A stretch of DNA of 64,000 bases from Oscillospiraceae bacterium (lineage in GTDB: Bacteria; Bacillota; Clostridia; Oscillospirales; Ruminococcaceae): positions 620,001 through 684,000 of the forward strand of contig WRLY01000001.1 of the NCBI GenBank assembly GCA_009776305.1, given 5' to 3'. This document shows positions 1 to 64,000 of the stretch, piece after piece. Within the stretch, counting starts at the first letter, position 1; each line of letters begins with the position of its first letter. The notes beneath the pieces are model-generated. The model saw only the letters and a program-made list of their open reading frames with translations. It did not search any database and was not told the DNA's origin. The translations under genes were made by a program, and so were the position numbers.

Positions 1-1071
1 AATTTTGAAAATTCACAAAATCACCCAACCCCCGCAAGCGCAGGAACAAACATTGCCTGTGGCGGCTTGCCTGTAGACGAGATAGAAAGACGTTTGCTGA
101 CTGTATTCGGTATAGGCGCGGTACAGCGTTCTCTACCTGCATCCAAGGATTACGGCGAAATAGTGCGGCTCGGAATACCTTATTTGAAAGAGCGGCTCAT
201 GCCGGCTAAATGTTTTAAAGTAGACGCAAAACGCGCCGATAAAACCTTTCCTATGAATTCTATGGAACTAATGCGGGAATTCGGTGCAAAGGTGTTGGAA
301 GCCTATCCGCATTTAGAGGTTGACGTGCATAACCCCGATGTAACGGTGCGAATTGAAATCCGCGACAAAAACGCCTTTGTCTGCGCCGACAGGTTGAAAG
401 GTGCGGGTGGAATTCCTGTCGGTACGTCGGGGAAAGCCTTAGTTTTGCTTTCGGGCGGGATTGACAGTCCTGTTGCCGCTTATATGATGGCAAAACGCGG
501 AATGTCGCTTGATATGTTACATTTTCAAAGCCCCCCGTATACGTCGGAGCGGGCGCTTATGAAGGTTGAGAGCTTGTGTGAGCGGCTTTCGGAGTATTGC
601 GGAGAAATAAAGCTTTTTAACGTCAATTTAACCGAGGCTCAGGAGGAAATCCGCGACGTCTGCCCTGAGGAATACATGACGGTGATTTTAAGGCGGCTTA
701 TGGTTAAAATTGCCGGTAAGGTGTGTGAAAACTCAGGGAAACGCGGATATTCAGCCCTGATTACAGGGGAAAGCGTAGGGCAGGTGGCAAGTCAGACCCC
801 CGCCGCCATAATTTGCACTGATGACGCGGCGAATTTGCCGATTTACAGACCGCTAATCGGAATGGATAAAATTGAAATTACTGCAATTGCGCGCAGAATC
901 AACACCTTTGACGTTTCAACACTGCCATACGAGGACTGCTGTACTGTTTTTACGCCGCGAAGACCCAAGTTAAAACCGTCGCTTGCAGAAGTTAAAAAAC
1001 TTGAGGAAAGGCTGAACCCTGATTTTATTGAAAATTATTCGGAAAATATGGAAATAAAGCGTTTCGGGTAA
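1..1071 (+). CDS. thiI: tRNA 4-thiouridine synthase ThiI (5'-truncated by window edge)
   Basis: ThiI adenylates U8 of tRNA and transfers sulfur to it, and in many bacteria also feeds thiazole synthesis. The frame is open to base 1, so the start lies outside the window; no internal start is needed. Visible are the end of the N-terminal ferredoxin-like region, the THUMP region, the PP-loop SGGIDSPVAAYMM around fragment residue 150, the ITGESVGQVASQT segment, and a C-terminal YEDCCTVFTPRRP block typical of the family. There is no C-terminal rhodanese domain, as is normal in Firmicutes. The first 20 or so visible residues do not resemble the family and may be divergent. Assignment is secure from the PP-loop and conserved C-terminus. 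Confidence 0.93.
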   Translation, partial: NFENSQNHPTPASAGTNIACGGLPVDEIERRLLTVFGIGAVQRSLPASKDYGEIVRLGIPYLKERLMPAKCFKVDAKRADKTFPMNSMELMREFGAKVLEAYPHLEVDVHNPDVTVRIEIRDKNAFVCADRLKGAGGIPVGTSGKALVLLSGGIDSPVAAYMMAKRGMSLDMLHFQSPPYTSERALMKVESLCERLSEYCGEIKLFNVNLTEAQEEIRDVCPEEYMTVILRRLMVKIAGKVCENSGKRGYSALITGESVGQVASQTPAAIICTDDAANLPIYRPLIGMDKIEITAIARRINTFDVSTLPYEDCCTVFTPRRPKLKPSLAEVKKLEERLNPDFIENYSENMEIKRFG

Positions 1072-1151
1072 CTAAATTCATGGTTTTTTAAGCTATTGCC
1101 GTTAAAATTGACTATTTTAACAAAAAATTGAAAGAAAATAATTGTAAATTT

Positions 1152-1706
1152 ATGAACACACTTATTAACAAAATGCAATACGATATTGACAAAACGGCAC
1201 AAAATGTAGTACAATTATTATACGGGCACAATATTATACTGAATACGGCGGAAAGTTGCACGGGGGGGCTGTTGTCGGGGGCTGTCACATCAGCCTCGGG
1301 TTCGTCGGAGGTTTTTAAAGTCGGAATCTGCGCCTACGACAATGAGATAAAGAAACGTGTGTTAGGTGTTTCGGCTGAAACTTTGGAAAAACACGGTGCG
1401 GTATCAGCAGAATGTGCCGCTGAAATGGCGCTCGGAGCGGGTAAGGTTTCAGGAGGGCTGTTTGAAACCAAGCAAAAAATAAGCGTTTCAGTAACAGGTA
1501 TTGCGGGTCCTTACGGCGGAAGTCCCGAAAAGCCTGTAGGTACGGTGTTTTTTGCCTGTTCGCATAAGGGCGGATTAGATGTTTTGGAACTCTTGATTAA
1601 CGCGGACGGCATCAGCGCTGAACAAAAACGGCAATATATACGCCTTGAATCGGTGAGACAGGCGCTAATTCTGGTAAGTGACACCATTACTACACAATTT
1701 GACTAA
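1152..1706 (+). CDS. CinA C-terminal domain protein (NMN amidohydrolase type)
   Basis: This is a stand-alone CinA C-terminal domain, the family of nicotinamide-nucleotide amidases (PncC) that recycle NMN to NaMN. Diagnostic motifs are TAESCTGGLLSGAVTSASGSS, YDNEIKKRVLGVS, the HGAVSAECAAEMA segment and VTGIAGPYGGSPEKPVGTV. At about 184 residues it has the usual length of the single-domain form; the N-terminal molybdopterin-binding part of full CinA is absent. The start is uncertain: a TTG at 1128 and ATGs at 1152 and 1173 are in frame and none has a clear ribosome binding site. It follows thiI by about 80 bases in the same direction. Confidence 0.85.
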   Translation: MNTLINKMQYDIDKTAQNVVQLLYGHNIILNTAESCTGGLLSGAVTSASGSSEVFKVGICAYDNEIKKRVLGVSAETLEKHGAVSAECAAEMALGAGKVSGGLFETKQKISVSVTGIAGPYGGSPEKPVGTVFFACSHKGGLDVLELLINADGISAEQKRQYIRLESVRQALILVSDTITTQFD

Positions 1707-1740
1707 AAACACTATAAAATTTAAAAGGGATTGATGCTAA

Positions 1741-2820
1741 ATGGCTACTGCAAGTTACGACTCAAGACCGCACTCAAGTAATATGTATAAAGACGGCAAA
1801 AAGCGCAATATTTTTGTGCGGTTACTTATGTGGTTATTCCCTTGCAAGGGGGACGGAGCTTTTGAGGTTATGAGAAAATTATGCTTTTTGATTGCGCTGG
1901 GCTGCTTGATTTACTTCGGCGGCAGCGTGGTTATCGACTTGGGGAACGACCTTTATCAGGAATGGAAAATTACCCAAAAAATCAAGGACTGGGATAATGG
2001 CGTAATTAATTTGTCCGAAGATGAAGTAAGAAGAGTCCTTGAGAGAGAGCCTGAAATCCTGCCCGATTACATGGAATGGTTCAATATGAACCCTGACCTT
2101 GTGGGACATATAAGACTGCCCGACCTTTCGGCTCCCGGTACTTTTACAATCGACTACCCTGTTGTACAGTCTTATGACAACGAGCATTATCTTGAAACCG
2201 CGTTTGACGGCTCTTACAGCAAGGGCGGTTCAATCTTAGCCGACTGGCGCAATCGGTTTGAGCACGGCGAGTTGTCGGGGAATACGATTTTGTACGGTCA
2301 TAATATGACTACAGGGAATTATTTCACAATGCTTACGCGGTATTATTCAACCGCAGACGACCTGTCTTTTTATAAAAGACACCCTGTAGTGACTTTCAAT
2401 ACTATTTACGAAAAATCCGAATGGAAGGTTTTTGCGGTGGTATTGTTTAACACCCAGGAACAATATGGCGAGGTTTACAATTACAATTTCCCCGAGTTCA
2501 GGGACAAGGACGACTTCAACACCTTTATCCTTGACATTATGGACAGGAGCGTAATTTTTACCGATGTTGACCTTACTTACGGCGACCATATTCTAACCCT
2601 TTCGACCTGTTATTATCCTTTCACCAAAAAAGTAGACACCCGTTGCGCGGTGTTTGCCCGCAAGGTAAGGGAGGGGGAAAGTCCTATAGTAAATACCGAT
2701 AAGGCAAAATATAACCCCAATGTTTATCAGTTTGAGGAACAAAGGCGAAGAATCGGAAACACATGGTACGGCAGAACCTGGGATACAAGTTATCTGCTGA
2801 GCTATGAATCCGGTGAATAA
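1741..2820 (+). CDS. class B sortase, first of three tandem paralogues
   Basis: Sortases are membrane-anchored cysteine transpeptidases that join surface proteins to the cell wall or build pili. The 359-residue protein has an N-terminal cytoplasmic tail, one transmembrane segment (about residues 45-65) and an extracellular sortase fold. Catalytic residues are His187 in LYGHNM, Cys290 in TLSTCYY and an arginine in the VFARKVREGE block. The long helix-rich segment before the barrel is typical of class B. The ATG is preceded by AAAGGGATTG. It forms a likely operon with the two following sortases. No LPxTG/NPxTN-type substrate is visible nearby, so the substrate is unknown. Confidence 0.9.
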   Translation: MATASYDSRPHSSNMYKDGKKRNIFVRLLMWLFPCKGDGAFEVMRKLCFLIALGCLIYFGGSVVIDLGNDLYQEWKITQKIKDWDNGVINLSEDEVRRVLEREPEILPDYMEWFNMNPDLVGHIRLPDLSAPGTFTIDYPVVQSYDNEHYLETAFDGSYSKGGSILADWRNRFEHGELSGNTILYGHNMTTGNYFTMLTRYYSTADDLSFYKRHPVVTFNTIYEKSEWKVFAVVLFNTQEQYGEVYNYNFPEFRDKDDFNTFILDIMDRSVIFTDVDLTYGDHILTLSTCYYPFTKKVDTRCAVFARKVREGESPIVNTDKAKYNPNVYQFEEQRRRIGNTWYGRTWDTSYLLSYESGE

Positions 2821-2867
2821 AATATAAAAAATTATAAATAAAATTAGTTAAGAGAGGAATTTTTATT

Positions 2868-4136
2868 ATGTCAGAAAGACTTGAATTAAACAACGAAACA
2901 GGCGAAAAAAAAGAAAACGCCGCCCCGAGCGTTGAATCAATAACATTGCAAAAAACCGAAAAACCCGAAAAAACTGCGTCATTTGAACAAAGACCGCAAA
3001 GACCGCAGAATTCCCGAAGCTCCGACTCAAAACCTCAAGGCAGGTCACAGTCGTCGGCAAGGGCGATAGCCCCGATGAAAGGCGGCAAGGCAGCGATAAT
3101 CCGCAATTTCGTCTTTATAATTTCATTCATTGTCGTGATTGTGTGCGTTGCGGTTATTTTACATGATATGAGCACCAGCAGAAGAAATGACGAGCTTTAT
3201 AACGGAATAAGGGCAATGGTGGCTTTAGAGGGGGAGGTTTCTCTTTCTGACGGTATAGTTGAGGAAACAGGGGAAATTATTCCGGATATTTTAGACGATT
3301 ACATAGCCGTTTTTAATGAAAATAACGATACCGTGGGCTGGGTCAGCATACCGGGGACAAAAATTGATTACCCTGTACTGCAATACCGCCACTATAAGGA
3401 CGACGGCTCTGTAACAGGTAGCAATTTCTATTATCTTGACAAAAACTTTTATCATCAAGATTCCAAGCACGGCGCGATTTACGCCGAATGGCGTTATCCA
3501 ATCGGAGTAACCCGCCCCAACAACACCGTGCTTTACGGGCATAATATGGGAGATGGCTCTATGTTCGCGGCGGTTACGCATTACTATCCTTTTTACACAG
3601 GCTGGAGCGGAAGCATAGACTTTTACCAAAGACACCCGCTGGTTTACTTTGACACCCTTTATGAACGGGGCGTTTATAAAGTATTCGCCGTAATGTATGT
3701 TCATGTGGAAGAGGATAAGTACGACGATGTTTATAATTATTTCAGAAAAAGAGAGTTCCCCGACAGGGATTCTTTCAATGATTTTATAGTAAATATAATG
3801 GACAGGAGTGCGTTTTACACCGATGTGGACTTGGAATACGGCGACGAAATATTAACCCTTTCCACCTGTTATTACGCGCCTCTCGGGACAGGCGTTGACG
3901 CCCGTATAGCTGTATTTGCCCGCCGCGTGAGAGAGGGCGAAAGTGCCGACGTAAATGTTGACGCGGCTATAGTCAACCAAAGTCCGCTGTATTTTGACAT
4001 TTACTATAGGTCAATCGGCGGTAGCTGGGCAGGCAGGACTTGGGATATAAGCAAGGTTTCGGGCTTAACCGAGGAAATGCTTAGACAAGCGGAAGCCGAG
4101 GGGCGTATTACGCCCGACCCCCTGCAAATGGGCTGA
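2868..4136 (+). CDS. class B sortase, second of three tandem paralogues
   Basis: This 422-residue sortase has a longer, charged and Gln/Pro/Ser-rich cytoplasmic tail (about residues 1-75), a transmembrane segment near residues 80-103 (IIRNFVFIISFIVVIVCVAV) and an extracellular catalytic domain. The catalytic residues are His225 in LYGHNM, Cys334 in TLSTCYY and the arginine in VFARRVREGE. Sequence blocks shared with the upstream gene (YGHNM, DRSxxxTDVDL, YGDxILTLSTCYY, VREGES) show recent paralogy. The ATG follows AGAGAGGAA. The different tails and identical catalytic logic suggest either different substrates or stage-specific use; this is inference. Confidence 0.9.
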   Translation: MSERLELNNETGEKKENAAPSVESITLQKTEKPEKTASFEQRPQRPQNSRSSDSKPQGRSQSSARAIAPMKGGKAAIIRNFVFIISFIVVIVCVAVILHDMSTSRRNDELYNGIRAMVALEGEVSLSDGIVEETGEIIPDILDDYIAVFNENNDTVGWVSIPGTKIDYPVLQYRHYKDDGSVTGSNFYYLDKNFYHQDSKHGAIYAEWRYPIGVTRPNNTVLYGHNMGDGSMFAAVTHYYPFYTGWSGSIDFYQRHPLVYFDTLYERGVYKVFAVMYVHVEEDKYDDVYNYFRKREFPDRDSFNDFIVNIMDRSAFYTDVDLEYGDEILTLSTCYYAPLGTGVDARIAVFARRVREGESADVNVDAAIVNQSPLYFDIYYRSIGGSWAGRTWDISKVSGLTEEMLRQAEAEGRITPDPLQMG

Positions 4137-4140
4137 CATA

Positions 4141-4280
4141 CTTAAAAAATAAGAAGTCCAAGAGGAAATATATTTCATAGTACGCGTATGTTTGTAAGGG
4201 ATGGTATATAGCTTGAAAAAATAAGAAGTCCAAAAGGAAATATATTTCATAGTATACGTATGTTTGTAAGGGGTGGTATA
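4141..4280 (+). repeat. tandem direct repeat, two 68-69 bp units, upstream of third sortase
   Basis: Unit 1 is 4141-4208 and unit 2 is 4212-4280, differing at only a few positions. Each unit contains the perfect palindrome GAAATATATTTC and a TAAGGG(A/G)TGG segment. In unit 2 this segment is the ribosome binding site for the sortase start at 4285. In unit 1 the same spot reads ATGGTATATAGC and would begin a 7-codon open frame. It looks like a duplication of the translation-initiation region. Confidence 0.85.
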
Positions 4281-4284
4281 AAAA

Positions 4285-5451
4285 ATGCCCGAGTTTGATA
4301 AAAGACCGGCAAAGCAAACCGCCGGAGTTTCCGAAGACTCTAAAAATCATGGCGCTCAAAAAGTGGCGAGGCGCAAGGAGAACCTTGCAGTTGGGATTTT
4401 TCGCGGGCTTATTCCGTGGAAAGGCGACGACGGAGGGGACATTGTAAGAAAATTAGTTTTTCTCCTTTCGTTAACGCTGATTGTTTATGCGTCCATCAAG
4501 ATTTTGGATTTCTATGTCTTTAATGATATAAGAACCGACCGTGAGCGGGATTCCTTGATGGAAAGTCTGCAGGAATACGAAGGTCCCGATTCTTTGTCGA
4601 TTAATATTCAACCTGAGGAAGGTTCGCATTATATAGAGCCTAAGCAGGTAGAGGTTATTGGGGAGTATTATGAAACATTTTTTCTTAAAAATGAGGATTT
4701 TATAGGCTATTTGGAAATTTATCCCATAATACAGTATCCCGTCTATCAGGCGGACGACAACGAGTTTTATCTCAATCATAATCATGATAAAACCCCTACC
4801 GCCAACGGGACTGTTTTCGCCGATTACAGGGGGACTTTTTCGGCGACTGAGCGTCCGCATAATTCGGTTATTTACGGGCATAACCTTTTGACTAAGAACC
4901 TTTTTCAGCCGCTGACCTATTACCGCCCCAACAGCGCTTCGGGGGTTGACTCGTTTGAATTTTTAAAACAGCACCCGATTATAACTTTTGATACGCTTTA
5001 TGAACGCGGCAAGTATAAAATTTTCGCGGTTTTTCAGTCAAACGTAAAGGCTGTTCAGGGAGAAGTTTTTGACTATTGGAGAAGTCCTTATTTTGAGGAC
5101 AAGGAGCATTTTGATAATTTTGTAGCCGACTGCCTTGACAGAAGCTTTTATTTTACCAACGTAGACTTAGAGTATGGCGACGAAATCTTATTGCTTTCAA
5201 CCTGCGATTTCTCCATGTTCGCCAACGGCGCGGATTCAAGCGTGCGGCTTGTTGTAGCGGCAAGGAGGGTCAGAGAGGGCGAAGACCCTATGTTTACGCA
5301 GGACGAATTAGACGCTTTCATTGACAATCGCGGTAATAATGAGTACGGACAGTTAAACAGAAGAATGTTCGAGGCTTATTACAATCTGCGCTCGGTGGAA
5401 TGGGGCGGTAGGAACTGGGATTTAAACTATATAAAAGATTTTGAGGGCTAA
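4285..5451 (+). CDS. class B sortase, third of three tandem paralogues
   Basis: This 388-residue membrane sortase has a cytoplasmic tail, a transmembrane segment around residues 52-72 (KLVFLLSLTLIVYASIKIL) and an extracellular class B fold. Catalytic residues are His199 in IYGHNLL, Cys307 in LLSTCDF and the arginine in VVAARRVREGED. The active-site flank STCDFSMF differs from STCYY in the two upstream paralogues, so it is the most diverged copy. Its ribosome binding site (AAGGGGTGG) lies in the second unit of a tandem repeat that separates it from the second sortase, which may give it independent translation control. Confidence 0.9.
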   Translation: MPEFDKRPAKQTAGVSEDSKNHGAQKVARRKENLAVGIFRGLIPWKGDDGGDIVRKLVFLLSLTLIVYASIKILDFYVFNDIRTDRERDSLMESLQEYEGPDSLSINIQPEEGSHYIEPKQVEVIGEYYETFFLKNEDFIGYLEIYPIIQYPVYQADDNEFYLNHNHDKTPTANGTVFADYRGTFSATERPHNSVIYGHNLLTKNLFQPLTYYRPNSASGVDSFEFLKQHPIITFDTLYERGKYKIFAVFQSNVKAVQGEVFDYWRSPYFEDKEHFDNFVADCLDRSFYFTNVDLEYGDEILLLSTCDFSMFANGADSSVRLVVAARRVREGEDPMFTQDELDAFIDNRGNNEYGQLNRRMFEAYYNLRSVEWGGRNWDLNYIKDFEG

Positions 5452-5496
5452 ACCCGACTATAGGCTACACATTTTGAGATTGTTTTTTTATTCACA

Positions 5497-5514
5497 GGGC
5501 GGCTATAGCCGCCC
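5497..5514. repeat. dispersed GC-rich palindrome (9+9 bp, perfect)
   Basis: GGGCGGCTA is directly followed by its reverse complement and then CCTAC. It lies between the third sortase and the SpoIID-like gene. It belongs to a loose family of intergenic hairpins of the form GGGGCRG...CYGCCCC seen at seven places in this window. No T-run follows on either strand, so it is not a clear terminator. Confidence 0.7.
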
Positions 5515-5576
5515 CTACAGTTATACTTTTAGAATTTTAAACTGAACGACTATAACAGAAAAGGGGTATGTAAAAA

Positions 5577-6896
5577 TTGTCTAATTCATCGTTACTTCGC
5601 TGTGCGGCGGCATTTTTGGTGCTGTCGGTTTATATATGGCTTTTCGGAATAACGGGCGTGATTGAGGAAGAGGTGGAGCAGGTATTCGCCGACCAAAGCC
5701 TTGAATTTATTCCGTCGGCAAGAGATGTTATGGGCAGGGGCGGCGAGGTAATAACCGCGGGTGATGTGCAGGTTAATCCCGTGAACGACCCGAAACCGGG
5801 CTATAGGGATTTGCCGGCGCAGACGGTTTGGTCCGGTCTTGAAGACTTAGCCTTTGCCGCAAGTAGCTTAGAAGAATCCGAGTCTGCAATAACTACTCCT
5901 CCAACTGCCTCAACTCCACCCGCCACGACCACCCCGCCCGTGACTACCACTCCGCCTGTGACAACTACTCCGCACATTACAACAACTCCGCCGGTTACGA
6001 CCACCCCGCCGACTTCAACTACTCCCAGCCCGATAATTACCACTACTCCGCATACCGAAAGTGCCGCAAATGTAATTCTGCCGCCCTCGGCTTCGGAGAG
6101 GCTTACTGTTATTACGCCTAACGGGCAGGTCAACGACACGGTGCTTAATATAGTCGCGAGAATTGTTCAGCAGGAAATAGGCAGTTCTTTCGACGTTGAG
6201 GCTATAAAAGCGCAGACCGTGGCGGCTTATACTTATGTGATGTTTTCACACAGTCAGGGACGAACTGCGCGGGTGGAGCTTGCCGCTACCGCATCTGAAC
6301 GCGTTATGGACAACGTAAAGCAGGTTATCGGACAGGCTCTTTATTACGACGGTGAGTTCGCGCAGACGGTCTATTGCGCTTCAAGCGCAGAGTACACCGC
6401 GTCGGCGAAAAGTGTCTGGGGGGCTGATTTCCCTTACCTGCGGAGCAAGAGGAGCGATTTTGTAAAAGAGCACGACCCCAATCACGGTCTGACCAACTCT
6501 ATACCCGCCAATGAAATTAGAATTGCGATTTTAGACAAGACGGGGATTCGCCTGACGGGAGAGCCTGCCGATTGGTTTGAAATCATTGATTATGTGGATA
6601 CCGTATATGTGGGCGCGATGACGGTAGGCGGGCAATCCTCTTATACGCCGCCGGGAGGTGCGGAAATCAGGTTCACTGGGAAAACTTTCCGCGATATAAT
6701 CGGGCTCAGGGCATTGCGTTCAGCCGCTTTTGAGTTTACATATAACCCCGCCACCGACAGATTTACTTTCATAACCTACGGTTATGGGCATGGCGTGGGA
6801 TTAAGTCAAAACGGCGCGAATATTTTAGCCCGCCACTACGGGTATGATTACAGGCAGATTTTAGAGTATTATTATCCGGGTACGGAGTTAAGGTAG
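5577..6896 (+). CDS. SpoIID/LytB-domain protein with Thr/Pro-rich linker
   Basis: SpoIID proteins are lytic transglycosylases that cleave glycan strands lacking stem peptides during engulfment; SpoIID/LytB relatives also act in vegetative walls. This 439-residue protein has an N-terminal membrane anchor (residues 5-25), a linker around residues 105-155 built from TTPPVTTTPP-like repeats, and a C-terminal SpoIID domain. Domain motifs are IKAQTVAAYTYVMF, YCASSAEYTASAKSVWG and YGYGHGVGLSQNGAN ending in YYYPGTEL. The start is TTG at 5577 behind AAGGGG. The long low-complexity linker and position after three sortases suggest a wall-spanning vegetative role rather than classic spoIID, which is inference. 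Confidence 0.85.
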   Translation: MSNSSLLRCAAAFLVLSVYIWLFGITGVIEEEVEQVFADQSLEFIPSARDVMGRGGEVITAGDVQVNPVNDPKPGYRDLPAQTVWSGLEDLAFAASSLEESESAITTPPTASTPPATTTPPVTTTPPVTTTPHITTTPPVTTTPPTSTTPSPIITTTPHTESAANVILPPSASERLTVITPNGQVNDTVLNIVARIVQQEIGSSFDVEAIKAQTVAAYTYVMFSHSQGRTARVELAATASERVMDNVKQVIGQALYYDGEFAQTVYCASSAEYTASAKSVWGADFPYLRSKRSDFVKEHDPNHGLTNSIPANEIRIAILDKTGIRLTGEPADWFEIIDYVDTVYVGAMTVGGQSSYTPPGGAEIRFTGKTFRDIIGLRALRSAAFEFTYNPATDRFTFITYGYGHGVGLSQNGANILARHYGYDYRQILEYYYPGTELR

Positions 6897-6898
6897 AT

Positions 6899-6921
6899 AA
6901 ACCGCCCTTATAGGACGGTTT
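6899..6921. repeat. short intergenic hairpin after the SpoIID-like gene
   Basis: AAACCGCCC pairs imperfectly with GGACGGTTT across a TTATA loop just after the stop codon. It may act as a weak terminator for the SpoIID-like gene, but no T-run follows. Downstream, an inverted pair TTAACTTAA (6946-6954) and TTAAGTTAA (6972-6980) is also visible. Confidence 0.5.
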
Positions 6922-7005
6922 AAGCAGAAAAGCTATTATAATCCTTTAACTTAAGAAACAAGAAATGTTTTTTAAGTTAATCGGGTATAACAAGAGGGCA
7001 CTGCT

Positions 7006-7292
7006 ATGAGAGAAGTTTCTCCGAAAACTGTAACCCCCCCGTGCTTTCGGTATATTATTTTTGAAAGTTTAGGGAGCGTAGCAGGTGTGTTATGTTTCAT
7101 TCATTTGCTTTCGGGTATGTTCTTGCCGGTTTCCCGTTACACTCAATACCTGTCAGTAAAATTGTCAGGGAATATGTAGCCGAAACCTATTCCGAATTTG
7201 ATATAGTAATTAGTCGCACGTGGTATGATTGGTATGACGGCAAATATGTGACAAGGATTTATGACAGAAACAGAGGCTTGCGTTATTGGTAA
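7006..7292 (+). pseudogene. possible frameshifted remnant of a YfjL-like small membrane/lipoprotein gene
   Basis: Two overlapping frames together resemble one gene. From ATG 7006 a frame encodes a hydrophobic stretch (SLGSVAGVLCFIHLLSGMFL) and stops near 7176. The next frame encodes KIVREYVAETYSEFD followed by WYDWYDGKYVTRIYD, which resembles the N-terminal YfjL-like domain (long helix, then Tyr-rich strands). It then stops at 7290-7292, far short of a full domain. A one-base shift between about 7100 and 7160 would join them. It overlaps the end of the opposite-strand gene by 10 bases. Either a decayed gene or a spurious open frame; low confidence. Confidence 0.35.
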
Positions 7293-9331
7293 GCTTTCAT
7301 CAACGCCCCCGTAGGGCAGATTTCGGCGCATTTACCGCAGTCGCGGCATACGTCTGAAATTCCGGCGGGCATGACCACCGTGCCGAAACCGCGTCCGACA
7401 AAGCCGAGTACGCCCTCGCCGACTTCTTCCTCGCAAAGGCGAACGCAAAGCCCGCATAAAATGCACTTTTCGGGGGTTTGGGTTATGTTCGGGAGCGTTT
7501 CTTTGTTTTTTACGTCAGAGCGGTTGTGCGCGCTGACGCCGTATTTTACGGGGTTAGCGTCAAATTGATTAGCGTATTTAATTAATTTGCAGTCGTAAAA
7601 GTCAAGACAGCCGCAGGCAAGGCAGCGGGAGGCTTCTTTTTCGGCTTGCCCGGCGGTGAAACTTGAATTGATTTCAAGCGAGTCTTTGCGCCGCTCATTC
7701 GGATTTCTGCAAGGGGTTTTATGGCGGGGAAGTTTTTCCCTGTCGTTAAAGTCTTCGGCGGTTTTTTCTGTTTTTACGAGGCGTTTCGGGGAAGGGTTCA
7801 CATCTTGTCCGTATAAGAACTTATTGACGGCTTCGGCGGCTTTTCGGGCTTCGCCGATTGCCGAAACGGCAATGTCCGCTCCGTCGTTTGTAGCGTCGCC
7901 GATGGCGAAAACATTGCTAAAATTAGTCTGAAAGGTTTGCCCGTCAGCGATTAAAGTTCCCCATTTTGTCATTGAAAGCTCTTCAAAGCCTTTTGGGTTG
8001 AGCTTTTGACCTATTGCGGATATTACCATGTCTACTTCAATCGTTTCTTCTTTACCCGAAACCGGAACGGGTGCGCGGCGACCGCTTGAATCAGGCTCGC
8101 CGAGTTCCATAATCTGCAAACGTATGGTCAGCGGTCGGTCGGCAGGGGCTTTCCCTGCCGATATTTCTATGGGATTTGTCAGGTTTTTGAAGATTACGCC
8201 CTCTTCCTCGGCTTCGGTTATTTCGATTTCCTCAGCGGGCATTTCATTTCGTGTTCTTCTGTAGATGTTGTAAACCTTTTCCGCGCCGAGACGCACCGCT
8301 GTTCGGCAAACGTCCATAGCGGTGTTTCCGCCGCCAACAACAGCGATTTTTAAGCCTTTAAAAGTTTCGGGTTTTATTTTGCCTGTTGCGGCTTCATACA
8401 GGAATTTAATCCCGCCCGTAACACCGTCAAGCTCCTCGCCGGGACAGCGCAGTTTTGAGTCCGACCACGCACCCGCCGCGACGATTACGGCGTCGTGGTT
8501 TTGGCGTAATTCTTCAAGGCTCGTGTCCTGTCCGATTCGCACATTATTTCGGAAAATTATCCCTGTGTTTTGGATAATGTCTATTTCTTTTTGCAGTATG
8601 GAATCAGGCAGACGATATTCGGGAATTCCGTAGCGGAGCATACCGCCCATTCGGCTCTCGGCTTCATATATTGTGACGGTGTGACCTTTCAGCCGCAGGT
8701 AATAGGCGGCTGAAAGCCCGCCCGGACCGCCGCCGATTATTGCGATATGTTTTCCGCTTTCCTGTTCAATTTGCGGGGCGCAGGGGGCTGTTCTCCCTAT
8801 ATTATAATCCCCTATAAAACGTTTCAGTGACGCCAGCGATACAGGTTCTTCCACAAGCTGTCGGCGGCAGGCTGTTTCACAAGGGTGAGGGCAAACCCGT
8901 CCGATTGAGGCGGGGAGGGGGATTTTTTCCATAACAAGCTCTGCAGCTTTGCCGTACTCGCCTTTGGCTACTAATGCGGCATAGCCTTGACAGTCGGTTT
9001 CGGCGGGACAGGCAAGTGTACATGGCGGCAGGCAATCGCCCTCATGGTCGCTTAAAAGCAACTCCAGCACTGTTTTGCGGTTTTGCAGAACCCGTTCGGT
9101 ATCGGTGCGAATCACCATTCCATCGGAGGCGTGAACCGCACAGGCTCGGAGAAGTTTTGGGCTTCCCTCTGCCTCGACCGCGCAGATTCCGCACGCGCCG
9201 TAGATTTCAATCCGCTTGTCATGGCACAGGGTCGGGATTTCTATATTGTTGTTTTGGGCGATTTCTAAAATCGTCTGAGCCTCAAGCCCGATTAATTCGC
9301 GACCGTTTATGGTTATTTTTATTTCATTCAT
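7283..9331 (-). CDS. stnC: Transhydrogenase subunit: NuoG-type 2Fe-2S domain fused to GltD/NfnB-like flavoprotein (StnC-like)
   Basis: The 682-residue protein combines, in order, an N-terminal 2Fe-2S ferredoxin domain (CHDKRIEIYGACGIC and a further Cys near residue 62), a His/Cys cluster motif (HEGDCLPPCTLAC), and a GltD/NfnB-like two-Rossmann flavoprotein. The flavoprotein part has CPHPCETACRR, the FAD motif GGGPGGLSAAYYL, the NADPH motif GGGNTAMD and AIGDATN. It ends with ferredoxin-type clusters (CILCGLCVRLC, CRDCGKCAEICP). This is the architecture of StnC in the Sporomusa-type Nfn transhydrogenase, which couples NADPH, NADH and ferredoxin by bifurcation. It is the third gene of a minus-strand operon after NuoE- and NuoF-like subunits. 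No H-cluster is present, so it is not an [FeFe] hydrogenase. Confidence 0.78.
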   Translation of the reverse strand: MNEIKITINGRELIGLEAQTILEIAQNNNIEIPTLCHDKRIEIYGACGICAVEAEGSPKLLRACAVHASDGMVIRTDTERVLQNRKTVLELLLSDHEGDCLPPCTLACPAETDCQGYAALVAKGEYGKAAELVMEKIPLPASIGRVCPHPCETACRRQLVEEPVSLASLKRFIGDYNIGRTAPCAPQIEQESGKHIAIIGGGPGGLSAAYYLRLKGHTVTIYEAESRMGGMLRYGIPEYRLPDSILQKEIDIIQNTGIIFRNNVRIGQDTSLEELRQNHDAVIVAAGAWSDSKLRCPGEELDGVTGGIKFLYEAATGKIKPETFKGLKIAVVGGGNTAMDVCRTAVRLGAEKVYNIYRRTRNEMPAEEIEITEAEEEGVIFKNLTNPIEISAGKAPADRPLTIRLQIMELGEPDSSGRRAPVPVSGKEETIEVDMVISAIGQKLNPKGFEELSMTKWGTLIADGQTFQTNFSNVFAIGDATNDGADIAVSAIGEARKAAEAVNKFLYGQDVNPSPKRLVKTEKTAEDFNDREKLPRHKTPCRNPNERRKDSLEINSSFTAGQAEKEASRCLACGCLDFYDCKLIKYANQFDANPVKYGVSAHNRSDVKNKETLPNITQTPEKCILCGLCVRLCEEEVGEGVLGFVGRGFGTVVMPAGISDVCRDCGKCAEICPTGALMKAYQ

Positions 9332-9348
9332 TCATTTTTCTCCTTGCG

Positions 9349-9365
9349 GACGGCGAAACGCCGTC
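9349..9365. repeat. intergenic palindrome between stnB-like and stnC-like genes
   Basis: GACGGCG-AAA-CGCCGTC forms a perfect 7-bp stem with a 3-base loop in the 38-base gap between the two minus-strand subunit genes. It resembles the other dispersed palindromes in this window and may tune relative expression or mRNA stability of the two cistrons. Confidence 0.6.
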
Positions 9366-9369
9366 TCTG

Positions 9370-11154
9370 CTAATTAATTGCAACCGCGTTGAATTTGCAT
9401 ACATTTACACATTCGCCGCATTTTACGCATTTGTCATGAATAATTTTATGAGGCACTTTAACCGCGCCCGTAATAGCGCCCGCAGGGCATTTTTTAGCGC
9501 ATAAAGTACAACCGACGCAGGCTTTCGGCTCTATGTTATAAGACAGCAAAGCCTTGCATTGCAGTGCGGTGCATTTTCTGCCAGTAATATGGTCTTCATA
9601 TTCATTTCGGAAATAGCGGAGTGTGGTCAGGACAGGGTTGGGGGCGGTTTGCCCGAGGGCGCAGAGGGAGCCTTGTTTAATGTTTTCGGCTAATTCCTCC
9701 AAAAGTTCAATATCACCATCCCTGCCTTCGCCGCCGCAGATTCTTTCAAGGATTTCGGACATTCTGCGAGTGCCTATGCGGCAGTGTACGCATTTTCCGC
9801 AACTTTCCTTACAGGTAAAATCGAGGAAGAACCGAGCCATATCAACCATGCAGGTGGTGTCGTCCATGACCACCATGCCGCCCGAACCCATAATAGCCCC
9901 TGTTTGGGCTAACGTTCGGTAGTCGATTTGGGTATTTCCCAGTTCAGCGGGGATACACCCGCCTGAAGGTCCGCCCATTTGCACCGCTTTTAGTTTTCTG
10001 TCGCCCTGTATGCCGCCTCCCACGCCGAAAACCACGTCGTTAATAGTCTTACCCATAGGAACTTCCGCAAGACCGCCTTTTTTGATTTTTCCGGTAAGGG
10101 CGAAAACTTTAGTGCCTTTGGAATTTTCAGTTCCCATAGCGGCGAATTTTGAGCCGCCGTTGCGTATAATCCAGGGGACGTTGGCGTAGGTTTCGACGTT
10201 GTTGATGTTGCTTGGCATTTTTCTGTAGCCTTCTTGGGCAGGGAAAGGCGGTTTAAGTCTCGGCATACCGCGCTGTCCCTCTAAAGAGGCAATCAGCGCG
10301 GTTTCTTCCCCGCAGACGAAAGCGCCTGCGCCGGCTTTAATTCTCAGATTAAAATTAAAGTCGCTGCCGAAAATATTTTCCCCGAGGAAGTTTTTTTCAC
10401 GCGCCTGAACAATTGCTTTTTCAAGGCGGATAATTGCCAGAGGGTACTCGGCGCGGACGTAGATAATTCCCTCGTCTGAGCCGATTGCACGGGCGGCTAT
10501 GAGCATACCCTCAAGCATGGCGTGGGGGTCGCCCTCGAGAATCGCTCTGTCCATGAACGCGCCGGGGTCGCCCTCGTCGGCGTTACATATAATGTATTTT
10601 TTAGCTTTGCGCTCCGGCGAAACCGAATTGCCGGCAGAGGCGTTCCGCGCCGCCTGCCACTTAAACCATGTGGGGAATCCCGCGCCGCCGCGCCCGCTTA
10701 AACCCGAAGTCTTGATTTCGGCTATTATATCTTCGGGCGACATTTCAAGAACGCATTTTCGGGCGGCGGTATAGCCGTCTTTTTCTATGTATTCCCGTAT
10801 GTCTTCGGGGTTTATAATACCGCAGTTCTGCAGAGCTACGCGGGTTTGCGCCGACAAGATTTCAAGGTCTTCACGGCGTATTTCGTAATTTTCGGCGTGG
10901 TTTTCCTCGCCTTTAATCAGCTTTAAAATTTCACCCGCGCCTTTTTGGTCTACTTTAATAAAAGTTTTGTCATCAACGTTTACAATCGGTTCTAAGTAGC
11001 ACATACCGATACAGCCCACGGCAGAAACCGACGGAGTAAATACGTCGGGGGCATGATTCGCTATGGTGTTGCTGAGAATTTCAAATATTTCGGAAGCGCC
11101 CGCGGCAATCCCGCAACTGCCTTTTCCGACGGTTATTTTAGGAGAGGTCTTCAT
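9370..11154 (-). CDS. stnB: NuoF/HydB-like NADH-binding subunit of bifurcating transhydrogenase (StnB-like)
   Basis: The 594-residue subunit has an N-terminal thioredoxin-like 2Fe-2S domain (GSCGIAAGA and CIGMC), the FMN/NADH-binding NuoF core (GLSGRGGAGFPTWFKW, CNADEGDPGAFMDR, GSGGMVVMDD), the 4Fe-4S site ESCGKCVHCRIGTRRM, and a C-terminal double 4Fe-4S ferredoxin (CVGCTLCAKKCP, CVKCGECVNVC). This matches HydB/StnB proteins, which hold the bifurcating FMN. Its ATG overlaps the upstream NuoE-like gene by 4 bases, implying translational coupling and equal stoichiometry. The absence of a catalytic hydrogenase next door and the GltD-fusion downstream favour a transhydrogenase over a hydrogenase. 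Confidence 0.85.
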   Translation of the reverse strand: MKTSPKITVGKGSCGIAAGASEIFEILSNTIANHAPDVFTPSVSAVGCIGMCYLEPIVNVDDKTFIKVDQKGAGEILKLIKGEENHAENYEIRREDLEILSAQTRVALQNCGIINPEDIREYIEKDGYTAARKCVLEMSPEDIIAEIKTSGLSGRGGAGFPTWFKWQAARNASAGNSVSPERKAKKYIICNADEGDPGAFMDRAILEGDPHAMLEGMLIAARAIGSDEGIIYVRAEYPLAIIRLEKAIVQAREKNFLGENIFGSDFNFNLRIKAGAGAFVCGEETALIASLEGQRGMPRLKPPFPAQEGYRKMPSNINNVETYANVPWIIRNGGSKFAAMGTENSKGTKVFALTGKIKKGGLAEVPMGKTINDVVFGVGGGIQGDRKLKAVQMGGPSGGCIPAELGNTQIDYRTLAQTGAIMGSGGMVVMDDTTCMVDMARFFLDFTCKESCGKCVHCRIGTRRMSEILERICGGEGRDGDIELLEELAENIKQGSLCALGQTAPNPVLTTLRYFRNEYEDHITGRKCTALQCKALLSYNIEPKACVGCTLCAKKCPAGAITGAVKVPHKIIHDKCVKCGECVNVCKFNAVAIN

Positions 11155-11669
11155 GATTTCACCTCCGCTGATTCAATATTGAGGGCTTCGCGTCTTACGT
11201 TTTTCAGGATTTCAACCGTGCCGTCTTTGGTCAGATTACCGTAGGTTTTGTCCCCGAGCATCATAACGGGGGAGAGACTGCAACAGCCGAGACAGGCGAC
11301 GTTATTGTAAGTAAACAGTCCGTCATCTGTAATTTCGTCTTCATTTACCCCGAGTTCTTCCTTTAGGGCTTGCTCTATCGCGGGTGAGCCGTTGACGTGA
11401 CAGGCGGTACCCTGACAGAGCAGAATCAGGTTCTTCCCTGCGGGCTTTGTCCTGAATTGGGTGTAAAAGGTAACTACGCCTATAATTTTCGCAAGCTTTA
11501 TGCCTGTGCGCTCTGCTATATGAGCCAGCAGGTCGGGGGGGAGATAACCGTATAAATCCTGCGCTTTTTGCAGGAGCGGTATTAGATTACCCTCTTTATT
11601 TGCGGAGTCTCCCTCATATTTTTGCAGATATGGCTCAAGCAGGGTGAAGTTTTTACAATTGCAATTCAT
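11151..11669 (-). CDS. stnA: NuoE/HydC-like thioredoxin-fold 2Fe-2S subunit (StnA-like)
   Basis: This 172-residue protein has the NuoE fold: an N-terminal helical bundle (LIPLLQKAQDLYGYLP, GVVTFYTQF) and a thioredoxin-like domain with four cluster cysteines in CQGTACH and VACLGCC. It accepts electrons from the NuoF-like partner. It is the first gene of the minus-strand operon and sits behind a good promoter at 11704-11732. The N-terminus MNCNCKNF has two extra cysteines not needed for the known cluster. Confidence 0.85.
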   Translation of the reverse strand: MNCNCKNFTLLEPYLQKYEGDSANKEGNLIPLLQKAQDLYGYLPPDLLAHIAERTGIKLAKIIGVVTFYTQFRTKPAGKNLILLCQGTACHVNGSPAIEQALKEELGVNEDEITDDGLFTYNNVACLGCCSLSPVMMLGDKTYGNLTKDGTVEILKNVRREALNIESAEVKS

Positions 11670-11703
11670 ATTTACATTCCCTTTTCACTGAATTTTCTAA
11701 TAC

Positions 11704-11732
11704 AGTATACCATAAAAAAAGTTTTTTTTCAA
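11704..11732 (-). promoter_or_regulatory. sigma-A-type promoter of the stnABC-like operon
   Basis: On the minus strand TTGAAA (plus 11727-11732) is followed after exactly 17 bases by TATACT (plus 11704-11709). The predicted transcription start is about 30 bases before the NuoE-like start codon. Confidence 0.7.
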
Positions 11733-11755
11733 GAAAATCTTTTTGTAAAATTTTA

Positions 11756-11784
11756 TTGCATATTATTTCATTATGTGCTATACT
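11756..11784 (+). promoter_or_regulatory. sigma-A-type promoter of SCIFF and its maturase
   Basis: TTGCAT (11756-11761), a 17-base spacer and TATACT (11779-11784) lie about 40 bases before the SCIFF start. It is divergent from the stn-like promoter, the two -35 boxes being only 23 bases apart. Confidence 0.7.
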
Positions 11785-11825
11785 TTTATTGGTTGTAGAC
11801 TATAAATTATTAAGGAGAAATCAAA

Positions 11826-11993
11826 ATGAAAACAGTTAACCAAACAACCCCGAAAATTAAAACAATATGTGGAGCTGTTCTGCGTGAGTCCGTGAGAGAC
11901 GGCGGCTGCGGTAACTGCCGCGCTTCTTGTCAGTCGGCTTGTAAGACTTCCTGCACGGTGGCAAATCAGTCCTGCGAGAGAACCGGCAAATAA
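11826..11993 (+). CDS. scfA: SCIFF ribosomally synthesised peptide precursor (ranthipeptide class)
   Basis: This 55-residue, Cys-rich peptide is the SCIFF precursor found across Clostridia, whose Cys residues are joined to neighbouring residues by a radical SAM maturase. The hallmark core CQSACKTSCTVANQSC is intact. The six canonical cysteines are Cys28, 31, 35, 39, 43 and 50. A seventh cysteine, Cys15, lies in the leader-like part (KTICGAV), and the peptide is about ten residues longer than typical members. AAGGAGAA precedes the ATG. The maturase starts at the very next base after the stop codon. The mature function is unknown; a quorum-sensing or housekeeping role has been suggested for the family. 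Confidence 0.95.
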   Translation: MKTVNQTTPKIKTICGAVLRESVRDGGCGNCRASCQSACKTSCTVANQSCERTGK

Positions 11994-13289
11994 ATGCCTG
12001 ATTATTACAAATTTACTCAGGGCGGGTTATTCATACTGCTTGATGTTTGTTCGGGCGGCGTATATGTTTTGGATGAGGAAACTTATAATTTGCCCTTTGA
12101 CAGTCCGGAACTTGCCGGAATATTATCAAATGTTGAAGACAATTATGATGAATATGCCGTTTTGAACGTTGACGCGCCGCTGAAAGCTATGTGCTTGCAG
12201 GTTTCGCACGATTGCAATATGCGGTGCGTATATTGTTTTGCCGAAGGGCTTTTGCAAGAAAACGGGGGCGGTAAGTCTTTAATGTCCTGCGAAACCGCTA
12301 AAAAAGCGGTGGATTTTTTGATTTCAGGCTCGGGAGGGCGCGATTTCCTTGAAATTGATTTCTTCGGTGGTGAGCCGCTTTTGGCGTGGGGCACGGTTAA
12401 GGAAACCGTAGAATATGCCAAGGAGCAGGCAAAGATTCACGGCAAGGAATTCAGATTTACCATTACGACTAACGGGCTTTTATTAGATGATGAAAAAATC
12501 GCCTACATAAACGAGGAAATGAGTAACGTGGTACTGTCGCTTGACGGTCGCAGGGAAGTAAACGACAAAATGCGTCCCTGTATGAACGGTAAGGGTAGCT
12601 ATGACGTCGTTTTGCCAAAATTTAAGAAATTAGTTGATTCCCGCATAAAACAAAACAGGCAAGACCGCGCCGATTATTTTGTGCGGGGGACTTTTACCCG
12701 TTGTAATTTGGGTTTTTCGGACGATGTGCTTGCGATTGCGGGCGAGGGATTTCGGAATATTTCGATTGAGCCTGTAACGGGAACGGAGGATTTACCGTTT
12801 GCGTTACATCATGAACATCTTCCGCGTATTAAGAACGAATACGACAGGCTTTTTGAAATAGTACGCAAAAACGGGAATCAATGGAATTTTTTTCACTTTA
12901 CGGTTGATTTGGAAAACGGTCCGTGCATCTTAAAAAGGCTTCGGGGTTGCGGCGCGGGAAACGAGTACATAGCCGTTGCGCCCGACGGGAATATTTTCCC
13001 CTGTCATCGCTATGTCGGTATAGATGAATGGAAAATGGGCAATATCAGAATGAGCGATTCCTTAAATTTACCGATTAAGGAATATTTCTCGAAGACCCAC
13101 ATTTACACAAAAGAAAAATGCTCAAAATGTTGGGCGCGGTTTTACTGCGGTGGCGGTTGTAACGCTGAAAGCTTTGTTTTTGAGGGGGACGCGAGAAAAC
13201 CTTCGGAATTTTTTTGCGAGCTTATGAAAAAAAGAACCGAGTGCGCCATTGCACTTGCGGCGGTGAAGCAGTTGGCGGCTGACAATTGA
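11994..13289 (+). CDS. scfB: SCIFF radical SAM maturase (SPASM domain)
   Basis: This enzyme installs thioether crosslinks in SCIFF. The 431-residue protein has a short N-terminal peptide-recognition segment, the radical SAM core with Cys74, Cys78 and Cys81 (CNMRCVYC), the DFFGGEPLL and TTNGLLL motifs, and a C-terminal SPASM region with auxiliary-cluster cysteines (CGAGNEYIAVAPDGNIFPC, CSKCWARFYCGGGCN). Start and stop of the two genes abut (TAAATG), so it depends on translation of SCIFF. The arrangement matches the CteA/CteB pair of Clostridium thermocellum. Confidence 0.95.
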   Translation: MPDYYKFTQGGLFILLDVCSGGVYVLDEETYNLPFDSPELAGILSNVEDNYDEYAVLNVDAPLKAMCLQVSHDCNMRCVYCFAEGLLQENGGGKSLMSCETAKKAVDFLISGSGGRDFLEIDFFGGEPLLAWGTVKETVEYAKEQAKIHGKEFRFTITTNGLLLDDEKIAYINEEMSNVVLSLDGRREVNDKMRPCMNGKGSYDVVLPKFKKLVDSRIKQNRQDRADYFVRGTFTRCNLGFSDDVLAIAGEGFRNISIEPVTGTEDLPFALHHEHLPRIKNEYDRLFEIVRKNGNQWNFFHFTVDLENGPCILKRLRGCGAGNEYIAVAPDGNIFPCHRYVGIDEWKMGNIRMSDSLNLPIKEYFSKTHIYTKEKCSKCWARFYCGGGCNAESFVFEGDARKPSEFFCELMKKRTECAIALAAVKQLAADN

Positions 13290-13396
13290 TTATACATATA
13301 ATTTTGAGAATATTTTGCGGATAAAAACACGTAATCGTCACATTGGGAATTTAAAATTAAATTGTAGTACTTATATATAAGAAACGGAGAAACATA

Positions 13397-14758
13397 ATGG
13401 AAAACTTCTTAAAAGATAATCAGGATTTTGCCTATCATACTAACAATACAGATAATAAAGACCATGCGGAAGATAATAATGCCGGAACGCCCTCCCTCGC
13501 TGTTGCTGAAAATGAGTGGCAGGAGCGCAAAAATAAGAAAAGCAAGCGTTTTGCTACTGCGGTAATTGCCTGCGTACTGGTTGCGGTTTTCGGACTCGGC
13601 TCGGGTGTTGGAGGAACGCTTTTGGCGGCGCATATTTTAGTCGCTGAAGCTTCAAACTCGAGAAATTTAGGCGATGTTCCGCAATTGCCCGGAAACGTAA
13701 ATGTTGCCGAAGACTATCCCACCAACCGTTCGGGAGAGCTTTCTTTAATTTCCGATGATACGCTGGTGGTTAATAATAACAATACAGAACTGACCCCCGC
13801 GCAACTTTACAAAAAAGTACACGAAGGAGTTGTGGGGATTGAAATTTCGATGAGCCTCGGAGGCAGATTCACCGCTACTTTTGAGGAAACTCAGCTTGTG
13901 GGAACAGGCTTTATTTTCACCACCGACGGGTATGTGCTTACCAATCACCATGTTATTGAGGACGCGACAAGTGTAGTGGTGCTTGTCAACGACTATGACG
14001 ACCCGTCCGAAGTGCATCGTTATAAAGCTGAGATTGTAGGTTCGGACAGCTCTACCGACCTTGCGGTTTTGAAAATAAGCCGTGACGAGGAATTTAGGGC
14101 GGTGCCTATAGGAGACAGCTCAACCCTTGAGGTAGGCGCTTTTGTTTGTGCTATCGGCTATCCTCTCGGGATTGAAAAATCCATGACTTTCGGAATTGTT
14201 TCGGGGCTTGACCGCGAATTTGAAAGCGGCGGGTTTGAGTTAAGTTCTATTCAATTTGACGCGGCGGTAAATTTTGGTAATTCCGGCGGACCATTATTCG
14301 ACATGTACGGCAATGTGGTCGGGGTTGTTAATAAGAAATTGATTTATGAAAATTATGTAGATAATATCGGGCTTGCGATTACAATTGACGAGGCGAAACC
14401 CATAATTAATGATTTACTTTTGCATGGCGAGGTTATGTCGCGTCCAATGCTTGGAATTACCAACATAGTGCTTAACGAGTATACGGCGGCTTTTTACGGA
14501 GTCGGCGTAACCGAGGGGATTTGGGTTACGTGGATTAACCCCAAAGCTCCCGCTATTAACAGCGACCTTATGGTCGGGGATATAATAGTAGAGGTAAACG
14601 GCGCCGCTATAGCGAGCGTTGCCGACGTTCAGACCCAAATCAGAAACAATAAACCGGGCGATATAGTTGAACTGACGGTTATTCGTTTTAACGACGCGGG
14701 AAACCAAAGGCGTATTATTGTTGAAATTGAGCTTGCGAATTCGGCTGAATTGGATTAA
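13397..14758 (+). CDS. HtrA/DegP-family membrane-anchored serine protease
   Basis: HtrA proteases degrade or refold damaged exported proteins. The 453-residue protein has a cytoplasmic acidic tail, one transmembrane segment (about residues 52-76, FATAVIACVLVAVFGLGSG), a trypsin-like domain and a C-terminal PDZ domain. The catalytic triad is visible: His in TNHHVIED, Asp in SSTDLAVLKI and Ser in NFGNSGGPLFD. The PDZ domain carries GDIIVEVNGAAIAS. The start is ATG at 13397 after ACGGAG. It is monocistronic, ending at a palindrome. Confidence 0.92.
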   Translation: MENFLKDNQDFAYHTNNTDNKDHAEDNNAGTPSLAVAENEWQERKNKKSKRFATAVIACVLVAVFGLGSGVGGTLLAAHILVAEASNSRNLGDVPQLPGNVNVAEDYPTNRSGELSLISDDTLVVNNNNTELTPAQLYKKVHEGVVGIEISMSLGGRFTATFEETQLVGTGFIFTTDGYVLTNHHVIEDATSVVVLVNDYDDPSEVHRYKAEIVGSDSSTDLAVLKISRDEEFRAVPIGDSSTLEVGAFVCAIGYPLGIEKSMTFGIVSGLDREFESGGFELSSIQFDAAVNFGNSGGPLFDMYGNVVGVVNKKLIYENYVDNIGLAITIDEAKPIINDLLLHGEVMSRPMLGITNIVLNEYTAAFYGVGVTEGIWVTWINPKAPAINSDLMVGDIIVEVNGAAIASVADVQTQIRNNKPGDIVELTVIRFNDAGNQRRIIVEIELANSAELD

Positions 14759-14766
14759 AATTAAAA

Positions 14767-14787
14767 GGGCGGGTTATGAACCCGCCC
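14767..14787. repeat. dispersed palindrome after the HtrA gene
   Basis: GGGCGGGTT-ATG-AACCCGCCC forms a perfect 9-bp stem followed by CCTAAG. It belongs to the dispersed palindrome family and may also stabilise the 3' end of the HtrA mRNA. The following stretch to 14886 holds no gene; a weak C-rich/G-rich hairpin lies after the stop of gpr on the other strand. Confidence 0.65.
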
Positions 14788-14886
14788 CTAAGTATTAGAA
14801 ATTGTCTTACGGTTTAAAACGTCCGTCTTCCGCCGATTTTTGTACTGTATTGCATTTCCCCCTTGAATAAAGAGGGAAAATTTTTA

Positions 14887-15717
14887 TCAAAACCTTAATT
14901 TCTCAATCTCTTCGTCCGATAATGAAGGTATAAGGATGCGATTGAGGGATTTTGAGATTATTTTGGCAAAATGGTTGATTACAACGTCAATGTCGCGGGG
15001 GACTACCATAGCTTCGTATGGATTTCGGGATTTAGCGATATGGGGGGCTATGGCGGAAAGGTCTATGACTGTCGGGACGCCTACGGCGACGACAGGAATC
15101 CCGAGGCTTTTTTTTGAAACCTCGCGGCGGGAGTTTCCGACGCCGCTACCGGGAGCGATTCCCGTGTCTGTGACCTGAATGGTTCGACCTAATCGTTCGG
15201 TTTCAGAACAGGCAAGGCTGTCTATAACCACCGCCATATCGGGCTTTATTCCTGCGGTGATGAATTTCAGTTGTTCTCCGCTTTCCATGCCGGTTTGGGC
15301 TAAAACGCCGGTTTCCACCACGTAGACCTCCCGCATTTCAAGTTCTTTGAATTCGCGGCTTTCGGAAAGGTGGGCGGTGGCTAAGGTTCGCGCGGCGGCG
15401 CGAACTCCGAGACTGTCGGGGGTTATGTTGGCGTTGCCTAAGCCCGCAACTAAAATTCGCCCGTCTTCGGGGATAAAGCCTTTAAGAACTTTAAAAAGCG
15501 CTTCTATTTCGTTTTTTTCATCGCGCAGGGCACAGGTGAGGGTGGCGTAAGAACCTGCCGGCTTGTTCAGGGGGTTGTTTTGTTCAAGGTCGATTTCGGT
15601 CAGCGCCATACCGTTCACCCGCGACTTTTTAAGCGTTCCGCCCTGCCCGTGATGCAAGCCTGAGTCGGTGTGTTTTGAAGCCGAGACGCTTTCAAGCGCT
15701 AAATCTGTTCTGTTCAT
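14887..15717 (-). CDS. gpr: GPR endopeptidase (germination protease of small acid-soluble spore proteins)
   Basis: GPR is made in the forespore as a zymogen and degrades SASPs at germination, so the organism is expected to sporulate. Family motifs include NRTDLALES at the N-terminus (near the autoprocessing region), VAGLGNANITPDSLG, IDSLACSETERLGRTIQ, TDTGIAPGSGVGN and GIPVVAVGVPTVID. At 276 residues it is shorter than Bacillus GPR (about 370); most of the difference is a missing segment between the PTVID motif and the C-terminal helices (MVVPRDIDVVI). AAGGAGC lies before the ATG. No obvious sigma-A promoter is seen, as expected of a forespore gene. Confidence 0.93.
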   Translation of the reverse strand: MNRTDLALESVSASKHTDSGLHHGQGGTLKKSRVNGMALTEIDLEQNNPLNKPAGSYATLTCALRDEKNEIEALFKVLKGFIPEDGRILVAGLGNANITPDSLGVRAAARTLATAHLSESREFKELEMREVYVVETGVLAQTGMESGEQLKFITAGIKPDMAVVIDSLACSETERLGRTIQVTDTGIAPGSGVGNSRREVSKKSLGIPVVAVGVPTVIDLSAIAPHIAKSRNPYEAMVVPRDIDVVINHFAKIISKSLNRILIPSLSDEEIEKLRF

Positions 15718-15770
15718 GAAGCTCCTTTTTATCTTATTATTATCGACTTTGTTAAAAATATCCTAAATTA

Positions 15771-15799
15771 TTGACATTTACTCAAAATTGTTGTATAAT
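15771..15799 (+). promoter_or_regulatory. consensus sigma-A promoter of the signalling cluster
   Basis: TTGACA (15771-15776), a 17-base spacer and TATAAT (15794-15799) are a perfect consensus. The predicted start is near 15806, giving a leader of about 50 bases before the first hybrid kinase. Confidence 0.8.
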
Positions 15800-15858
15800 A
15801 TAATTAAAGTAGTGTGGGGTTGAAACTATGACGAAAATATTACGAAAGTGTTTCATAT

Positions 15859-17874
15859 ATGTTAATTTATATAATTGTCACTTTGGCGGTTTTGGTCGCT
15901 TTAATTATTGCGAGCTCGGTTATTTTTTGTAAAATGAAAAAAGCCGGCGCTGCGGCTTTAAATGAAAAGGACAAGCGGATAAGGGAGCTTTCCCGGGAGC
16001 TTGACGACGCAAATGAGCACACAAGGCTTGCCGAGCATAAAAACCGCTCTAAAAGCGATTTTTTCGCCTCTATAAGCCATGAAATCCGTACGCCGATGAA
16101 CACCATAATAGGAATGTCCGAGCTTTTGTCTGAGGAAGACCTCAGCGGTGAACAACTTGAAAAAGCCATAAATATAAAAATATATTCGGACGTTTTGTTG
16201 GGTAAAATTGATGATTTGCGCGATTTTGCAGAAATAGAAGACGGAAGTTTTAAACTTTTACCCGAGCATTACGATTTTCAGGTCGTTTTAATGAAAATAA
16301 ATGCCGAAATAAAGCATTGGGCGCGGGAAAAGGGGATTGAATTTACTGCGGAATTTTCGGAAGACCTGCCCCGATACATAAGAGGTGACGCGGCAAGATT
16401 AAAGCAGGCTTTAATCAATCTTTTATCTAACGCCGTAAAATTCACCGAAAAAGGCGGGGTGACATTTTCGGTCGGTGTTAAGGAAGACGGGGGGAATCTG
16501 ATAGAATTCCGTGTTCAAGATACAGGGGTCGGAATCATGGCGGAGGATGCGGCGCGTTTTTTTTACTCGACCAAACAAATTGAGGCTCGCAAGAACCGCG
16601 GATTCAGCGGTATGGGAATCGGGTTAATCATAACCGATAATATTATCCGCATTATGGGCGGAAATATAACTATTGAAAGTATTCCGGATTTCGGTACGAC
16701 TTTCAGGGTTGAGATTCCTTTTGAGGCGGGCGACGGCAATCTTGTTGCAAAGGAAACGGACGAGTACGCCTATGTAAGCGCCCCCGAGGCAAAGATTTTG
16801 CTTGTTGACGACATTGACATTAACCTTGCCGTCGGGACGGGCTTTTTGAAACTGCACGATATAACCCCCGACGTTGCTACCAACGGCAAAGAGGCAATAA
16901 AGATGGTCTGCGAGAAAGATTATGACATTGTTTTTATGGACCACATGATGCCCGAAACAGACGGCAGGAAAGCTTCGGAGATTATCAGAAGTTTTGGGGG
17001 AAAATACTCCCAAAGTGAAAAGGGGCTTAAAATAATTGCACTGACAGCTAACGTTACGGTTGATGTTATGGAGCTTTTGCTGGATTCGGGAATGGACGAT
17101 TTTTTACCCAAGCCGATGACCCAAACCTCGCTGAACCGAATGTTACTGAAATGGTTGCCTCCCGACAAATACGAAATAAAAGCTAAAAAAATCTTCTCCG
17201 AAATACAGCCTGATGACTATACAGAGGCTTTAAAGGCGGCGGAGGAAATAGACGGCTTAAATGTAAGGTTAGCCCTGCGTAGGGTGGGGGGCGGTATGCG
17301 GGAGCTTGAAACATCCCTCAAGCTTTTATGCAGACATATACCCAAGAGCTTGGTTATATTTGAGCGTTGCCTTGCCGATATTACAGATTTCGGCGATTTA
17401 ACAGAGGATAACAGGCTTTGGGATTTTGCGGCGGAAGCCCACGGAATGAAAAGCGCGCTTGCCATAAACGGCTTGGAAGAACTTTCGGAGTTGGCGAAAG
17501 AACTTGAATTTTTAGCGAAAAATGACCAAGTTGACAGTTCTGATTTAATTTGCAGGGAGAAGCTCCCGAATTTCTCGCGCAAGCTTAATGATTTGGGTGC
17601 GCGGCTTAATGAGGTTTTCCCGCAGACAGCCGAAAGCGCGGGAATAATTAAAAAGCAGGGCGACAGAAGCCTCCTTGCAGAACTCATAGAAAAACTGACT
17701 GATGATGTTGAGCGGTTCGACAGGACGTCGGCACTTGCGGAGACCGACAGGGCAATCGGGTTTACTTTCGGTGAGGAGACCGACAAGCTATTTGATGCAA
17801 TCAAATATGATTTAGAGGATTACGATTACGATTCGGCAATGGAAAAGTTGCAAGGTTTTATTATTGAAATATAA
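15859..17874 (+). CDS. membrane hybrid histidine kinase (HisKA-HATPase-REC-HPt), no sensor domain
   Basis: The 671-residue kinase starts with one transmembrane segment (residues 2-24) and a short coiled coil, then the dimerisation domain with phospho-acceptor His74 (SHEIRTPMN), an ATPase domain (LSNAVKFTEKGG, DTGVGI, GMGIGLI), a receiver with Asp361 (IVFMDHMMPE) and a C-terminal HPt-like domain with His528 (EAHGMKSALAI). It has no PAS, Cache or other recognisable input domain, so it is likely driven by membrane state or a partner. It is the first gene of a five-gene cluster and may pass phosphate to the lone receiver just downstream. No clear ribosome binding site precedes the ATG. Confidence 0.88.
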   Translation: MLIYIIVTLAVLVALIIASSVIFCKMKKAGAAALNEKDKRIRELSRELDDANEHTRLAEHKNRSKSDFFASISHEIRTPMNTIIGMSELLSEEDLSGEQLEKAINIKIYSDVLLGKIDDLRDFAEIEDGSFKLLPEHYDFQVVLMKINAEIKHWAREKGIEFTAEFSEDLPRYIRGDAARLKQALINLLSNAVKFTEKGGVTFSVGVKEDGGNLIEFRVQDTGVGIMAEDAARFFYSTKQIEARKNRGFSGMGIGLIITDNIIRIMGGNITIESIPDFGTTFRVEIPFEAGDGNLVAKETDEYAYVSAPEAKILLVDDIDINLAVGTGFLKLHDITPDVATNGKEAIKMVCEKDYDIVFMDHMMPETDGRKASEIIRSFGGKYSQSEKGLKIIALTANVTVDVMELLLDSGMDDFLPKPMTQTSLNRMLLKWLPPDKYEIKAKKIFSEIQPDDYTEALKAAEEIDGLNVRLALRRVGGGMRELETSLKLLCRHIPKSLVIFERCLADITDFGDLTEDNRLWDFAAEAHGMKSALAINGLEELSELAKELEFLAKNDQVDSSDLICREKLPNFSRKLNDLGARLNEVFPQTAESAGIIKKQGDRSLLAELIEKLTDDVERFDRTSALAETDRAIGFTFGEETDKLFDAIKYDLEDYDYDSAMEKLQGFIIEI

Positions 17875-17941
17875 TAAGCATTACTTGGAGTTTACGGAGA
17901 GGTTCAATCAGATTCAAGAAATAAGGGGAGTTATACGCGTT

Positions 17942-18382
17942 ATGACAAGTAGAATGAACAGGACATCAAAAGCAAGAAAGCCTAAAGTCTTGGCTGTTGA
18001 CGATGTTTCGGTAGTACTTAACGCCATAAATGTCGCACTCGGCAAAGATTATGAGGTTTATACGCTTAACAAGGCAGAACATGTCGGAATGTTTCTTATA
18101 CGTACTACTCCCGACTTATTTATATTAGATATAGAAATGCCCGGCATGAGCGGGTATGAATTGGTTAAGGTTATTAGGGATTCGGATAAGCATAAGAACA
18201 CCCCTATTATATTTTTAACGGGAAACGCTACGGTTATGAATTTACAGGCGGCTATGGAACTTGGCGTGGCGGATTTTATCGCTAAACCGGTTGACCCCGA
18301 AGAGTTGTTAAAAAGGGTTAAGGAAAAGATAAAAAATTATAAAATTTTATACGGTGATATTAATACGGGGGGAACGCCATGA
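17942..18382 (+). CDS. single-domain response regulator
   Basis: A receiver domain with a short basic N-terminus (RTSKARKPK) and no output domain. Phospho-acceptor Asp63 lies in LFILDIEMPG; the acidic pair is VDD, and the conserved Thr and Lys are in IFLTGNA and IAKPVDPEE. I start it at ATG 17942 behind AGGGGAG; a TTG at 17864 would extend it 26 residues and overlap the kinase but has no ribosome binding site. It overlaps the HD-GYP gene by 4 bases (ATGA), so the two are coupled and the receiver may control the HD-GYP protein in trans. Confidence 0.85.
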   Translation: MTSRMNRTSKARKPKVLAVDDVSVVLNAINVALGKDYEVYTLNKAEHVGMFLIRTTPDLFILDIEMPGMSGYELVKVIRDSDKHKNTPIIFLTGNATVMNLQAAMELGVADFIAKPVDPEELLKRVKEKIKNYKILYGDINTGGTP

Positions 18383-19473
18383 GCATTATAAGCGGTGATT
18401 ATATACCTGTAAGCTTAGATATTCTGAAAAGCGGCATGGTGATTGACTACAGTATTTATCGCGAGAAAAACCGCGAGTTTTTCCTGCTTTGCAAAGACGC
18501 TGTGCTGACCGAGGAGTTGCTTGACAGGTTCAGAATGTTGACCGAACCTTATAATGAAATTTATATCCCGAGTAATAAATATGACGAAATTATAAAGGAA
18601 AGAAACAATCAGAAAGACAAGGTTAAAAAAAGGATTTTTTTCAGAAGCTACGAGCAGGCTAAAAAGTCTGCCGCTAAGATGCTTGAAAGAATTGCGGCAG
18701 AGGACAGTATTCCTGCCGAAATTGCTGAAGAATTGTCCCAGACCGTAAACAAACAGGTCGAGACAATGGAAATCTCGCATATTATTCAGGGCATAAACAG
18801 TGTTCGTAAGATTGACGAGTATCTACATACCCACAGCGTCAACGTGGCGTTGTTAAACGGCGTTATGGGCAGGTGGCTCAAGCTTGAAAAGCAAGAGCTT
18901 GCGGCACTTGTGAAAGTCGGGTTGTTTCACGACATAGGCAAGCTTAAAATCCCCAAGGCTATTTTAGATAAACCCACAAAGCTTACCGAGCAGGAATTTG
19001 ATTTAGTGTCAAACCATCCTATTTATTCCCATGATTTGCTGAAAAAGTCGGGCTTTACCGACGAGCGGATTTTAACGGGGGTGATTCAGCATCACGAAAG
19101 GGTCAACGGCATGGGTTATCCTTTCGGACTGAATATAAATAAGATTAGCGAGTTCGCGAGAATCACCTCAATCGCCGACGTTTATGACGCCATGATTACC
19201 AAAAGGACTTTCAAAAGTGCTCATTCGCCTTTTGAGGTTTTGTCGTGGTTTTCGGACGGATGTTATTCCGAGCTTGATTATAATTATGTCATGGTGTTTT
19301 TGGAAAGTATGGTTGACGAGTTTAAAGGTAAGAAAGTCCTGTTATCAAATGGCAAGACCGGTACGGTTATGTTTGTTCACTCAACGAATTTCGCGTATCC
19401 TATTGTTCAGGCGGACGGGGAAATTATTCATACATCTAAGGATTTAAAATGCGTTTCTTTGGTTAACGACTAA
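18379..19473 (+). CDS. HD-GYP domain phosphodiesterase (cyclic-di-GMP or related)
   Basis: HD-GYP proteins hydrolyse cyclic di-GMP or cGAMP. This 364-residue protein has an N-terminal domain of about 110 residues without a known fold and a C-terminal HD-GYP domain. Metal and signature residues are present: His184-Asp185 in LFHDIGKLKIP, HHERVNGMGYPFGL from His238, and ITSIADVYDAMI. A C-terminal extension (KVLLSNGKTGTVMFV) resembles a small beta domain found in many such proteins. It is coupled by a 4-base overlap to the upstream receiver, which looks like a split version of the common REC-HD-GYP fusion. Confidence 0.88.
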   Translation: MSIISGDYIPVSLDILKSGMVIDYSIYREKNREFFLLCKDAVLTEELLDRFRMLTEPYNEIYIPSNKYDEIIKERNNQKDKVKKRIFFRSYEQAKKSAAKMLERIAAEDSIPAEIAEELSQTVNKQVETMEISHIIQGINSVRKIDEYLHTHSVNVALLNGVMGRWLKLEKQELAALVKVGLFHDIGKLKIPKAILDKPTKLTEQEFDLVSNHPIYSHDLLKKSGFTDERILTGVIQHHERVNGMGYPFGLNINKISEFARITSIADVYDAMITKRTFKSAHSPFEVLSWFSDGCYSELDYNYVMVFLESMVDEFKGKKVLLSNGKTGTVMFVHSTNFAYPIVQADGEIIHTSKDLKCVSLVND

Positions 19474-19491
19474 TAGGGCGGAGAAAACGTT

Positions 19492-22400
19492 ATGGTTTCC
19501 GAAAAAAAGGCTTTCGGTAAAATCGGCAAGTTCGGAATAAGCCGGAAAATAGCTGTCCTACTCGCCGCGTTGCTCCTTTTTAACGCGCTCGCGACGGGCG
19601 TTTTCAGTTATGCCTTTTTTAAAAATGAGAGCGTAAAGGCTTACAGTAACACCGCTTTGGCAATCGCAAAGTCGGCGATAATCGACGGCGATGAAGTTTC
19701 GGAAATTTTGCGGGAGAAAATCAAGGACGACGTCTATTATGCACTTAAAAGTCAACTTGACCGCATAACCGACCAAACCGAGGCGATTACCGCTTACATT
19801 TTAGGAGCGCCTGTTTTTGAGAGCGACGGTTACCCCCTTGTGGCTTTGTCTTTCAGCGATATAGATATAGGTATTGTTAAAAGCGCCGACAGTTTCGCGC
19901 CTGAGGCGGAAACCGCTTTCAGCGATGGACAGGCTGTTGTTTCGGGCGTTTACGAATATTACGATTCGGGCGGAGAACAAATCATTACAGCGTTTGCACC
20001 TCTTTTTGACCGTTACGGCAATGTAGCGGGCGTTTTAGGCGTTGACATAAGCGCCGTTCTTATTTTTTCCGGTGCTTTGTCTTTTGCGCTTTGCAGTGCG
20101 GTTTTTTTAACCGTGCTGTTTATTATTTTGTCAATCGCGGCGGCTTTTTTATCGCGGCGGCTTTTCGGGAAAAGGCTTAGGGCTGTCGCCGAGGTTTCGG
20201 AAAGCATGGCGGCTGGGGATTTTGAAAATACGGACAGGCTTGAATTTTCGGTTGTTAGCGACGAGGCAGACCTTACGGCGCGAAATCTTGAGAAAATAAG
20301 GAACTCCGTCAATGCTTTGGCTATGGGGATTTCAGGTTTTGCGGATTCTGAAACAAGCGGACTTAACGGTATATTTGCGGTTGTGGATGAAGCTGTCAGG
20401 AAACCTATGTCGATTGTGGAAAACATAGATTCATTAGTTTATGTAAGCGATATAGAAACCTATGATTTACTTTTCGCAAACAGGAAACTCATGGAGGTTG
20501 CGGGACTTTCGGCTTCGGAAATAAAAAGTAAAAAATGCTGGCAGGTCATGAATAAAAACGCGCCCGGTCCTTGTCCGTTTTGCCCGTTGCCGAAGCTTTT
20601 AGCTGAAAAGAACAGCGGCGTTATTCAAAAAGCCCCGAACGCTAAAAACAAAGGGGGAGTTTATGCCCGTGAGCATTATAATCGGATTACCAAACGCTGG
20701 TACTGGACTCAAGGCCTGCTAATCAAATGGGCGGGCGGAAAAACCGCTCACTTTGAGATGGCGACCGATATAACCAAACTCAAAGCTTATGAAACGGGAA
20801 TGAAGAATCTTTCGGCAATCATTTCGGTTGCGGACGCGGGCATTATCGTAAAAGACAGACGCGGAATTATTACCGAATGGAACATAGGCGCACAGAATAT
20901 CTTGGGCTACGAGCGGGAAGAAATGCTCGGCAAAACCGCTAAGGATTATACCTCTTATGAATGGTACGGCGACATTGACGCTATGGCGGCGCGCTTGCTT
21001 AAAGGCGAGCATATTCCCCACTTTGAGGAAGAATATACTCACAAAGACGGTGGAATTGTAGACTGTTCGGTTTCTTATACACCGATTTTTGACAACGATA
21101 CGGTTACGGGGTATGTATCTGTTTTCCATGATATTTCAGAGAAGAAAAGAATTGAAAAAGAGCATCAGCAACTTGAAAACACCTTGTTTAATCTGTTTGA
21201 GAATCTGTCCAACGGGTTCGCGCTCTTTGAGCTTTTCACTTCCGAAAGCGGCGGGGAGAATCTGAAGCTATTAATGGCGAATAAGGCGTTCAGAAAGTTT
21301 TCCAATAAATATAACAGCCCCGACGGCACGGGAGAAGATTTGACGGGACTTACCATGACGGAGATTTACGGCGCGGCGCTGGAGGAGCTTTCTTATTACA
21401 TAAATGTTGCTAAGTTTGGCGGCGGAAGGAATAATGAGACCTATAATTTTACCCTGAAAATAAACATGAACGAGATGGTTTTCTCACCCTCGCGGGGGCA
21501 GGTGGCGTTACTGCTTACCGACAGAACAAACCTTGTCGCCGCTGAGGAGGCGCTCCAAAAACGCGAAAAGGACTTGGCTATGCTGTTCGGCTCTATGACG
21601 GCGGGATTTTGCATGGGCAGAATTATTTTCGATGAAGACGGTAAGCCTGCCGACGTTATTTTTGAAATCATAAATCAGTCTTATGAAACCCTTGAAGACT
21701 TTGAACCCGGGTCGCTGATTGGCAAAAAGCTGTCAGAAATAAGCTCCAAGGAATGGAAAAGATATTTCAGGATTTATTCCGACGTGGCGATTAACCGCAG
21801 GAAAGCGACCTTTACAAAATACATAGCCTCAAAAGAGAAGACTTTGGACGTGGTGTGCTATTCGCCGAGTGAGAATTATTTCGCCTGTATAGAGAGCGAC
21901 GTTACCGAGCGTGTGAAGAAAGACGGCGAACTTAAAAAAGCCTATCGCGATACCGAGGCGATTCTTGGTGAAATCCCCGCGCCGATATGTGCGGTGGGCA
22001 GAGAAACCGGCGTTATTCTCGGGTGCAATAAAGCTTTTGTTAAAATTTGCGGCGCTAACAGCGAGGATGAGCTTAAAGGTAGCAAAATCGAAACCTATCT
22101 GATTAACAATAATGCCGAGCACACAAATGAAAGCGTTTCAAAGGGCGGTAAAAAGAAGAACGGCAAGGACATAAAAAAACTTCTCGGTAGCGGGGAATTC
22201 AAAGGTTATTTAAATAAGCGCGACGAAACGTCGGCAGAAGTTGAGGTTGAGGTGTTTTCTAAGCCTTTTGTCTATAAAGACCAAATAGCCTACGCTGTTT
22301 GCTTTATAGATATGACGGGGCAGAAGGTTCAGGAGGAAATTCTGCGCGAGGCGGCTTTGAGCGCCGAGGAGACTTCGCGCCTTAAATCCATGTTCCTTGC

Positions 22401-24135
22401 CAACATAAGCCATGAAATCAGAACCCCCATGAACGGCATAATCGGTTTAACCGAGCTTGCGCTTGACGGTGGCGGACTGACCGAAAAAACAGCCGATTAT
22501 CTCGAAAAAATAAGGAACAGTGCAACGGGGTTGCTTGCTATTGTCAATGATGTTCTGGATATTTCAAAAATAGAAGCGGGTAAAATAGAGCTTGAAAAAG
22601 TTGAGTTTTTATTTGACAGCGTTTTAAAAAGCTGTAAGTCGGACGCGGTGTTGAGCAACGAGGGCAAGGATATTACTTTGTTGTTTAATTGTAAAGAGCT
22701 TGAATCGATAAAGGTTATGGGCGACCCGACAAAGTTGCGGCAAATTTTTATAAATCTGCTTTCCAACGCTCTCAAGTTTACCGAAAAAGGCAAAGTGGAA
22801 TTGACGGCGTCGGTAACAGAGAAAGACGCTCAGAAAATCACCGTGAATTTCGCGGTGAAAGATACCGGAATCGGCATAAGCGAAGCGCAAATAAATAGAA
22901 TATTCGTGCCTTTTTCACAGGCAGACGCAAGCACAACTCGCAAATATGGCGGCACGGGGCTTGGGCTGTCGATTACCAACAGCCTGCTTGACTTAATGGG
23001 CGGGGAGCTGACGGTTGACAGTAAGCAGGGGGAGGGCAGTACGTTCAGCTTTACCCTGACTTTTCCGCTTGCAAGTGAAAAAGCTTCGGTATCCGCAATA
23101 GCCAATATGGCTCAATTGAAAAGCAAGGACAAAAAGCCGGTCTTTGCTTCGGAGGCGCTTATATGCGAGGATAATGCGATTAACCGGCAGGTAATAGAGG
23201 AGCATCTTTTGCGAATCGGGATTAATCCCGTGGTCGCCGAGAACGGTAAAATCGGCTTAAACATGGTAAAAACGCGTATGCGTACAGGGAAGCCTTTTGA
23301 TATAATACTTATGGACATACACATGCCTGTCATGGACGGAATGGAAGCGACCCGCAAGATTATTGAGGCGGGCTGTAAAACCCCTGTAATTGCAATGACC
23401 GCAAATGTAATGCGGGAGGATAAGGAGCTTATTCTCGGAAGCGGCATGTCTGAATATATATGCAAACCGTTTTCAGCGCGTGATTTATGGGATTGTCTGT
23501 TAAAATTCCTTGTGCCTGTTAGGTTTGAGGATATTTTACCCGAGGGTGTAAGGAAGGTGAAAACAGGGGTAATAGACCAACAGGCAGGGCTTGAAAAAGC
23601 CGCGGGAGACCCGCGGCTGTATAAAAAAATCAAAAGCGACTTTTATTTTGACAACAAGGACATTATTGAAAAAATAGAAAGCGCGGTAAAAGACGGTGAC
23701 TTCAAAATTGCCCACAGGCTGTCTCATACGCTGAAAGGATTAGCGACGCTGATTGGCGCTAACGCGCTTAGTGAGGCGGCGAGAGAGCTTGAAAAAAGCT
23801 TTATCGAGGGCAAGGCGGACGAGCAGACGTTGGCGCTTACCGGGGAACGGCTGGAGCTTGTGCTTAAAGAGTTGTTGCCGCAGGCGCAGGCGTATAAAGA
23901 GGCGGGAGAAAAGCCGCCGTCAGAGCGGGTTACCGATGTTGTTAAAGCCGGAGAGCTTATTAAGCGTTTAGAGCCGATTTTGAACGATGGAAATTCCGAG
24001 GCTTTAGACTTTATAGACGAGTTAAAGGAAGTTATTTCGTGGGATTTGTGTTCAGAGCTTGTGACGTATATGCTGGATTATGAATTTGACGAGGCTTATA
24101 AAGCGTTGCAGAAAATAAAAGCGCATTTGTCTTAG
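19492..24135 (+). CDS. large multi-PAS hybrid histidine kinase (1547 aa)
   Basis: Order of parts: transmembrane segment (about 20-40), extracellular Cache-like region (about 45-190), second transmembrane segment (195-220), HAMP, then several PAS-type domains up to about residue 950. Next come HisKA with His974 (ANISHEIRTPMNG), ATPase (LSNALKFTEKGKVE, DTGIGIS, GGTGLGLSI), receiver with Asp1275 (IILMDIHMPVMDG) and HPt with His1412 (RLSHTLKGLATLIGA). The first PAS (about 310-420) carries a Cys-rich insert, KKCWQVMNKNAPGPCPFCPL, with four cysteines that could bind a metal or sense redox. It lies between the HD-GYP and receiver-GGDEF genes and probably controls both. Confidence 0.9.
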   Translation: MVSEKKAFGKIGKFGISRKIAVLLAALLLFNALATGVFSYAFFKNESVKAYSNTALAIAKSAIIDGDEVSEILREKIKDDVYYALKSQLDRITDQTEAITAYILGAPVFESDGYPLVALSFSDIDIGIVKSADSFAPEAETAFSDGQAVVSGVYEYYDSGGEQIITAFAPLFDRYGNVAGVLGVDISAVLIFSGALSFALCSAVFLTVLFIILSIAAAFLSRRLFGKRLRAVAEVSESMAAGDFENTDRLEFSVVSDEADLTARNLEKIRNSVNALAMGISGFADSETSGLNGIFAVVDEAVRKPMSIVENIDSLVYVSDIETYDLLFANRKLMEVAGLSASEIKSKKCWQVMNKNAPGPCPFCPLPKLLAEKNSGVIQKAPNAKNKGGVYAREHYNRITKRWYWTQGLLIKWAGGKTAHFEMATDITKLKAYETGMKNLSAIISVADAGIIVKDRRGIITEWNIGAQNILGYEREEMLGKTAKDYTSYEWYGDIDAMAARLLKGEHIPHFEEEYTHKDGGIVDCSVSYTPIFDNDTVTGYVSVFHDISEKKRIEKEHQQLENTLFNLFENLSNGFALFELFTSESGGENLKLLMANKAFRKFSNKYNSPDGTGEDLTGLTMTEIYGAALEELSYYINVAKFGGGRNNETYNFTLKINMNEMVFSPSRGQVALLLTDRTNLVAAEEALQKREKDLAMLFGSMTAGFCMGRIIFDEDGKPADVIFEIINQSYETLEDFEPGSLIGKKLSEISSKEWKRYFRIYSDVAINRRKATFTKYIASKEKTLDVVCYSPSENYFACIESDVTERVKKDGELKKAYRDTEAILGEIPAPICAVGRETGVILGCNKAFVKICGANSEDELKGSKIETYLINNNAEHTNESVSKGGKKKNGKDIKKLLGSGEFKGYLNKRDETSAEVEVEVFSKPFVYKDQIAYAVCFIDMTGQKVQEEILREAALSAEETSRLKSMFLANISHEIRTPMNGIIGLTELALDGGGLTEKTADYLEKIRNSATGLLAIVNDVLDISKIEAGKIELEKVEFLFDSVLKSCKSDAVLSNEGKDITLLFNCKELESIKVMGDPTKLRQIFINLLSNALKFTEKGKVELTASVTEKDAQKITVNFAVKDTGIGISEAQINRIFVPFSQADASTTRKYGGTGLGLSITNSLLDLMGGELTVDSKQGEGSTFSFTLTFPLASEKASVSAIANMAQLKSKDKKPVFASEALICEDNAINRQVIEEHLLRIGINPVVAENGKIGLNMVKTRMRTGKPFDIILMDIHMPVMDGMEATRKIIEAGCKTPVIAMTANVMREDKELILGSGMSEYICKPFSARDLWDCLLKFLVPVRFEDILPEGVRKVKTGVIDQQAGLEKAAGDPRLYKKIKSDFYFDNKDIIEKIESAVKDGDFKIAHRLSHTLKGLATLIGANALSEAARELEKSFIEGKADEQTLALTGERLELVLKELLPQAQAYKEAGEKPPSERVTDVVKAGELIKRLEPILNDGNSEALDFIDELKEVISWDLCSELVTYMLDYEFDEAYKALQKIKAHLS

Positions 24136-24165
24136 CAGATTACATATTTAAAAGGAGGGGAAAAA

Positions 24166-25059
24166 GTGAGCGAGAAGAAAAAGTTTAAAGTCTTAATAGT
24201 AGACGATGAAAAGTCTAATCTTGATATTTTAGTTCATATTTTTAAAGACTTTTGCTCGGTTTACCCCGCCAAGACAGGGGGAAACGCCTTGAAAAAAGCG
24301 TTTGAGACGATGCCCGATTTGATTCTGTTAGATATAATTCTGCCTGATATTAACGGTTTTGAGGTTTTGGAGATTTTGAAAACCGATGAATTGACTGCGC
24401 GTATTCCGGTAATAATTGTGACGGGCTTGACAAATTCAGAAGACGAAAGCCGGGGGTTGCGCCTTGGTGCGGCGGACTACATTACAAAGCCCTTTAACAA
24501 CAATGTGGTAAAAGAGCGGGTAAAAATGCAGTTAGAGATGGCTGAACAAATTCGCATGATTGAAGACCTCGGCACGATTGACGAGGTGACCGACATCCCC
24601 AACAGGAAAAGCTTTGACCATCAGCTCGGTGTGGAATGGGCAAGGGCGGTAAGGGAGAAAAATCCCGTCAGCCTTATAATGATTGAAATTGATAAAATCA
24701 GTTTGTATAAGAACAATCAAGGGCTTAACACGCTTTTGCATAAAACCGCCGACGTTATAAAGTCAAGCCTGAAACGCGCTACCGATATAACAACACGTTA
24801 CGGTGATACGGTGTTCGCGGTAATTTTACCCAATACGCCCAAGGACGGTGCGATTAAGGTGGCGGAGGGTATCAGGGTAGCGGCGCGGGATTTAAATCTT
24901 GAGGGACTTGACGGATTTGAAAACGGCGAATCGGTGACTTTCAGCGTCGGGGTTTCTTCACGCGAGCCGAGAAAAGGCGAGCCTTTGTCTTACTTTGTAG
25001 TTCAGGCAGACAGGAATCTTTACAGAGCACGGATAGACGGAGACGCGATTTGTTATTAG
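24166..25059 (+). CDS. response regulator with degenerate GGDEF output domain
   Basis: The 297-residue protein has a receiver with Asp56 (LILLDIILPD) and a GGDEF-type output domain. The active-site loop that should read RYGGDEF is here RYGDTVF (residues 211-217), so the metal- and GTP-binding acids are lost and diguanylate cyclase activity is unlikely. The rest of the fold is well kept (VTDIPNRKSFD, VTFSVGVSS, ADRNLYRAR). It may bind cyclic di-GMP or GTP as a sensor, or act as a scaffold. The GTG start sits behind a strong AAGGAGGGG. It is the last gene of the signalling cluster. Confidence 0.87.
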   Translation: MSEKKKFKVLIVDDEKSNLDILVHIFKDFCSVYPAKTGGNALKKAFETMPDLILLDIILPDINGFEVLEILKTDELTARIPVIIVTGLTNSEDESRGLRLGAADYITKPFNNNVVKERVKMQLEMAEQIRMIEDLGTIDEVTDIPNRKSFDHQLGVEWARAVREKNPVSLIMIEIDKISLYKNNQGLNTLLHKTADVIKSSLKRATDITTRYGDTVFAVILPNTPKDGAIKVAEGIRVAARDLNLEGLDGFENGESVTFSVGVSSREPRKGEPLSYFVVQADRNLYRARIDGDAICY

Positions 25060-25067
25060 CTTGTAAT

Positions 25068-25106
25068 AAAAAACAGCCGCCTTATCAATTCAGGCGGCTG
25101 TTTTTT
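25068..25106. terminator. bidirectional intrinsic terminator
   Basis: AAAAAACAGCCGCC pairs with GGCGGCTGTTTTTT across a short loop. It closes the plus-strand signalling cluster and the convergent minus-strand zinc-ribbon gene. Confidence 0.9.
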
Positions 25107-25110
25107 GTTT

Positions 25111-26289
25111 TTACTGCGTTTGTATAAAGCTCTGTGTTTTTGACTTCATATTCTTATATTCCCCCCGAAACTTTATAAAAGTGATTGCTAATATTGCGGA
25201 GGCGGCTACTCTTATAAGTGAGAAGAAGTTGAATGAAGTCGCGTCGTAGCCAATGAGCGTCAGCAGGAAGGGGAGAAACAGTTGAACCCCTAAGGTTATG
25301 AACACGAGTATGGGGAGCATGAGGCTGAAATCCGGCGGCGTTTTTCCTCGGAGCAGAATGGACTTGATATTATTTATTATTTTGAAAACCGCTATGTTAT
25401 AGGCTAAGAAGTAGGCAACCAATATACCTGCCACCCCAACTATAATAAACGCAAATAAAGGGTCGGCGTCATAATAATTCGCCATATCCACCATGATTCC
25501 CAGTAAAATGAACAGCAAAAGCAAGCCCGCCAAAGCCATTTGAGCTATTAAGAAATAAATATGTACGCCCTTGACCATTGAAAACCCTGTAGTTTTTAAT
25601 GGGGCGTTATCCCGTTTGGTACATCGCGTGTAAATAAGCCACAAGCCTATGGCGATTAAAATTTGGGGAAGGGAAATTCCGAGAAACATAAAAACCGTAG
25701 CAATAATCATGGCTAAGGACACAAAATAATCGTCGTAATAATAGTAATTATCATCATAGTATTCATAGTTAAAATTCAAAAAGGTTTCGGTTTCGGCGCT
25801 TACAGAATTGCTCACAGCAGCGTGGTCAAAGCCGTGTGAATAGTCAAAAATTTCCGACAAGCCGTAATCGGCAAGTGAGCCGAACGAGGTTTGTGTTGCG
25901 AAAATATAGGAGAAAAAATTCACAAAAATAGAAATGGTAAATATAATTACGCCGGCTAAAAACAACGGGGACGAGCCGCATTTCCTGATTAACTCAACTG
26001 CGGAAACAGCGTCCGCGTCCGGAACGGAAACCGCGTAAGGGTCGCCGTATGGGCTCTGCCGGCTGTAACTTGCGTAAGGGTTATGGTAGGGAATGTTTTG
26101 CTGATAAGGATTTTGATATGGTTGCTGATAAGGCTGTTGAAAGGGTTGTTGCTCCTGCTGCGGGTAAGCCGTCGGAACGGGGTAAATCTGCTGTTGCGGC
26201 GGGAAATCTTCGGTTGTTTTAGCGCCGCATTGGGTGCAGAAAGTACCGCCGTCAGTCATCGGGTAACCGCATTTTGTGCAGAAATTCAT
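25111..26289 (-). CDS. zinc-ribbon multi-pass membrane protein
   Basis: The 392-residue protein opens with a zinc ribbon (CTKCGYPMTDGGTFCTQCG), followed by a Pro/Gln/Tyr-rich cytoplasmic linker (about residues 30-85) and about six or seven transmembrane segments, beginning with SSPLFLAGVIIFTISIF. A highly acidic, Tyr-rich loop (residues 170-190) probably faces outside. The function is not recognisable. The membrane part shares its first helix motif (G(L/S)SPLFLxGxxIF) with the next gene, so they are paralogues. The ribosome binding site is GGAG. Confidence 0.7.
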   Translation of the reverse strand: MNFCTKCGYPMTDGGTFCTQCGAKTTEDFPPQQQIYPVPTAYPQQEQQPFQQPYQQPYQNPYQQNIPYHNPYASYSRQSPYGDPYAVSVPDADAVSAVELIRKCGSSPLFLAGVIIFTISIFVNFFSYIFATQTSFGSLADYGLSEIFDYSHGFDHAAVSNSVSAETETFLNFNYEYYDDNYYYYDDYFVSLAMIIATVFMFLGISLPQILIAIGLWLIYTRCTKRDNAPLKTTGFSMVKGVHIYFLIAQMALAGLLLLFILLGIMVDMANYYDADPLFAFIIVGVAGILVAYFLAYNIAVFKIINNIKSILLRGKTPPDFSLMLPILVFITLGVQLFLPFLLTLIGYDATSFNFFSLIRVAASAILAITFIKFRGEYKNMKSKTQSFIQTQ

Positions 26290-26312
26290 GGGGGTTTCTC
26301 CTTTTGAAGTGG

Positions 26313-26345
26313 ATACTAAGGGACGGCTTTACCGTCCCTTAGTAT
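26313..26345. repeat. dispersed palindrome, 14-bp stem
   Basis: ATACTAAGGGACGG pairs perfectly with CCGTCCCTTAGTAT over a 5-base loop, between two minus-strand zinc-ribbon genes. No T-run follows in the minus direction, so it is more likely a repeat element or mRNA stabiliser than a terminator. Confidence 0.7.
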
Positions 26346-26379
26346 TATTATATTGCAACTTAATTAAACGGGGATTATA

Positions 26380-27771
26380 TCAGGCTTTTTTTATGGTTTT
26401 TCGCATTTCGTGAAGTCGGTTATAATCCGTGCTGAACTGCGCGAATGCAAACGCCATAAGTACCGTACCTGCCGCCTGTACTAACGCTAACCAGTCGTTA
26501 AGCGTGGCGTTTCCGAACAGCAATACAAAGTTGCCAAGCTGAACAAAAGCTAAAATTATAACGATTTTCGGTAAAAACCGACTGAAGTCTTCGGAGTATC
26601 TGCCGGTGGTTATAACGTGATTTAAATTTTTGGTAATTTTTATTACCGTAGCGTTTACGTAAATGCTCATAAGTTGTATTGCGAGGAAAAATACGATTTG
26701 AACAGTTTGGTACAAAGTCGGCAAACCCGTGAGGTTTAAATAAGCCTCTCTCATGTACGCTAACAAAATTATTCCCGAAGCTACTATACCGCAGGTTGCC
26801 GCGATTCTGATGTAGAAACAGCCGGGGGCGCGTTTGCGTGCGCGGTCAGAACCTGACAGGGAGATGGTATTGAGAATAAAGCCAATCAGATAAAGGCAGG
26901 TTGGTATGAGCGTCAGCAAATAAACTACGGTGTTAATATATCCTGTTATCAGCATTTGGTCGGCTTGCGCCGTCGCCTCTTTGGTTTCAAGCGGGTTTAG
27001 TTCCATAAGCGCAGCATATTGCAACATTGAGTCCTTGTACTGCATAGTGTTGCGTATATACTCTAAAAATTCACCAACTTTTATATATGTAAGGAAAATC
27101 GAAAGAAAGGAGAATATAGCCGCCCCGATTAGGAACAAGGGCGAAAGTCCGTATTTTTTTAACAGGTCAACATACGGATTTTCAGCGTCGGCGTGCTTTT
27201 TACTGATGAAAGTTTCAACACCGTCTTCTTCGGGTTCATATTCTTCCTCTTCGGGTAGGTCTGCGGGCGGGGTGAAAGACGGTGATGCAGGAGCAGACGC
27301 TGACGAGGACTTAGGTTTTTGCGCTGAGGCAGATTGCGCGGGTTCTGCCCCTTCTCCCGTAAGGTCTTGCAGGGCGATTTTCCAAGGGGGGAGCTTTTCC
27401 TTAGTTTGGCTGTCGGTTTCTGAAACCTCTGCCGCACGTGCAAAAGATTCAAGCGCGGTATTTTCCTCTGACGGCTGTGTTTGTTCGGAAGGCTCGCTTT
27501 CGGACGGCGCTTCAAATAAAAGCTCGCGCAGAGCCGGCTCGGGCTCAGGTTCAGGCTCGGGCGGAGCTGTGTAAACAGGCTCGGACTCGGATGGAGCGGT
27601 GTATACCGGCTCAAATTCGGGAACTTGGGGTGTTTCGTTAGAAGGCGGTGCGGAATCCCGTATTTCCTGTTTTGATTGGTTCTTGGCGGCAGACTCCTGA
27701 GGCTCACCGCAATTGTAGCAAGCTGCGCCTGCTTTAAATAAAATATGCTTGCAGTTTTTGCAAATTTTCAT
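26380..27771 (-). CDS. zinc-ribbon membrane protein with long Pro/Glu-rich linker
   Basis: The 463-residue protein starts with a zinc ribbon (CKNCKHILFKAGAACYNCG), then about 160 residues of Pro/Glu/Ser-rich disordered sequence (repeats such as YTAPSESEPVYTAPPEPEPE), and a C-terminal membrane domain with about six helices beginning at YGLSPLFLIGAAIFSFL. The layout matches the downstream paralogue. Function unknown; a membrane-stress or envelope role is possible but unsupported. Opposite-strand open frames here are artefacts of the repetitive linker. Confidence 0.7.
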   Translation of the reverse strand: MKICKNCKHILFKAGAACYNCGEPQESAAKNQSKQEIRDSAPPSNETPQVPEFEPVYTAPSESEPVYTAPPEPEPEPEPALRELLFEAPSESEPSEQTQPSEENTALESFARAAEVSETDSQTKEKLPPWKIALQDLTGEGAEPAQSASAQKPKSSSASAPASPSFTPPADLPEEEEYEPEEDGVETFISKKHADAENPYVDLLKKYGLSPLFLIGAAIFSFLSIFLTYIKVGEFLEYIRNTMQYKDSMLQYAALMELNPLETKEATAQADQMLITGYINTVVYLLTLIPTCLYLIGFILNTISLSGSDRARKRAPGCFYIRIAATCGIVASGIILLAYMREAYLNLTGLPTLYQTVQIVFFLAIQLMSIYVNATVIKITKNLNHVITTGRYSEDFSRFLPKIVIILAFVQLGNFVLLFGNATLNDWLALVQAAGTVLMAFAFAQFSTDYNRLHEMRKTIKKA

Positions 27772-27806
27772 AGCTTAACCTTTTCCTTAATTATATTTTA
27801 AATATT

Positions 27807-28394
27807 TTACTTATAAAATGCCACCTTGCCGAAAATCGGGAGGGGCTTCATAATTTTTTTGGAGGCGTTGCTTATGCCTGTGAACATGAATATTAAATAG
27901 AATGTAAGAATACCCGCGTTAATAAGCAAGCCTATTGTGAAAGTGGCGTTGTCAACAATTCTCGGGAAACTTGAAAGATAAGAAAAAGTAATCATGCGTA
28001 ACATTAAGCTTATCATATAAGAAAAACTTGAAATAATCACATCTCTCGCGACTAAGAGGGCGGCGGTAACGATTGTAAGCATTATGCCTTGTCCTGCGTG
28101 GAAACGAACCAAGGGGTCGTCTTTATAATCCTTGTTAAAACAGAGTAGCCAGAAAACGAATATGTAAGACCACTTCATACATGTGACTTTCGGGTCGGGC
28201 GGGGCTATCGGATTTTGGGGAGGGGGGGCGTAATATTGCTGTCCGGGCTGTTGTTGGCTCGGCATGGGCTGTTGCTGTATTGGGGGCGGGGCAGACTGTG
28301 CCGCTTGTTGTACAGTCTGTTGCTGTTGATTATTTACAGTACAGGCGCATACCATTCCTTCGGGCACCTGACCTCCGCATATTTGACAAAACAT
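27807..28394 (-). CDS. zinc-ribbon, Gln/Pro-rich, membrane protein
   Basis: The 195-residue protein starts at the ATG at 28394, preceded by a textbook GAGGAGGAA; an upstream in-frame ATG at 28532 lacks a ribosome binding site and would add non-coding-like sequence. It has a short Cys-rich head (CQICGGQVPEGMVCAC), a Gln/Pro linker, and four transmembrane helices. It contains an RFHAGQG-type motif (DPLVRFHAGQGIMLTIV) found in small Tic20/DUF4870-like membrane proteins. Third of three zinc-ribbon membrane genes in the same direction. Confidence 0.7.
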   Translation of the reverse strand: MFCQICGGQVPEGMVCACTVNNQQQQTVQQAAQSAPPPIQQQPMPSQQQPGQQYYAPPPQNPIAPPDPKVTCMKWSYIFVFWLLCFNKDYKDDPLVRFHAGQGIMLTIVTAALLVARDVIISSFSYMISLMLRMITFSYLSSFPRIVDNATFTIGLLINAGILTFYLIFMFTGISNASKKIMKPLPIFGKVAFYK

Positions 28395-28539
28395 ATATTT
28401 TTCCTCCTCGAAAAATAAAATATACATAGCATATCTACATTTTACTATATTAAGTACAAAATGTAAAGAGTATTTTTTAAAATTTTGTAGAAATGTTATA
28501 AAAGTCCTAAAAAAGTTCAATAATTTTTCCAAAAAGTAC

Positions 28540-28590
28540 TTGACATGACGTAGTAATCATGGTATATTTAAATCAACAACTACTACGTCA
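28540..28590 (+). promoter_or_regulatory. promoter with PadR-type twin operator
   Basis: The promoter is TTGACA (28540-28545), 17 bases, then TATATT (28563-28568) with an extended -10 TG at 28560-28561. A perfect 10-bp inverted repeat flanks the -10: TGACGTAGTA (28546-28555), inside the spacer, and TACTACGTCA (28581-28590), just after the expected start site. A dimeric regulator bound here would block polymerase; the PadR gene directly downstream is the natural candidate. Confidence 0.85.
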
Positions 28591-28637
28591 CGCGTATAAC
28601 TTGTGGTGAAGTAATTATCGAAAAAAGGGGGGATTTC

Positions 28638-28997
28638 ATGATAAGCAGTGAGGCTATTCGCGGTTATATTGACTTAATCATTCTTTGCGTACTTGAGGGA
28701 GGCGAATCCTATGGGTATGAAATCGGTAAATCAATCCGTGAAATCACGGGGGGCGAATACATTATAAAAGAAACCACGCTGTATTCCGCTTTTACCCGTA
28801 TGGAAAGAGGCGGGCTTATTGAATCCTATCCCGGTAGCGTAACCCACGGAAAACCCCGCACATACTATCGTATGACCAAAAAGGGTCGGGGATTCCGCCA
28901 AGAGAAACTGGAGGAGTGGGAATTTACCAAAAAAATTATCAGTAAATTTATCGCGAAATTAACAGAAAGCGGGGAAAAATCAGATGGAAGTCATTAA
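28638..28997 (+). CDS. PadR-family transcriptional repressor
   Basis: The 119-residue protein has the PadR winged helix (DLIILCVLEGGESYGYEIGK, TLYSAFTRMERGGLIES, KPRTYYRMTKKG) and a C-terminal dimerisation helix. PadR proteins respond to phenolics, antibiotics or membrane stress and usually repress themselves and a neighbouring membrane gene. It overlaps the next gene by 14 bases. The palindromic operator in its own promoter points to autoregulation. The ribosome binding site is AAGGGGGG. Confidence 0.9.
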   Translation: MISSEAIRGYIDLIILCVLEGGESYGYEIGKSIREITGGEYIIKETTLYSAFTRMERGGLIESYPGSVTHGKPRTYYRMTKKGRGFRQEKLEEWEFTKKIISKFIAKLTESGEKSDGSH

Positions 28998-29424
28998 AAC
29001 ATATCTTGAAACCATGTTTTCGGCTTTACCGCAGACGGCGGAGAGCTTCAGGTTCAAAAATGAGCTTTTAATCAACATGGAGGAAAAGTACAACGAGTTT
29101 AAAGCGGCGGGCAAGTCCGAGAACGAGGCGGTAGGCACGGTTATTTCGGAGTTCGGGAATATAGACGAGATTGCGGAGGCATTAGGCGGGCAAACCGATT
29201 TAAACCAAACCCGTAATAAGCAAGCTAACAACAAAGCCGAAAAAATCATCGGAACTGTCGCCTCTGTTTACTGGCCTTTGGTTGTAGGGGCTTATCTGCT
29301 GTGGAGTTTTTTAGGTGACTCATGGGACAAAAGCTGGCTGATATGGCCTGTCGCGGGACTTATATTCGGGGCGATTGCGGGAGGATTGGGAGCGTATTTT
29401 TACAGTGGTAACGATAAAAAATAG
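28984..29424 (+). CDS. permease-prefix-domain membrane protein paired with PadR
   Basis: The 146-residue protein has an N-terminal helical permease prefix domain 1 (ETMFSALPQTAESFRFKNE, EAVGTVISEFGNIDEIAEAL), as in DUF1700-like partners of PadR regulators, and two transmembrane helices at the C-terminus. Such proteins are thought to work with the co-transcribed PadR in envelope stress response. The start lies inside padR, so translation is coupled. Confidence 0.8.
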   Translation: MEVIKTYLETMFSALPQTAESFRFKNELLINMEEKYNEFKAAGKSENEAVGTVISEFGNIDEIAEALGGQTDLNQTRNKQANNKAEKIIGTVASVYWPLVVGAYLLWSFLGDSWDKSWLIWPVAGLIFGAIAGGLGAYFYSGNDKK

Positions 29425-29446
29425 CAAACAAAAGATAAAAACTTTT

Positions 29447-29481
29447 CAAACCTGACAAGCTGTTGTCAGGTTTGATTTTTT
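29447..29481 (+). terminator. intrinsic terminator of the PadR operon
   Basis: CAAACCTGACAA, a 4-base loop GCTG, TTGTCAGGTTTG, then ATTTTTTA: a perfect 12-bp stem with a T-run. The right arm contains the -35 box of the next gene. Confidence 0.92.
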
Positions 29482-29491
29482 ATGATATGAT
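29463..29491 (+). promoter_or_regulatory. promoter of the WYL regulator, nested in a terminator
   Basis: TTGTCA (29463-29468), a 17-base spacer that includes the terminator T-run, and TATGAT (29486-29491). The predicted start is about 25 bases before the TTG start codon. Confidence 0.6.
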
Positions 29492-29519
29492 ATAAGAAAC
29501 ATGAAAAGGCGGTAATATT

Positions 29520-30452
29520 TTGAAATTAAACAGATTGCTGGAAATAACCACGATTTTATTAAACAAAAAAACCGTGACGGCGGCAGAATTGGCAGAACGG
29601 TTCGAGGTAAGTACCCGAACGATTTACCGTGATATTGACGTGTTGAGCGGGTCGGGGGTGCCTGTTTATTGTTCTCAGGGCTCGGGAGGCGGTATTTCGA
29701 TTTTGGAGGGTTATACCGTCAGCCGTGCCGTGCTTTCCGACAGTGAGCGGGACAGCGTGTTGCTTGCTTTGCAAACCTTAGAGGCTACGCGTTATCCTGA
29801 AATAAACGCAGTTTTGGAGAAATTGGGGGGAATCTTTCAAAACGCAAAAAACACCGATTCGGATTGGATTTCGGTGGATTTTTCACCCTGGGGGAGCAAC
29901 CCGAATACTAAGAATAAATTCTCGGATATAAGAGCCGCGATTTTAAAGAGCAGGGTGATTGAAGTCGATTACATAAACGCGCTGAATGAGAAAAGCCGGC
30001 GTAAAATTGAGCCTTTGCGGCTGATTTTTAAGTCGCAGGCGTGGTATTTATGGGGGTATTGCCTTGCAAAGTGGGATTACAGGCTGTTTCGGATTTCCCG
30101 AATTAAAAGTGTGCGGGTTACGGACGAGGTTTTTAAACGTGAAAAGGAGCATGTTATTAAAAATGGCGAGAAAGCTTCCGATTCAAAGGAAGAAACCATG
30201 ATAAACCTTTCAATGAAATTTACAGGGGATGCCCTTTACAGGCTTTGCGATGATTTTGACGACGAGCTGATTGTTGATAACGGAGACGGGACTTATTCGA
30301 TTGAGATGAATTTCCCCGATTCAGAGTGGATTTACAATTATATTTTATCGTTTGGCGGCTCGGTAAAGGTGCTCTCACCTGAAAGTGTTGTTAAAATTAT
30401 AAAAGAGCGGGCGGAGGGGGTATTAGAAATTTACGCAGGGAACGGGTTTTAA
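29520..30452 (+). CDS. WYL-domain transcriptional regulator (YafY/DeoR-like)
   Basis: The 310-residue protein has an N-terminal HTH_11 domain (TVTAAELAERFEVSTRTIYRDIDVL), a middle WYL domain (IEPLRLIFKSQAWYLWGYC, YRLFRISRIKSVRV) and the C-terminal WCX extension. WYL regulators sense nucleic-acid or nucleotide ligands and control diverse genes. The TTG start is supported by AGGCGG just upstream. It has no obvious regulated partner in the same direction. Confidence 0.9.
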   Translation: MKLNRLLEITTILLNKKTVTAAELAERFEVSTRTIYRDIDVLSGSGVPVYCSQGSGGGISILEGYTVSRAVLSDSERDSVLLALQTLEATRYPEINAVLEKLGGIFQNAKNTDSDWISVDFSPWGSNPNTKNKFSDIRAAILKSRVIEVDYINALNEKSRRKIEPLRLIFKSQAWYLWGYCLAKWDYRLFRISRIKSVRVTDEVFKREKEHVIKNGEKASDSKEETMINLSMKFTGDALYRLCDDFDDELIVDNGDGTYSIEMNFPDSEWIYNYILSFGGSVKVLSPESVVKIIKERAEGVLEIYAGNGF

Positions 30453-30471
30453 CCCGCTCCCTGCATTTTTT
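30435..30471. terminator. intrinsic terminator overlapping the WYL gene stop
   Basis: GCAGGGAACGGGTT pairs with AACCCGCTCCCTGC (one internal mismatch) over a TT loop, followed by ATTTTTTG. The WYL stop codon is inside the hairpin. It also faces the convergent lysin-like gene. Confidence 0.9.
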
Positions 30472-30481
30472 GTTATTTTGG

Positions 30482-31216
30482 CTATTTCAAAGCCGATTTG
30501 ACTATCCAGCCGATTTTGCCTCCGCAGTCTACTTTGATGTAAATAAGTCCGCAGACCCGGTCTCTTTTTTCACCGCCGGGTAAAACCTTAACCGTGTTGC
30601 CGGTTTCAATGACTTTTAATATTTGCGAGGACATTGAGGGTTGTTCACGCATTTTGGCGCTATAGGCTAAAACGCGCACGTCAACGTCTTTTGACGGGTT
30701 TTCCGGCTTTGGGGGAGACGGAGCAGAGCCTTTTAGGGATTTTGTTCCGATTATAAACGGCTCGGGGTCAATGCGTGAACTGCGGTCATTTTCATTTGTC
30801 CATATTTCAAAGTGAACGTGCGGGGCGGTTGACAAGCCGGTGCTGCCGATGATTCCGAGCTTTGCGCCTTTTTTCAGGTTATCGCCGATTTTTACGCACA
30901 GGCTTCGGAATTTTAAATGGCAATACTTTGAAATATAGCCGTTAGGATGCTTTAGCACAACATAGTTTCCGAGTGCGTCGGGACTGCTCCAGTTTTCTTT
31001 TACATTGACCGAGAGGGTTCGGTTAACATCGGCTTTTACTTTAATCACCCGTCCCTCTTCAATAGCTATGACCGCTTCTTCCGTACCGGTACCGGGAACT
31101 AAGTCGGCGCCATAATGGTTTAAGCCGTATTGAGGGTCCATAAACCCATAGGTTACTTTGGTTTTACCGTTGGCGAAAATGGGGTTTGTGCATTTAAGCT
31201 GAGTCATGTGAGACAT
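30482..31216 (-). CDS. leaderless M23 peptidase with C-terminal SH3 domain (lysin-like)
   Basis: M23 enzymes cut peptidoglycan cross-bridges. The 244-residue protein has an N-terminal LytM domain with zinc ligands in HYGADLV and HVHFEIW, a Pro-rich linker (SAPSPPKPENPSKD) and a bacterial SH3 domain (MREQPSMSSQILKVIETGNTVKVL). It has no signal peptide or transmembrane helix, so it would stay inside until released by lysis or a special export route. That fits a phage-type endolysin or a particle-borne muralytic enzyme better than a housekeeping hydrolase. It is the last gene of the minus-strand DUF2589 cassette, 87 bases after the previous gene. Confidence 0.85.
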   Translation of the reverse strand: MSHMTQLKCTNPIFANGKTKVTYGFMDPQYGLNHYGADLVPGTGTEEAVIAIEEGRVIKVKADVNRTLSVNVKENWSSPDALGNYVVLKHPNGYISKYCHLKFRSLCVKIGDNLKKGAKLGIIGSTGLSTAPHVHFEIWTNENDRSSRIDPEPFIIGTKSLKGSAPSPPKPENPSKDVDVRVLAYSAKMREQPSMSSQILKVIETGNTVKVLPGGEKRDRVCGLIYIKVDCGGKIGWIVKSALK

Positions 31217-31303
31217 TTAAAACATTGCTCCTTCCCGATACAAACGAACCATAAAGTATATTTCCTTCTCGCACTTGTTCTTTTTTCAAACTGTGAAGTC
31301 CTC

Positions 31304-32398
31304 CTAATTTTGTATCATGACCGAGTTGTATTCCGCTTTGTTGTCGCTTAATTTTTGACTGCTTTTTCTCCACTGTTTCATAGCTTCAATGGCGTTTGTG
31401 AATTCGATTTCCATAGGCGAAACGTCGGGAATGAATTTTTCTTCGCTCTTAGCGCCGTATATAGCCGTAAGTGTGGCAGAGGTTTCGGAACTCGGGTCGC
31501 CGTAAGCCGAAAGGTTATTAGCTATGCTCGAGTTGAAGTTTTTCCAGAAGTTGTCGTAGCTTTCCATTTCTTTAGTGATTTTCCCTCTTTTTTCATCGTT
31601 GGCATTTTTAGCGGCTTCGTCCGCGTCCTTTAGGTCAACGATTTGGTTTAATTCAGCCTGATAATCGCTCACCATTTTGTCGCGAGCATTTTTAGCTTTG
31701 TCGGTCAGAATGTTGCGTTTTAATTCATAGTTGCTTTGCGCCGAGCTTTCGGCGTCTTCGAGGCGGAAACGCTCTTCGCGTAGTAGTTTAAGCTTAGTGT
31801 TCTTTTCTTTTGCCTTGCCCTGAAGTTCTTTTCCGGAGGCGTCAACTGCCTTAGTGCTTACGACATTAGGGGCTACGGACGCCGCCATCATGTCGAGAAC
31901 CCTTGCCAAGCCTTCGGGGATTCCGTGGTTGGTGGCGCGAACATCTACGTGGTATTTAGCCGAGTTGTCGCTACTCCGTGTATTGGAACTGCTGGAGGCA
32001 ACGCTACCCTTGATTGATATGTTGAAAGGTCCGATTCTTGCCGAAGCGCTCATTTCGGCACTCATGTTGGTACTGCTTTCGGATTTTTCGCTGTTTTTTA
32101 CTTCCATGTCGAAAAGTATGTTTACTTCGTCGATTTGCAGATTCGGAATCGGCACGATGGCAAGCAGAGGAATATCAATCGCCATTTCGTTGTCGCTTAC
32201 GTTACCGTCGGGGTCGGGGGTTTTTTGGGTGTATTTGAATTTTACGGTTCTGGCGTTTTTGTTGCTGTCAAAACCTACCTCGTTTATAAAGCTTGCTGTA
32301 CTTTTGGCTAATATCACGCTGGATTCAGCTGCGGCTGATAAAGGACCTCCGATAAGATTTTTCATATCAAGTCCCGCAAATTGTTGACCTATACCCAT
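31304..32398 (-). CDS. DUF2589 family protein with coiled-coil C-terminus
   Basis: The 364-residue protein resembles DUF2589: an N-terminal Ala-rich amphipathic helix (GPLSAAAESSVILAKSTASFI), then a beta-rich domain (MAIDIPLLAIVPIPNLQIDEV and NILFDMEVK), then about 150 residues predicted as long charged coiled coil (LKLLREERFRLEDAESSAQ onward). No signal peptide or membrane segment is visible. DUF2589 has no established function. Its sister in the same cassette (33083-34351) shares the helix and the IPLLxIxPxxxLxIxxxxxxFDxE pattern. Ribosome binding site AAGGAGAAA. Confidence 0.75.
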   Translation of the reverse strand: MGIGQQFAGLDMKNLIGGPLSAAAESSVILAKSTASFINEVGFDSNKNARTVKFKYTQKTPDPDGNVSDNEMAIDIPLLAIVPIPNLQIDEVNILFDMEVKNSEKSESSTNMSAEMSASARIGPFNISIKGSVASSSSNTRSSDNSAKYHVDVRATNHGIPEGLARVLDMMAASVAPNVVSTKAVDASGKELQGKAKEKNTKLKLLREERFRLEDAESSAQSNYELKRNILTDKAKNARDKMVSDYQAELNQIVDLKDADEAAKNANDEKRGKITKEMESYDNFWKNFNSSIANNLSAYGDPSSETSATLTAIYGAKSEEKFIPDVSPMEIEFTNAIEAMKQWRKSSQKLSDNKAEYNSVMIQN

Positions 32399-32399
32399 T

Positions 32400-32804
32400 T
32401 TAAATTTCTCCTTTTGAATTTTTAAAATTATTTTTTATTTCGGCATGAAACGTGCCGTTTTCAAGGGGTGTTATTTCCACCTCGCAGGTGAAGCAATGCT
32501 TTCTTTTTCTGAAATCAAGCAAGACTTCGCCTATTTCTTGCGTATTGCTGTTTTTTCCCGCGGAAATTCGCGCGGAAAATACCGCTTTTACTTTTTTTAT
32601 CTGAAACGGTCGGCTTTGCGCTTCCCTGTTCTCCCTGATTTGTCCCACACTTTTTTGTGCGCGAAACGCACCGTTGCACGGAAAAGAGTTTGGGATTTCC
32701 CTGTCGGGGGATAAAAGTTTATCATTAGCTTCGACAGCCGATTGACCGAGAAGCTCGATAAATTTACCTAATTTTATTTTACCTGTGAGTTTAGTTGCGC
32801 GCAT
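32400..32804 (-). CDS. small cassette protein, DUF2589-like helix, carrying an in-frame palindromic element
   Basis: The start is the ATG at 32804 behind a perfect GAGGAGG; a TTG at 32819 lies within that Shine-Dalgarno. The 134-residue product begins with LGKFIELLGQSAVEANDKLL, which resembles the Ala-rich helix of its DUF2589 neighbours, and ends with a beta-rich part (VLLDFRKRKHCFTCEVEI). Between them, about 30 residues (DREIPNSFPCNGAFRAQKS onward) are encoded by a palindromic DNA element also present at 49252-49310. The gene may therefore be a small DUF2589 relative that tolerated an element insertion. Function unknown. Confidence 0.65.
   Translation of the reverse strand: MRATKLTGKIKLGKFIELLGQSAVEANDKLLSPDREIPNSFPCNGAFRAQKSVGQIRENREAQSRPFQIKKVKAVFSARISAGKNSNTQEIGEVLLDFRKRKHCFTCEVEITPLENGTFHAEIKNNFKNSKGEI
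32638..32700 (-). repeat. palindromic element, copy 2, inside a coding gene
   Basis: The segment matches 49252-49308 at roughly four of five positions. Shared blocks are TTGTCCC, TTTTTGTGC, CACCGTT, CACGG and AAAAGAG. The fold is kept: an outer stem (TCCCA with TGGGA), an inner hairpin GTGCG-CGAAA-CGCAC and a second hairpin CCGT-TGC-ACGG. It is read in frame in the host gene without a stop codon. A flanking AAAGCCGACCG block (minus strand) is also shared by both copies. Confidence 0.75.
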
Positions 32805-33090
32805 TTTTTTCCTCCTCAACGAGCCAAACCGGCTTTCGTGAAAAACCTATATGATATGTGGTTTTTTGCATGGTCAGCTCATGTTCACCGAGCATATATC
32901 TGCCGATGGAAATATCTTTGCCGATGATGAACCCTTTGGGGTAGTCGTTTAGACATTTGTTGAGCAACTTCGTCTGTGCCGCGCGGGTTTCGTCCGAAAT
33001 CAGTGCGTTTGGGTTTATGCTGCCAATGGAAACGTCTTTGATGAACCTTACCGATTGAATATCTGATTTTTTCGTGTTACTGTTATTCAT
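32791..33090 (-). CDS. small cassette protein of unknown function
   Basis: This 99-residue soluble protein contains two copies of a short motif, VRFIKDVSIGSINPN and GFIIGKDISIGRYML, around a helical segment, which suggests an internal duplication of a beta hairpin. No known family is recognised. It overlaps its upstream neighbour by 8 bases and its downstream neighbour by 14, so it is translated as part of the operon. Confidence 0.7.
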   Translation of the reverse strand: MNNSNTKKSDIQSVRFIKDVSIGSINPNALISDETRAAQTKLLNKCLNDYPKGFIIGKDISIGRYMLGEHELTMQKTTYHIGFSRKPVWLVEEEKNARN

Positions 33091-34351
33091 GGTTTTCTCG
33101 TGCTTCCTTTTCTTTATAATGTGGGCAGTTTTTTAAACGGCAGTTTTTCGGTACGCTGTGCGCTCCGCAGGAATCATTTTGGTGTGCCTTTGTTTCTTTT
33201 GAGGTGGGCTCTTCTTCGTCGGGGAAGTATTCCACGGTCGGGGAATCTTCGTCTTCGGAAAAATATCCGTCGGTTGATGAAGTTTCATCGTTAGGGAAAA
33301 AATCTTCGATTACAGGTTCACTGTCGTCTGAATTATCGGAAAAATATTCTTCATTTTGCGAATCTTCCGAATCTTCCGAATCTTCCGAATCTTCATTACG
33401 GGGTAAGTATTCTTCATAAAGTGAATTCTCGTTGTCTGAGGAATATTCCTCAGTTTGCGAATTTTCATCGTTGTAGTCGTTGGAGTGAAGGTAGTTTTCC
33501 TGTTCGCGGCTGATTTGGCTTATTCCGAGGGCGGTGATTTCTTCTCGTGTGGCGTTAAGTTCGCTTTCAAGGGCGCATATAGTTTGGTCATATTCCTGCA
33601 TGTTTTGGTAAATCTCGGGGATTTGGCAGGGTTCTTTTGAGTCCTCAATGTGCGCGCTGTATTCTTCATAATCCATCCCGGTTTCGGTTTTTAAGACATT
33701 ATTCTTGGCGCGGAAAATCTCGCTTGCTTTGGCAAGATTTTCGGCAAGTTCTCTTTCCCGATCTTTTAGGGACAGGAGGCGGTTATAATCCGTGAGATTT
33801 TCGCCTGTAAGCTTGCGTCCGCTGTCGTCAATGGGGTTGCTGTGAAGCTTTTTGGGTATCGCCTGGGCGTTCAGGGTGTCTATGAAACGAGCAAGTCCTT
33901 CGGGGATGTCTACGCTTTTGAGTTCTACCTCATAGCTTAAACGGGGGAAGAATGCCCCCTCGCGGTGATTCTTAGGGCTAACGCGGGTGAACAGCTTTGT
34001 ATCGTCTTCACCGTCCTGAACGCCTGTGATTTCAGCATCGAAAGAAACCTTGGTTTTTGAAATTTTAAGTCCGCTCGGCGGATAGATTGATAGTAGCGGT
34101 ATTTCAAGGCTGATACATTCAGATACGGGGTTGTCAAGAGCGTCGGAGCGGATTTGGTCATAAAGCATTTGAACAGTCCGTAGATGAACAACCGATTTGC
34201 CTGACGGGTCGTATTCAAGGTCGCCCGCACCGGATATAAAGTCCATTATACTCGCGCCGAGTCTTACGTTGGCTTCAGAAACAGCTTTCAGGGGGGCATA
34301 TACCAATTGGTTAAGTTCTATTGTGTTTTCGGGGAAATTCTTATTTTTCAT
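33083..34351 (-). CDS. DUF2589-like protein with acidic repeat tail and Cys/His end
   Basis: The 422-residue protein begins with a DUF2589-like helix (VYAPLKAVSEANVRLGASI) and beta domain (CISLEIPLLSIYPPSGLKIS, KVSFDAEI), then a coiled coil (about 185-280). A strongly acidic, Ser/Tyr/Phe-rich stretch (about 285-385) built from repeats like EEYFSDNSDDSE follows, including a run of SED triplets. The C-terminus CGAHSVPKNCRLKNCPHY could bind zinc. The acidic tail is probably disordered and may bind a basic or calcium partner; this is inference. Ribosome binding site AAGGAGAAC. Confidence 0.72.
   Translation of the reverse strand: MKNKNFPENTIELNQLVYAPLKAVSEANVRLGASIMDFISGAGDLEYDPSGKSVVHLRTVQMLYDQIRSDALDNPVSECISLEIPLLSIYPPSGLKISKTKVSFDAEITGVQDGEDDTKLFTRVSPKNHREGAFFPRLSYEVELKSVDIPEGLARFIDTLNAQAIPKKLHSNPIDDSGRKLTGENLTDYNRLLSLKDRERELAENLAKASEIFRAKNNVLKTETGMDYEEYSAHIEDSKEPCQIPEIYQNMQEYDQTICALESELNATREEITALGISQISREQENYLHSNDYNDENSQTEEYSSDNENSLYEEYLPRNEDSEDSEDSEDSQNEEYFSDNSDDSEPVIEDFFPNDETSSTDGYFSEDEDSPTVEYFPDEEEPTSKETKAHQNDSCGAHSVPKNCRLKNCPHYKEKEARENHE
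33360..33394. repeat. 9-bp tandem repeat encoding SED triplets
   Basis: GAATCTTCC is repeated nearly four times without interruption. On the minus strand it encodes the SED repeats in the acidic tail of the DUF2589-like protein. Such a repeat can change copy number by slippage in frame. Confidence 0.85.
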
Positions 34352-34377
34352 ATTCGTTCTCCTTAATAATTTTTGAT

Positions 34378-34815
34378 TCAGGACTTGGATTTGAGGTTAA
34401 ATCCGCAACGGCGGCATAATGGGTTTTGTTTATCGGGGGTTTTGCAGGTGAACCCCGATTCAGTTAAGGACAATTTGTCGGATTTCGGGTTTTTCTGAAA
34501 TTTTGACCTGAATGCGGCTACGGCTGAAACAATGGCGACTATGCCGATAATAATATTTGATGTATCTATTCCACCGCTGTTGACTACCTGACTCAATGTT
34601 TCTTCAATACGGATTACTTCCATCATGATTTCCGAGAAGGCTGAAATATGAGAATCAACTGAATGTGATTCATCGTAGCAATAAAGGTCGTTAATTTTGG
34701 AAAAAACTTCGGTAACGGTATCTTCAAAATCGTCAAGGTCGGGGGCAACGTCAAAGTTAGTCTCTTCTGTCTGCAATATGTCTTCTGAGCTTGAATATTC
34801 GTCACTGTTTTGCAT
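34378..34815 (-). CDS. small acidic membrane protein with Cys-rich C-terminus
   Basis: The 145-residue protein has an acidic N-terminus, one helix-forming middle region, a hydrophobic segment (SNIIIGIVAIVSAVAAF, about 85-101) and a C-terminal CKTPDKQNPLCRRCGFNL that looks like a minimal zinc ribbon. No family is recognised. Its ATG overlaps the stop codon of the upstream MalT-like regulator (TAATG), so translation is coupled. Possible role: membrane anchor or sensor for the regulator; unsupported beyond context. Confidence 0.65.
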   Translation of the reverse strand: MQNSDEYSSSEDILQTEETNFDVAPDLDDFEDTVTEVFSKINDLYCYDESHSVDSHISAFSEIMMEVIRIEETLSQVVNSGGIDTSNIIIGIVAIVSAVAAFRSKFQKNPKSDKLSLTESGFTCKTPDKQNPLCRRCGFNLKSKS

Positions 34816-37097
34816 TATATAAGTCCTTTCTCCTGCGCTTTAATTATGGCGTCGGCAGAATTTCTCACTTCAAGCTTTTCGTAAAGCTTTTTTATATGGT
34901 CTCGCACCGTCGTTATTTTAAGAGCGGTATCTTCGGCGATTTTATTATAGGTAAAGCCTTGGCTCAAAAATAACAGCATTTGTTTTTGCCTTTTTGAAAG
35001 GGACAGATTTTTGTCCGACAGGAAAATTCCGCCCGTGCGGTTTTTCTTGTTTTTTACATGCAGGAGTATCTTTTGGGACGGCTGTAAAATTTGCGTTTCT
35101 CCTGCGTGGGGTTTAGCTTTTTTCCTGGAGCGCCAGTAGCATTTTTCAATCAGGAATGATACGCCTGTTCCGAACCTTGCGATTGCCGCAGGCAGGTTTT
35201 CTTTTTCGGCAAGGGCTATGGCTTTTTCCATGTAGCGTACAGCTTTTGGTAATTGCTGTTTTTTCTGAAACGCCAGCGCGAAAAGTACAAGGCAGGTCGT
35301 TTCTATGCGGGGCAAATTTAAAGTTTCGGCAAAAGTGCATAAATCCTTTAGACGTATAATTGCCGTGTTTTCATCATCGTCCGCGATAAACGCCAACGCG
35401 TCGGTAATGCAGTCCTCGATGTTTGCGAAGCATATTTTCGGACTTACCGATTCGGCGCGTGATGACAGCCATTCTTTTGCCGCGGAAATATCGCCTTTCA
35501 GAATAAACAGCTCGGCTTGGAAACGCCTGAAAGCTTTGTAGTTTTGCGAGTTTTCGGGATTATCACAGCTTAGAACCCGTTTTTGAAAAGCCTGAGTTTC
35601 ACTGTCGGCTTGCCCGTAAGCGAAAAGCTCGCGCAATACATTGATTGAAAGGGTGAAATATGCGGGTTGAAGCTGATTATCGCATTTGTTTTTTATATCT
35701 TCTAAAATCGTAAACGCCTTTTCAAATTCCATGTTAAAATATAGTTCGCCGCACTTTACAAGGGCATCATGAACTGTTGAAGATTCGCTTGAAACGCCGG
35801 AGAAAATATGGGAATAAAGCCGTGTATTTTCATTTGGATATGGGCTTGTGAAAATATGGGTGTTTAAAATATTGCTTATATTAGGGAAATGCTTTCGGAA
35901 TACGGAAATATCATTCAGGCTTTTTATGTCGCCGTGGGCGGCGTTGTAAAGATTTATGAGAAATCCGGAGGCTTGTCCGGGGTTTTCTCCGGGTTTTTGC
36001 TGTAGTTTTTCAAGAGCGGGTAAAGAAAGACCAATCCCCTGTTCTAAGTGTTTTTGCAGAATTTCTTCGATTAAGCCGTATTGTGTTGAAGCCGAGGCGC
36101 ATGTAAGAGCCTCTGAATATTTTTGCATAGATAAGAGCTTTCGGCTTATTTCAGCGCAGACTTTTAAAGATTCTTCGGCGTTCACACGATGTGTTTTTTC
36201 AAGATATAATTTTAGCAAGCCGTGAAACGTAAAGGTTTCATACGATATATCAATAAGCCCCGTTGTGCGTGATAGTTCGTTTAACTGATTTAGCAGGGCT
36301 TCATTATCTTGCATGTTTTTTAAAATGCCAGCAGGTATATTTTCAAGAAACGCCAAGGCGGAGAGGGTTTTTACAGAATTTTCGGACAAGCTTCTCAGCG
36401 TTAAATAGTCAAGCGCGGCACAAAAGTGTTTGGGGAATTGCGATTCGTCATATAGTCCGCCGCCGTAAAGCGTTTCGGCAATAAAGCCGGCAGAACCGCA
36501 ACTTTGACGTGCGAGGCGCAGGGCGTTTGCGGTGCTTATATGTAATTTGTTATGCTCGGCTGATTTTTTGATTTCGGTTTGGCTGAAAGCTAAGTCTTTT
36601 GCAGTTATTTGTTTTATTTTTCCCCTGCATTGTTCTTCGTTAAATACGGCTGACAGAGATGTTCGGCTGATAATAATAAGCGATGTTTTTCCCGCGCATA
36701 AGCGATAGAAACTTTTTAAGGTTTCGGCGGCTTCTTCCGAGCGGCAAAGGTGAAAATCGTCTATTATAAACGCGTCGGGCATAGTAACTGACGACTCGCC
36801 TGAGACAAAGCCGCTTATTTTGTCAAGCAGACAGGCGGGGTCGCTTATAATGCCGCCTGAAGGTTTACGGTTAAATTCGAGAAGAAGACGTGTTATATGA
36901 TTTAAGAAAAAAGGCGGGCGGTTCATGAAAGGCTCGAAACGCAGATGCAAGTAATTATACTGCAAGGTTTCCATAGCGTCAATCACCGCAGTGGTTTTAC
37001 CGAAAAGGAGAGGGGCGGTAACCAAGATGATTTCATCTGTTTTTTTGGCACGCAGGAATTTTTGGGTAATGCGCCGACGGCTCAAAACAGTTATCAC
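34815..37097 (-). CDS. MalT/LuxR-type large ATP-binding transcriptional regulator
   Basis: The 760-residue STAND-type regulator has an N-terminal nucleotide-binding domain (P-loop-like APLLFGKTTAV, Walker B DAFIIDDFHLC), a middle helical repeat region (about 330-660) and a C-terminal LuxR helix-turn-helix (LSKRQKQMLLFLSQGFTYNKIAE, KITTVRDHIKKLYEKLEV). The P-loop lacks the usual first glycine (AxxxxGKT). Such activators oligomerise on ligand binding. The GTG start at 37097 follows AAAGGAGTG. It heads the minus-strand cassette and is the obvious candidate regulator of that cassette and perhaps of the divergent phage module. Confidence 0.88.
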   Translation of the reverse strand: MITVLSRRRITQKFLRAKKTDEIILVTAPLLFGKTTAVIDAMETLQYNYLHLRFEPFMNRPPFFLNHITRLLLEFNRKPSGGIISDPACLLDKISGFVSGESSVTMPDAFIIDDFHLCRSEEAAETLKSFYRLCAGKTSLIIISRTSLSAVFNEEQCRGKIKQITAKDLAFSQTEIKKSAEHNKLHISTANALRLARQSCGSAGFIAETLYGGGLYDESQFPKHFCAALDYLTLRSLSENSVKTLSALAFLENIPAGILKNMQDNEALLNQLNELSRTTGLIDISYETFTFHGLLKLYLEKTHRVNAEESLKVCAEISRKLLSMQKYSEALTCASASTQYGLIEEILQKHLEQGIGLSLPALEKLQQKPGENPGQASGFLINLYNAAHGDIKSLNDISVFRKHFPNISNILNTHIFTSPYPNENTRLYSHIFSGVSSESSTVHDALVKCGELYFNMEFEKAFTILEDIKNKCDNQLQPAYFTLSINVLRELFAYGQADSETQAFQKRVLSCDNPENSQNYKAFRRFQAELFILKGDISAAKEWLSSRAESVSPKICFANIEDCITDALAFIADDDENTAIIRLKDLCTFAETLNLPRIETTCLVLFALAFQKKQQLPKAVRYMEKAIALAEKENLPAAIARFGTGVSFLIEKCYWRSRKKAKPHAGETQILQPSQKILLHVKNKKNRTGGIFLSDKNLSLSKRQKQMLLFLSQGFTYNKIAEDTALKITTVRDHIKKLYEKLEVRNSADAIIKAQEKGLI

Positions 37098-37593
37098 TTA
37101 TGTCACTCCTTTCTTGCGTAGCGGGTCATGTCATGGTTTTTATTATAGAGGTTATTTTAAAGCCGAAAAACCATGTTTATAGGTGTTGCTGTGATAAAGT
37201 GACCTAAGTCAAGTTCGCGAGAAAAAGGGCGGATTTCTTTCGGCGCAACCGATAACTTTTTTCAACATAATTCGACTGCTATTATAATACCGCCGTTAAA
37301 GAGTGAATTTAGCCGATATTTGCCGAAATAGCAAAAAAAGCCCGCACAATGCAGTTATTGTCTTTTAAATTTTAAAGGACTATAACTTACGTGCGGGCAA
37401 TGTAATAATATCAGATAACCAATAGAGAACGGGAAGATTTATACAATCATCGGAATCAGTCCTTTCTTTTGAATTTAATTCATTTTAACCTAAATCCTCA
37501 CAGGGTAAAATCCTGTTTATACCGCCTCTGATTTCTTTGCATTGCAATGCACCATGAAACTGTGCTAACATATATCATGGGAGGATTGAACAC
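37098..37593. other. 496-bp intergenic region between the MalT cassette and the phage module
   Basis: No gene is supported. It holds a 59-base hairpin with a minus-direction T-run (37340-37398). A perfect 12-bp palindrome GCATTGCAATGC (37539-37550) lies upstream of the small-terminase-like gene. Weak promoter-like sites occur: a minus TATAAT at 37143-37148 near the regulator start, and a minus TTTACC-16-TAAAAT upstream of the hairpin. No attachment-site repeat was recognised. Confidence 0.6.
37340..37398 (-). terminator. long hairpin with minus-strand T-run (orphan terminator or attenuator)
   Basis: Outer stem GCCCGCAC (37340-37347) with GTGCGGGC (37391-37398); inner stem AGTTAT with ATAACT, then GTC with GAC, then TTTTAAA with TTTAAAA. 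On the minus strand it is followed by TTTTTTTGC, the form of an intrinsic terminator. No minus-strand gene lies upstream, so it ends either a small RNA or the 5' leader of the regulator gene 240 bases further on. Confidence 0.75.
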
Positions 37594-37884
37594 ATGAGAA
37601 AGACAGAAGCCGACTCAAAAAAAGAAGCTTACTCAAAAGCGCGCACTACAACCCTTTCCGCATATTTCGCCGAAAACAGAGGGAAAATCCTCGATTTCGG
37701 CGATTACTTTTTAGAAAAGCTTTCGGACAGGGAGTTGCTTGACAATTTAGCTGAAAAGGATTTGGAAAAGTTAGCGCGAATATTTAAGCTGATGTTTGAC
37801 AAAAGCTTTGCCGGAGAGGAAAAAGCCGAAAAGGAGCAAAACCGTGTATTGGAGGAAATTCTGGGGATTTTTAAAAATCATTAA
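37594..37884 (+). CDS. putative small terminase subunit
   Basis: This 96-residue, charged, helical protein lies 14 bases before the large terminase. Position and size fit a small terminase subunit, but the sequence itself is not diagnostic and no clear DNA-binding helix-turn-helix is seen; the N-terminus is Lys-rich (RKTEADSKKEAYSKAR). The ribosome binding site is GGGAGG. It is the first gene of the phage-type module. Confidence 0.55.
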   Translation: MRKTEADSKKEAYSKARTTTLSAYFAENRGKILDFGDYFLEKLSDRELLDNLAEKDLEKLARIFKLMFDKSFAGEEKAEKEQNRVLEEILGIFKNH

Positions 37885-37898
37885 AGGGGTGGGCGTTA

Positions 37899-39173
37899 TT
37901 GAAAGATTTATTATCAAAAAGACAACGGGAGTGCCTTGAATATCTGAAAAGCGGCGGCTTAAAGCGAATTAATATCCTTGAGGGGAGTGTGCGTTCGGGT
38001 AAGACATATATTTCCCTGCTCTTATGGGGGTTTTGGATTGTCACAAAGGAAGCCTCCTGCACCTTTATGATGGCGGGGAAGACGCTGACCACTCTAAAAC
38101 GCAATGTCCTTGAACCGCTGGCGGATATATTCGGGGCGGAAAGTTTTAATTATTCAACAGGTAAAAAGGAAGCGTCGCTTTTCGGGCGGCGTATTTATTT
38201 GGAAGGGGTCAGCGACTCTCGGAGCGAGGGTAAAATCCGTGGGCTGACCCTTGACGGAGCTTATTGCGACGAGCTTTCTCTGTTTGAGGAGGACTTTTTC
38301 AAAATGCTGTTGTCAAGGCTTTCAAAGCACGGTGCAAAGCTTTTCGCGACTACCAACCCCGACCACCCTAATCACTGGCTTAAAAGGGATTATCTCGATA
38401 ATCGGGAATTAGATTTGTTAGACGTGAAATTTACCCTTGATGATAATATCCATCTTGACAAAAAATATGTCGAAAGCCTCAAAAAAGAATACAAGGGCAT
38501 GTATTATGAGCGCTTTATTTTGGGGTTGTGGGTAGCGGCAGAGGGCAGAATTTATTCCGAGTTCGACAAAGGCGGGGCGGTTTTAAGCGAGGTTGAATTG
38601 CACCGCCGTCTTGAATATAACCCGCCGCTGTTCACTGTGGTCGGGGTGGATTTCGGCGGGAACAGGAGTGCCAGTGTTTTCAGCCTTGTGGGGTTCGACA
38701 AAGGGTTTAAAAACGTATATTTACTTCGGGAATATTACGATAAGGAGAACAAGTCTGCGGAAAGCTTGATAGAGGCGTTTACCGAAAAAATTTCCGAATG
38801 GAGGGAAGAATTTCCGCCCCTCAAAGCGGTCTACTGTGACAGCGCGGAACAGCTTTTGGTCAAGAGTTTTCGTCACGCCGTACCCGTGGAGGTTAAAAAT
38901 GCCCTGAAAAGACCTGTTAATCAGCGGGTTGCAATGTTATGCAGACTTATTTCAGCAGGCAGGTTTTTTGTGAATTCAAGCTGCGTGAAGTTTATTGAGT
39001 CAATGGAAACAGCCGTTTGGGACAGCGGAAGAGCGGGAGTCGCATCTAAGTCTGAATCAGCCTCCAAACCGGGCAAAGATGTGAGGCTTGACGACGGGAG
39101 CGTTAATATTGACTCGTTAGACGGGTTTGAATACGCGATTGAAAGGTACGAGAGGGAATTGTTTAAATTCTAA
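37899..39173 (+). CDS. phage terminase large subunit (PBSX/XtmB type)
   Basis: TerL is the ATPase-nuclease motor that packages DNA into proheads. The 424-residue protein has Walker A GSVRSGKTYISLL (about residue 28), Walker B LTLDGAYCDELSLFEE, the coupling motif TTNPDHPNHW, and a C-terminal RNase-H-like nuclease with Asp in VVGVDFGGNRSASVF and a second acidic site in AVYCDSAEQ. All ATPase and nuclease acids I can check are present, so the motor looks functional. TTG start behind AAAGGGGTGGG. Confidence 0.92.
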   Translation: MKDLLSKRQRECLEYLKSGGLKRINILEGSVRSGKTYISLLLWGFWIVTKEASCTFMMAGKTLTTLKRNVLEPLADIFGAESFNYSTGKKEASLFGRRIYLEGVSDSRSEGKIRGLTLDGAYCDELSLFEEDFFKMLLSRLSKHGAKLFATTNPDHPNHWLKRDYLDNRELDLLDVKFTLDDNIHLDKKYVESLKKEYKGMYYERFILGLWVAAEGRIYSEFDKGGAVLSEVELHRRLEYNPPLFTVVGVDFGGNRSASVFSLVGFDKGFKNVYLLREYYDKENKSAESLIEAFTEKISEWREEFPPLKAVYCDSAEQLLVKSFRHAVPVEVKNALKRPVNQRVAMLCRLISAGRFFVNSSCVKFIESMETAVWDSGRAGVASKSESASKPGKDVRLDDGSVNIDSLDGFEYAIERYERELFKF

Positions 39174-39266
39174 TTTATAATAATCCCCCTTTAAAGTAAC
39201 GATATATTTTCAGTCTTTTTGTCGCCATTTTTAAAGGGGATTAGTATTAAAACGAAAGGAAATTTT

Positions 39267-40661
39267 ATGAACATCAGAAATATATTCAGAAAAAATATAA
39301 GCACTCCGCAGGGACATCAGGCTTATACTTTAAGCGACATTGAACGCTGTAAGCATATTTATGCGGGGGGCGGCGAATGGCGGTACGCCCGAAAGGGCGG
39401 GATTGAGGGCGGCATGAGGAGGGTTAATTCCCTTGGAGCGGCAAAGGCACTCTGCACTGAACTTTCCGCACTCTGCTTTTCGGAGCAGGCAGATTTCGGG
39501 TTTGTTTCAAAAGAGGTTGAAAGCTTCGTCGGCGACGTTTTGCGAAATAACGGCTTTTGGCGGTGCTTTCCGCTGTTTCTTGAAAAAATGTTTGCCCTCG
39601 GCGCAGGGGTAATAAAAGTATATTGCGAGAAAGAAGAAATCCGTCTGAATTACATAGGCGGCGACCGTTTTATCCCCACTCAGTATGATGAAAAAGGGGT
39701 TTACGGCGGGGTGATTATTTCTTGTTTTGAGCGGGATGGCAAGCGTTTTCATTTGCATGAAAAACATGAAAGAACCGATTGCGGCGGCGACTATTTAATC
39801 ACTAACGCGCTTTATGACGTTGACAGCAATAAAGAGCTTGAACTAAAAGAATTTTTCCCGAATCTGCAAAAGGAAACAAGGGTCAAAAACCTTAAAAAGC
39901 CGCTTTTTGTTTATTTCAGACCCGCATCGGTTAATAACGTGGGGGATAACCCATTGGGAATGTCGGTCTTGGCAAACGCCGCCGATATTTTGAAAAGTCT
40001 TGATATAGTTTTCGACAGCCTTGAACGGGAATTCGTGTTGGGGAAAAAGCGCATTATAGTACCTACTTCGGCAATCAAAGGCGAGTATGGTGAAGACGGC
40101 AAGCTGCATAAATTTTTCGATACGGCGGACGAGGTATATCAGGCGTTTTCCGCAAATGACCGCGAGGAATTAAGAATAACCGATAATTCTTCCGAGTTGC
40201 GCGTTCGGGAGCATATAGATGCGATTGAAGAGCTTTTGGATTTACTTTGTATGCAGACGGGGCTTTCGCCCGGAGCGCTGTCTTATAAGAGCGCGGGTAA
40301 TCGTACAGCTACCGAGGTTATAAACCAGGGGACAAGAACCCACCGCACCAAAACGGCGCACCAGCAGCTTATACGCGAGGGTTTGAGCGATTTACTTGAA
40401 AATATAGCATTACTGGGGAAGCTTACCGGAAAGCTTCCCTTTACGCTTGGCGAAACCGAGAGTAACATCAACGTGGTTTTTGCCGACAGCGTTATGCAGG
40501 ATAATAGCGTGAGAATCGATAACGCCGTTAAACTCTTCAAGGCGGGGATTATTGACCGAAACCGCGCGCTAATGGAGGTTTACGGCTTATCGGCAGACGA
40601 ATTAAACGCGGTCAATCCCAATGTCATTACCGCGAAAGGAGGTGAAGATAATGAACAATGA
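39267..40661 (+). CDS. phage portal protein (A118/SPP1-like)
   Basis: The portal forms the dodecameric vertex for packaging and neck assembly. The ATG at 39267 follows GAAAGGA; longer in-frame extension to 39219 has no ribosome binding site. The 464-residue protein has the typical portal pattern: FALGAGVIKVYCEKEEIRLNYI, KPLFVYFRPASVNN, LGMSVLANAADILKSLD, and the C-terminal part LSPGALSYKSAGNRTATEV and TVIN-like segment. It overlaps the next gene by 11 bases. Confidence 0.88.
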   Translation: MNIRNIFRKNISTPQGHQAYTLSDIERCKHIYAGGGEWRYARKGGIEGGMRRVNSLGAAKALCTELSALCFSEQADFGFVSKEVESFVGDVLRNNGFWRCFPLFLEKMFALGAGVIKVYCEKEEIRLNYIGGDRFIPTQYDEKGVYGGVIISCFERDGKRFHLHEKHERTDCGGDYLITNALYDVDSNKELELKEFFPNLQKETRVKNLKKPLFVYFRPASVNNVGDNPLGMSVLANAADILKSLDIVFDSLEREFVLGKKRIIVPTSAIKGEYGEDGKLHKFFDTADEVYQAFSANDREELRITDNSSELRVREHIDAIEELLDLLCMQTGLSPGALSYKSAGNRTATEVINQGTRTHRTKTAHQQLIREGLSDLLENIALLGKLTGKLPFTLGETESNINVVFADSVMQDNSVRIDNAVKLFKAGIIDRNRALMEVYGLSADELNAVNPNVITAKGGEDNEQ

Positions 40662-40956
40662 ACAATTGCCAATTAACACTGAAGAAGAAATTGAAATCAA
40701 CGAAGTTGAAACCGATTCTGACGCGGAAGAGTTAAAGCTTGAAATCGAATCTTTGAAAAGCCGTGCAGACCTGCTTGTTAAGGATAACGCCGAGCTTATC
40801 TCGGATAATCTGGCGCTTAGAGCCAAAATTGAAGCCCTGCTTGAAGCAAGGGCGGCGCTACCTGAATTCTCGGTTAAAACCGAGGAGCGTTCAGACAAAT
40901 ACGGAAACGTGAGGGAGGCGTTCAAAAACAACAACCCCTTTATTAAAAGACGGTAA
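40651..40956 (+). CDS. short scaffold-like coiled-coil protein
   Basis: The 101-residue protein starts at ATG 40651 behind a full anti-16S match (AAAGGAGGTGAA). It has a very acidic N-terminus, a central coiled coil (LKLEIESLKSRADLLVKDN) and a basic C-terminus (NNNPFIKRR). This layout, and its place between portal and capsid, matches phage scaffolding proteins, which carry a capsid-binding basic tail, but it is about half the usual length. No head-maturation protease is encoded. Confidence 0.65.
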   Translation: MNNEQLPINTEEEIEINEVETDSDAEELKLEIESLKSRADLLVKDNAELISDNLALRAKIEALLEARAALPEFSVKTEERSDKYGNVREAFKNNNPFIKRR

Positions 40957-41143
40957 AATCAGTCAGCATTGTAAAAAACGGATGGCTTGAACCGCCGATT
41001 AATGAAAATTGCCCGCTTTTACTTACTTTTGGAAAGTTTGGTAATTAGCGGGAGAACCCCCAAATTGCATCTACTGACAGGGCAGTTAAGAACCTGTATT
41101 CAATACAGGCTCTAAATTTAATTATGAAAGGAAATAATTTATT
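40957..41143 (+). other. 187-bp non-coding leader before the capsid gene
   Basis: No gene is seen. Several stems can form: GGCTTGAACCGCC near 40985, GCCCGC (near 41012) with GCGGG (near 41049), and CCTGTATT with AATACAGG just before the capsid ribosome binding site. The gap is far larger than any other in this packed module and may hold a processing site or regulatory RNA that boosts capsid expression. Confidence 0.45.
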
Positions 41144-42034
41144 ATGGCAATTAACACGATTGAATACGGCTCGGTATTTCAAAAAGAATTAGACAAACAG
41201 GTTTTAGAGGGCGCGACTTCCGGCTGGATGGAGGAAAATGCGGGACAGGTGATTTATAACGGAGGCAAGGAAATAAAATTACCTATCGTTTCTACCCAGG
41301 GGCTTGCGGATTATGACCGTGATACAGGTTATTCTGCAGGGGCGGTTACTTTCACCTACGAAACCTATAAAATGGAACAGGACAGAGGCAGACGTTTCAG
41401 ATTGGACGCAATTGACGTTGACGAAACGGCGTTCGCGCTGTCTGCTGCTAATGTGGCGGGAGAATTTCAGCGCACCCGCGTTATACCTGAAGTTGACGCA
41501 TACAGATACTCAAAATTGGCGGCGCTTGCAGAAATCAAAAGCGAGTATGTCCCCGACGCCGACGATATACTATCGGAGCTTACGGCGGGGATTAGCAACG
41601 TTATGGACATAACCGGCGGCGAGGGCGAAATAGTGGTGATTATATCACGACCTGTCTATGATGTTCTGCTTTCTTCTAACGAAATTCTCAAAACCATTGA
41701 ATTCGGGAGCTTTACACAAGGAGAGGTTGATTTTGAGGTCAGATACCTTAACGGCGCATGTCTTATTCCGGTGCCGAGCGCGAGAATGAAAACGGCTTAT
41801 AATTTCCTCAGCGGCAACGACGGAGGTTTTACGCCCGCTAACACCGCTAAGGATATAAACTGGATTATCTGTCCTAAAAATGCGCCGATTGCCGTTTCCA
41901 AGACGGATAATGTAAAAATCATCCCTCCTGAAAGCAATCAGTTTGCTGATGCGTGGGATATAGATTACAGGAAATATCATGATTTATTCCTGCCGAAAAA
42001 CAAGCGGGAAGTTGTATCGGTAAGCACAAGGTAG
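41144..42034 (+). CDS. phage major capsid protein
   Basis: The 296-residue protein is of the HK97-fold type common in Gram-positive siphophages without a cleaved delta domain. Typical segments are an N-terminal arm (YGSVFQKELDKQVLEGATSG), the E-loop and beta region (GGKEIKLPIVSTQGLADYD, GYSAGAVTFTYETYKMEQDR) and P-domain helices (VIPEVDAYRYSKLAALA). It follows a long non-coding leader and has a strong GAAAGGA, fitting the need for high expression. Confidence 0.85.
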   Translation: MAINTIEYGSVFQKELDKQVLEGATSGWMEENAGQVIYNGGKEIKLPIVSTQGLADYDRDTGYSAGAVTFTYETYKMEQDRGRRFRLDAIDVDETAFALSAANVAGEFQRTRVIPEVDAYRYSKLAALAEIKSEYVPDADDILSELTAGISNVMDITGGEGEIVVIISRPVYDVLLSSNEILKTIEFGSFTQGEVDFEVRYLNGACLIPVPSARMKTAYNFLSGNDGGFTPANTAKDINWIICPKNAPIAVSKTDNVKIIPPESNQFADAWDIDYRKYHDLFLPKNKREVVSVSTR

Positions 42035-42049
42035 AGGCGCTTTGTTGCA

Positions 42050-42070
42050 GGGGCGGCAAACTGCCGCCCC
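42050..42070. repeat. dispersed palindrome after the capsid gene
   Basis: GGGGCGGCA-AAC-TGCCGCCCC: perfect 9-bp stem between capsid and connector genes. It belongs to the window-wide palindrome family and sits here inside a phage operon, where it could stabilise capsid mRNA. Confidence 0.7.
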
Positions 42071-42094
42071 AAGCATTTAGAAAGGACTGACAAC

Positions 42095-42460
42095 ATGATT
42101 GCAGACATTGATTATTATAACAGCCAAGGCTTTGATAATCCTGCGGGAGACGACAAGTTGCTCGAAAAAGCCCTTGCGCGGGCAGAAAGGTTAATTGACC
42201 TTATTACGGGGGGGAAATGCAACGAATATGACGCTTTGTCTGAGCAGGCGCGAGACAGGTTAAGATACGCTGTCAGCGCGCAGGCGGAGAATTATCTCAT
42301 AAACGGATTCGATAACGGCGGGGCGATTGACCATAAGGTAAAGATAGGCGATTTCTCCTATGAAAGCAGAAATAACGGCATAATCCAAAGCGTATCTCCC
42401 GTGGCAATGGCATCGCTAAAGCTTTCGGGACTTCTTTACGCGGGAACGGAGGTCAGGTAG
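42095..42460 (+). CDS. head-tail connector (gp6-like adaptor)
   Basis: The 121-residue helical protein (LLEKALARAERLIDLITGG, RLRYAVSAQAENYLI) resembles the gp6/gp15 connector family that docks under the portal. It follows the capsid gene as expected. Its stop is one base before a small coupled open frame. Confidence 0.7.
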   Translation: MIADIDYYNSQGFDNPAGDDKLLEKALARAERLIDLITGGKCNEYDALSEQARDRLRYAVSAQAENYLINGFDNGGAIDHKVKIGDFSYESRNNGIIQSVSPVAMASLKLSGLLYAGTEVR

Positions 42461-42461
42461 C

Positions 42462-42539
42462 TTGAAAAATAAAACAAGCGTAAGAGGAAAAATATTCCGC
42501 GACTGGTTGGTGTCGGGAAAGGAAGGGGATTTAAAGTGA
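42462..42539 (+). CDS. 25-residue coupled small open frame in the phage module
   Basis: A TTG start at 42462 sits 7 bases after GGAGGT and one base after the stop of the connector gene. The 25-residue basic product (KNKTSVRGKIFRDWLV core) ends with a TGA that overlaps the GTG of the next gene (GTGA). Both junctions look coupled, which supports translation, but coding capacity is too short for certainty. It may serve mainly to couple translation. Confidence 0.45.
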   Translation: MKNKTSVRGKIFRDWLVSGKEGDLK

Positions 42540-42874
42540 ACTTATCAAGACCTATTCCTAAAGCTCTGCTCCCGCATAACGCCATACTCAGAACTCCTCG
42601 TAGCGGAGGAATATTCGCCGACGGGGCGTATGATGAAACCTCCCTTTATAATGTCCGTATAGAGCAAAATGAAAAAATCCGTCAAGGCAATGCAGGGGAA
42701 ATAAGAACAAGAGGCGCATCGCTCTATTATGACAGGGTAAATTCAAGCCCCTGCGGGGTTGAGTTTAAATCGGAGCAACTCATACTTTTTGGCGGCGAAA
42801 TTTATAAAATCGAGGCGGTCAAGACCGTTATGGCGGCGGCACATATTCACCATTACAGAATAGAAATGGTTTAA
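42536..42874 (+). CDS. putative minor capsid/neck protein (Minor_capsid_1-like)
   Basis: The 112-residue protein resembles the first of three small minor-capsid families found in order in A118-like phages: IPKALLPHNAILRTP at the N-terminus and LILFGGEIYKIEAVKTV at the C-terminus. It probably acts as a stopper or head-completion protein. The GTG start overlaps the previous stop codon. Confidence 0.72.
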   Translation: MNLSRPIPKALLPHNAILRTPRSGGIFADGAYDETSLYNVRIEQNEKIRQGNAGEIRTRGASLYYDRVNSSPCGVEFKSEQLILFGGEIYKIEAVKTVMAAAHIHHYRIEMV

Positions 42875-42891
42875 GTCGGAGGTTTAAAATT

Positions 42892-43233
42892 ATGAACATT
42901 CGGGACGAAATGGCAAGGGCAGGAATTAAGCTTACAAAAGCCGCCGCAGAAACCCAGATTGAGCTTTCAAAAACCGCGCTTGAGGACTGCAATAAATTTT
43001 GCAAATTCGATACAGGGGAAACCCGCGACTCAAGCTTAAAAGCCAGCGATTTTATAAAGGGGAGGCTAATCTGGAATACCCCTTACGCCCGTCACGCCTA
43101 TTACCTCGGCGAGGCTGACAGGAGCAAAAACCCGTTAGCTTCGCGGCTTTGGGCGCATAAGGCGGCGGCGCTCTATTCGGACAAATGGCGGGCGGCGGCG
43201 AAACAAAAATTCGTTTTAGCAATGCTTAGGTAA
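42892..43233 (+). CDS. putative minor capsid/tail-completion protein (Minor_capsid_2-like)
   Basis: The 113-residue protein has the family pattern of a long N-terminal helix, CKFDTGETRDSS, and WNTPYARHAYYLGEADRSKNPLASRLW. The (Y/P)YAR...Y block and C-terminal WRAAAKQKF helix are typical of neck or tail-completion proteins that follow the head-closure gene. Ribosome binding site GGAGG. Confidence 0.75.
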   Translation: MNIRDEMARAGIKLTKAAAETQIELSKTALEDCNKFCKFDTGETRDSSLKASDFIKGRLIWNTPYARHAYYLGEADRSKNPLASRLWAHKAAALYSDKWRAAAKQKFVLAMLR

Positions 43234-43249
43234 AAGGAGGGAGTTAAAA

Positions 43250-43681
43250 ATGGTCTTGGAAACGCAAATTATTGCCGCGGTTATAGAATATTTGAACGGG
43301 CGGGTTGAAAGCTTATCGGGATTTTCGCCCATTGTAATGGGGGGGATGGTGGCGGGGCAGTCCGGAATAAGTGCTGAAATCGCGCCAGGTTACGCAAAGT
43401 CGGCTTATTTAGCGGGCGGGGTTTTTCAGCGTATGCCGATTTTGCTGATTATAAGGGAACAAAGGCGGCAAAATGCGCTTGAAACAGCCTTTAATATTGC
43501 CGAAGCCGTGAGGAGAAGCGGGGATTGCAAAACCGAAAAAATCCACCAAAGCGTCGCCGGCATAAGTATGGGTACCGGACCTGAATTCGTGCAGAGGAGC
43601 GGCGCGGATTATATTTACAGCTTGATATTTAATATAGACTATATGTGCGGTGCGCCGCTTTGCGGCGGGCTTGAATCATAA
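43250..43681 (+). CDS. putative tail terminator (Minor_capsid_3-like)
   Basis: The 143-residue protein has alternating beta strands and helices (MPILLIIREQRRQNALETAFNIAE) and an FVQRSGADYIYSLIFNIDY end typical of the tail-terminator/minor capsid 3 family. Its place just before the tail-tube gene agrees. Ribosome binding site AAAGGAGGGAG. Confidence 0.7.
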   Translation: MVLETQIIAAVIEYLNGRVESLSGFSPIVMGGMVAGQSGISAEIAPGYAKSAYLAGGVFQRMPILLIIREQRRQNALETAFNIAEAVRRSGDCKTEKIHQSVAGISMGTGPEFVQRSGADYIYSLIFNIDYMCGAPLCGGLES

Positions 43682-43702
43682 AACGCAGAAAGGAAAAGAA
43701 AA

Positions 43703-44134
43703 ATGTTAGAGTTAAACAACCAAATAACCGCCGAACTTGACGTCACCCCTAAAGGTGCGTCGCGCAAATGGGAAAGCCTCGGCAAGGCGTTTAAGAGCGT
43801 AACCCAGACGTTGGGGGAGAACGTTTATACTGCAAGCTACCTGTCAGACGGCGGGTTTTCGTCAAGCGAGGTGACAGGTTTAAATTTCACCGTAACTTTC
43901 AAAGGGGATTACATAAGAGATGACCCTGTTATTAAGTACATTTTTTCAAGAGATGTGCTTTACGGTGTGGGCGACGCGAGAAAGACAAAATTAAGATTGA
44001 TTAAAGGCACGAGGACTGTCGTTTGGAACGTTACCATGACCAAAATTCAAGAAACGGGCGGCGACGCCAACGAGCCTAACAGCGTAGTACTGGAGCTTAA
44101 AGGCGCGGGCAGACCCGAGGATACGGGGAATTAA
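43703..44134 (+). CDS. phage major tail (tube) protein
   Basis: The 143-residue beta-rich protein (NNQITAELDVTPKGASRKW, GLNFTVTFKGDYIRDD, TVVWNVTMTKIQETGG) matches small siphophage tail-tube proteins in size and position. Its stop overlaps the next start by one base (TAATG). Confidence 0.75.
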   Translation: MLELNNQITAELDVTPKGASRKWESLGKAFKSVTQTLGENVYTASYLSDGGFSSSEVTGLNFTVTFKGDYIRDDPVIKYIFSRDVLYGVGDARKTKLRLIKGTRTVVWNVTMTKIQETGGDANEPNSVVLELKGAGRPEDTGN

Positions 44135-44586
44135 TGAGGGTTAAACTTTCAATAAAAGCGGACGATTTAAATGCTCCGCTTAATGGAAACCTACCGCCTG
44201 CAGAGGCGGGGAAACTTGCTTCCGATAGTTCGCCGGTTAAAAAAATCCGCCTGAAACTCGGAAAAGAAAAAATAAAAAAAGAAATAACCGGGGAGCAAGC
44301 CCAAAACCTCCTCGGTAGGCTTTATGAAGACTTAGAGGCAATTTCTTTTTCAGTTCAATCGGGCGAGAATTCGGAATCAGACGCGGGCTACGCGGCTGTC
44401 AATATGTTTTTGGAGCTTTTCGGGAAGAAACTTACGGAGAAATTATTGCTTTTATGTAAAGAAAATCCCGAAAGCTCCGAAAGAATCATGAAAAAGCTTA
44501 AACGCGTTATAAAGTGTGGCTTATATCCTTTGGCAAAGCGGCAAAGAAGACTCGAGGACAGACGGGGAGTGAAGAAGTATTTATGA
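44134..44586 (+). CDS. tail assembly chaperone, first component (gp14-like)
   Basis: The 150-residue protein has a beta-rich N-terminus and a helical C-terminus, and occupies the place of the tail chaperone that coats the tape measure during assembly. Its last 73 bases are also open in the next-gene frame (one base back), the same geometry as the lambda G/G-T pair. It overlaps the following ATG (ATGA). Confidence 0.65.
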   Translation: MRVKLSIKADDLNAPLNGNLPPAEAGKLASDSSPVKKIRLKLGKEKIKKEITGEQAQNLLGRLYEDLEAISFSVQSGENSESDAGYAAVNMFLELFGKKLTEKLLLLCKENPESSERIMKKLKRVIKCGLYPLAKRQRRLEDRRGVKKYL

Positions 44587-45134
44587 GGCTTGGCTTTTCA
44601 TTTGAAAAACATGTTAGTTTAACGCCGTTGTCGGAGGTGCATTTTTTCGGAGCTTTTAAGATTAACGCCGATTTCAGGAATGTAATACGGGCAGTGGAAT
44701 TATTAAAAGACAGTAGCATTTCCGAAAGAATGCGGGTAAACGCCGCGCTGAAACTCTTACTAAAACCTATGGCGTTTCGTCGCGCCCGCTTACTTAGTTT
44801 TGGGGGAAGAACGGCGCTGTTAAATCGAATTTTCAAGGTGTTAAATCCGGATTCGGGCGAAAAAAAAGAAACCACCGGTACTAAACGAGTACTTTCCCTT
44901 ATAAAAGACGGCGGATTAATTTACGGCGCTTTTTTACAGGCTTACGGGCTTGACCTTAACAAAAAAGGGTTGGACTGGCGAACATTTTGCAGCCTGCTTT
45001 GCTGTATCCCCGAAGGCACGGCTTTGTTCAACGTGATGAAAAACAGAACGGAAAACACGGAAATCACCCAAGACATAGACGACGGGCTTGAAATCCTGTT
45101 TAATAAGTTATCGGGAGGAGAAACAAATGGCTGA
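44583..45134 (+). CDS. tail assembly chaperone, second component (bacteriophage Gp15 family)
   Basis: The 183-residue protein resembles the Gp15 family of A118-like phages, with the signature GAFLQAYGLDLNKKGLDWRTFCSLLCCIPEGTALFNVM. The ATG at 44583 overlaps the previous stop; the frame is open upstream to 44514. It sits directly before the tape measure, which it should coat together with the previous gene product. Confidence 0.78.
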   Translation: MRLGFSFEKHVSLTPLSEVHFFGAFKINADFRNVIRAVELLKDSSISERMRVNAALKLLLKPMAFRRARLLSFGGRTALLNRIFKVLNPDSGEKKETTGTKRVLSLIKDGGLIYGAFLQAYGLDLNKKGLDWRTFCSLLCCIPEGTALFNVMKNRTENTEITQDIDDGLEILFNKLSGGETNG

Positions 45135-45834
45135 CGGCAGTATTGTTTATGAAGTGCGGGTTGACAGCAGTAATGTGGACGGAGACCTTGCACGGGCGGG
45201 CGGCTTGCTCGAAAAAGGCACTAAAGAAATACACCAACTTGCGGCGGGCGTTTCGCTGAACTTCGGGAAGATGCTGGGAGATGTTTTTGGGAAAAGCGCC
45301 GATTATGCAGAAGGGGCGGTTTCAAGGCTCGGCGCGGGCTTTGAAAAACTGAAAAACGCGGCGGCACCTCTATTAAATGCTTTGGCGCCCGTTTCGAGAG
45401 AGCTTTTGAACATATCTAACTTAAACCTGCCGAATTTAGGTGAGGTTACGGGCAAAGCCGCCCCTGCTTCAACGCCCAAATCTACAGAAACGCCTGCGAA
45501 AACATCGATTTTATCAAGACTTTTGCCCTCTTTTGCCGTGGGTACTGAATACATACCCTACGATGATTTTCCCGCGCTTTTGCATAAGGGCGAGGCGGTG
45601 CTTACCGCCTCTGAAAACGCCGCATTTCAAGCGGCGGGAGGAGCTGCGGCGCTTAACAAAGGCGCGGTGCAATCGGAGGCGTTCAAAAACGACATGAACA
45701 GGGCGGATTTAAATGAATTTGACAGAAGACCGGTCGAGGTAACATTAAGAATTGGCGACCATGAATTCACCCAAATTATTGCCGATACCATGAATAATCT
45801 TTACAGGCAGTGGGGGAAAAATCCTCTCAGGTAG
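45127..45834 (+). CDS. miniature tape measure protein
   Basis: The 235-residue protein keeps both ends of a siphophage tape measure: the N-terminal SIVYEVRVDSSNVDGDLAR block and the C-terminal FAVGTEYIPYDDFPALLHKG plus EAVLTASENAAF motif. The central helical rod and membrane segments, normally many hundreds of residues, are replaced by about 90 residues with an Ala/Pro/Thr linker. Tail length scales with this protein at about 1.5 angstrom per residue, so at most about 35 nm is implied. The start at 45127 follows GGGAGGAG; it overlaps the previous gene by 8 bases. Confidence 0.82.
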   Translation: MADGSIVYEVRVDSSNVDGDLARAGGLLEKGTKEIHQLAAGVSLNFGKMLGDVFGKSADYAEGAVSRLGAGFEKLKNAAAPLLNALAPVSRELLNISNLNLPNLGEVTGKAAPASTPKSTETPAKTSILSRLLPSFAVGTEYIPYDDFPALLHKGEAVLTASENAAFQAAGGAAALNKGAVQSEAFKNDMNRADLNEFDRRPVEVTLRIGDHEFTQIIADTMNNLYRQWGKNPLR

Positions 45835-45847
45835 AAAGGAATAAAAA

Positions 45848-46195
45848 GTGAATATATCTTTTAACGGCTACAGGCTTCCGGGCGTTATTTCCTGCTCGGT
45901 AAAGCGGGTAACCCGCAACACCAGAACCGAATATAACGCCGAGGGTGATATGCTCATCGACCTTGTGAGCAGAAAGCATATTCTTATCATTCATCTTGGC
46001 GGGCTTTCGGCGGAGGAGTTGCGAAAAATTTTTGCCGTAACCGACGACATTTTCTTTACGGTAAGCTTTCAAAGTCCCGTAATCGGGCAAATGAGCGCCG
46101 AGTTCCACATGAAAGAGCAGACCGCCGAAACCGATTTCGTATTTCAGGGAATAACTTATTATAAAGCGTTAAAGCTTGTTTTAGAAGAGCGTTAA
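45848..46195 (+). CDS. putative distal tail component
   Basis: The 115-residue beta-rich protein (ISFNGYRLPGVISCSVKRVT, FFTVSFQSPVIGQMSAEF) lies between tape measure and hub, where small distal-tail or hub-adaptor proteins occur. It is shorter than typical Dit proteins. GTG start behind AGAAAGGA. Confidence 0.6.
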   Translation: MNISFNGYRLPGVISCSVKRVTRNTRTEYNAEGDMLIDLVSRKHILIIHLGGLSAEELRKIFAVTDDIFFTVSFQSPVIGQMSAEFHMKEQTAETDFVFQGITYYKALKLVLEER

Positions 46196-46226
46196 GTCGC
46201 TTGCTGTGAAAGGAGTGAATAACATA

Positions 46227-47819
46227 ATGATTGAAGTTTCGCCGGACTTTATGGAAAAATCGCTTAGTCCCGGGCGGGATGTGCAGTGCGTAATATTGGC
46301 GGGGGGACATGCTTACGACGACAAGGATATTCTGTCGTTTGAGTTTAACGATGTGGTGCATCCTGAAGACATGAGTTTCGGGACGACCTGTGCCAACCGC
46401 TTTCATTTTGAGCTGTGGAGTCGTCGCAACATCCCGTTGTCGGCGGTTATATCCCCTTATGTGGCTTTTACGAAAGATGCCTCCGGAGCTGTTACGGAGT
46501 TTCGTCTGCTCGGCGAATTTTATATTTCGCGGCGCTACCGTAAAAGGGAGCGGTACAGTATAACCTGCTACGACAAAATGTTTCGTCTTGATGCGAGATA
46601 CCGCCCGACGGTTAATTTCCCTTGCACTACCGCCGAGCTTCTTTCTGACATAGCTGAACAGCACGATTTTAAGGTAGGGTTTGCGACGGCGAACGATGTG
46701 GTGGAATCAGTCCCCAAGCTTGCCACCTGCCGCGAGGTTATCGGTTATATCGCGGGGATTAACGGCGGGTTTGCAAAGTTTGACCGTACCTCGGTTTTAA
46801 GGTTAAGGAAGCTTGAATTATGCGACTTTTTGCTTAATCGAAGCCAATATACGTCGCTGTCCCTTAAAGCTGATAAGCTTGAAGTCAGGCAGATTGAGTT
46901 TATGAACGAGGATGAAACGTTTTCAGAAGGGAAAGGGACTAAGCTCACCACCTACCGTCAGCATAACCCGTTCGCGGGGAAAGACGCGGCAAAGCGGGTG
47001 TTTGACCAATGGAACGGCTTTACCTATTTCGGAATGACGGTAAAAATGCAGGGTTTGCCTTTTTTGGAGTCGGGTTTCAGCATTTTGGTTCAAGACGATT
47101 TTGAGAACATATATTATGTGGCGTTAATAAGCGATTACACCCTTGAATATGACGGGGCTTTAAGAGCCACGTTAGTGTCAAAATCCAAAAACCCCATAGA
47201 CGACTACGAAGAGCCAATGACGCAACAAAGACTTATGGAAAGCCTCAGCCAAAGTCTTCGCATGCGTTATTATAATTTCATAAACGAAAGGATTGTAACG
47301 ATTTCACAATCGGCGCTTTCGATTATAAGCATAAACTTTAGTCTTGAAACAAGCTCGGTTGTTGTTTTTAATTCGCAGTTTACCGTAACGGCGAATACAG
47401 ACGCTGTTTTGACGCTGAATTATTACGTAAATAATATCAACGTCGGACAACAGCCGAGGACAAACCTGTCAGCGAACAAGCCTTTAAGCGTCAGTCTTTA
47501 TAATTGCTTTGAAAGAGCGCGGACGGGAAGAAATACCCTTTCGGTTACGGCAAGTATAAGCGCGGGAAATGCGGTTATTGAGCAGGGACAATTAATAGCC
47601 ACCGTCAGCGGGCAGTATATGCTTGGCGACGCGAAACCGCAAATACCCGAAATCAATATTTCAGAGGCTATGACGAAACACGCAATAAGTGCGTTAAACC
47701 TGCGGGCGGTGGAACTTTCGGAAACCCTCGGAATCCCGCCTGTGCCGGACACTAAAGTCGTTATTGACGATTATTTTGAAAAACTCTCGATATCGGGAAT
47801 AAATCTGTCGCTGAAATAA
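46227..47819 (+). CDS. tail hub/baseplate protein with C-terminal beta domains
   Basis: The start is ATG 46227, 12 bases after AAAGGAG; a GTG at 46206 lacks a ribosome binding site. The first 330 residues look like a gp27-type tail hub (RLLGEFYISRRYRKRERYSI, CYDKMFRLDARYRPTV, STAELLSDIAEQH-like segment). The remaining 200 residues are predicted beta-sandwich (LETSSVVVFNSQFTVTANTD, TLNYYVNNINVG) and end in a helical part. No peptidase or lysozyme motif was recognised, so cell-wall penetration would need another protein. Confidence 0.72.
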   Translation: MIEVSPDFMEKSLSPGRDVQCVILAGGHAYDDKDILSFEFNDVVHPEDMSFGTTCANRFHFELWSRRNIPLSAVISPYVAFTKDASGAVTEFRLLGEFYISRRYRKRERYSITCYDKMFRLDARYRPTVNFPCTTAELLSDIAEQHDFKVGFATANDVVESVPKLATCREVIGYIAGINGGFAKFDRTSVLRLRKLELCDFLLNRSQYTSLSLKADKLEVRQIEFMNEDETFSEGKGTKLTTYRQHNPFAGKDAAKRVFDQWNGFTYFGMTVKMQGLPFLESGFSILVQDDFENIYYVALISDYTLEYDGALRATLVSKSKNPIDDYEEPMTQQRLMESLSQSLRMRYYNFINERIVTISQSALSIISINFSLETSSVVVFNSQFTVTANTDAVLTLNYYVNNINVGQQPRTNLSANKPLSVSLYNCFERARTGRNTLSVTASISAGNAVIEQGQLIATVSGQYMLGDAKPQIPEINISEAMTKHAISALNLRAVELSETLGIPPVPDTKVVIDDYFEKLSISGINLSLK

Positions 47820-47829
47820 TTCATAAAAA

Positions 47830-47871
47830 GCCGTTCCAATAGAAAATCGGCACTCTTTCTATTGGGACGGC
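47830..47871 (+). terminator. 16-bp hairpin between hub and fibre genes
   Basis: GCCGTTCCAATAGAAA pairs with TTTCTATTGGGACGGC (one G-U) over a 10-base loop that includes TCGGCACTC. Only ATTT follows, so termination may be partial; it could reduce fibre expression relative to structural genes. Confidence 0.65.
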
Positions 47872-47895
47872 ATTTAAAACAAACAGGAGGAAATT

Positions 47896-49215
47896 ATGCT
47901 AAAAGGAAAAACAAAAATAGAGCTTTTCGACGCCGCAACCGGAGAAAAGGTAGCAGAGCGGGTTGACCAAAACTTAGTTACAAACGCGATAAAAAACATG
48001 TTAGGTTTTGGCTCGGAATTACTTATGTCGGGGGTCAACCTTTCGGGTATGCTGAACAGCATGACCCCGCTTTACCCGACTTTCCTGCGCGGGGTACTGC
48101 TTTGGGACAGTGCAATACCCGAAAATCCTGATATTATTTTTGCGCCGCCGGGCGTTAAATGCGTAGGTCACGCAGGCGGGGGTTATTCAGGAGCAAAGAC
48201 GACTCGTGGGACGTTGAATTTAAACGAAACGCAGGTTTTAGAAAACGGCGTAAGGATGGTCTGGGACTTCCCCACGGACAAGGCAAACGGCAGTATAAGA
48301 GCCGTTTCGCTTACGTCCGTTATGGGCGGGGATATGGGCTGGTTTACCGAAGCCGAAAGCGGCAACTCTTTTCAATTAAGTATCGCGAGCGGCAGTTTTG
48401 GAACACAAACCATCCGTAATACGCCAAACTCCTCAATATATGTAGGAGAGCTGAGACGGGGGGTGCAAACTTATGTTTCCAACCTTGGCGGCGGACAGCT
48501 CGGAGTGATTGAGCAAACCTTTGCCAACCCCCGTCAAATCGGGATTCTCGACAAAGCCGGAAATCTTCACCACGACCACGCAACCGAAACATTGTTCACG
48601 ATTCAGACAGATACGGATTTTATGAGTTTTTCAGGAACTTCCCTCGTAGACGAAAACAATATTTTTTCATCTGTGCGATTGACAAACAACAGAAATGTGA
48701 GGGTAATATCAATCGACCTGATTAGCAAAACAATAGTCGGAGACATAAGTTTTACGCTAAGTGAAAATGTAAACAACCTCTCTCACGCTTTTTGGAAAAA
48801 TCATCTTTATTGCAGTTCAACCGCAAGGGGGGGAATTTGCAAATTCAACACCGACGGGCAGTTTGTGGAAAGGGTGTTGAATTCCACAACCACTTCCAGA
48901 TTTTCCCGCTTCGATAAATATTTATACGTCAGGGTTGACAGTATCGGGCACCCTCCCTCTTTTTTGACTGACGGGGAAAATCACTTTTTAATCCCGTTTG
49001 CAAACACCGGCAGCCCTACGCAGTACTTCTCGGGAACATCAAGCTTTAAACCGCCCCTTTTTGTCAATCATCGCGACATTGTCGGAAACGGTAGTAACAA
49101 CCCGCTTATACAATACGTCACGCCTTATTTGGCGACCATAAACAACCTTTCGTCGCCGGTATCGAAAAACAGCCTGAATACAATGAAAGTTACTTATGAA
49201 TTAACGCAGGAGTAG
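47896..49215 (+). CDS. putative tail fibre / receptor-binding-like protein
   Basis: The 439-residue protein starts with a conserved attachment-like segment (KTKIELFDAATGEKVAERVD followed by NLVTNAIKNML), a Gly-rich middle (GHAGGGYSGAKTTRGTLNL) and a C-terminal region with repeated beta-propeller-like strands (VRVISIDLISKTIVGDI, FWKNHLYCSS, KYLYVRVDS). It is the last gene of the module and is the likely target-binding component. No host-range family can be named. Ribosome binding site AGGAGG. Confidence 0.68.
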   Translation: MLKGKTKIELFDAATGEKVAERVDQNLVTNAIKNMLGFGSELLMSGVNLSGMLNSMTPLYPTFLRGVLLWDSAIPENPDIIFAPPGVKCVGHAGGGYSGAKTTRGTLNLNETQVLENGVRMVWDFPTDKANGSIRAVSLTSVMGGDMGWFTEAESGNSFQLSIASGSFGTQTIRNTPNSSIYVGELRRGVQTYVSNLGGGQLGVIEQTFANPRQIGILDKAGNLHHDHATETLFTIQTDTDFMSFSGTSLVDENNIFSSVRLTNNRNVRVISIDLISKTIVGDISFTLSENVNNLSHAFWKNHLYCSSTARGGICKFNTDGQFVERVLNSTTTSRFSRFDKYLYVRVDSIGHPPSFLTDGENHFLIPFANTGSPTQYFSGTSSFKPPLFVNHRDIVGNGSNNPLIQYVTPYLATINNLSSPVSKNSLNTMKVTYELTQE

Positions 49216-49230
49216 TTTGGGCTGAATAAT

Positions 49231-49328
49231 AAAAAACAGCGGTCGGTGTTTTGTCCCGCTCCTTTTTGTGCACGTAGCACACCGTTACACGGTAAAAAGA
49301 GCGGGACAAAAGCCGACCGCTGTTTTTT
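49231..49328. terminator. 98-base bidirectional terminator containing palindromic element copy 1
   Basis: The outer stem AAAAAACAGCGGTCGG (49231-49246) pairs with 49313-49328, ending in TTTTTT on both strands. Inside, TTTTGTCCCGCTC (49249-49261) pairs with 49299-49311, then TTTTT with AAAAA, then two small hairpins: GTGC-ACGTA-GCAC and ACCGT-TAC-ACGGT, giving a cloverleaf-like shape. The inner part is homologous to 32638-32700. It ends both the phage module and the convergent ECF gene, whose stop codon it overlaps. Confidence 0.88.
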
Positions 49329-49884
49329 AATTTTTGTTTATTGCCTTATTTAATATCGGCAGTACTAATATTGCAAGCGCCCCCCCTATTGACGCCGTGA
49401 TAAGCTGGGGGTATGAAAACATGACATAAATCGGCGCGGCGGGAGGCAAGTCTAAAATTAAGGGTGCGACTATTTTTACAACCCCGATATATAAAACCAA
49501 GAATTTTCCGACTGCCCCGACCACCAAAGCTATAACATAAGCTAAATATTTATAAGGGATTTTACAGTTGCCTATTAAGCTCCAAAGAATAACAAGCGCC
49601 AAATTTCCGAAACAGATGAGCGGTATTATGGCGGGGAATTGCGGACCGATGGGAATAGGCATAATGAAAGCCATCACAGGAGAAAGAACGGCGACAGCCG
49701 CTCCTGAAGCGAGACCGCAGGTCATAACCGAAACGATGAGTATTAAATTAACTACAGAGCCGGTTACAAGCGTGTTAAATGGCGGGGGCGCTGCGGAAGT
49801 CAAAGTTCCTGTCACCCATTGCAACGTTACCAAGAGGGCAACGAAGAGCCCCGTGCGGGTAATCCAAAGTACTTTTTTGTTCAT
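49327..49884 (-). CDS. ECF transporter S component
   Basis: The 185-residue, six-helix membrane protein matches substrate-specific S components of ECF-type vitamin transporters: a basic N-terminus, TRTGLFVALLVTLQWVTG, ILIVSVMTCGLASGAAVAVLSP and IPIGPQFPAIIPL. The substrate cannot be read from sequence alone. It is co-transcribed with a TM1266-type regulator gene 19 bases upstream, behind a structured leader; shared energising ATPases would be elsewhere. Confidence 0.8.
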   Translation of the reverse strand: MNKKVLWITRTGLFVALLVTLQWVTGTLTSAAPPPFNTLVTGSVVNLILIVSVMTCGLASGAAVAVLSPVMAFIMPIPIGPQFPAIIPLICFGNLALVILWSLIGNCKIPYKYLAYVIALVVGAVGKFLVLYIGVVKIVAPLILDLPPAAPIYVMFSYPQLITASIGGALAILVLPILNKAINKN

Positions 49885-49903
49885 AATAACACTCCTTTTG
49901 TAT

Positions 49904-50155
49904 TTATATTTCGCGCTTAGACACGGCGGCTTTGACAGAAATATCCGCGATTTTCCCTAATCGCCCTGTCAGACCGTTGATTTTATCCATATCTGCAATC
50001 ACCACTAATGATATAACCCCGATATTTTCCTCGCTGAAGGGCAGACCCATGCGCCCTTTAACTATTTCGTTATACTCGGAAACAATTTGGTTGAACTCGT
50101 CTTGATTTTTCGACGGATTTTCAAGCACGATTCCAATCACCGCAATCCGTTTCAT
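49904..50155 (-). CDS. TM1266-family putative iron-only hydrogenase system regulator
   Basis: The 83-residue protein has the ferredoxin-like ACT/NikR-C-type fold of the TM1266 family: MKRIAVIGIVLENP, FNQIVSEYNEIVKGRMGLPF, ISLVVIADMDKINGLTGRLG and VSVKAAVSK-like end. Members are annotated as regulators of [FeFe]-hydrogenase systems and usually lie near hydrogenase maturation genes; none is in this window. Ribosome binding site GGGAGGTGATG. Confidence 0.85.
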   Translation of the reverse strand: MKRIAVIGIVLENPSKNQDEFNQIVSEYNEIVKGRMGLPFSEENIGVISLVVIADMDKINGLTGRLGKIADISVKAAVSKREI

Positions 50156-50200
50156 ATTTTCACATCACCTCCCGAAAAAGGGCTTTAATAAACAAACAAA

Positions 50201-50305
50201 AACGCGTCCTTTATTAAAAAAGACGCGTTAAAAGACAAAATTGCATAATTATGCCGTTATGCTTTCGCGCCTTTCAAATCAGTAAAACACTTTTTTGTCA
50301 GGTAC
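50201..50305 (-). ncRNA. structured 5' leader of the TM1266-ECF operon, with terminator (riboswitch candidate)
   Basis: Transcribed from the promoter at 50312-50340. Near its start GACAAAA can pair with TTTTGTC about 60 bases later, closing a domain that contains GGCGCGAAAGC, ATAACGGC and the palindrome GCATAATTATGC. An intrinsic terminator follows: AACGCGTC (50201-50208) with GACGCGTT (50222-50229), then TTTTTGTTTG on the minus strand. This leader-plus-terminator layout is typical of a riboswitch. I do not recognise its class; TPP, FMN, cobalamin, SAM and T-box signatures are absent. Confidence 0.6.
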
Positions 50306-50311
50306 AATTTT

Positions 50312-50340
50312 ATTATATCGCAAAAAGATGATTTTGTCAA
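50312..50340 (-). promoter_or_regulatory. consensus promoter of the TM1266-ECF operon
   Basis: On the minus strand TTGACA (50335-50340), 17 bases, TATAAT (50312-50317): a perfect consensus. The predicted start near 50305 leaves a 150-base leader. Confidence 0.85.
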
Positions 50341-50364
50341 GTCGGTGTTAAATTTTCAAACGCT

Positions 50365-50428
50365 GTCTGTCAAGAGAGCGACCTTAAAAAAACGCTCTCT
50401 TGACAGACGGCCTTTTTTTTATTATAAT
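50365..50428 (+). promoter_or_regulatory. glnS promoter overlapping a 16-bp inverted repeat
   Basis: TTGACA (50400-50405), 17 bases, TATAAT (50423-50428) is a perfect promoter. The -35 lies in the right arm of an inverted repeat, GTCTGTCAAGAGAGCG (50365-50380) with its complement at 50393-50408, followed by a run of eight T. It could be an operator, or a terminator blocking read-through from upstream. Confidence 0.75.
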
Positions 50429-50477
50429 CAATTTATGATTAGGAACGGTTATCTGCCGTCCGATAAGGAGAATAAAA

Positions 50478-52178
50478 ATGAACCCCGAAGAAAAAATTGA
50501 ATTGGAGCGGACTTCCCGCAATGAAAACTTTATCCACGACGTCATAGACGCCGACCTTGCGGAGGGGCGGTGCAAAACCGTGCATACCCGTTTCCCGCCC
50601 GAGCCCAACGGCTATATCCATATAGGAAGCGCCAAGGCGATTTATATTAATTATGAAGCCGCGAAAAAATACGGCGGCTTGTTCAATCTGCGTTTTGATG
50701 ATACCAACCCCGTAAGAGAGGACGAAAGCTATGTTAAGTCCATTATAGAGGACGTAAAGTGGTTAATTGGCGAAGAACCGTCGGGCGGTATTTTTTACGG
50801 CTCGGATTATTTTGCTCAGTGTTACGAATATGCGGTAAAGCTGATTAAAGACGGCAAGGCTTATGTCTGCGACTTATCCAATGAACAAATGCGCGAATAC
50901 CGGGGTTCTTTAACCCTGCCGGGACAAAACAGCCCCTACCGCGGCAGAAGCATTGACGAAAATTTAGCCCTTTTTGAGCGCATGAAAAACGGAGAATTTG
51001 AAAACGGCGGGTGTACTTTAAGGGCGAAAATAGACATGGCGGCTTCAAATATGAATCTGCGCGACCCCGTGCTTTACAGAATCCTTAAAGTCCCTCACCA
51101 CAGACAGGGAGATAAGTGGCAGATTTATCCCATGTACGACTTTGCCCATACGATTCAGGACGCGATTGAGGGGATTACCCATTCCTGTTGTTCTCTTGAA
51201 TTCGAGAATCACCGCCCGCTTTACGACTGGGTGGCGGATAACATCGGCTTGGAGGAGCATGAAAAGCCTCACCAGTATGAATTTGCGCGGCTTAACATGA
51301 CCTACACCACTATGAGTAAGCGTTATTTGCGTATACTCGCCGAGAAAGGTTTGGTTGACGGCTGGGACGACCCGCGTATGCCGACCTTGGCGGGGCTTCG
51401 CAGACGGGGTTATACCCCCTCGTCCATTTTGGAATTTGTCAAAAGGGCGGGTGTTGCAAAGGCTTACAGCATAGTCGATTCGGCTCTGCTCGAATTCTGT
51501 CTGCGGGAGGAATTAGACAAAACCGCTTTGAGGCGGGTAGCCGTGACAGAGCCGCTATTAGTTACGATTGAAAACTTTCCCGAAGACAAAACCGAATATT
51601 TTTCTCTTCCAAACAATCCCAAAGTTCCAGAAACAGGTGAAAGGCAATTACCTTTCACACGGCAAATTTATATAGAGCGTTCCGATTTTGAGGAAATCCC
51701 TCCACCTAAGTTCCACAGACTAAAGCCCGGCGGGGAAGTTAGGTTAATGGGTGCTTACATTATAAAGTATAAAGATGTAAAAAAAGACCAAAACGGCGAA
51801 ATAATCGAGCTGATTTGCACCGCTGACCTTGAAACCGGCAACGGTATGCCCGCCGACGGACGTAAAATCAAGGGTACTATTCACTGGCTTTCGGAAAATA
51901 ACTGCGCCGACGCAAAGCTTGCGCTTTACGACAGGCTTTTTAATGTTGAGAATGTTTCCGACGCTTTCGACAATCTTGGTGACGATGGAGAATTCGACGA
52001 TTATCTGAATAAGGATTCGCTTATATTTGCCGAAAACGCTAAGGTTGAGCTGTCCTTAAATCAAGCCGAATCCGGCGAAAAATTCCAGTTTGTAAGGACG
52101 GGCTATTTTTGCGCCGACAGCAAGAACAAGGGCGTTTTCAACAAAACAGTTTCACTCAAAAGTGGGTATAAGCCATGA
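50478..52178 (+). CDS. glnS: glutaminyl-tRNA synthetase
   Basis: GlnRS charges tRNA-Gln directly. The 566-residue class I enzyme has PPEPNGYIHIGSAKA (HIGH-type motif), LRFDDTNP, YDFAHTIQDAIEGITHS and the MSKR signature in TTMSKRYL, with a C-terminal beta-barrel anticodon-binding part. GluRS-type alternatives are excluded by the GlnRS-specific ESYVKSI and HSCCSLEFENHRPLYDW regions. Many Firmicutes lack GlnRS and use GatCAB, so its presence is of note. It overlaps lgt by 4 bases. Confidence 0.95.
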   Translation: MNPEEKIELERTSRNENFIHDVIDADLAEGRCKTVHTRFPPEPNGYIHIGSAKAIYINYEAAKKYGGLFNLRFDDTNPVREDESYVKSIIEDVKWLIGEEPSGGIFYGSDYFAQCYEYAVKLIKDGKAYVCDLSNEQMREYRGSLTLPGQNSPYRGRSIDENLALFERMKNGEFENGGCTLRAKIDMAASNMNLRDPVLYRILKVPHHRQGDKWQIYPMYDFAHTIQDAIEGITHSCCSLEFENHRPLYDWVADNIGLEEHEKPHQYEFARLNMTYTTMSKRYLRILAEKGLVDGWDDPRMPTLAGLRRRGYTPSSILEFVKRAGVAKAYSIVDSALLEFCLREELDKTALRRVAVTEPLLVTIENFPEDKTEYFSLPNNPKVPETGERQLPFTRQIYIERSDFEEIPPPKFHRLKPGGEVRLMGAYIIKYKDVKKDQNGEIIELICTADLETGNGMPADGRKIKGTIHWLSENNCADAKLALYDRLFNVENVSDAFDNLGDDGEFDDYLNKDSLIFAENAKVELSLNQAESGEKFQFVRTGYFCADSKNKGVFNKTVSLKSGYKP

Positions 52179-52978
52179 TTCCGAGTGTTGAAATTTTCGG
52201 CAAAATCATCACGCCCTATTTTTTTACTGCCCTTACGGGTATATTTGTGGCGGGCTTTTTCGGTTGCAAAATTTCGGCAAAGCGCGGAATAGATAGCGTT
52301 GACATGCTTATTTTCATGCTGGTTACTTGTATCGGCGTTTTTTTCGGCGGAATTTTGCTGTTTGGGCTGACGACCATAGTAAATCATTTTAACAGGCTCC
52401 CCGAAGTCTTTGCGCGGGCAGAGTCTGCCGCCGATTATTTTGCGCTCGCCGTCGCGATTTTCGGAGGTTCGGTGTTTTACGGGGGCTTGCTCGGCGGAAT
52501 CGCCGCAGGCTTAATCTTTATTAAAGCCAAAAAGCTTGATTTAGGCGCGTATTCCGACGTTATGGCGCTTGTAGCACCGTTTTTCCACGTTTTCGGGCGC
52601 ATGGGCTGTTTTCTAAGCGGTTGCTGTTACGGAATCGAGTGGGAACATGGTTTTACATATCATCATTCTCTTGTGGAAGAGGCGAACGGAGTCCCCCGTT
52701 TCCCGGTTCAACTTCTTGAATCCTTGTTCGTGCTGTCAATTTTTGCAGTTTTGCTGTTTTTATTTAAGTCAAACAGGTTTAAAAACCGCTTGTTTTACAT
52801 ATATCTTATTATCTATTCGGCAGGCAGGTTTTTTCTCGAGTTTCTTCGCGGCGACCAAATACGCGGAATCTATTACGGAGTTTCAACCTCGCAGTTGATA
52901 AGCGTTTTGGTGTTTGCCGTTTCGGTTTTTATGTTTGTGAAAACAAGTGCAAAGAAAAGAAAAAACCCGAAAAATTAA
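52175..52978 (+). CDS. lgt: prolipoprotein diacylglyceryl transferase
   Basis: Lgt transfers diacylglycerol to the lipobox Cys of prelipoproteins in the membrane. The 267-residue, seven-helix protein has the signature GRMGCFLSGCCYG, FGGSVFYGGLLGG, FPVQLLESLFVL and SAGRFFLEFLRGD. It begins in the stop of glnS (ATGA). Length and motifs are normal. Confidence 0.93.
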   Translation: MIPSVEIFGKIITPYFFTALTGIFVAGFFGCKISAKRGIDSVDMLIFMLVTCIGVFFGGILLFGLTTIVNHFNRLPEVFARAESAADYFALAVAIFGGSVFYGGLLGGIAAGLIFIKAKKLDLGAYSDVMALVAPFFHVFGRMGCFLSGCCYGIEWEHGFTYHHSLVEEANGVPRFPVQLLESLFVLSIFAVLLFLFKSNRFKNRLFYIYLIIYSAGRFFLEFLRGDQIRGIYYGVSTSQLISVLVFAVSVFMFVKTSAKKRKNPKN

Positions 52979-52996
52979 AGATTTTGTAAAAAAATG

Positions 52997-53025
52997 TTGA
53001 CAATGTGAAAAAACTGTGATAAAAT
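52997..53025 (+). promoter_or_regulatory. promoter of the DUF4190 gene
   Basis: TTGACA (52997-53002), 17 bases, TAAAAT (53020-53025), about 45 bases before the start codon. Confidence 0.75.
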
Positions 53026-53072
53026 TACATACAGTTACGCATTTAATTATTTATTGTAGGAGGCGAATTTTC

Positions 53073-53549
53073 ATGGAAAACAATAACAACAATTTCAGTA
53101 CTAATCCCGAGCCACAGCAGCCACAGCAGCCACAGCAGCCACAGCAGCCTCAACAGCCCAATATGTACAATGCGGGTAATGTGCCGCCTCCGCAAAATCA
53201 GTGGAATAATCCTGTTCCGGGAAATCAGTGGAATCAAACGCCCGGAGGCAACGACCCTAACAAAGGCAAAGCGATAGGCGCTTTGGTTTGCGGAATTGTA
53301 GGTCTTGCCGGAGGTTGGATTCCCGTTGTGGGATATTTTACTTTGGTTATATCTATTGTAGCCATTGTTCTCGGTATAATCGTCATGAAAGCTATGCCTA
53401 AAGGCACTCCCGGCAGAGGCATGGCGGTAGCTGGCTTTATTCTCGGCGTTATTGGCGTCGCATTAACCGTACTTGTTATTATTTGTGTAGCGGTATGTGT
53501 GGCGGCGGTTGGCACTGCGGGCGCGAGCCTTACGGAATTTTGGTATTGA
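53073..53549 (+). CDS. DUF4190-type membrane protein with Pro-Gln-Gln repeats
   Basis: The ATG at 53073 follows TAGGAGGCG. The 158-residue protein has an Asn-rich start, a run of PQQ triplets encoded by a 9-bp tandem repeat (53111-53150), a Pro/Asn/Gln linker, and two transmembrane helices with the GKAIGALVCGIVGLAGGW and RGMAVAGFILGVIGVALT motifs of DUF4190. Function unknown. The repeat may vary in copy number. Confidence 0.8.
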   Translation: MENNNNNFSTNPEPQQPQQPQQPQQPQQPNMYNAGNVPPPQNQWNNPVPGNQWNQTPGGNDPNKGKAIGALVCGIVGLAGGWIPVVGYFTLVISIVAIVLGIIVMKAMPKGTPGRGMAVAGFILGVIGVALTVLVIICVAVCVAAVGTAGASLTEFWY

Positions 53550-53571
53550 GAATAAAATTTAATTTTACCTA

Positions 53572-53600
53572 TTGACAAATCCGAAAAAACATAGTATACT
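53572..53600 (+). promoter_or_regulatory. promoter of infC-rpmI-rplT
   Basis: TTGACA (53572-53577), 17 bases, TATACT (53595-53600). The start lies about 200 bases before infC, leaving room for a regulatory leader. Confidence 0.85.
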
Positions 53601-53606
53601 TTGTAA

Positions 53607-53768
53607 AGTATTCAAAACAAAGCAGAGAAGTTCTCTCACCCGTCGGCTTAAAAGTGCCTTGACGCGGTAATTACGTTGTTTATATAATCTTTTGCCGGGT
53701 TTTTAAAACTGCGGTAATAAAATAGGTTATCTAAAGCGCGGGAGAAATTCTTCCGCGCTTTATTTTGT
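53607..53768 (+). ncRNA. infC operon leader with attenuator (L20-leader-like)
   Basis: The leader of about 200 bases has early stems (CAGAGAAGTTCTCTC near 53622) and ends in a terminator: AAAGCGCGG (53733-53741) with CCGCGCTTT (53753-53761), then ATTTTG. In Bacillus and relatives the same operon is controlled by L20 binding to the leader and causing termination. Position and terminator support the same control here; conservation of the L20-binding junction was not verified. Confidence 0.65.
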
Positions 53769-53809
53769 GTTTTACAATAAACAGCAAGCTTATTGGAGGG
53801 AGAGTGTAA

Positions 53810-54337
53810 ATCATCGGCAACAAGGAGCTACTCATAAACGACGAAATCACAGCTGTAGAGGTGCGCGTAGTAGGAGAGGACAATGAGGCTCTCGGCGTTA
53901 TGAAACGCGTAGAGGCGCAGGAAATGGCTGACACCAAAAACTTAGACCTTGTGCTTATAGCACCTCAGGGTAATCCGCCCGTCTGCCGGATTATGGACTA
54001 CGGTAAGTTTCGCTTTGAGCAGTCCAAGCGGGAAAAAGAGCAGAGAAAAAGCCAGAAGCACGTCGAGCTTAAAGAGGTGCGAATGTCGCTCAACATAGGC
54101 GACAACGACTTTAACACTAAGGTCGGCAGCGCTTTGAAGTTTTTGAAATCCGGAGATAAGGTAAAGGTTACGATTCGCTTTAAGGGCAGAGAGATGACCC
54201 ACCCCAAGCTCGGTGAAAAGCTGATGGTAAGGTTCGTTGACGCTTGCGCTGAACTCGGCGTTTCCGAAAAACCCTCAAAGTTTGAGGGGCGTAATCTTAA
54301 TATTATATTAGCGCCCAAAAAGAATATTGAAAAATGA
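53810..54337 (+). CDS. infC: translation initiation factor IF-3 with AUC start
   Basis: IF-3 checks start codons and blocks 70S assembly. The conserved N-terminus KELLINDEITAVEVRVVGED lies upstream of the first GTG (53861), and the frame is closed by TAA at 53807-53809. Initiation must therefore use ATC at 53810 or 53813, behind GGAGGGAGAG. Non-AUG starts on infC let IF-3 repress itself (AUU in E. coli). The 175-residue product has the C-terminal domain motifs RIMDYGKFRFEQSKREKEQ and RFKGREMTHPKLGEK. It leads rpmI and rplT. Confidence 0.93.
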   Translation: MIGNKELLINDEITAVEVRVVGEDNEALGVMKRVEAQEMADTKNLDLVLIAPQGNPPVCRIMDYGKFRFEQSKREKEQRKSQKHVELKEVRMSLNIGDNDFNTKVGSALKFLKSGDKVKVTIRFKGREMTHPKLGEKLMVRFVDACAELGVSEKPSKFEGRNLNIILAPKKNIEK

Positions 54338-54358
54338 GAAAATAAAGGAGGAGAAACC

Positions 54359-54577
54359 ATGGCAAAAGCAAAATCGTCAAAGCCCAAAATTAAAACTCAC
54401 AGCGGGGCAAAAAAACGCTTTAAAGTAACTAAAAACGGTAAAATAAAGTACAGACGTACCAACCGCATACACAGACTTACGCAGAAATCCACAAAGCGTA
54501 AGCGTACCAGCCGCAAGGCAAATTACGTTGACAAAACCAACGTTGCGGAAGTAAAGGCATTACTTCCATATAAATAA
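54359..54577 (+). CDS. rpmI: 50S ribosomal protein L35
   Basis: A 72-residue basic protein with the L35 core KIKTHSGAKKRFKVTKNGKI and RRTNRIHRLTQKSTKRKR. It is slightly longer than usual because of an N-terminal AKAKSSKP stretch. It lies between infC and rplT in the standard order, with AAAGGAGGAG before the ATG. Confidence 0.96.
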   Translation: MAKAKSSKPKIKTHSGAKKRFKVTKNGKIKYRRTNRIHRLTQKSTKRKRTSRKANYVDKTNVAEVKALLPYK

Positions 54578-54654
54578 ATTGCAGAACAAAAGGGTTTGTT
54601 GACACTGTCCCGAAAGGTTCAGAACAACATGTCCTTATGAAGGAGGAATAAATT

Positions 54655-55008
54655 ATGGCTCGTGTAAAAGGCGGGTACGTTACGCGTCAAAGAAGGAAAA
54701 GAACATTAAAACTCGCTAAGGGTTACTGGGGCGGCAAGAGTAGGCTTTTTAAAACCGCTAAAGAGGCGGTTTATAAATCGGGGCAGTACGCCTATATAAG
54801 CAGAAAACTCAAGAAAAGAGATTTCAGGAGGCTTTGGATTACGAGGATTTCCGCCGCTTGTAAAATTAATGGTATGAATTACTCGACATTTATCAATGGT
54901 CTCAAAAAGGCTAACATCACCCTTAACCGCAAAATGCTTTCCGAAATCGCCATTAACGACGCGGATGGTTTTACCGCGCTTTGCGAAAAGGCGAAAGCGC
55001 AGGCGTAA
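54655..55008 (+). CDS. rplT: 50S ribosomal protein L20
   Basis: The 117-residue protein has the L20 signature [40 protein letters not shown] and [18 protein letters not shown]. It assembles early on 23S rRNA and in Firmicutes represses its own operon. Ribosome binding site AAGGAGG. A strong hairpin follows at 55026-55059. Confidence 0.97.
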
Positions 55009-55025
55009 AATTTATTACAACAGCA

Positions 55026-55059
55026 CACCGCGCCCTATGTAAATCATAGCGGCGCGGTG
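55026..55059 (+). terminator. hairpin after rplT
   Basis: CACCGCGCCCTATG pairs with CATAGCGGCGCGGTG (one bulged C) over TAAAT, followed only by ATTTAAAG. It may be a partial terminator or processing site between rplT and the methyltransferase gene. Confidence 0.65.
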
Positions 55060-55084
55060 ATTTAAAGGGGGCGCGTTTAAAACA

Positions 55085-55885
55085 ATGAAATTCCCCGTCA
55101 TCACCTCCCGCCAAAACCCAAAAATCGCCCTTTTTCGGGCTATTATGCGTAGTAAAAAAGCCCGAGAACAAGCGGGTGTATTCGCCGTAGAGGGCGGGAA
55201 ATTATTCTGTGAAGCAGTTAATTCGGGTTTGGAACCCACACAATTATTAATGACAGAAAAATTTTCACAAAAAAATAATGAATTAATTGAAAAAGCCGCA
55301 AATTTATGCAATATAGACATAATAAGCAATGATTTAGCTGAATATATTTCCGACACAAAGTCACCGGAGGGGGTATTTTTTACAATTCCTTTGCCTGCTC
55401 CGCTTGACAAATCCGTAAAATTGAATACAATTAAAGGTGTACGTCTAATTGCGCTCGATGGTTTGCAAGAACCCGGCAACGTTGGCGCAATGATAAGGAG
55501 TTGCGATGCTTTCGGCATTGACGGTCTGCTCATGTCCGAAACCTGCGCCGATATTTATTCTCCTAAAGTTATAAGGAGCGCTATGGGTTCGAGTTTTCGC
55601 CTGCCTGTTTGCAGGGGTGAACTGACGGAGTTTCTGACTGAACTGAAAAGCAAAGGCTTTGTTCTAATCGGTGCAGGTTTAAGTGAAAGCGCCGAAAGGC
55701 TCGGAAACTTCACCTTTCCCGAAAAGTGCGTGGCAGTTATAGGTAATGAGGGTGCGGGAATAAGCAGGGAAGTATTAAATCTATGCGACGCTCAAATTTA
55801 TATCCCCGTGAAAAATGTTGAATCGCTGAACGCGGCTGTAGCCGCTTCAATCATTATATATGAAATGTCGGCGAATTGCCGCTGA
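55085..55885 (+). CDS. TrmH-family (SpoU) RNA 2'-O-methyltransferase
   Basis: The 266-residue protein has the L30-like substrate-binding N-terminus (ITSRQNPKIALFRAIM, AREQAGVFAVEGGKLF) and the SpoU knot domain with motif 1 LIALDGLQEPGNVGAMIRSC, motif 2 CVAVIGNEGAGISRE and motif 3 IYIPVKNVESLNAAVAASI. It methylates a ribose in rRNA or tRNA; the target cannot be told from sequence. Downstream of rplT as in many Firmicutes. Confidence 0.92.
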   Translation: MKFPVITSRQNPKIALFRAIMRSKKAREQAGVFAVEGGKLFCEAVNSGLEPTQLLMTEKFSQKNNELIEKAANLCNIDIISNDLAEYISDTKSPEGVFFTIPLPAPLDKSVKLNTIKGVRLIALDGLQEPGNVGAMIRSCDAFGIDGLLMSETCADIYSPKVIRSAMGSSFRLPVCRGELTEFLTELKSKGFVLIGAGLSESAERLGNFTFPEKCVAVIGNEGAGISREVLNLCDAQIYIPVKNVESLNAAVAASIIIYEMSANCR

Positions 55886-55924
55886 TAATATTGTTGTCTA
55901 AATTTAACAAGGAGAAATTCACAA

Positions 55925-58048
55925 TTGTCAGATTTAATTATAGTGGAATCGCCAGCAAAGGCGAAAACAATCGGGAAATATCTCGGCAAAGATTTTAAGG
56001 TCATGGCTTCGGTGGGGCATATCAGGGATTTGCCCAAGTCGAAGCTTGGCGTGGATATAGAAAATAATTTTCAACCTATTTATGAAAACAAAAAAGATAA
56101 AGCAACTCTTATTAATGACTTAAAAAAGCAGGCGGGCAAATCAGGTCAGGTATTCCTCGCAACCGACCCTGACCGAGAGGGTGAGGCTATTTCGTGGCAT
56201 TTGGCGTATATTCTCGGGCTTGACACAGGCAAACCCATAAGGGTAACTTTTAATGAAATTACTAAAACAGGGGTAAAGGACGGCATGGCGCGACCGCGCA
56301 GTCTTGATATGGGGCTTGTAAACGCCCAACAGGCAAGACGTATTTTGGACAGAATCGTCGGCTATATGCTAAGTCCGTTTTTGTGGAAAAAGGTACGCAG
56401 GGGTCTTTCGGCGGGACGGGTGCAGTCGGTGGCGGTAAGGCTGATTGTTGACAGGGAAAAGGAAATAGAGGCTTTCGAGAGCAGGGAATACTGGAGCGTG
56501 GACGCGTCTTTGCTTACCTCGGGCAGCAAAAAGCCTTTTCCCGCTAAATTGAGCGAAATAGACGGCGTAAAAGCGGAGCTGAATAATAAAGAAGAAACCG
56601 ATAAGGTTTTAAAACGCTTGGAGGACGCCGAATTTGTTGTTTCCGAGGTCAAAAAATCAACAAGAAAAAAACTCCCCGCGCCGCCTTTCACTACTTCTAC
56701 GTTGCAGCAGGAGGCTTCCCGCAAGCTGTTTTTCAATTCCCGCCGTACAATGAAAGCGGCACAGGAATTATACGAGGGCGTGGAACTGCCCGAACACGGC
56801 GCAATCGGACTTATAACCTATATGAGAACCGACAGCCTGCGTATTTCAAACGAAGCGCGGCAGGCGGCAAAGGAGCTTATAGAGCAGAAGTTCGGCGCGG
56901 AATATGTTTACGGCGGCGAGCGGCTCTTTAAGTCAAAGGCTAATTCCCAGGACGCTCACGAAGCCATTCGCCCCAGTGTGCCGCAGATTACCCCCGAGCA
57001 GATTAAAAGCCATGTTTCGGGCGACCAGTATAAATTATACAAACTGATTTGGGAGCGTTTTATGGCAAGCCAGATGGAAAACGCTCAACTAAACACTGTT
57101 TCGGCTGATATAACCGCAGGCGGCTGTCTTTTTAAGGCAAACGGATACACGGTTAAATTTGACGGTTTCATGAAACTTTATGTGGAAGAAAGCGAAAATC
57201 CGGACATTCCTGAAAACAGCGGCAAGGGCGCGGCGCTTCCCGCGCTTACAAAAGGCGAAACGCTGAAACTTGAAGATTTAAGCGGCAATCAGCACTTCAC
57301 CCAACCTCCCGCCCGTTATACCGAAGCGAGTTTAATCAAAGCTCTTGAAGAAAACGGCATAGGCAGACCCTCAACCTACGCACCGACCATTTCCACCATC
57401 TTGGACAGACAATATGTCGAGCGTATGCAAAAGCAGTTAAAGCCTACAATTTTAGGCATGGTCATCACCGATTTGTTGCAGGCACATTTTGACAATATAG
57501 TCGATACCAAATTCACGGCGCAGATGGAAACCGACCTTGACAAAATTGAGGAAGGCTCTGAAGAATGGACAAGAATTTTGCGCGGCTTTTACGGAGAATT
57601 CGAGAAGACCCTCAAAAAAGCCGAAACCGAAATGGAAGGCAAACGGGTAAAAATTCCAGATGAGCCGACCGACATACCCTGCGAGCTTTGTGGAAAAATG
57701 ATGTCAATCAAAATCGGACCTTACGGGAAGTTTCTCGGCTGTACCGGTTTTCCCGAATGTAAAAACACCAAAAGAATTGTGAACCAAGCCGGCGGGGAAT
57801 GTCCGCTTTGCGGCAGCAGAATGATTAGTAAAAAGTCCAAAAAGGGCAAGCCTTATTTCGGGTGTGAAAACTTCAAGGAGTGCAACTTTATGACATGGGA
57901 CGCTCCGGTGTCCGAAACCTGCCCCGAGTGCGGGAAAAAGCTTTTCAAAAAAGGCGGCAAAAAAGGTACGCTGTACTGCGCGGTGGAGAATTGTGGGTTT
58001 GAAAAAGAAGCCGAAAGTAGCGAGAATTCCGATAATGCCGAAAGTTAG
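55925..58048 (+). CDS. topA: DNA topoisomerase I
   Basis: Type IA topoisomerase that relaxes negative supercoils. The 707-residue protein has a Toprim domain (LIIVESPAKAKTIGKYLG, ATDPDREGEAISWHL), the catalytic Tyr near residue 302 in GLITYMRTDSLR, YTEASLIKALEENGIGRPST and three C-terminal zinc ribbons (CELCGKMM, CPLCGSRM, CPECGKKL). TTG start at 55925 behind AAGGAGAAA. It overlaps trmFO by 14 bases, an order common in Firmicutes. Confidence 0.96.
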   Translation: MSDLIIVESPAKAKTIGKYLGKDFKVMASVGHIRDLPKSKLGVDIENNFQPIYENKKDKATLINDLKKQAGKSGQVFLATDPDREGEAISWHLAYILGLDTGKPIRVTFNEITKTGVKDGMARPRSLDMGLVNAQQARRILDRIVGYMLSPFLWKKVRRGLSAGRVQSVAVRLIVDREKEIEAFESREYWSVDASLLTSGSKKPFPAKLSEIDGVKAELNNKEETDKVLKRLEDAEFVVSEVKKSTRKKLPAPPFTTSTLQQEASRKLFFNSRRTMKAAQELYEGVELPEHGAIGLITYMRTDSLRISNEARQAAKELIEQKFGAEYVYGGERLFKSKANSQDAHEAIRPSVPQITPEQIKSHVSGDQYKLYKLIWERFMASQMENAQLNTVSADITAGGCLFKANGYTVKFDGFMKLYVEESENPDIPENSGKGAALPALTKGETLKLEDLSGNQHFTQPPARYTEASLIKALEENGIGRPSTYAPTISTILDRQYVERMQKQLKPTILGMVITDLLQAHFDNIVDTKFTAQMETDLDKIEEGSEEWTRILRGFYGEFEKTLKKAETEMEGKRVKIPDEPTDIPCELCGKMMSIKIGPYGKFLGCTGFPECKNTKRIVNQAGGECPLCGSRMISKKSKKGKPYFGCENFKECNFMTWDAPVSETCPECGKKLFKKGGKKGTLYCAVENCGFEKEAESSENSDNAES

Positions 58049-59381
58049 CGTAATCGGCGCGGGACTTGCGGGGGCTGAGGCGGCGTGGGTTTTAGCCGAA
58101 AACGGCTTTGAGGTTTTGCTTTATGAGATGAAACCCAAAACATTTTCCCCCGCTCACAAAAACCAAAACTTTGCCGAGCTTGTCTGCTCCAATTCGTTTA
58201 AGTCAAACGACAAAAGCACAGCTTCGGGTTTATTAAAAGCCGAAATGCGGCTTTTAAACTCGCTGATTATAAAAACAGCCGAAAAAACCGCCGTAGCGGC
58301 GGGAAACGCCCTGGCGGTTGACAGGGAAAAATTCTCACTTGAAATTACCCGAAGAATTCTTGAACACCCCCGAATAAAAGTTATAAATGATGAAGTCATA
58401 GAATTCCCCGAAAAAAATGCAATTATATGCACGGGACCTTTGACAAGCGATTTGTTCGCCGTTGAAATAAGCAAAAAGTGCAAGTCTTTATATTTCTACG
58501 ATGCAGCCGCGCCGATTGTAACGCTTGAAAGCGTAGATTTAAATAAAGCCTTTTTCGGCAACAGATACGGCAAGCCGAGCGCCTCGGTTTGCAATTCCGA
58601 CTTGACGTCGGCGGTGTGTGATGATAAAAACAAAGGCGATTATTTGAACTGCCCATTTACCGAAGAAGAATATAATCTTTTCTACAATGAGCTGATAAAA
58701 GCCGAAACCGCGCCTTTGCATCAAGTTGACAAAATAAACGTTTATGAGGGCTGTATGCCTGTTGAAATATTGGCGAAACGCGGCAGGGACAGCGTTCGTT
58801 ACGGCTGTATGAAACCGGTGGGTTTCACAGACCCGCGCACGGACAAACGCCCTTACGCACTTGTACAGCTTCGCGCCGAAAATGCGGAAAAAACGCTGTT
58901 CAACATAGTCGGCTTTCAGACTAATCTGAAGTTTAAAGAGCAGGAAAGGGTTTTCCGCCTGATACCGGGCTTGGAAAATGCCGATTTCATGCGGTACGGT
59001 GTTATGCACCGCAATACGTTTTTGGATAGTCCGAGGCTGTTAGACAGGCATTTTATGCTGAACAATTCCGACAACGTTTATTTCGCGGGGCAGATTACGG
59101 GGACGGAGGGTTACGCCGAGAGCGCGGCGGGCGGAATCATAGCGGGGCTGTCGTTAGCGCGCAAACTCATCGGGAAAGAACCGCTTGAATTACCCGAAAC
59201 GACAATCATCGGCGCACTTTCAAGGTATATCAGCGACCAAAACGTTACGAATTTTCAGCCTATGGGGGCGAACATGGGGCTTTTGCCGCCGCTCCCCGAA
59301 AGAATCAAGGGGAAAAAAGAACGTTATGCGGCGCTTGCCGAGCGGGCAATCAAGGATTTGAAAACCGCCGTCAGCGATTAA
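58035..59381 (+). CDS. trmFO: methylenetetrahydrofolate-tRNA-(uracil-5-)-methyltransferase TrmFO
   Basis: This flavoprotein makes m5U54 in tRNA from methylene-THF. The 448-residue protein has the FAD motif VSVIGAGLAGAEAAW, ELVCSNSFKSND, NVYEGCMPVEILAKRG, GRDSVRYGCMKPVG, and AGQITGTEGYAESAAGG. The ATG at 58035 lies inside the 3' end of topA and gives the standard N-terminus. It converges on the DUF6809 gene with an 11-base overlap. Confidence 0.95.
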   Translation: MPKVSVIGAGLAGAEAAWVLAENGFEVLLYEMKPKTFSPAHKNQNFAELVCSNSFKSNDKSTASGLLKAEMRLLNSLIIKTAEKTAVAAGNALAVDREKFSLEITRRILEHPRIKVINDEVIEFPEKNAIICTGPLTSDLFAVEISKKCKSLYFYDAAAPIVTLESVDLNKAFFGNRYGKPSASVCNSDLTSAVCDDKNKGDYLNCPFTEEEYNLFYNELIKAETAPLHQVDKINVYEGCMPVEILAKRGRDSVRYGCMKPVGFTDPRTDKRPYALVQLRAENAEKTLFNIVGFQTNLKFKEQERVFRLIPGLENADFMRYGVMHRNTFLDSPRLLDRHFMLNNSDNVYFAGQITGTEGYAESAAGGIIAGLSLARKLIGKEPLELPETTIIGALSRYISDQNVTNFQPMGANMGLLPPLPERIKGKKERYAALAERAIKDLKTAVSD

Positions 59382-59610
59382 GCATTTCAAATGTCAAAAG
59401 AGTGTTGGCGCAAAAGCCCTGCCTGAAGCTTTCACGCGAGGCATATTCAAGTAACTCGTTCTGCGCGTCGATTAATTTTTCAAGCAGTTTTTTGCTTTCG
59501 TCGTCTAATTTTTGATTGAGCCTTGTTTTAATCTCTCCTGTAAGCTTTAACAAATCGCTGTCAATATTTTCGGCATAGGCAATGTAAATTGTATCAAGTA
59601 TGTTTTTCAT
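59371..59610 (-). CDS. DUF6809-like small protein
   Basis: The 79-residue helical protein (LLKLTGEIKTRLNQKLDDES, EKLIDAQNELLEYASRESF, RQGFCANTLLTFEML) has the pattern of DUF6809, a family common on clostridial mobile elements and in gut Clostridia. Function unknown. It is driven by a consensus promoter carrying two operator boxes and is divergent from an XRE repressor. Confidence 0.75.
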   Translation of the reverse strand: MKNILDTIYIAYAENIDSDLLKLTGEIKTRLNQKLDDESKKLLEKLIDAQNELLEYASRESFRQGFCANTLLTFEMLNR

Positions 59611-59638
59611 GGTTTTTTCTCCTTTTTGAGTTAGTTTT

Positions 59639-59694
59639 ACACTATCTGTTAAATAGTGTAATTCAATTATACACTATCCGATGAACAGTGTCAA
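59639..59694 (-). promoter_or_regulatory. twin operator and promoter between DUF6809 and XRE genes
   Basis: Minus-strand promoter: TTGACA (59689-59694), 17 bases, TATAAT (59666-59671). Two near-identical 21-bp operators overlap it: ACACTAT-N7-ATAGTGT (59639-59659) and ACACTAT-N7-ACAGTGT (59671-59691), spaced 32 bp, about three helical turns, so bound dimers would lie on one face of the DNA. The nearby XRE protein is the likely ligand. Confidence 0.85.
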
Positions 59695-59713
59695 GCTTTT
59701 TGGAGTTTTTCTT

Positions 59714-59929
59714 ATGATTAGTGAAAGAATAAAATATTTACGAGTAAAAAATAAGCTAACGCAAAAAAAAACGGCTGAAATTGCAGGTGTACAGGAGGTT
59801 TCGTTTCAGCGGTTTGAATACGGAACATTGAGACCGAGCTTGGACACGCTTATTATTTTAGCAGATTATTTCGGCGTATCATTGGATTATTTAGTCGGGC
59901 GGACGGATAAGCCCGAAATCAATAAATAA
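59714..59929 (+). CDS. small XRE-family HTH repressor
   Basis: The 71-residue protein is a bare Cro/CI-type helix-turn-helix: RIKYLRVKNKLTQKKTAEIA, GVQEVSFQRFEYGTLRPSLD and LADYFGVSLDYLVGRTD. The ATG at 59714 follows GGAG; an upstream in-frame ATG at 59681 lies inside an operator box. It probably represses the divergent DUF6809 gene and itself. It is followed after 13 bases by plsX, so plsX may be co-transcribed. Confidence 0.88.
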   Translation: MISERIKYLRVKNKLTQKKTAEIAGVQEVSFQRFEYGTLRPSLDTLIILADYFGVSLDYLVGRTDKPEINK

Positions 59930-59942
59930 CGAGGTGACTATT

Positions 59943-61058
59943 ATGAAACAAACAAGCAACAGCAAAGGAATCGCCCCCGACGGAAAGTCCGCCCCTGACG
60001 GAAAGTCCGCCCCTGACGGAAAGTCCGCCCCTGACGGAAAGTCCGCCCCAGACGGTTCGTCGGTGAGAATAGCATTAGATGCGTTTGGCGGTGACCACGC
60101 GCCGGATATGCCGATTTTAGGCGCGGCGGCGGCGGTAGAGGAATACGGCGCGGAAATAATTTTGACGGGCGACGAGAAAATTATTAAATCCCGCATGAAA
60201 GAGCTGGGTGTTTCGGGTAAAAATATCACCATTGTAAAAGCCGATGGTGTAATCAAAATTGAGGACGACCCTATTGAGATAAGAGGCTCGAAAAAGAATT
60301 CCTCTATGGGGAAGGCATTTCAGCTTGTGGCGAGCGGCGACGCCGACGCCTTTGTCAGCGCGGGCAGTACGGCGGCGCTCGTGATTGGTGCGATTACTAT
60401 TGTAAGGCGAATGAAAGGGGTAAAACGCCCCGCGCTTGCCCCGCTTATGCCGGGGTTCAGCGGTCATTATATGCTCCTTGACGGCGGCGCGAATCTTGAT
60501 TGCCGCCCTGAAATGTTAGTGCAATTTGGGGTTATGGGCAGTATTTTCATGGAAAAAATCATGGGTATAAAAAATCCCCGTGTAGGACTTCTGAATGTCG
60601 GTGCGGAGCGGGAAAAAGGGCGCGAGCTTGAACAAAAGGCTTACGAAGCCTTACAGAACGCCCCCATTAACTTTGTGGGCAATGTTGAGGGGCGCGACCC
60701 CATTGCCAATTTGTGCGATGTGGCGGTTACTGACGGATTTACCGGCAATGTCTATTTAAAAGGTGTTGAGGGAATGGGTGCGCTTATAAAAGTTTCACTG
60801 AAAGAGCTTTTTACCACCAATACAAGCACCAAATTCGGATACCTTTTAAGTAAAAAGGGGATTAGAAATCTCGGTAAAAAGATGGACTATAAGGAAGTGG
60901 GCGGTTCTCCCCTTTTAGGTACAAAAAAGCCTGTGATTAAGGCACACGGCTCAAGCGATGCACTGGCGTTCAAGAACGCAATCAGGCAGGCGATTAACTT
61001 CTGCGTCGCGATTGATGAAATCGAAACGGCAATCGCAGGGCTGAATCCTCAAAATTAA
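59943..61058 (+). CDS. plsX: phosphate acyltransferase PlsX with repeat-built N-terminal extension
   Basis: PlsX makes acyl-phosphate from acyl-ACP for phospholipid synthesis. The PlsX domain begins at VRIALDAFGGDHAPD (about residue 41) and includes SAGSTAALVIGA, PALAPLMPG, LLDGGANLDCRPEM, GLLNVGAEREKG and VTDGFTGNVYLKG. The ATG at 59943 follows GAGGTG. The first 40 residues are an extension made of APDGKS repeats, unusual for this protein, which normally starts at MRIALDAMGGD. In most Firmicutes acpP lies between plsX and rnc; here it does not. Confidence 0.94.
   Translation: MKQTSNSKGIAPDGKSAPDGKSAPDGKSAPDGKSAPDGSSVRIALDAFGGDHAPDMPILGAAAAVEEYGAEIILTGDEKIIKSRMKELGVSGKNITIVKADGVIKIEDDPIEIRGSKKNSSMGKAFQLVASGDADAFVSAGSTAALVIGAITIVRRMKGVKRPALAPLMPGFSGHYMLLDGGANLDCRPEMLVQFGVMGSIFMEKIMGIKNPRVGLLNVGAEREKGRELEQKAYEALQNAPINFVGNVEGRDPIANLCDVAVTDGFTGNVYLKGVEGMGALIKVSLKELFTTNTSTKFGYLLSKKGIRNLGKKMDYKEVGGSPLLGTKKPVIKAHGSSDALAFKNAIRQAINFCVAIDEIETAIAGLNPQN
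59973..60062 (+). repeat. 18-bp tandem repeat in the 5' end of plsX
   Basis: The unit GCCCCTGACGGAAAGTCC occurs four times in a row (59973-60044, first unit with one change), plus a degenerate fifth to 60062. It encodes APDGKS repeats and keeps frame. Confidence 0.93.
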
Positions 61059-61078
61059 CGTTTAGAGAGGCTAATCAT

Positions 61079-61762
61079 TTGGCAACAACATTTGAGAAAA
61101 AAATTAAATATACCTTTAAAAATAAAGCGCTCTTTAAAGAAGCGCTGACACATTCGTCACACTCATCGGGCAAAAAGCGTTTCAGCAATGAGCGTCTGGA
61201 GTTCCTGGGGGACAGCGTTTTGTCGCTCGTAACGTCTAAGTATTTATTCGAGCAGTTACGCGATATACCCGAGGGGCAACTTACAAAGCTGCGGGCGGGA
61301 ATCGTCTGTGAACAGTCGCTTTTCGGCTTTGCCCAAAAAATAGATTTAGGGGAGCAACTTTTTTTAGGCAAGGGCGAGGAGACTTCAGGCGGGCGTCGTC
61401 GTCGCTCAATTTTGGCGGACGCTTTTGAGGCGTTAATCGCCGCCATTTTTCTTGATGGCGGAATAGAGCAAGCCGAAAAGTTCCTGCTTTCGTTTTTGCC
61501 TGAAAAAGAAAAATTGATGGGCGGCAAGCCTCTGTTCAACGATTATAAAACAGTTTTGCAGGAAATCATTCAGCAAAATCCGGAGGAAAAAATAACCTAC
61601 AAACTCGAAAGTGAAAGCGGTGAAGACCACAACAAAACTTTCACGTCAAGCGTTTTGCTGAACAATCAGTGCATAGGCACGGGGACAGGCAGAAGTAAAA
61701 AAGAAGCCGAGCAGGAAGCGGCAAGGGAGGCAATAAGGCTTATGGGATATGAGCAGGAATGA
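61079..61762 (+). CDS. rnc: ribonuclease III
   Basis: RNase III cleaves double-stranded RNA in rRNA and mRNA maturation. The 227-residue protein has the catalytic signature NERLEFLGDSVLSLV, second acidic site LADAFEALIAAIFLDGG and a C-terminal dsRBD (DYKTVLQEIIQQNPEEKITY, GRSKKEAEQEAAREAI). TTG start at 61079. It overlaps the next reading frame by 4 bases and is followed by smc in the usual neighbourhood. Confidence 0.95.
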   Translation: MATTFEKKIKYTFKNKALFKEALTHSSHSSGKKRFSNERLEFLGDSVLSLVTSKYLFEQLRDIPEGQLTKLRAGIVCEQSLFGFAQKIDLGEQLFLGKGEETSGGRRRRSILADAFEALIAAIFLDGGIEQAEKFLLSFLPEKEKLMGGKPLFNDYKTVLQEIIQQNPEEKITYKLESESGEDHNKTFTSSVLLNNQCIGTGTGRSKKEAEQEAAREAIRLMGYEQE

Positions 61763-61791
61763 AAACGGTAGAGAACAAGGGAGCCAACTTA

Positions 61792-62811
61792 ATGGAACTA
61801 AGCGCGGGGCGCAAACGGACTAATGCCGCGATTTTTATACCGCATCTCGGCTGTCCGCACAAATGCTCTTTCTGCGATCAGAACCAAACCACAAAAGCGC
61901 AAAACTCTGTAAGCGCGAAAGATGTTTATGACATTTTGGAAAGCTACGCAACGTCGCTGAAACAGCGCGGGCTGACAGCTCAAATCGGTTTTTTCGGCGG
62001 AACGTTTACCGCGCTTGATTGGGATTACAGGGAAGAATTACTTAGCACAGCAAATCAATATTTGCGAAAGTACCCTGAAATCTTCACGGGAATCCGTTGT
62101 TCCACCCGTCCTGATTATATAAATGAAAAGGTTTTGGAGCAACTAAGGCATTACGGTGTAAACGCCGTTGAGCTCGGCGTACAGAGCATGGACGAAGATG
62201 TTTTGGAGCTTAATAACCGTAGGCACAGCTCCGATGATGTGCGGAAAAGCGCGGAGCTAATCAAAAGTTTCGGCTTTGAATCAGGTTTGCAGATGATGAC
62301 CGGATTATTGGGCGACACGGCGGAAAAATCGCTGTATACAGCAGATGAATTAATCAAGCTGAAGCCTGATACCGCGCGGATTTACCCGACTGTAATTCTG
62401 AAAAATACCATGCTTGGCGATTTATACGAGAGCGGGAAATTTAAAACCTTTTCACTTGAAGAAACGATTGTGCTTTGCGCGGAAATTTATCGCAGATTTA
62501 CCGAAAACAATATAAAAGTAATTCGCCTCGGACTAAACATCAGCAGTAAAAGCAATCTGAAAAATGAAATTATAGGTGGTAATTACGGCTTGCAATTAGG
62601 CGAATTATGTATCGGGCGGTATTATTTCAACAGGCTCTTGAAATTCATGCAAAACAGTGAAGCGAAAAAATTCCACATATATGCAGACAGGCGCAATATC
62701 AGCAAAATTAACGGTCACAAAAGCGAGAATAAACTGAAATTAGCAGAGCTCGGTTATGAGTTTAAAATAGAAGAAAAGCAAGGCGCGGATTTGGAAATCG
62801 AAGCTCTGTAG
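61792..62811 (+). CDS. Elp3-like radical SAM protein
   Basis: A radical SAM enzyme of about 340 residues with the cluster motif CPHKCSFCDQ and the family blocks IGFFGGTFTALDW, GIRCSTRPDYI, GVNAVELGVQSMDEDVLE and GFESGLQMMTGLLGDT. It resembles the Elp3/YhcC-type proteins found between rnc and smc in Clostridia; no acetyltransferase domain is present. Substrate unknown. I prefer ATG 61792 (AGGGAG 8 bases upstream); ATG 61759 overlaps the rnc stop but has its Shine-Dalgarno too close. Confidence 0.85.
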   Translation: MELSAGRKRTNAAIFIPHLGCPHKCSFCDQNQTTKAQNSVSAKDVYDILESYATSLKQRGLTAQIGFFGGTFTALDWDYREELLSTANQYLRKYPEIFTGIRCSTRPDYINEKVLEQLRHYGVNAVELGVQSMDEDVLELNNRRHSSDDVRKSAELIKSFGFESGLQMMTGLLGDTAEKSLYTADELIKLKPDTARIYPTVILKNTMLGDLYESGKFKTFSLEETIVLCAEIYRRFTENNIKVIRLGLNISSKSNLKNEIIGGNYGLQLGELCIGRYYFNRLLKFMQNSEAKKFHIYADRRNISKINGHKSENKLKLAELGYEFKIEEKQGADLEIEAL

Positions 62812-62868
62812 GGGTTATGATTGGGTAGAAAATTTATATTTTGCGGGGGTGTAATTTTTCCGCATAAT

Positions 62869-62960
62869 GTAGGGGCAGACCTTGTGTCTGCCCGAGAAAT
62901 CCAACGCCCCGCATTATATGCAGGCAAACATAATCGGGCAAACACAAGGTTTGCCCCTAC
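62869..62960. repeat. inverted pair of hairpin repeats (BIME-like doublet)
   Basis: Two 27-base units, 62869-62895 and 62934-62960, are inverted copies with two differences. Each is itself a hairpin: GGGCAGAC-CTTGT-GTCTGCCC on the left and GGGCAAAC-ACAAG-GTTTGCCC on the right. The two differences fall at pairing positions so each stem stays intact. The rest of the 235-base gap before smc (62812-63046) shows no gene. Confidence 0.85.
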
Positions 62961-63046
62961 GACAAAGGCGCATCACATTATAAGCATTTTCAACACCTGC
63001 CAACTAAAATATATGCGCAATTGATAAAACAGGAGAACCCAAAACA

Positions 63047-64000
63047 ATGTTCTTTAAATCACTGGAAATTCACGGTTTCAAATCCTTTCCCGATAAAACT
63101 ATTCTGAACTTCGACTCAAAAATGACGGCACTCGTCGGAAGTAACGGAAACGGGAAAAGCAATATAAGTGACGCGTTGCGCTGGGTCATGGGAGAGCAGG
63201 GCGCTAAAACCCTGCGCGGCGATAAAATGGAGGATGTCATTTTCCACGGCACTCAAAACCGCAAGCAGATGGGCTTTGCAAAGGTTAGCCTGCTGATTGA
63301 CAACACCGACCGCGCCCTTGGCATAAACAGCGACGAGGTGGGAATTTCCCGCAAGCTTTATCGCGACGGGGAGAGCGAGTATTTAATCAACGGACAAAAA
63401 TCACGCCTGAAAGATATTCACGAGCTTTTGATGGGTACGGGACTCGGGCGGGAGGGCTATTCAATCGTAGGACAAGGCAGGGTAGCCGAAATCATAAACA
63501 GTAAAGGCAAGGAGCGTCGCGAAATCTTTGAAGAGGCGGCAGGCGTGACCAAATTCTTACATAAAAAAGACCACGCCACCCGCGAGCTTTCACGTGCTAA
63601 CGAGAACATTCTGCGCCTTTTGGATATAACCAAAGAGCTTGAGGACAGGCTTCCCGTTTTGGAAAAACAGGCGGAAAAGGCAAAAAAAGCCGTCGTGTTA
63701 ATTGAAAAAGAAAAGAAAATCGAAATTTCGGTAAGCGTTGCCGAACTTCGTAAAATTGACGAGAGCATGCTTGAAACTGAAAATAAAATCCTGCAAAACG
63801 AGGGCGAGTGCGAGCATTATGACCGTGAGATTACCTTGTTGGAAGAGCAAAACGAGGAAAACTTAAATGAAAAAATGAGCCTTTCGGCTAAGATGGGCGA
63901 TTTAAGCCGCCTTAACGAAAGTGCGCGGGACGAAATCGCCGAAACCGATAAGCAAATCGCTCTGACAGAAAGTGAAATCGTTCATAATGACGGGCGGGTC
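63047..64000 (+). CDS. smc: chromosome segregation protein SMC (3'-truncated by window edge)
   Basis: The first 318 residues of SMC are present: N-terminal ATPase half with FFKSLEIHGFKSFPDKT, Walker A LVGSNGNGKSNISDALRW (the common P of GPNGSGKSN replaced by S), WVMGEQGAKTLRG, the Q-loop region, and IVGQGRVAEIINSKGKERRE, followed by the start of the first coiled coil. ATG at 63047 behind ACAGGAGAA. The gene continues past the window. Together with rnc this is the standard Firmicute rnc-smc-ftsY neighbourhood. Confidence 0.96.
   Translation, partial: MFFKSLEIHGFKSFPDKTILNFDSKMTALVGSNGNGKSNISDALRWVMGEQGAKTLRGDKMEDVIFHGTQNRKQMGFAKVSLLIDNTDRALGINSDEVGISRKLYRDGESEYLINGQKSRLKDIHELLMGTGLGREGYSIVGQGRVAEIINSKGKERREIFEEAAGVTKFLHKKDHATRELSRANENILRLLDITKELEDRLPVLEKQAEKAKKAVVLIEKEKKIEISVSVAELRKIDESMLETENKILQNEGECEHYDREITLLEEQNEENLNEKMSLSAKMGDLSRLNESARDEIAETDKQIALTESEIVHNDGRV

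What the first reader, a model, noticed from the sequence alone, without database searches (positions are those of the whole stretch)
30482..49215. Candidate domesticated phage-like particle system with its own MalT-type regulator and DUF2589/lysin cassette
The sequence shows a complete set of siphophage head and tail genes in A118-like order, with intact packaging ATPase and nuclease motifs. It has no integrase, excisionase, repressor, replication gene, head protease or holin, and no attachment-site repeats that I could see. Directly across a 496-bp gap is a tightly overlapping minus-strand cassette: a MalT/LuxR regulator, two DUF2589 proteins, small proteins and a leaderless M23/SH3 lysin. 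Loss of infection and lysogeny genes with retention of packaging and structure is the pattern of gene transfer agents and other domesticated particles. Linking the two blocks into one system is inference.
Basis: partly seen in the sequence, partly recalled or inferred. Interest (0 to 1): 0.78.

Follow-up and report, generated by a model that had tools for sequence, protein, structure and literature searches.

The report
Domesticated phage-like gene transfer particle
A gut bacterium carries an 11.6-kb set of phage head, tail and DNA-packaging genes that its relatives seem to inherit like ordinary chromosomal genes, which suggests a gene transfer agent rather than an infectious phage; the neighbouring regulator and lysin cassette looks like a later insertion.

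Summary
The structural module is real and intact: 16 genes at 37594-49215, from candidate TerS and TerL to a fibre, with a very short tape measure (248 aa); no integrase, replication or lysis gene was found in it.

Capsid relatives at 58-89% identity were kept from 42 named Oscillospiraceae/Clostridia MAG loci; on the capsid tree they lie apart from prophages (100/100). In 33 of them a reduced cassette stands without TerL beside it; 28 of 33 share flanking housekeeping genes. TerL (58-64%) lies elsewhere in 31 of 34 genomes of this subgroup, with a TerS-like gene directly before it in 20 of 20 loci examined; a tail tube relative was found in one of the 34, in a likely prophage.

Best explanation: a domesticated, mostly vertically inherited DNA-packaging particle of gene-transfer-agent type. 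Particles, packaging and transfer are not shown. Nearest published system: FpGTA of Faecalibacterium (2026); homology to it was not tested.

The MalT/DUF2589/M23 cassette is probably unrelated: in G054, G027 and G023 the window's upstream PadR genes adjoin TerS without it.

Against: patchy distribution, an empty site, broken copies, an integrase near the module in G020, some tree conflicts; low dN/dS and distance correlation also occur in control prophages.

The parts
28638..29424 (+). PadR regulator and partner protein: left flank of the module's shared site, not part of the particle
   Evidence: PF03551 E 7e-18; homologs just upstream of TerS in G054, G027 and G023
29520..37097 (.). WYL regulator (+) and MalT/DUF2589/M23 cassette (-): judged a lineage-specific insertion, NOT part of the module
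   Evidence: families; absent between PadR partner and TerS in G054, G027, G023
37594..37884 (+). candidate small terminase (TerS), 96 aa
   Evidence: relatives before TerL in 7 of 43 named loci and in 20 of 20 separate TerL loci; helical model, pLDDT 66, no PDB match of meaning
37899..39173 (+). large terminase TerL
   Evidence: phrog_2 E 2e-45; Walker A and B and three acidic nuclease residues conserved (motif labels recalled)
39219..40661 (+). portal protein
   Evidence: phrog_533 E 1e-96, SPP1_portal E 2e-15
40621..40956 (+). scaffold-like protein
   Evidence: position between portal and capsid gene; no confident family match; conserved in close relatives; function inferred
41144..42034 (+). 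major capsid protein
   Evidence: phrog_422 E 5e-98
42095..42460 (+). head-tail adaptor
   Evidence: phrog_541 E 2e-14
42536..42874 (+). minor capsid protein / head-tail connector
   Evidence: phrog_793 E 2e-13, PF10665
42892..43233 (+). minor capsid protein
   Evidence: phrog_556 E 1e-21, PF11114
43250..43681 (+). minor head / tail-completion protein
   Evidence: phrog_913 E 7e-5; role inferred
43703..44134 (+). major tail tube protein
   Evidence: phrog_820 E 9e-25
44134..44586 (+). tail assembly chaperone candidate 1
   Evidence: no confident PHROG match; position and overlap; one fused ORF in L142; inferred
44514..45134 (+). tail assembly chaperone candidate 2
   Evidence: phrog_706 E 3e-22, unknown function; inferred
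45088..45834 (+). short tape measure protein, 248 aa
   Evidence: C-terminal match to tape-measure profile phrog_1535 E 4e-5; 230-253 aa in the 6 named loci where found
45848..46195 (+). distal-tail-like protein
   Evidence: phrog_1194 E 1e-7, unknown function; found in 40 of 43 named loci; role inferred
46206..47819 (+). tail hub protein
   Evidence: phrog_6616 (tail protein) E 2e-29
47896..49215 (+). fibre / adhesin candidate with predicted beta-propeller
   Evidence: phrog_19291 E 8e-39, unknown function; model pLDDT 78.5, propeller-type PDB matches

Best explanation
Genes 37594-49215 encode a domesticated phage particle of gene-transfer-agent type that is a mostly vertically inherited part of the host chromosome. 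Proposed mechanism: under host control some cells make small heads with short tails; TerS/TerL pack host DNA without preference for the module; the cells lyse with enzymes encoded elsewhere; the propeller fibre binds related cells and DNA is delivered. Shown here: intact genes, conserved TerL motifs, low dN/dS, agreement of the main clades with rpoB, shared chromosomal sites, and, in a sister lineage, loss of tail genes and separation of TerS-TerL from the capsid genes. Inferred: particle formation, random packaging, lysis, delivery, regulation. The MalT/DUF2589/M23 cassette is read as a later insertion beside it.
For: Module genes in the same order in congeners where contigs allow. Capsid relatives at 58-89% in 42 of the 80 named loci kept, all MAGs titled Oscillospiraceae, Ruminococcaceae, Ruminiclostridium or Clostridia/Clostridiales; best phage records 47.9% (capsid) and 46.5% (TerL). 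Capsid tree: 45 rows of the group apart from 24 prophages at 100/100, reduced subgroup 98/90; rpoB tree: reduced subgroup 100/100. Capsid identity above rpoB identity: 0 of 703 pairs in the group, 2 of 253 in prophages. Reduced subgroup: TerL beside the capsid cassette in 0 of 33 loci, 24 of which hold over 8 kb upstream, yet TerL at 58-64% elsewhere in 31 of 34 genomes, with a TerS-like ORF directly before it in 20 of 20 loci fetched. Of 33 capsid loci 21 carry the left gene set, 22 the right, 15 both, 5 neither, orientation not required. PadR genes adjoin TerS in G054, G027, G023. Median dN/dS: TerL 0.075 (8 pairs), portal 0.09 (16), tail 0.14 (4), tube 0.073 (3); capsid 0.062 (54 group pairs).
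Against: No particle, packaging or transfer was observed. Patchy distribution: capsid matches at E <= 1e-120 in 10 of 396 family genomes, 3 of 126 genera. Site empty in G046; module cut by a serine recombinase in G023; viral-collection copies L142 and L144 interrupted. G020 has a phage-type integrase about 5 kb from TerS. Tree conflicts: G149 and G113 sit in different places in the capsid and rpoB trees. Controls that do not discriminate: distance correlation 0.83 in the group, 0.75 in prophages; capsid dN/dS even lower in prophages (0.016, 8 pairs); the +/-10 kb integrase scan rings in only 2 of 37 control loci. The window's downstream flank and both G020 flanks differ from other close relatives. 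No lysis gene in the window module.
Confidence: 0.75

Rival explanations
1. Cryptic, decaying prophage: the structural half of a temperate siphophage left after loss of integration and replication genes, without function.
For: No integration or lysis genes found in the module; empty site in G046, interrupted copies in G023, L142 and L144; integrase near the G020 copy.
Against: All 16 window genes are open; low dN/dS between species; TerL motifs kept where TerL stands apart from the capsid genes; shared flanking genes in 28 of 33 reduced loci.
Confidence: 0.12
2. Phage-derived killing particle (PBSX-like): particles bind and kill relatives, and packaged DNA is incidental.
For: The fibre is among the fast-changing parts (22-48% identity to the window), as expected of a target-specific weapon; PBSX is the other Gram-positive GTA-like system named in PMC12946183 (passages).
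Against: TerL and portal stay under selection in genomes without a detected tail tube, which suggests that packaging matters; no toxin or lysin seen in the module.
Confidence: 0.15
3. One reading: the MalT regulator and DUF2589/M23 cassette control and release the particles.
For: Adjacent in the window (496 bp). An ATPase/peptidase system, LypABC, is needed for release of Caulobacter GTA (PMC13236601, abstract and outline only), so such coupling is possible in principle.
Against: No cassette protein matched in 18 module-region loci of 10 congeners, several on short contigs; PadR genes adjoin TerS without it in G054, G027, G023; DUF2589 in 7 of 99 genomes, the module in 4 of these 7 (window, G027, G035, G054), in the latter three on other contigs.
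Confidence: 0.06
4. Satellite-like mobile element that depends on a helper phage.
For: Patchy distribution.
Against: It carries its own capsid and terminase, and no integrase, primase or repressor was seen among the module genes; reduced loci share chromosomal neighbours.
Confidence: 0.03

Closest known systems
FpGTA of Faecalibacterium (PMC12946183; abstract, passages, sections 9 and 26 read)
   Same: Gram-positive gut anaerobe; operon with possible TerS, TerL, portal, scaffold, major capsid protein; no replication genes; two loci, about 125 kb apart in one complete genome
   Different: FpGTA is described as most likely podovirus-like, with fibre, holin and endolysin in operon II; the window has one 11.6-kb operon that also holds tail tube and short tape measure, and in sister species TerS-TerL is the separated part.
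RcGTA-type GTAs (PMC9662315, passages only)
   Same: Phage-derived structural cluster, vertical inheritance, often several loci
   Different: Different host class; no sequence comparison made
A118/SPP1-like siphophages and prophages
   Same: Protein families: SPP1-type portal, phrog_422 capsid, PF10665 and PF11114 minor capsid proteins
   Different: Capsid at most 47.9% identical to any record of the phage collection; tape measure 248 aa against 1071 aa in the G091 prophage; no lysogeny, replication or lysis genes found in the module
PBSX of Bacillus subtilis
   Same: Named as a GTA-like element in PMC12946183 (passages)
   Different: Not compared by sequence

Membership tests
Gene transfer agent (attributes in PMC9662315, section 3, seen as passages) | Produces tailed-phage-like particles | not testable with these tools
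   Genes for head, portal, tail and fibre are open; no particle observed
Gene transfer agent (attributes in PMC9662315, section 3, seen as passages) | Packages mostly random host DNA | not testable with these tools
   TerL motifs conserved; needs sequencing of packaged DNA
Gene transfer agent (attributes in PMC9662315, section 3, seen as passages) | Fully endogenized in host genome, often across several loci | tested here: met
   No PF00589 match on the window's 743-kb contig; TerS-TerL apart from the capsid cassette in the reduced subgroup; shared flanks. Caveat: G020 integrase about 5 kb away
Gene transfer agent (attributes in PMC9662315, section 3, seen as passages) | Genome cannot be fully packaged | not testable with these tools
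   Head size unknown
Gene transfer agent (attributes in PMC9662315, section 3, seen as passages) | Mostly vertical inheritance, co-diversification with host | tested here: met
   Main clades agree between capsid and rpoB trees; 0 of 703 pairs with capsid identity above rpoB. Caveats: G149 and G113 conflict; distance correlation is high in control prophages too
Gene transfer agent (attributes in PMC9662315, section 3, seen as passages) | Delivers DNA to other cells | not testable with these tools
   Needs a transfer assay
FpGTA | Sequence homology of TerL and capsid protein to FpGTA I | not tested
Active temperate prophage | Integrase, replication, lysis genes and attachment sites with the structural genes | tested here: not met
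   Not found with the window module; the M23 peptidase at 30482 lies in the separate cassette; caveat: G020 integrase

The most novel reading that the evidence does not exclude
One bacterial family preserves a series of gene transfer agents: a tailed one-operon form (the window), a contiguous tail-less form with its own holin (g253, L372), and a tail-less form whose TerS-TerL pair sits at a separate chromosomal locus. The window lineage would be the tailed, ancestral-type stage, and the reduced lineages would still package and deliver DNA without a tail tube.
Probability: 0.4. Interest if true: 0.85.

Novelty: new variant of a known kind. Interest (0 to 1): 0.7.

Why it matters
Few gene transfer agents are known outside Alphaproteobacteria, and PMC12946183 (January 2026) calls FpGTA the first found in the human gut microbiome. 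Further lineages in uncultured gut and termite-gut Clostridia, with graded loss of tail genes and a displaced terminase pair, would let the domestication of a phage into a host-controlled DNA-transfer system be followed step by step, and would add a route of gene exchange among gut anaerobes.

Tried and rejected
Cassette linkage: rejected. DUF2589 literature: one paper holds the word (listing only). Distance correlation as proof of vertical inheritance: control prophages also correlate. Low capsid dN/dS as proof of domestication: control prophages are lower still; the capsid median mixed group and prophage pairs. Integrase scan within +/-10 kb: self-built profiles ring in only 2 of 37 control prophage loci, so absence is weak evidence; all 67 genomes hold a PF00589 match somewhere, but the listing was cut off and distances to the module were not measured. 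TerS fold: low confidence, one PDB match at E 8.8, none meaningful. Tail tube elsewhere in reduced genomes: one match in 34, 40% in G116, on the contig of a 41% TerL copy, read as a prophage. Holin search: 18 of 44 genomes ring; the only match on a contig known to me to hold module genes is G117. A split in G054 between portal and scaffold genes was considered and left open because contigs end there. Papers: searches; among the listed results only PMC12946183 reports, by what I saw, a GTA in this bacterial group. Library limit: open-licence PMC papers. One paper search was left unused.
Full report
WHAT IS THERE. The window lies on a 743-kb contig of a 1.54-Mb, 71% complete genome. At 37594-49215 on the plus strand are 16 open genes: candidate TerS, TerL, portal, scaffold-like protein, major capsid protein, adaptor and minor capsid proteins, tail tube, two chaperone candidates, a 248-aa tape measure, a distal-tail-like protein, a tail hub and a fibre candidate. 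The upstream minus-strand cassette 30482-37097 has a MalT/LuxR regulator, two DUF2589 proteins and an M23 peptidase. Self-built profiles found no recombinase in the window, PF00589 has no match on its contig, there is no tRNA in the window and no repeat that brackets the module. Base composition does not stand out.

RELATIVES. Of 60 genomes of the window's genus among the 99 searched (own included), 11 hold a capsid relative of 60% identity or more; others in the genus hold weaker ones (23-42%). Where contigs allow, their loci hold the module genes in the same order. A scan of named species genomes gave 113 relatives, the best 80 kept: 42 loci at 58-89%, all MAGs titled Oscillospiraceae, Ruminococcaceae, Ruminiclostridium or Clostridia/Clostridiales, and 38 at 48-56% that include Paenibacillus, Anaerotignum and other genomes, which I use as prophage controls. 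One of the 38, L117, falls with the reduced subgroup in the tree. In IMG/VR 223 relatives were found and 80 kept: 4 at 82% or more, the rest at 55% or less. In 50,697 phage records the best capsid match is 47.9% and the best TerL match 46.5%. G091, in the same order, has a 53% capsid in what reads as an ordinary prophage with a 1071-aa tape measure.

TWO FORMS. In the first form, as in the window, the module genes stand together. In the second (33 loci) portal, capsid, adaptors, distal-tail-like protein, tail protein and fibre lie within about 7 kb (fibre recognised in 21 of 33). No TerL matched beside it in any of the 33; 24 of the 33 hold more than 8 kb upstream of the capsid gene, the other 9 are cut by contig ends. 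The whole genomes hold TerL at 58-64% identity elsewhere in 31 of 34 (in pieces in two); of the other three, G120 has a 47% copy, G135 a 25% match and G152 none. In 20 TerL loci fetched (of these 31), a TerS-like ORF lies just before TerL in 20 of 20. I annotated three of the 20 by eye: the other neighbours read as housekeeping or unknown genes. In G122 both loci lie on one contig, judged by equal contig length, about 70 kb apart. A tail tube relative occurs in 1 of these 34 genomes, G116, where it looks like a prophage gene; a diverged tube cannot be excluded. A third arrangement, G117 (L069; L372 from G601), keeps TerS to fibre together without a detected tube or tape measure and adds a holin (PF05105 E 1e-36).

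POSITION. Of the 33 reduced loci, 21 carry a left gene set (oxidoreductase, ispH, cmk), 22 a right set (ybeY, dgkA and a third protein), 15 both and 5 neither; orientation was not required and gene names are recalled from the sequences. The window's upstream genes (PadR and partner) lie just before TerS in G054, G027 and G023; similar genes lie near TerL in 3 of 20 reduced TerL loci. In G046 the PadR partner is followed after about 40 bp by a methyltransferase that is 80% identical to the one beside the fibre in G027: an empty site; that methyltransferase is not in the window. In G023 TerS and TerL are open and the portal gene is cut short next to a large serine recombinase. The window's downstream neighbour 49327-49884 also lies downstream of the module in G020, in another orientation.

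INHERITANCE AND SELECTION. Capsid and rpoB trees agree on the main clades: the group apart from the controls, the reduced subgroup (98/90 and 100/100), the window clade, and G035/G133/G134/G141. They disagree for G149 (capsid with the window clade, 94/82; rpoB with G117, 93/78; long branches) and for G113 within the reduced subgroup. Controls disagree too, for example G514 (with G513 by capsid, with G494/G495 by rpoB). The order among the main clades is not resolved, so that the tailed form is ancestral is inferred from the tailed prophage relatives. Eight genomes of the capsid set lack a usable rpoB. Capsid identity exceeds rpoB identity in 0 of 703 pairs, against 2 of 253 in prophages. Distance correlation is 0.83 (38 genomes) but 0.75 in 23 control genomes. 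In 16 reduced genomes TerL, though at another locus, correlates with the capsid (0.70) and with rpoB (0.60). Median dN/dS by gene is 0.07-0.14; for the capsid 0.062 in 54 group pairs and 0.016 in 8 prophage pairs, so it shows constraint but does not tell a GTA from a phage. TerL Walker motifs and three acidic nuclease residues are conserved in at least 95% of 31 rows, one of them a prophage (motif labels recalled).

CASSETTE. None of the seven cassette proteins matched in the 20 loci (18 from 10 congeners, 2 from G091). DUF2589 was found in 7 of 99 genomes, the window's included; four of the seven hold the module (window, G027, G035, G054), the latter three on other contigs, and no module gene lies near those DUF2589 genes. 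In G054 a DUF2589 gene, and in G027 a weak DUF2589 match, stand near an Amidase_2 gene. One IMG/VR contig encodes a 45% relative of the window's DUF2589 protein (L375, ORFs listed). The 8 kb between 29424 and 37594 is best read as an insertion in the window lineage.

MODELS. The fibre model (pLDDT 78.5) matches beta-propeller structures. The TerS model is helical, of low confidence and without a meaningful PDB match.

KNOWN SYSTEMS. PMC12946183 (abstract, passages, sections 9 and 26 read) reports GTA-like packaging in Ruminococcaceae and Oscillospiraceae and describes FpGTA: two operons about 125 kb apart in one genome, particles of about 40 nm, 8.4-8.9 kb DNA. The window system resembles it in kind and in the TerS-TerL-portal-scaffold-capsid set; homology was not tested. 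Of the GTA attributes in PMC9662315 (passages), endogenization and vertical inheritance are met here; particles, random packaging, packaging limit and delivery could not be tested.

VERDICT. A probable new gene-transfer-agent lineage with an unusual evolutionary series; function unproven; the cassette is probably unrelated.

Noticed in passing
L343 4575-13019, L344, L345 (genus g52 of another family in the same order): A second compact phage cassette (TerL, scaffold, capsid, P22-like portal, adaptor, nozzle-like protein) between housekeeping genes, with shared flanking genes in L343 and L345; possibly another domesticated, podovirus-like particle.
   Followed up: partly
window 30482-37097; L355 8814-11928; L357 10150-10929: DUF2589 genes or matches near wall hydrolases at unrelated loci (M23 in the window, Amidase_2 in G054 and G027): a possible separate DUF2589/hydrolase system.
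   Followed up: partly
L375 5561-6537: On an IMG/VR contig a DUF2589 relative is followed by a small protein that by eye resembles the window's 32791-33090 product, so the two may be a conserved pair.
   Followed up: no
L142, L144, L365: Copies of the module interrupted or cut short next to large serine recombinases, with relaxase-like genes in L142 and L144 (labels recalled), so the module is broken in some lineages.
   Followed up: partly
L048 17515-18472 (G005): Tandem near-identical ORFs between module genes of G005, apparently a repeated intergenic element.
   Followed up: no
L044 3615-4628 (G020): Phage-type tyrosine recombinase about 5 kb from TerS in G020, with host-like genes between; unexplained.
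   Followed up: no
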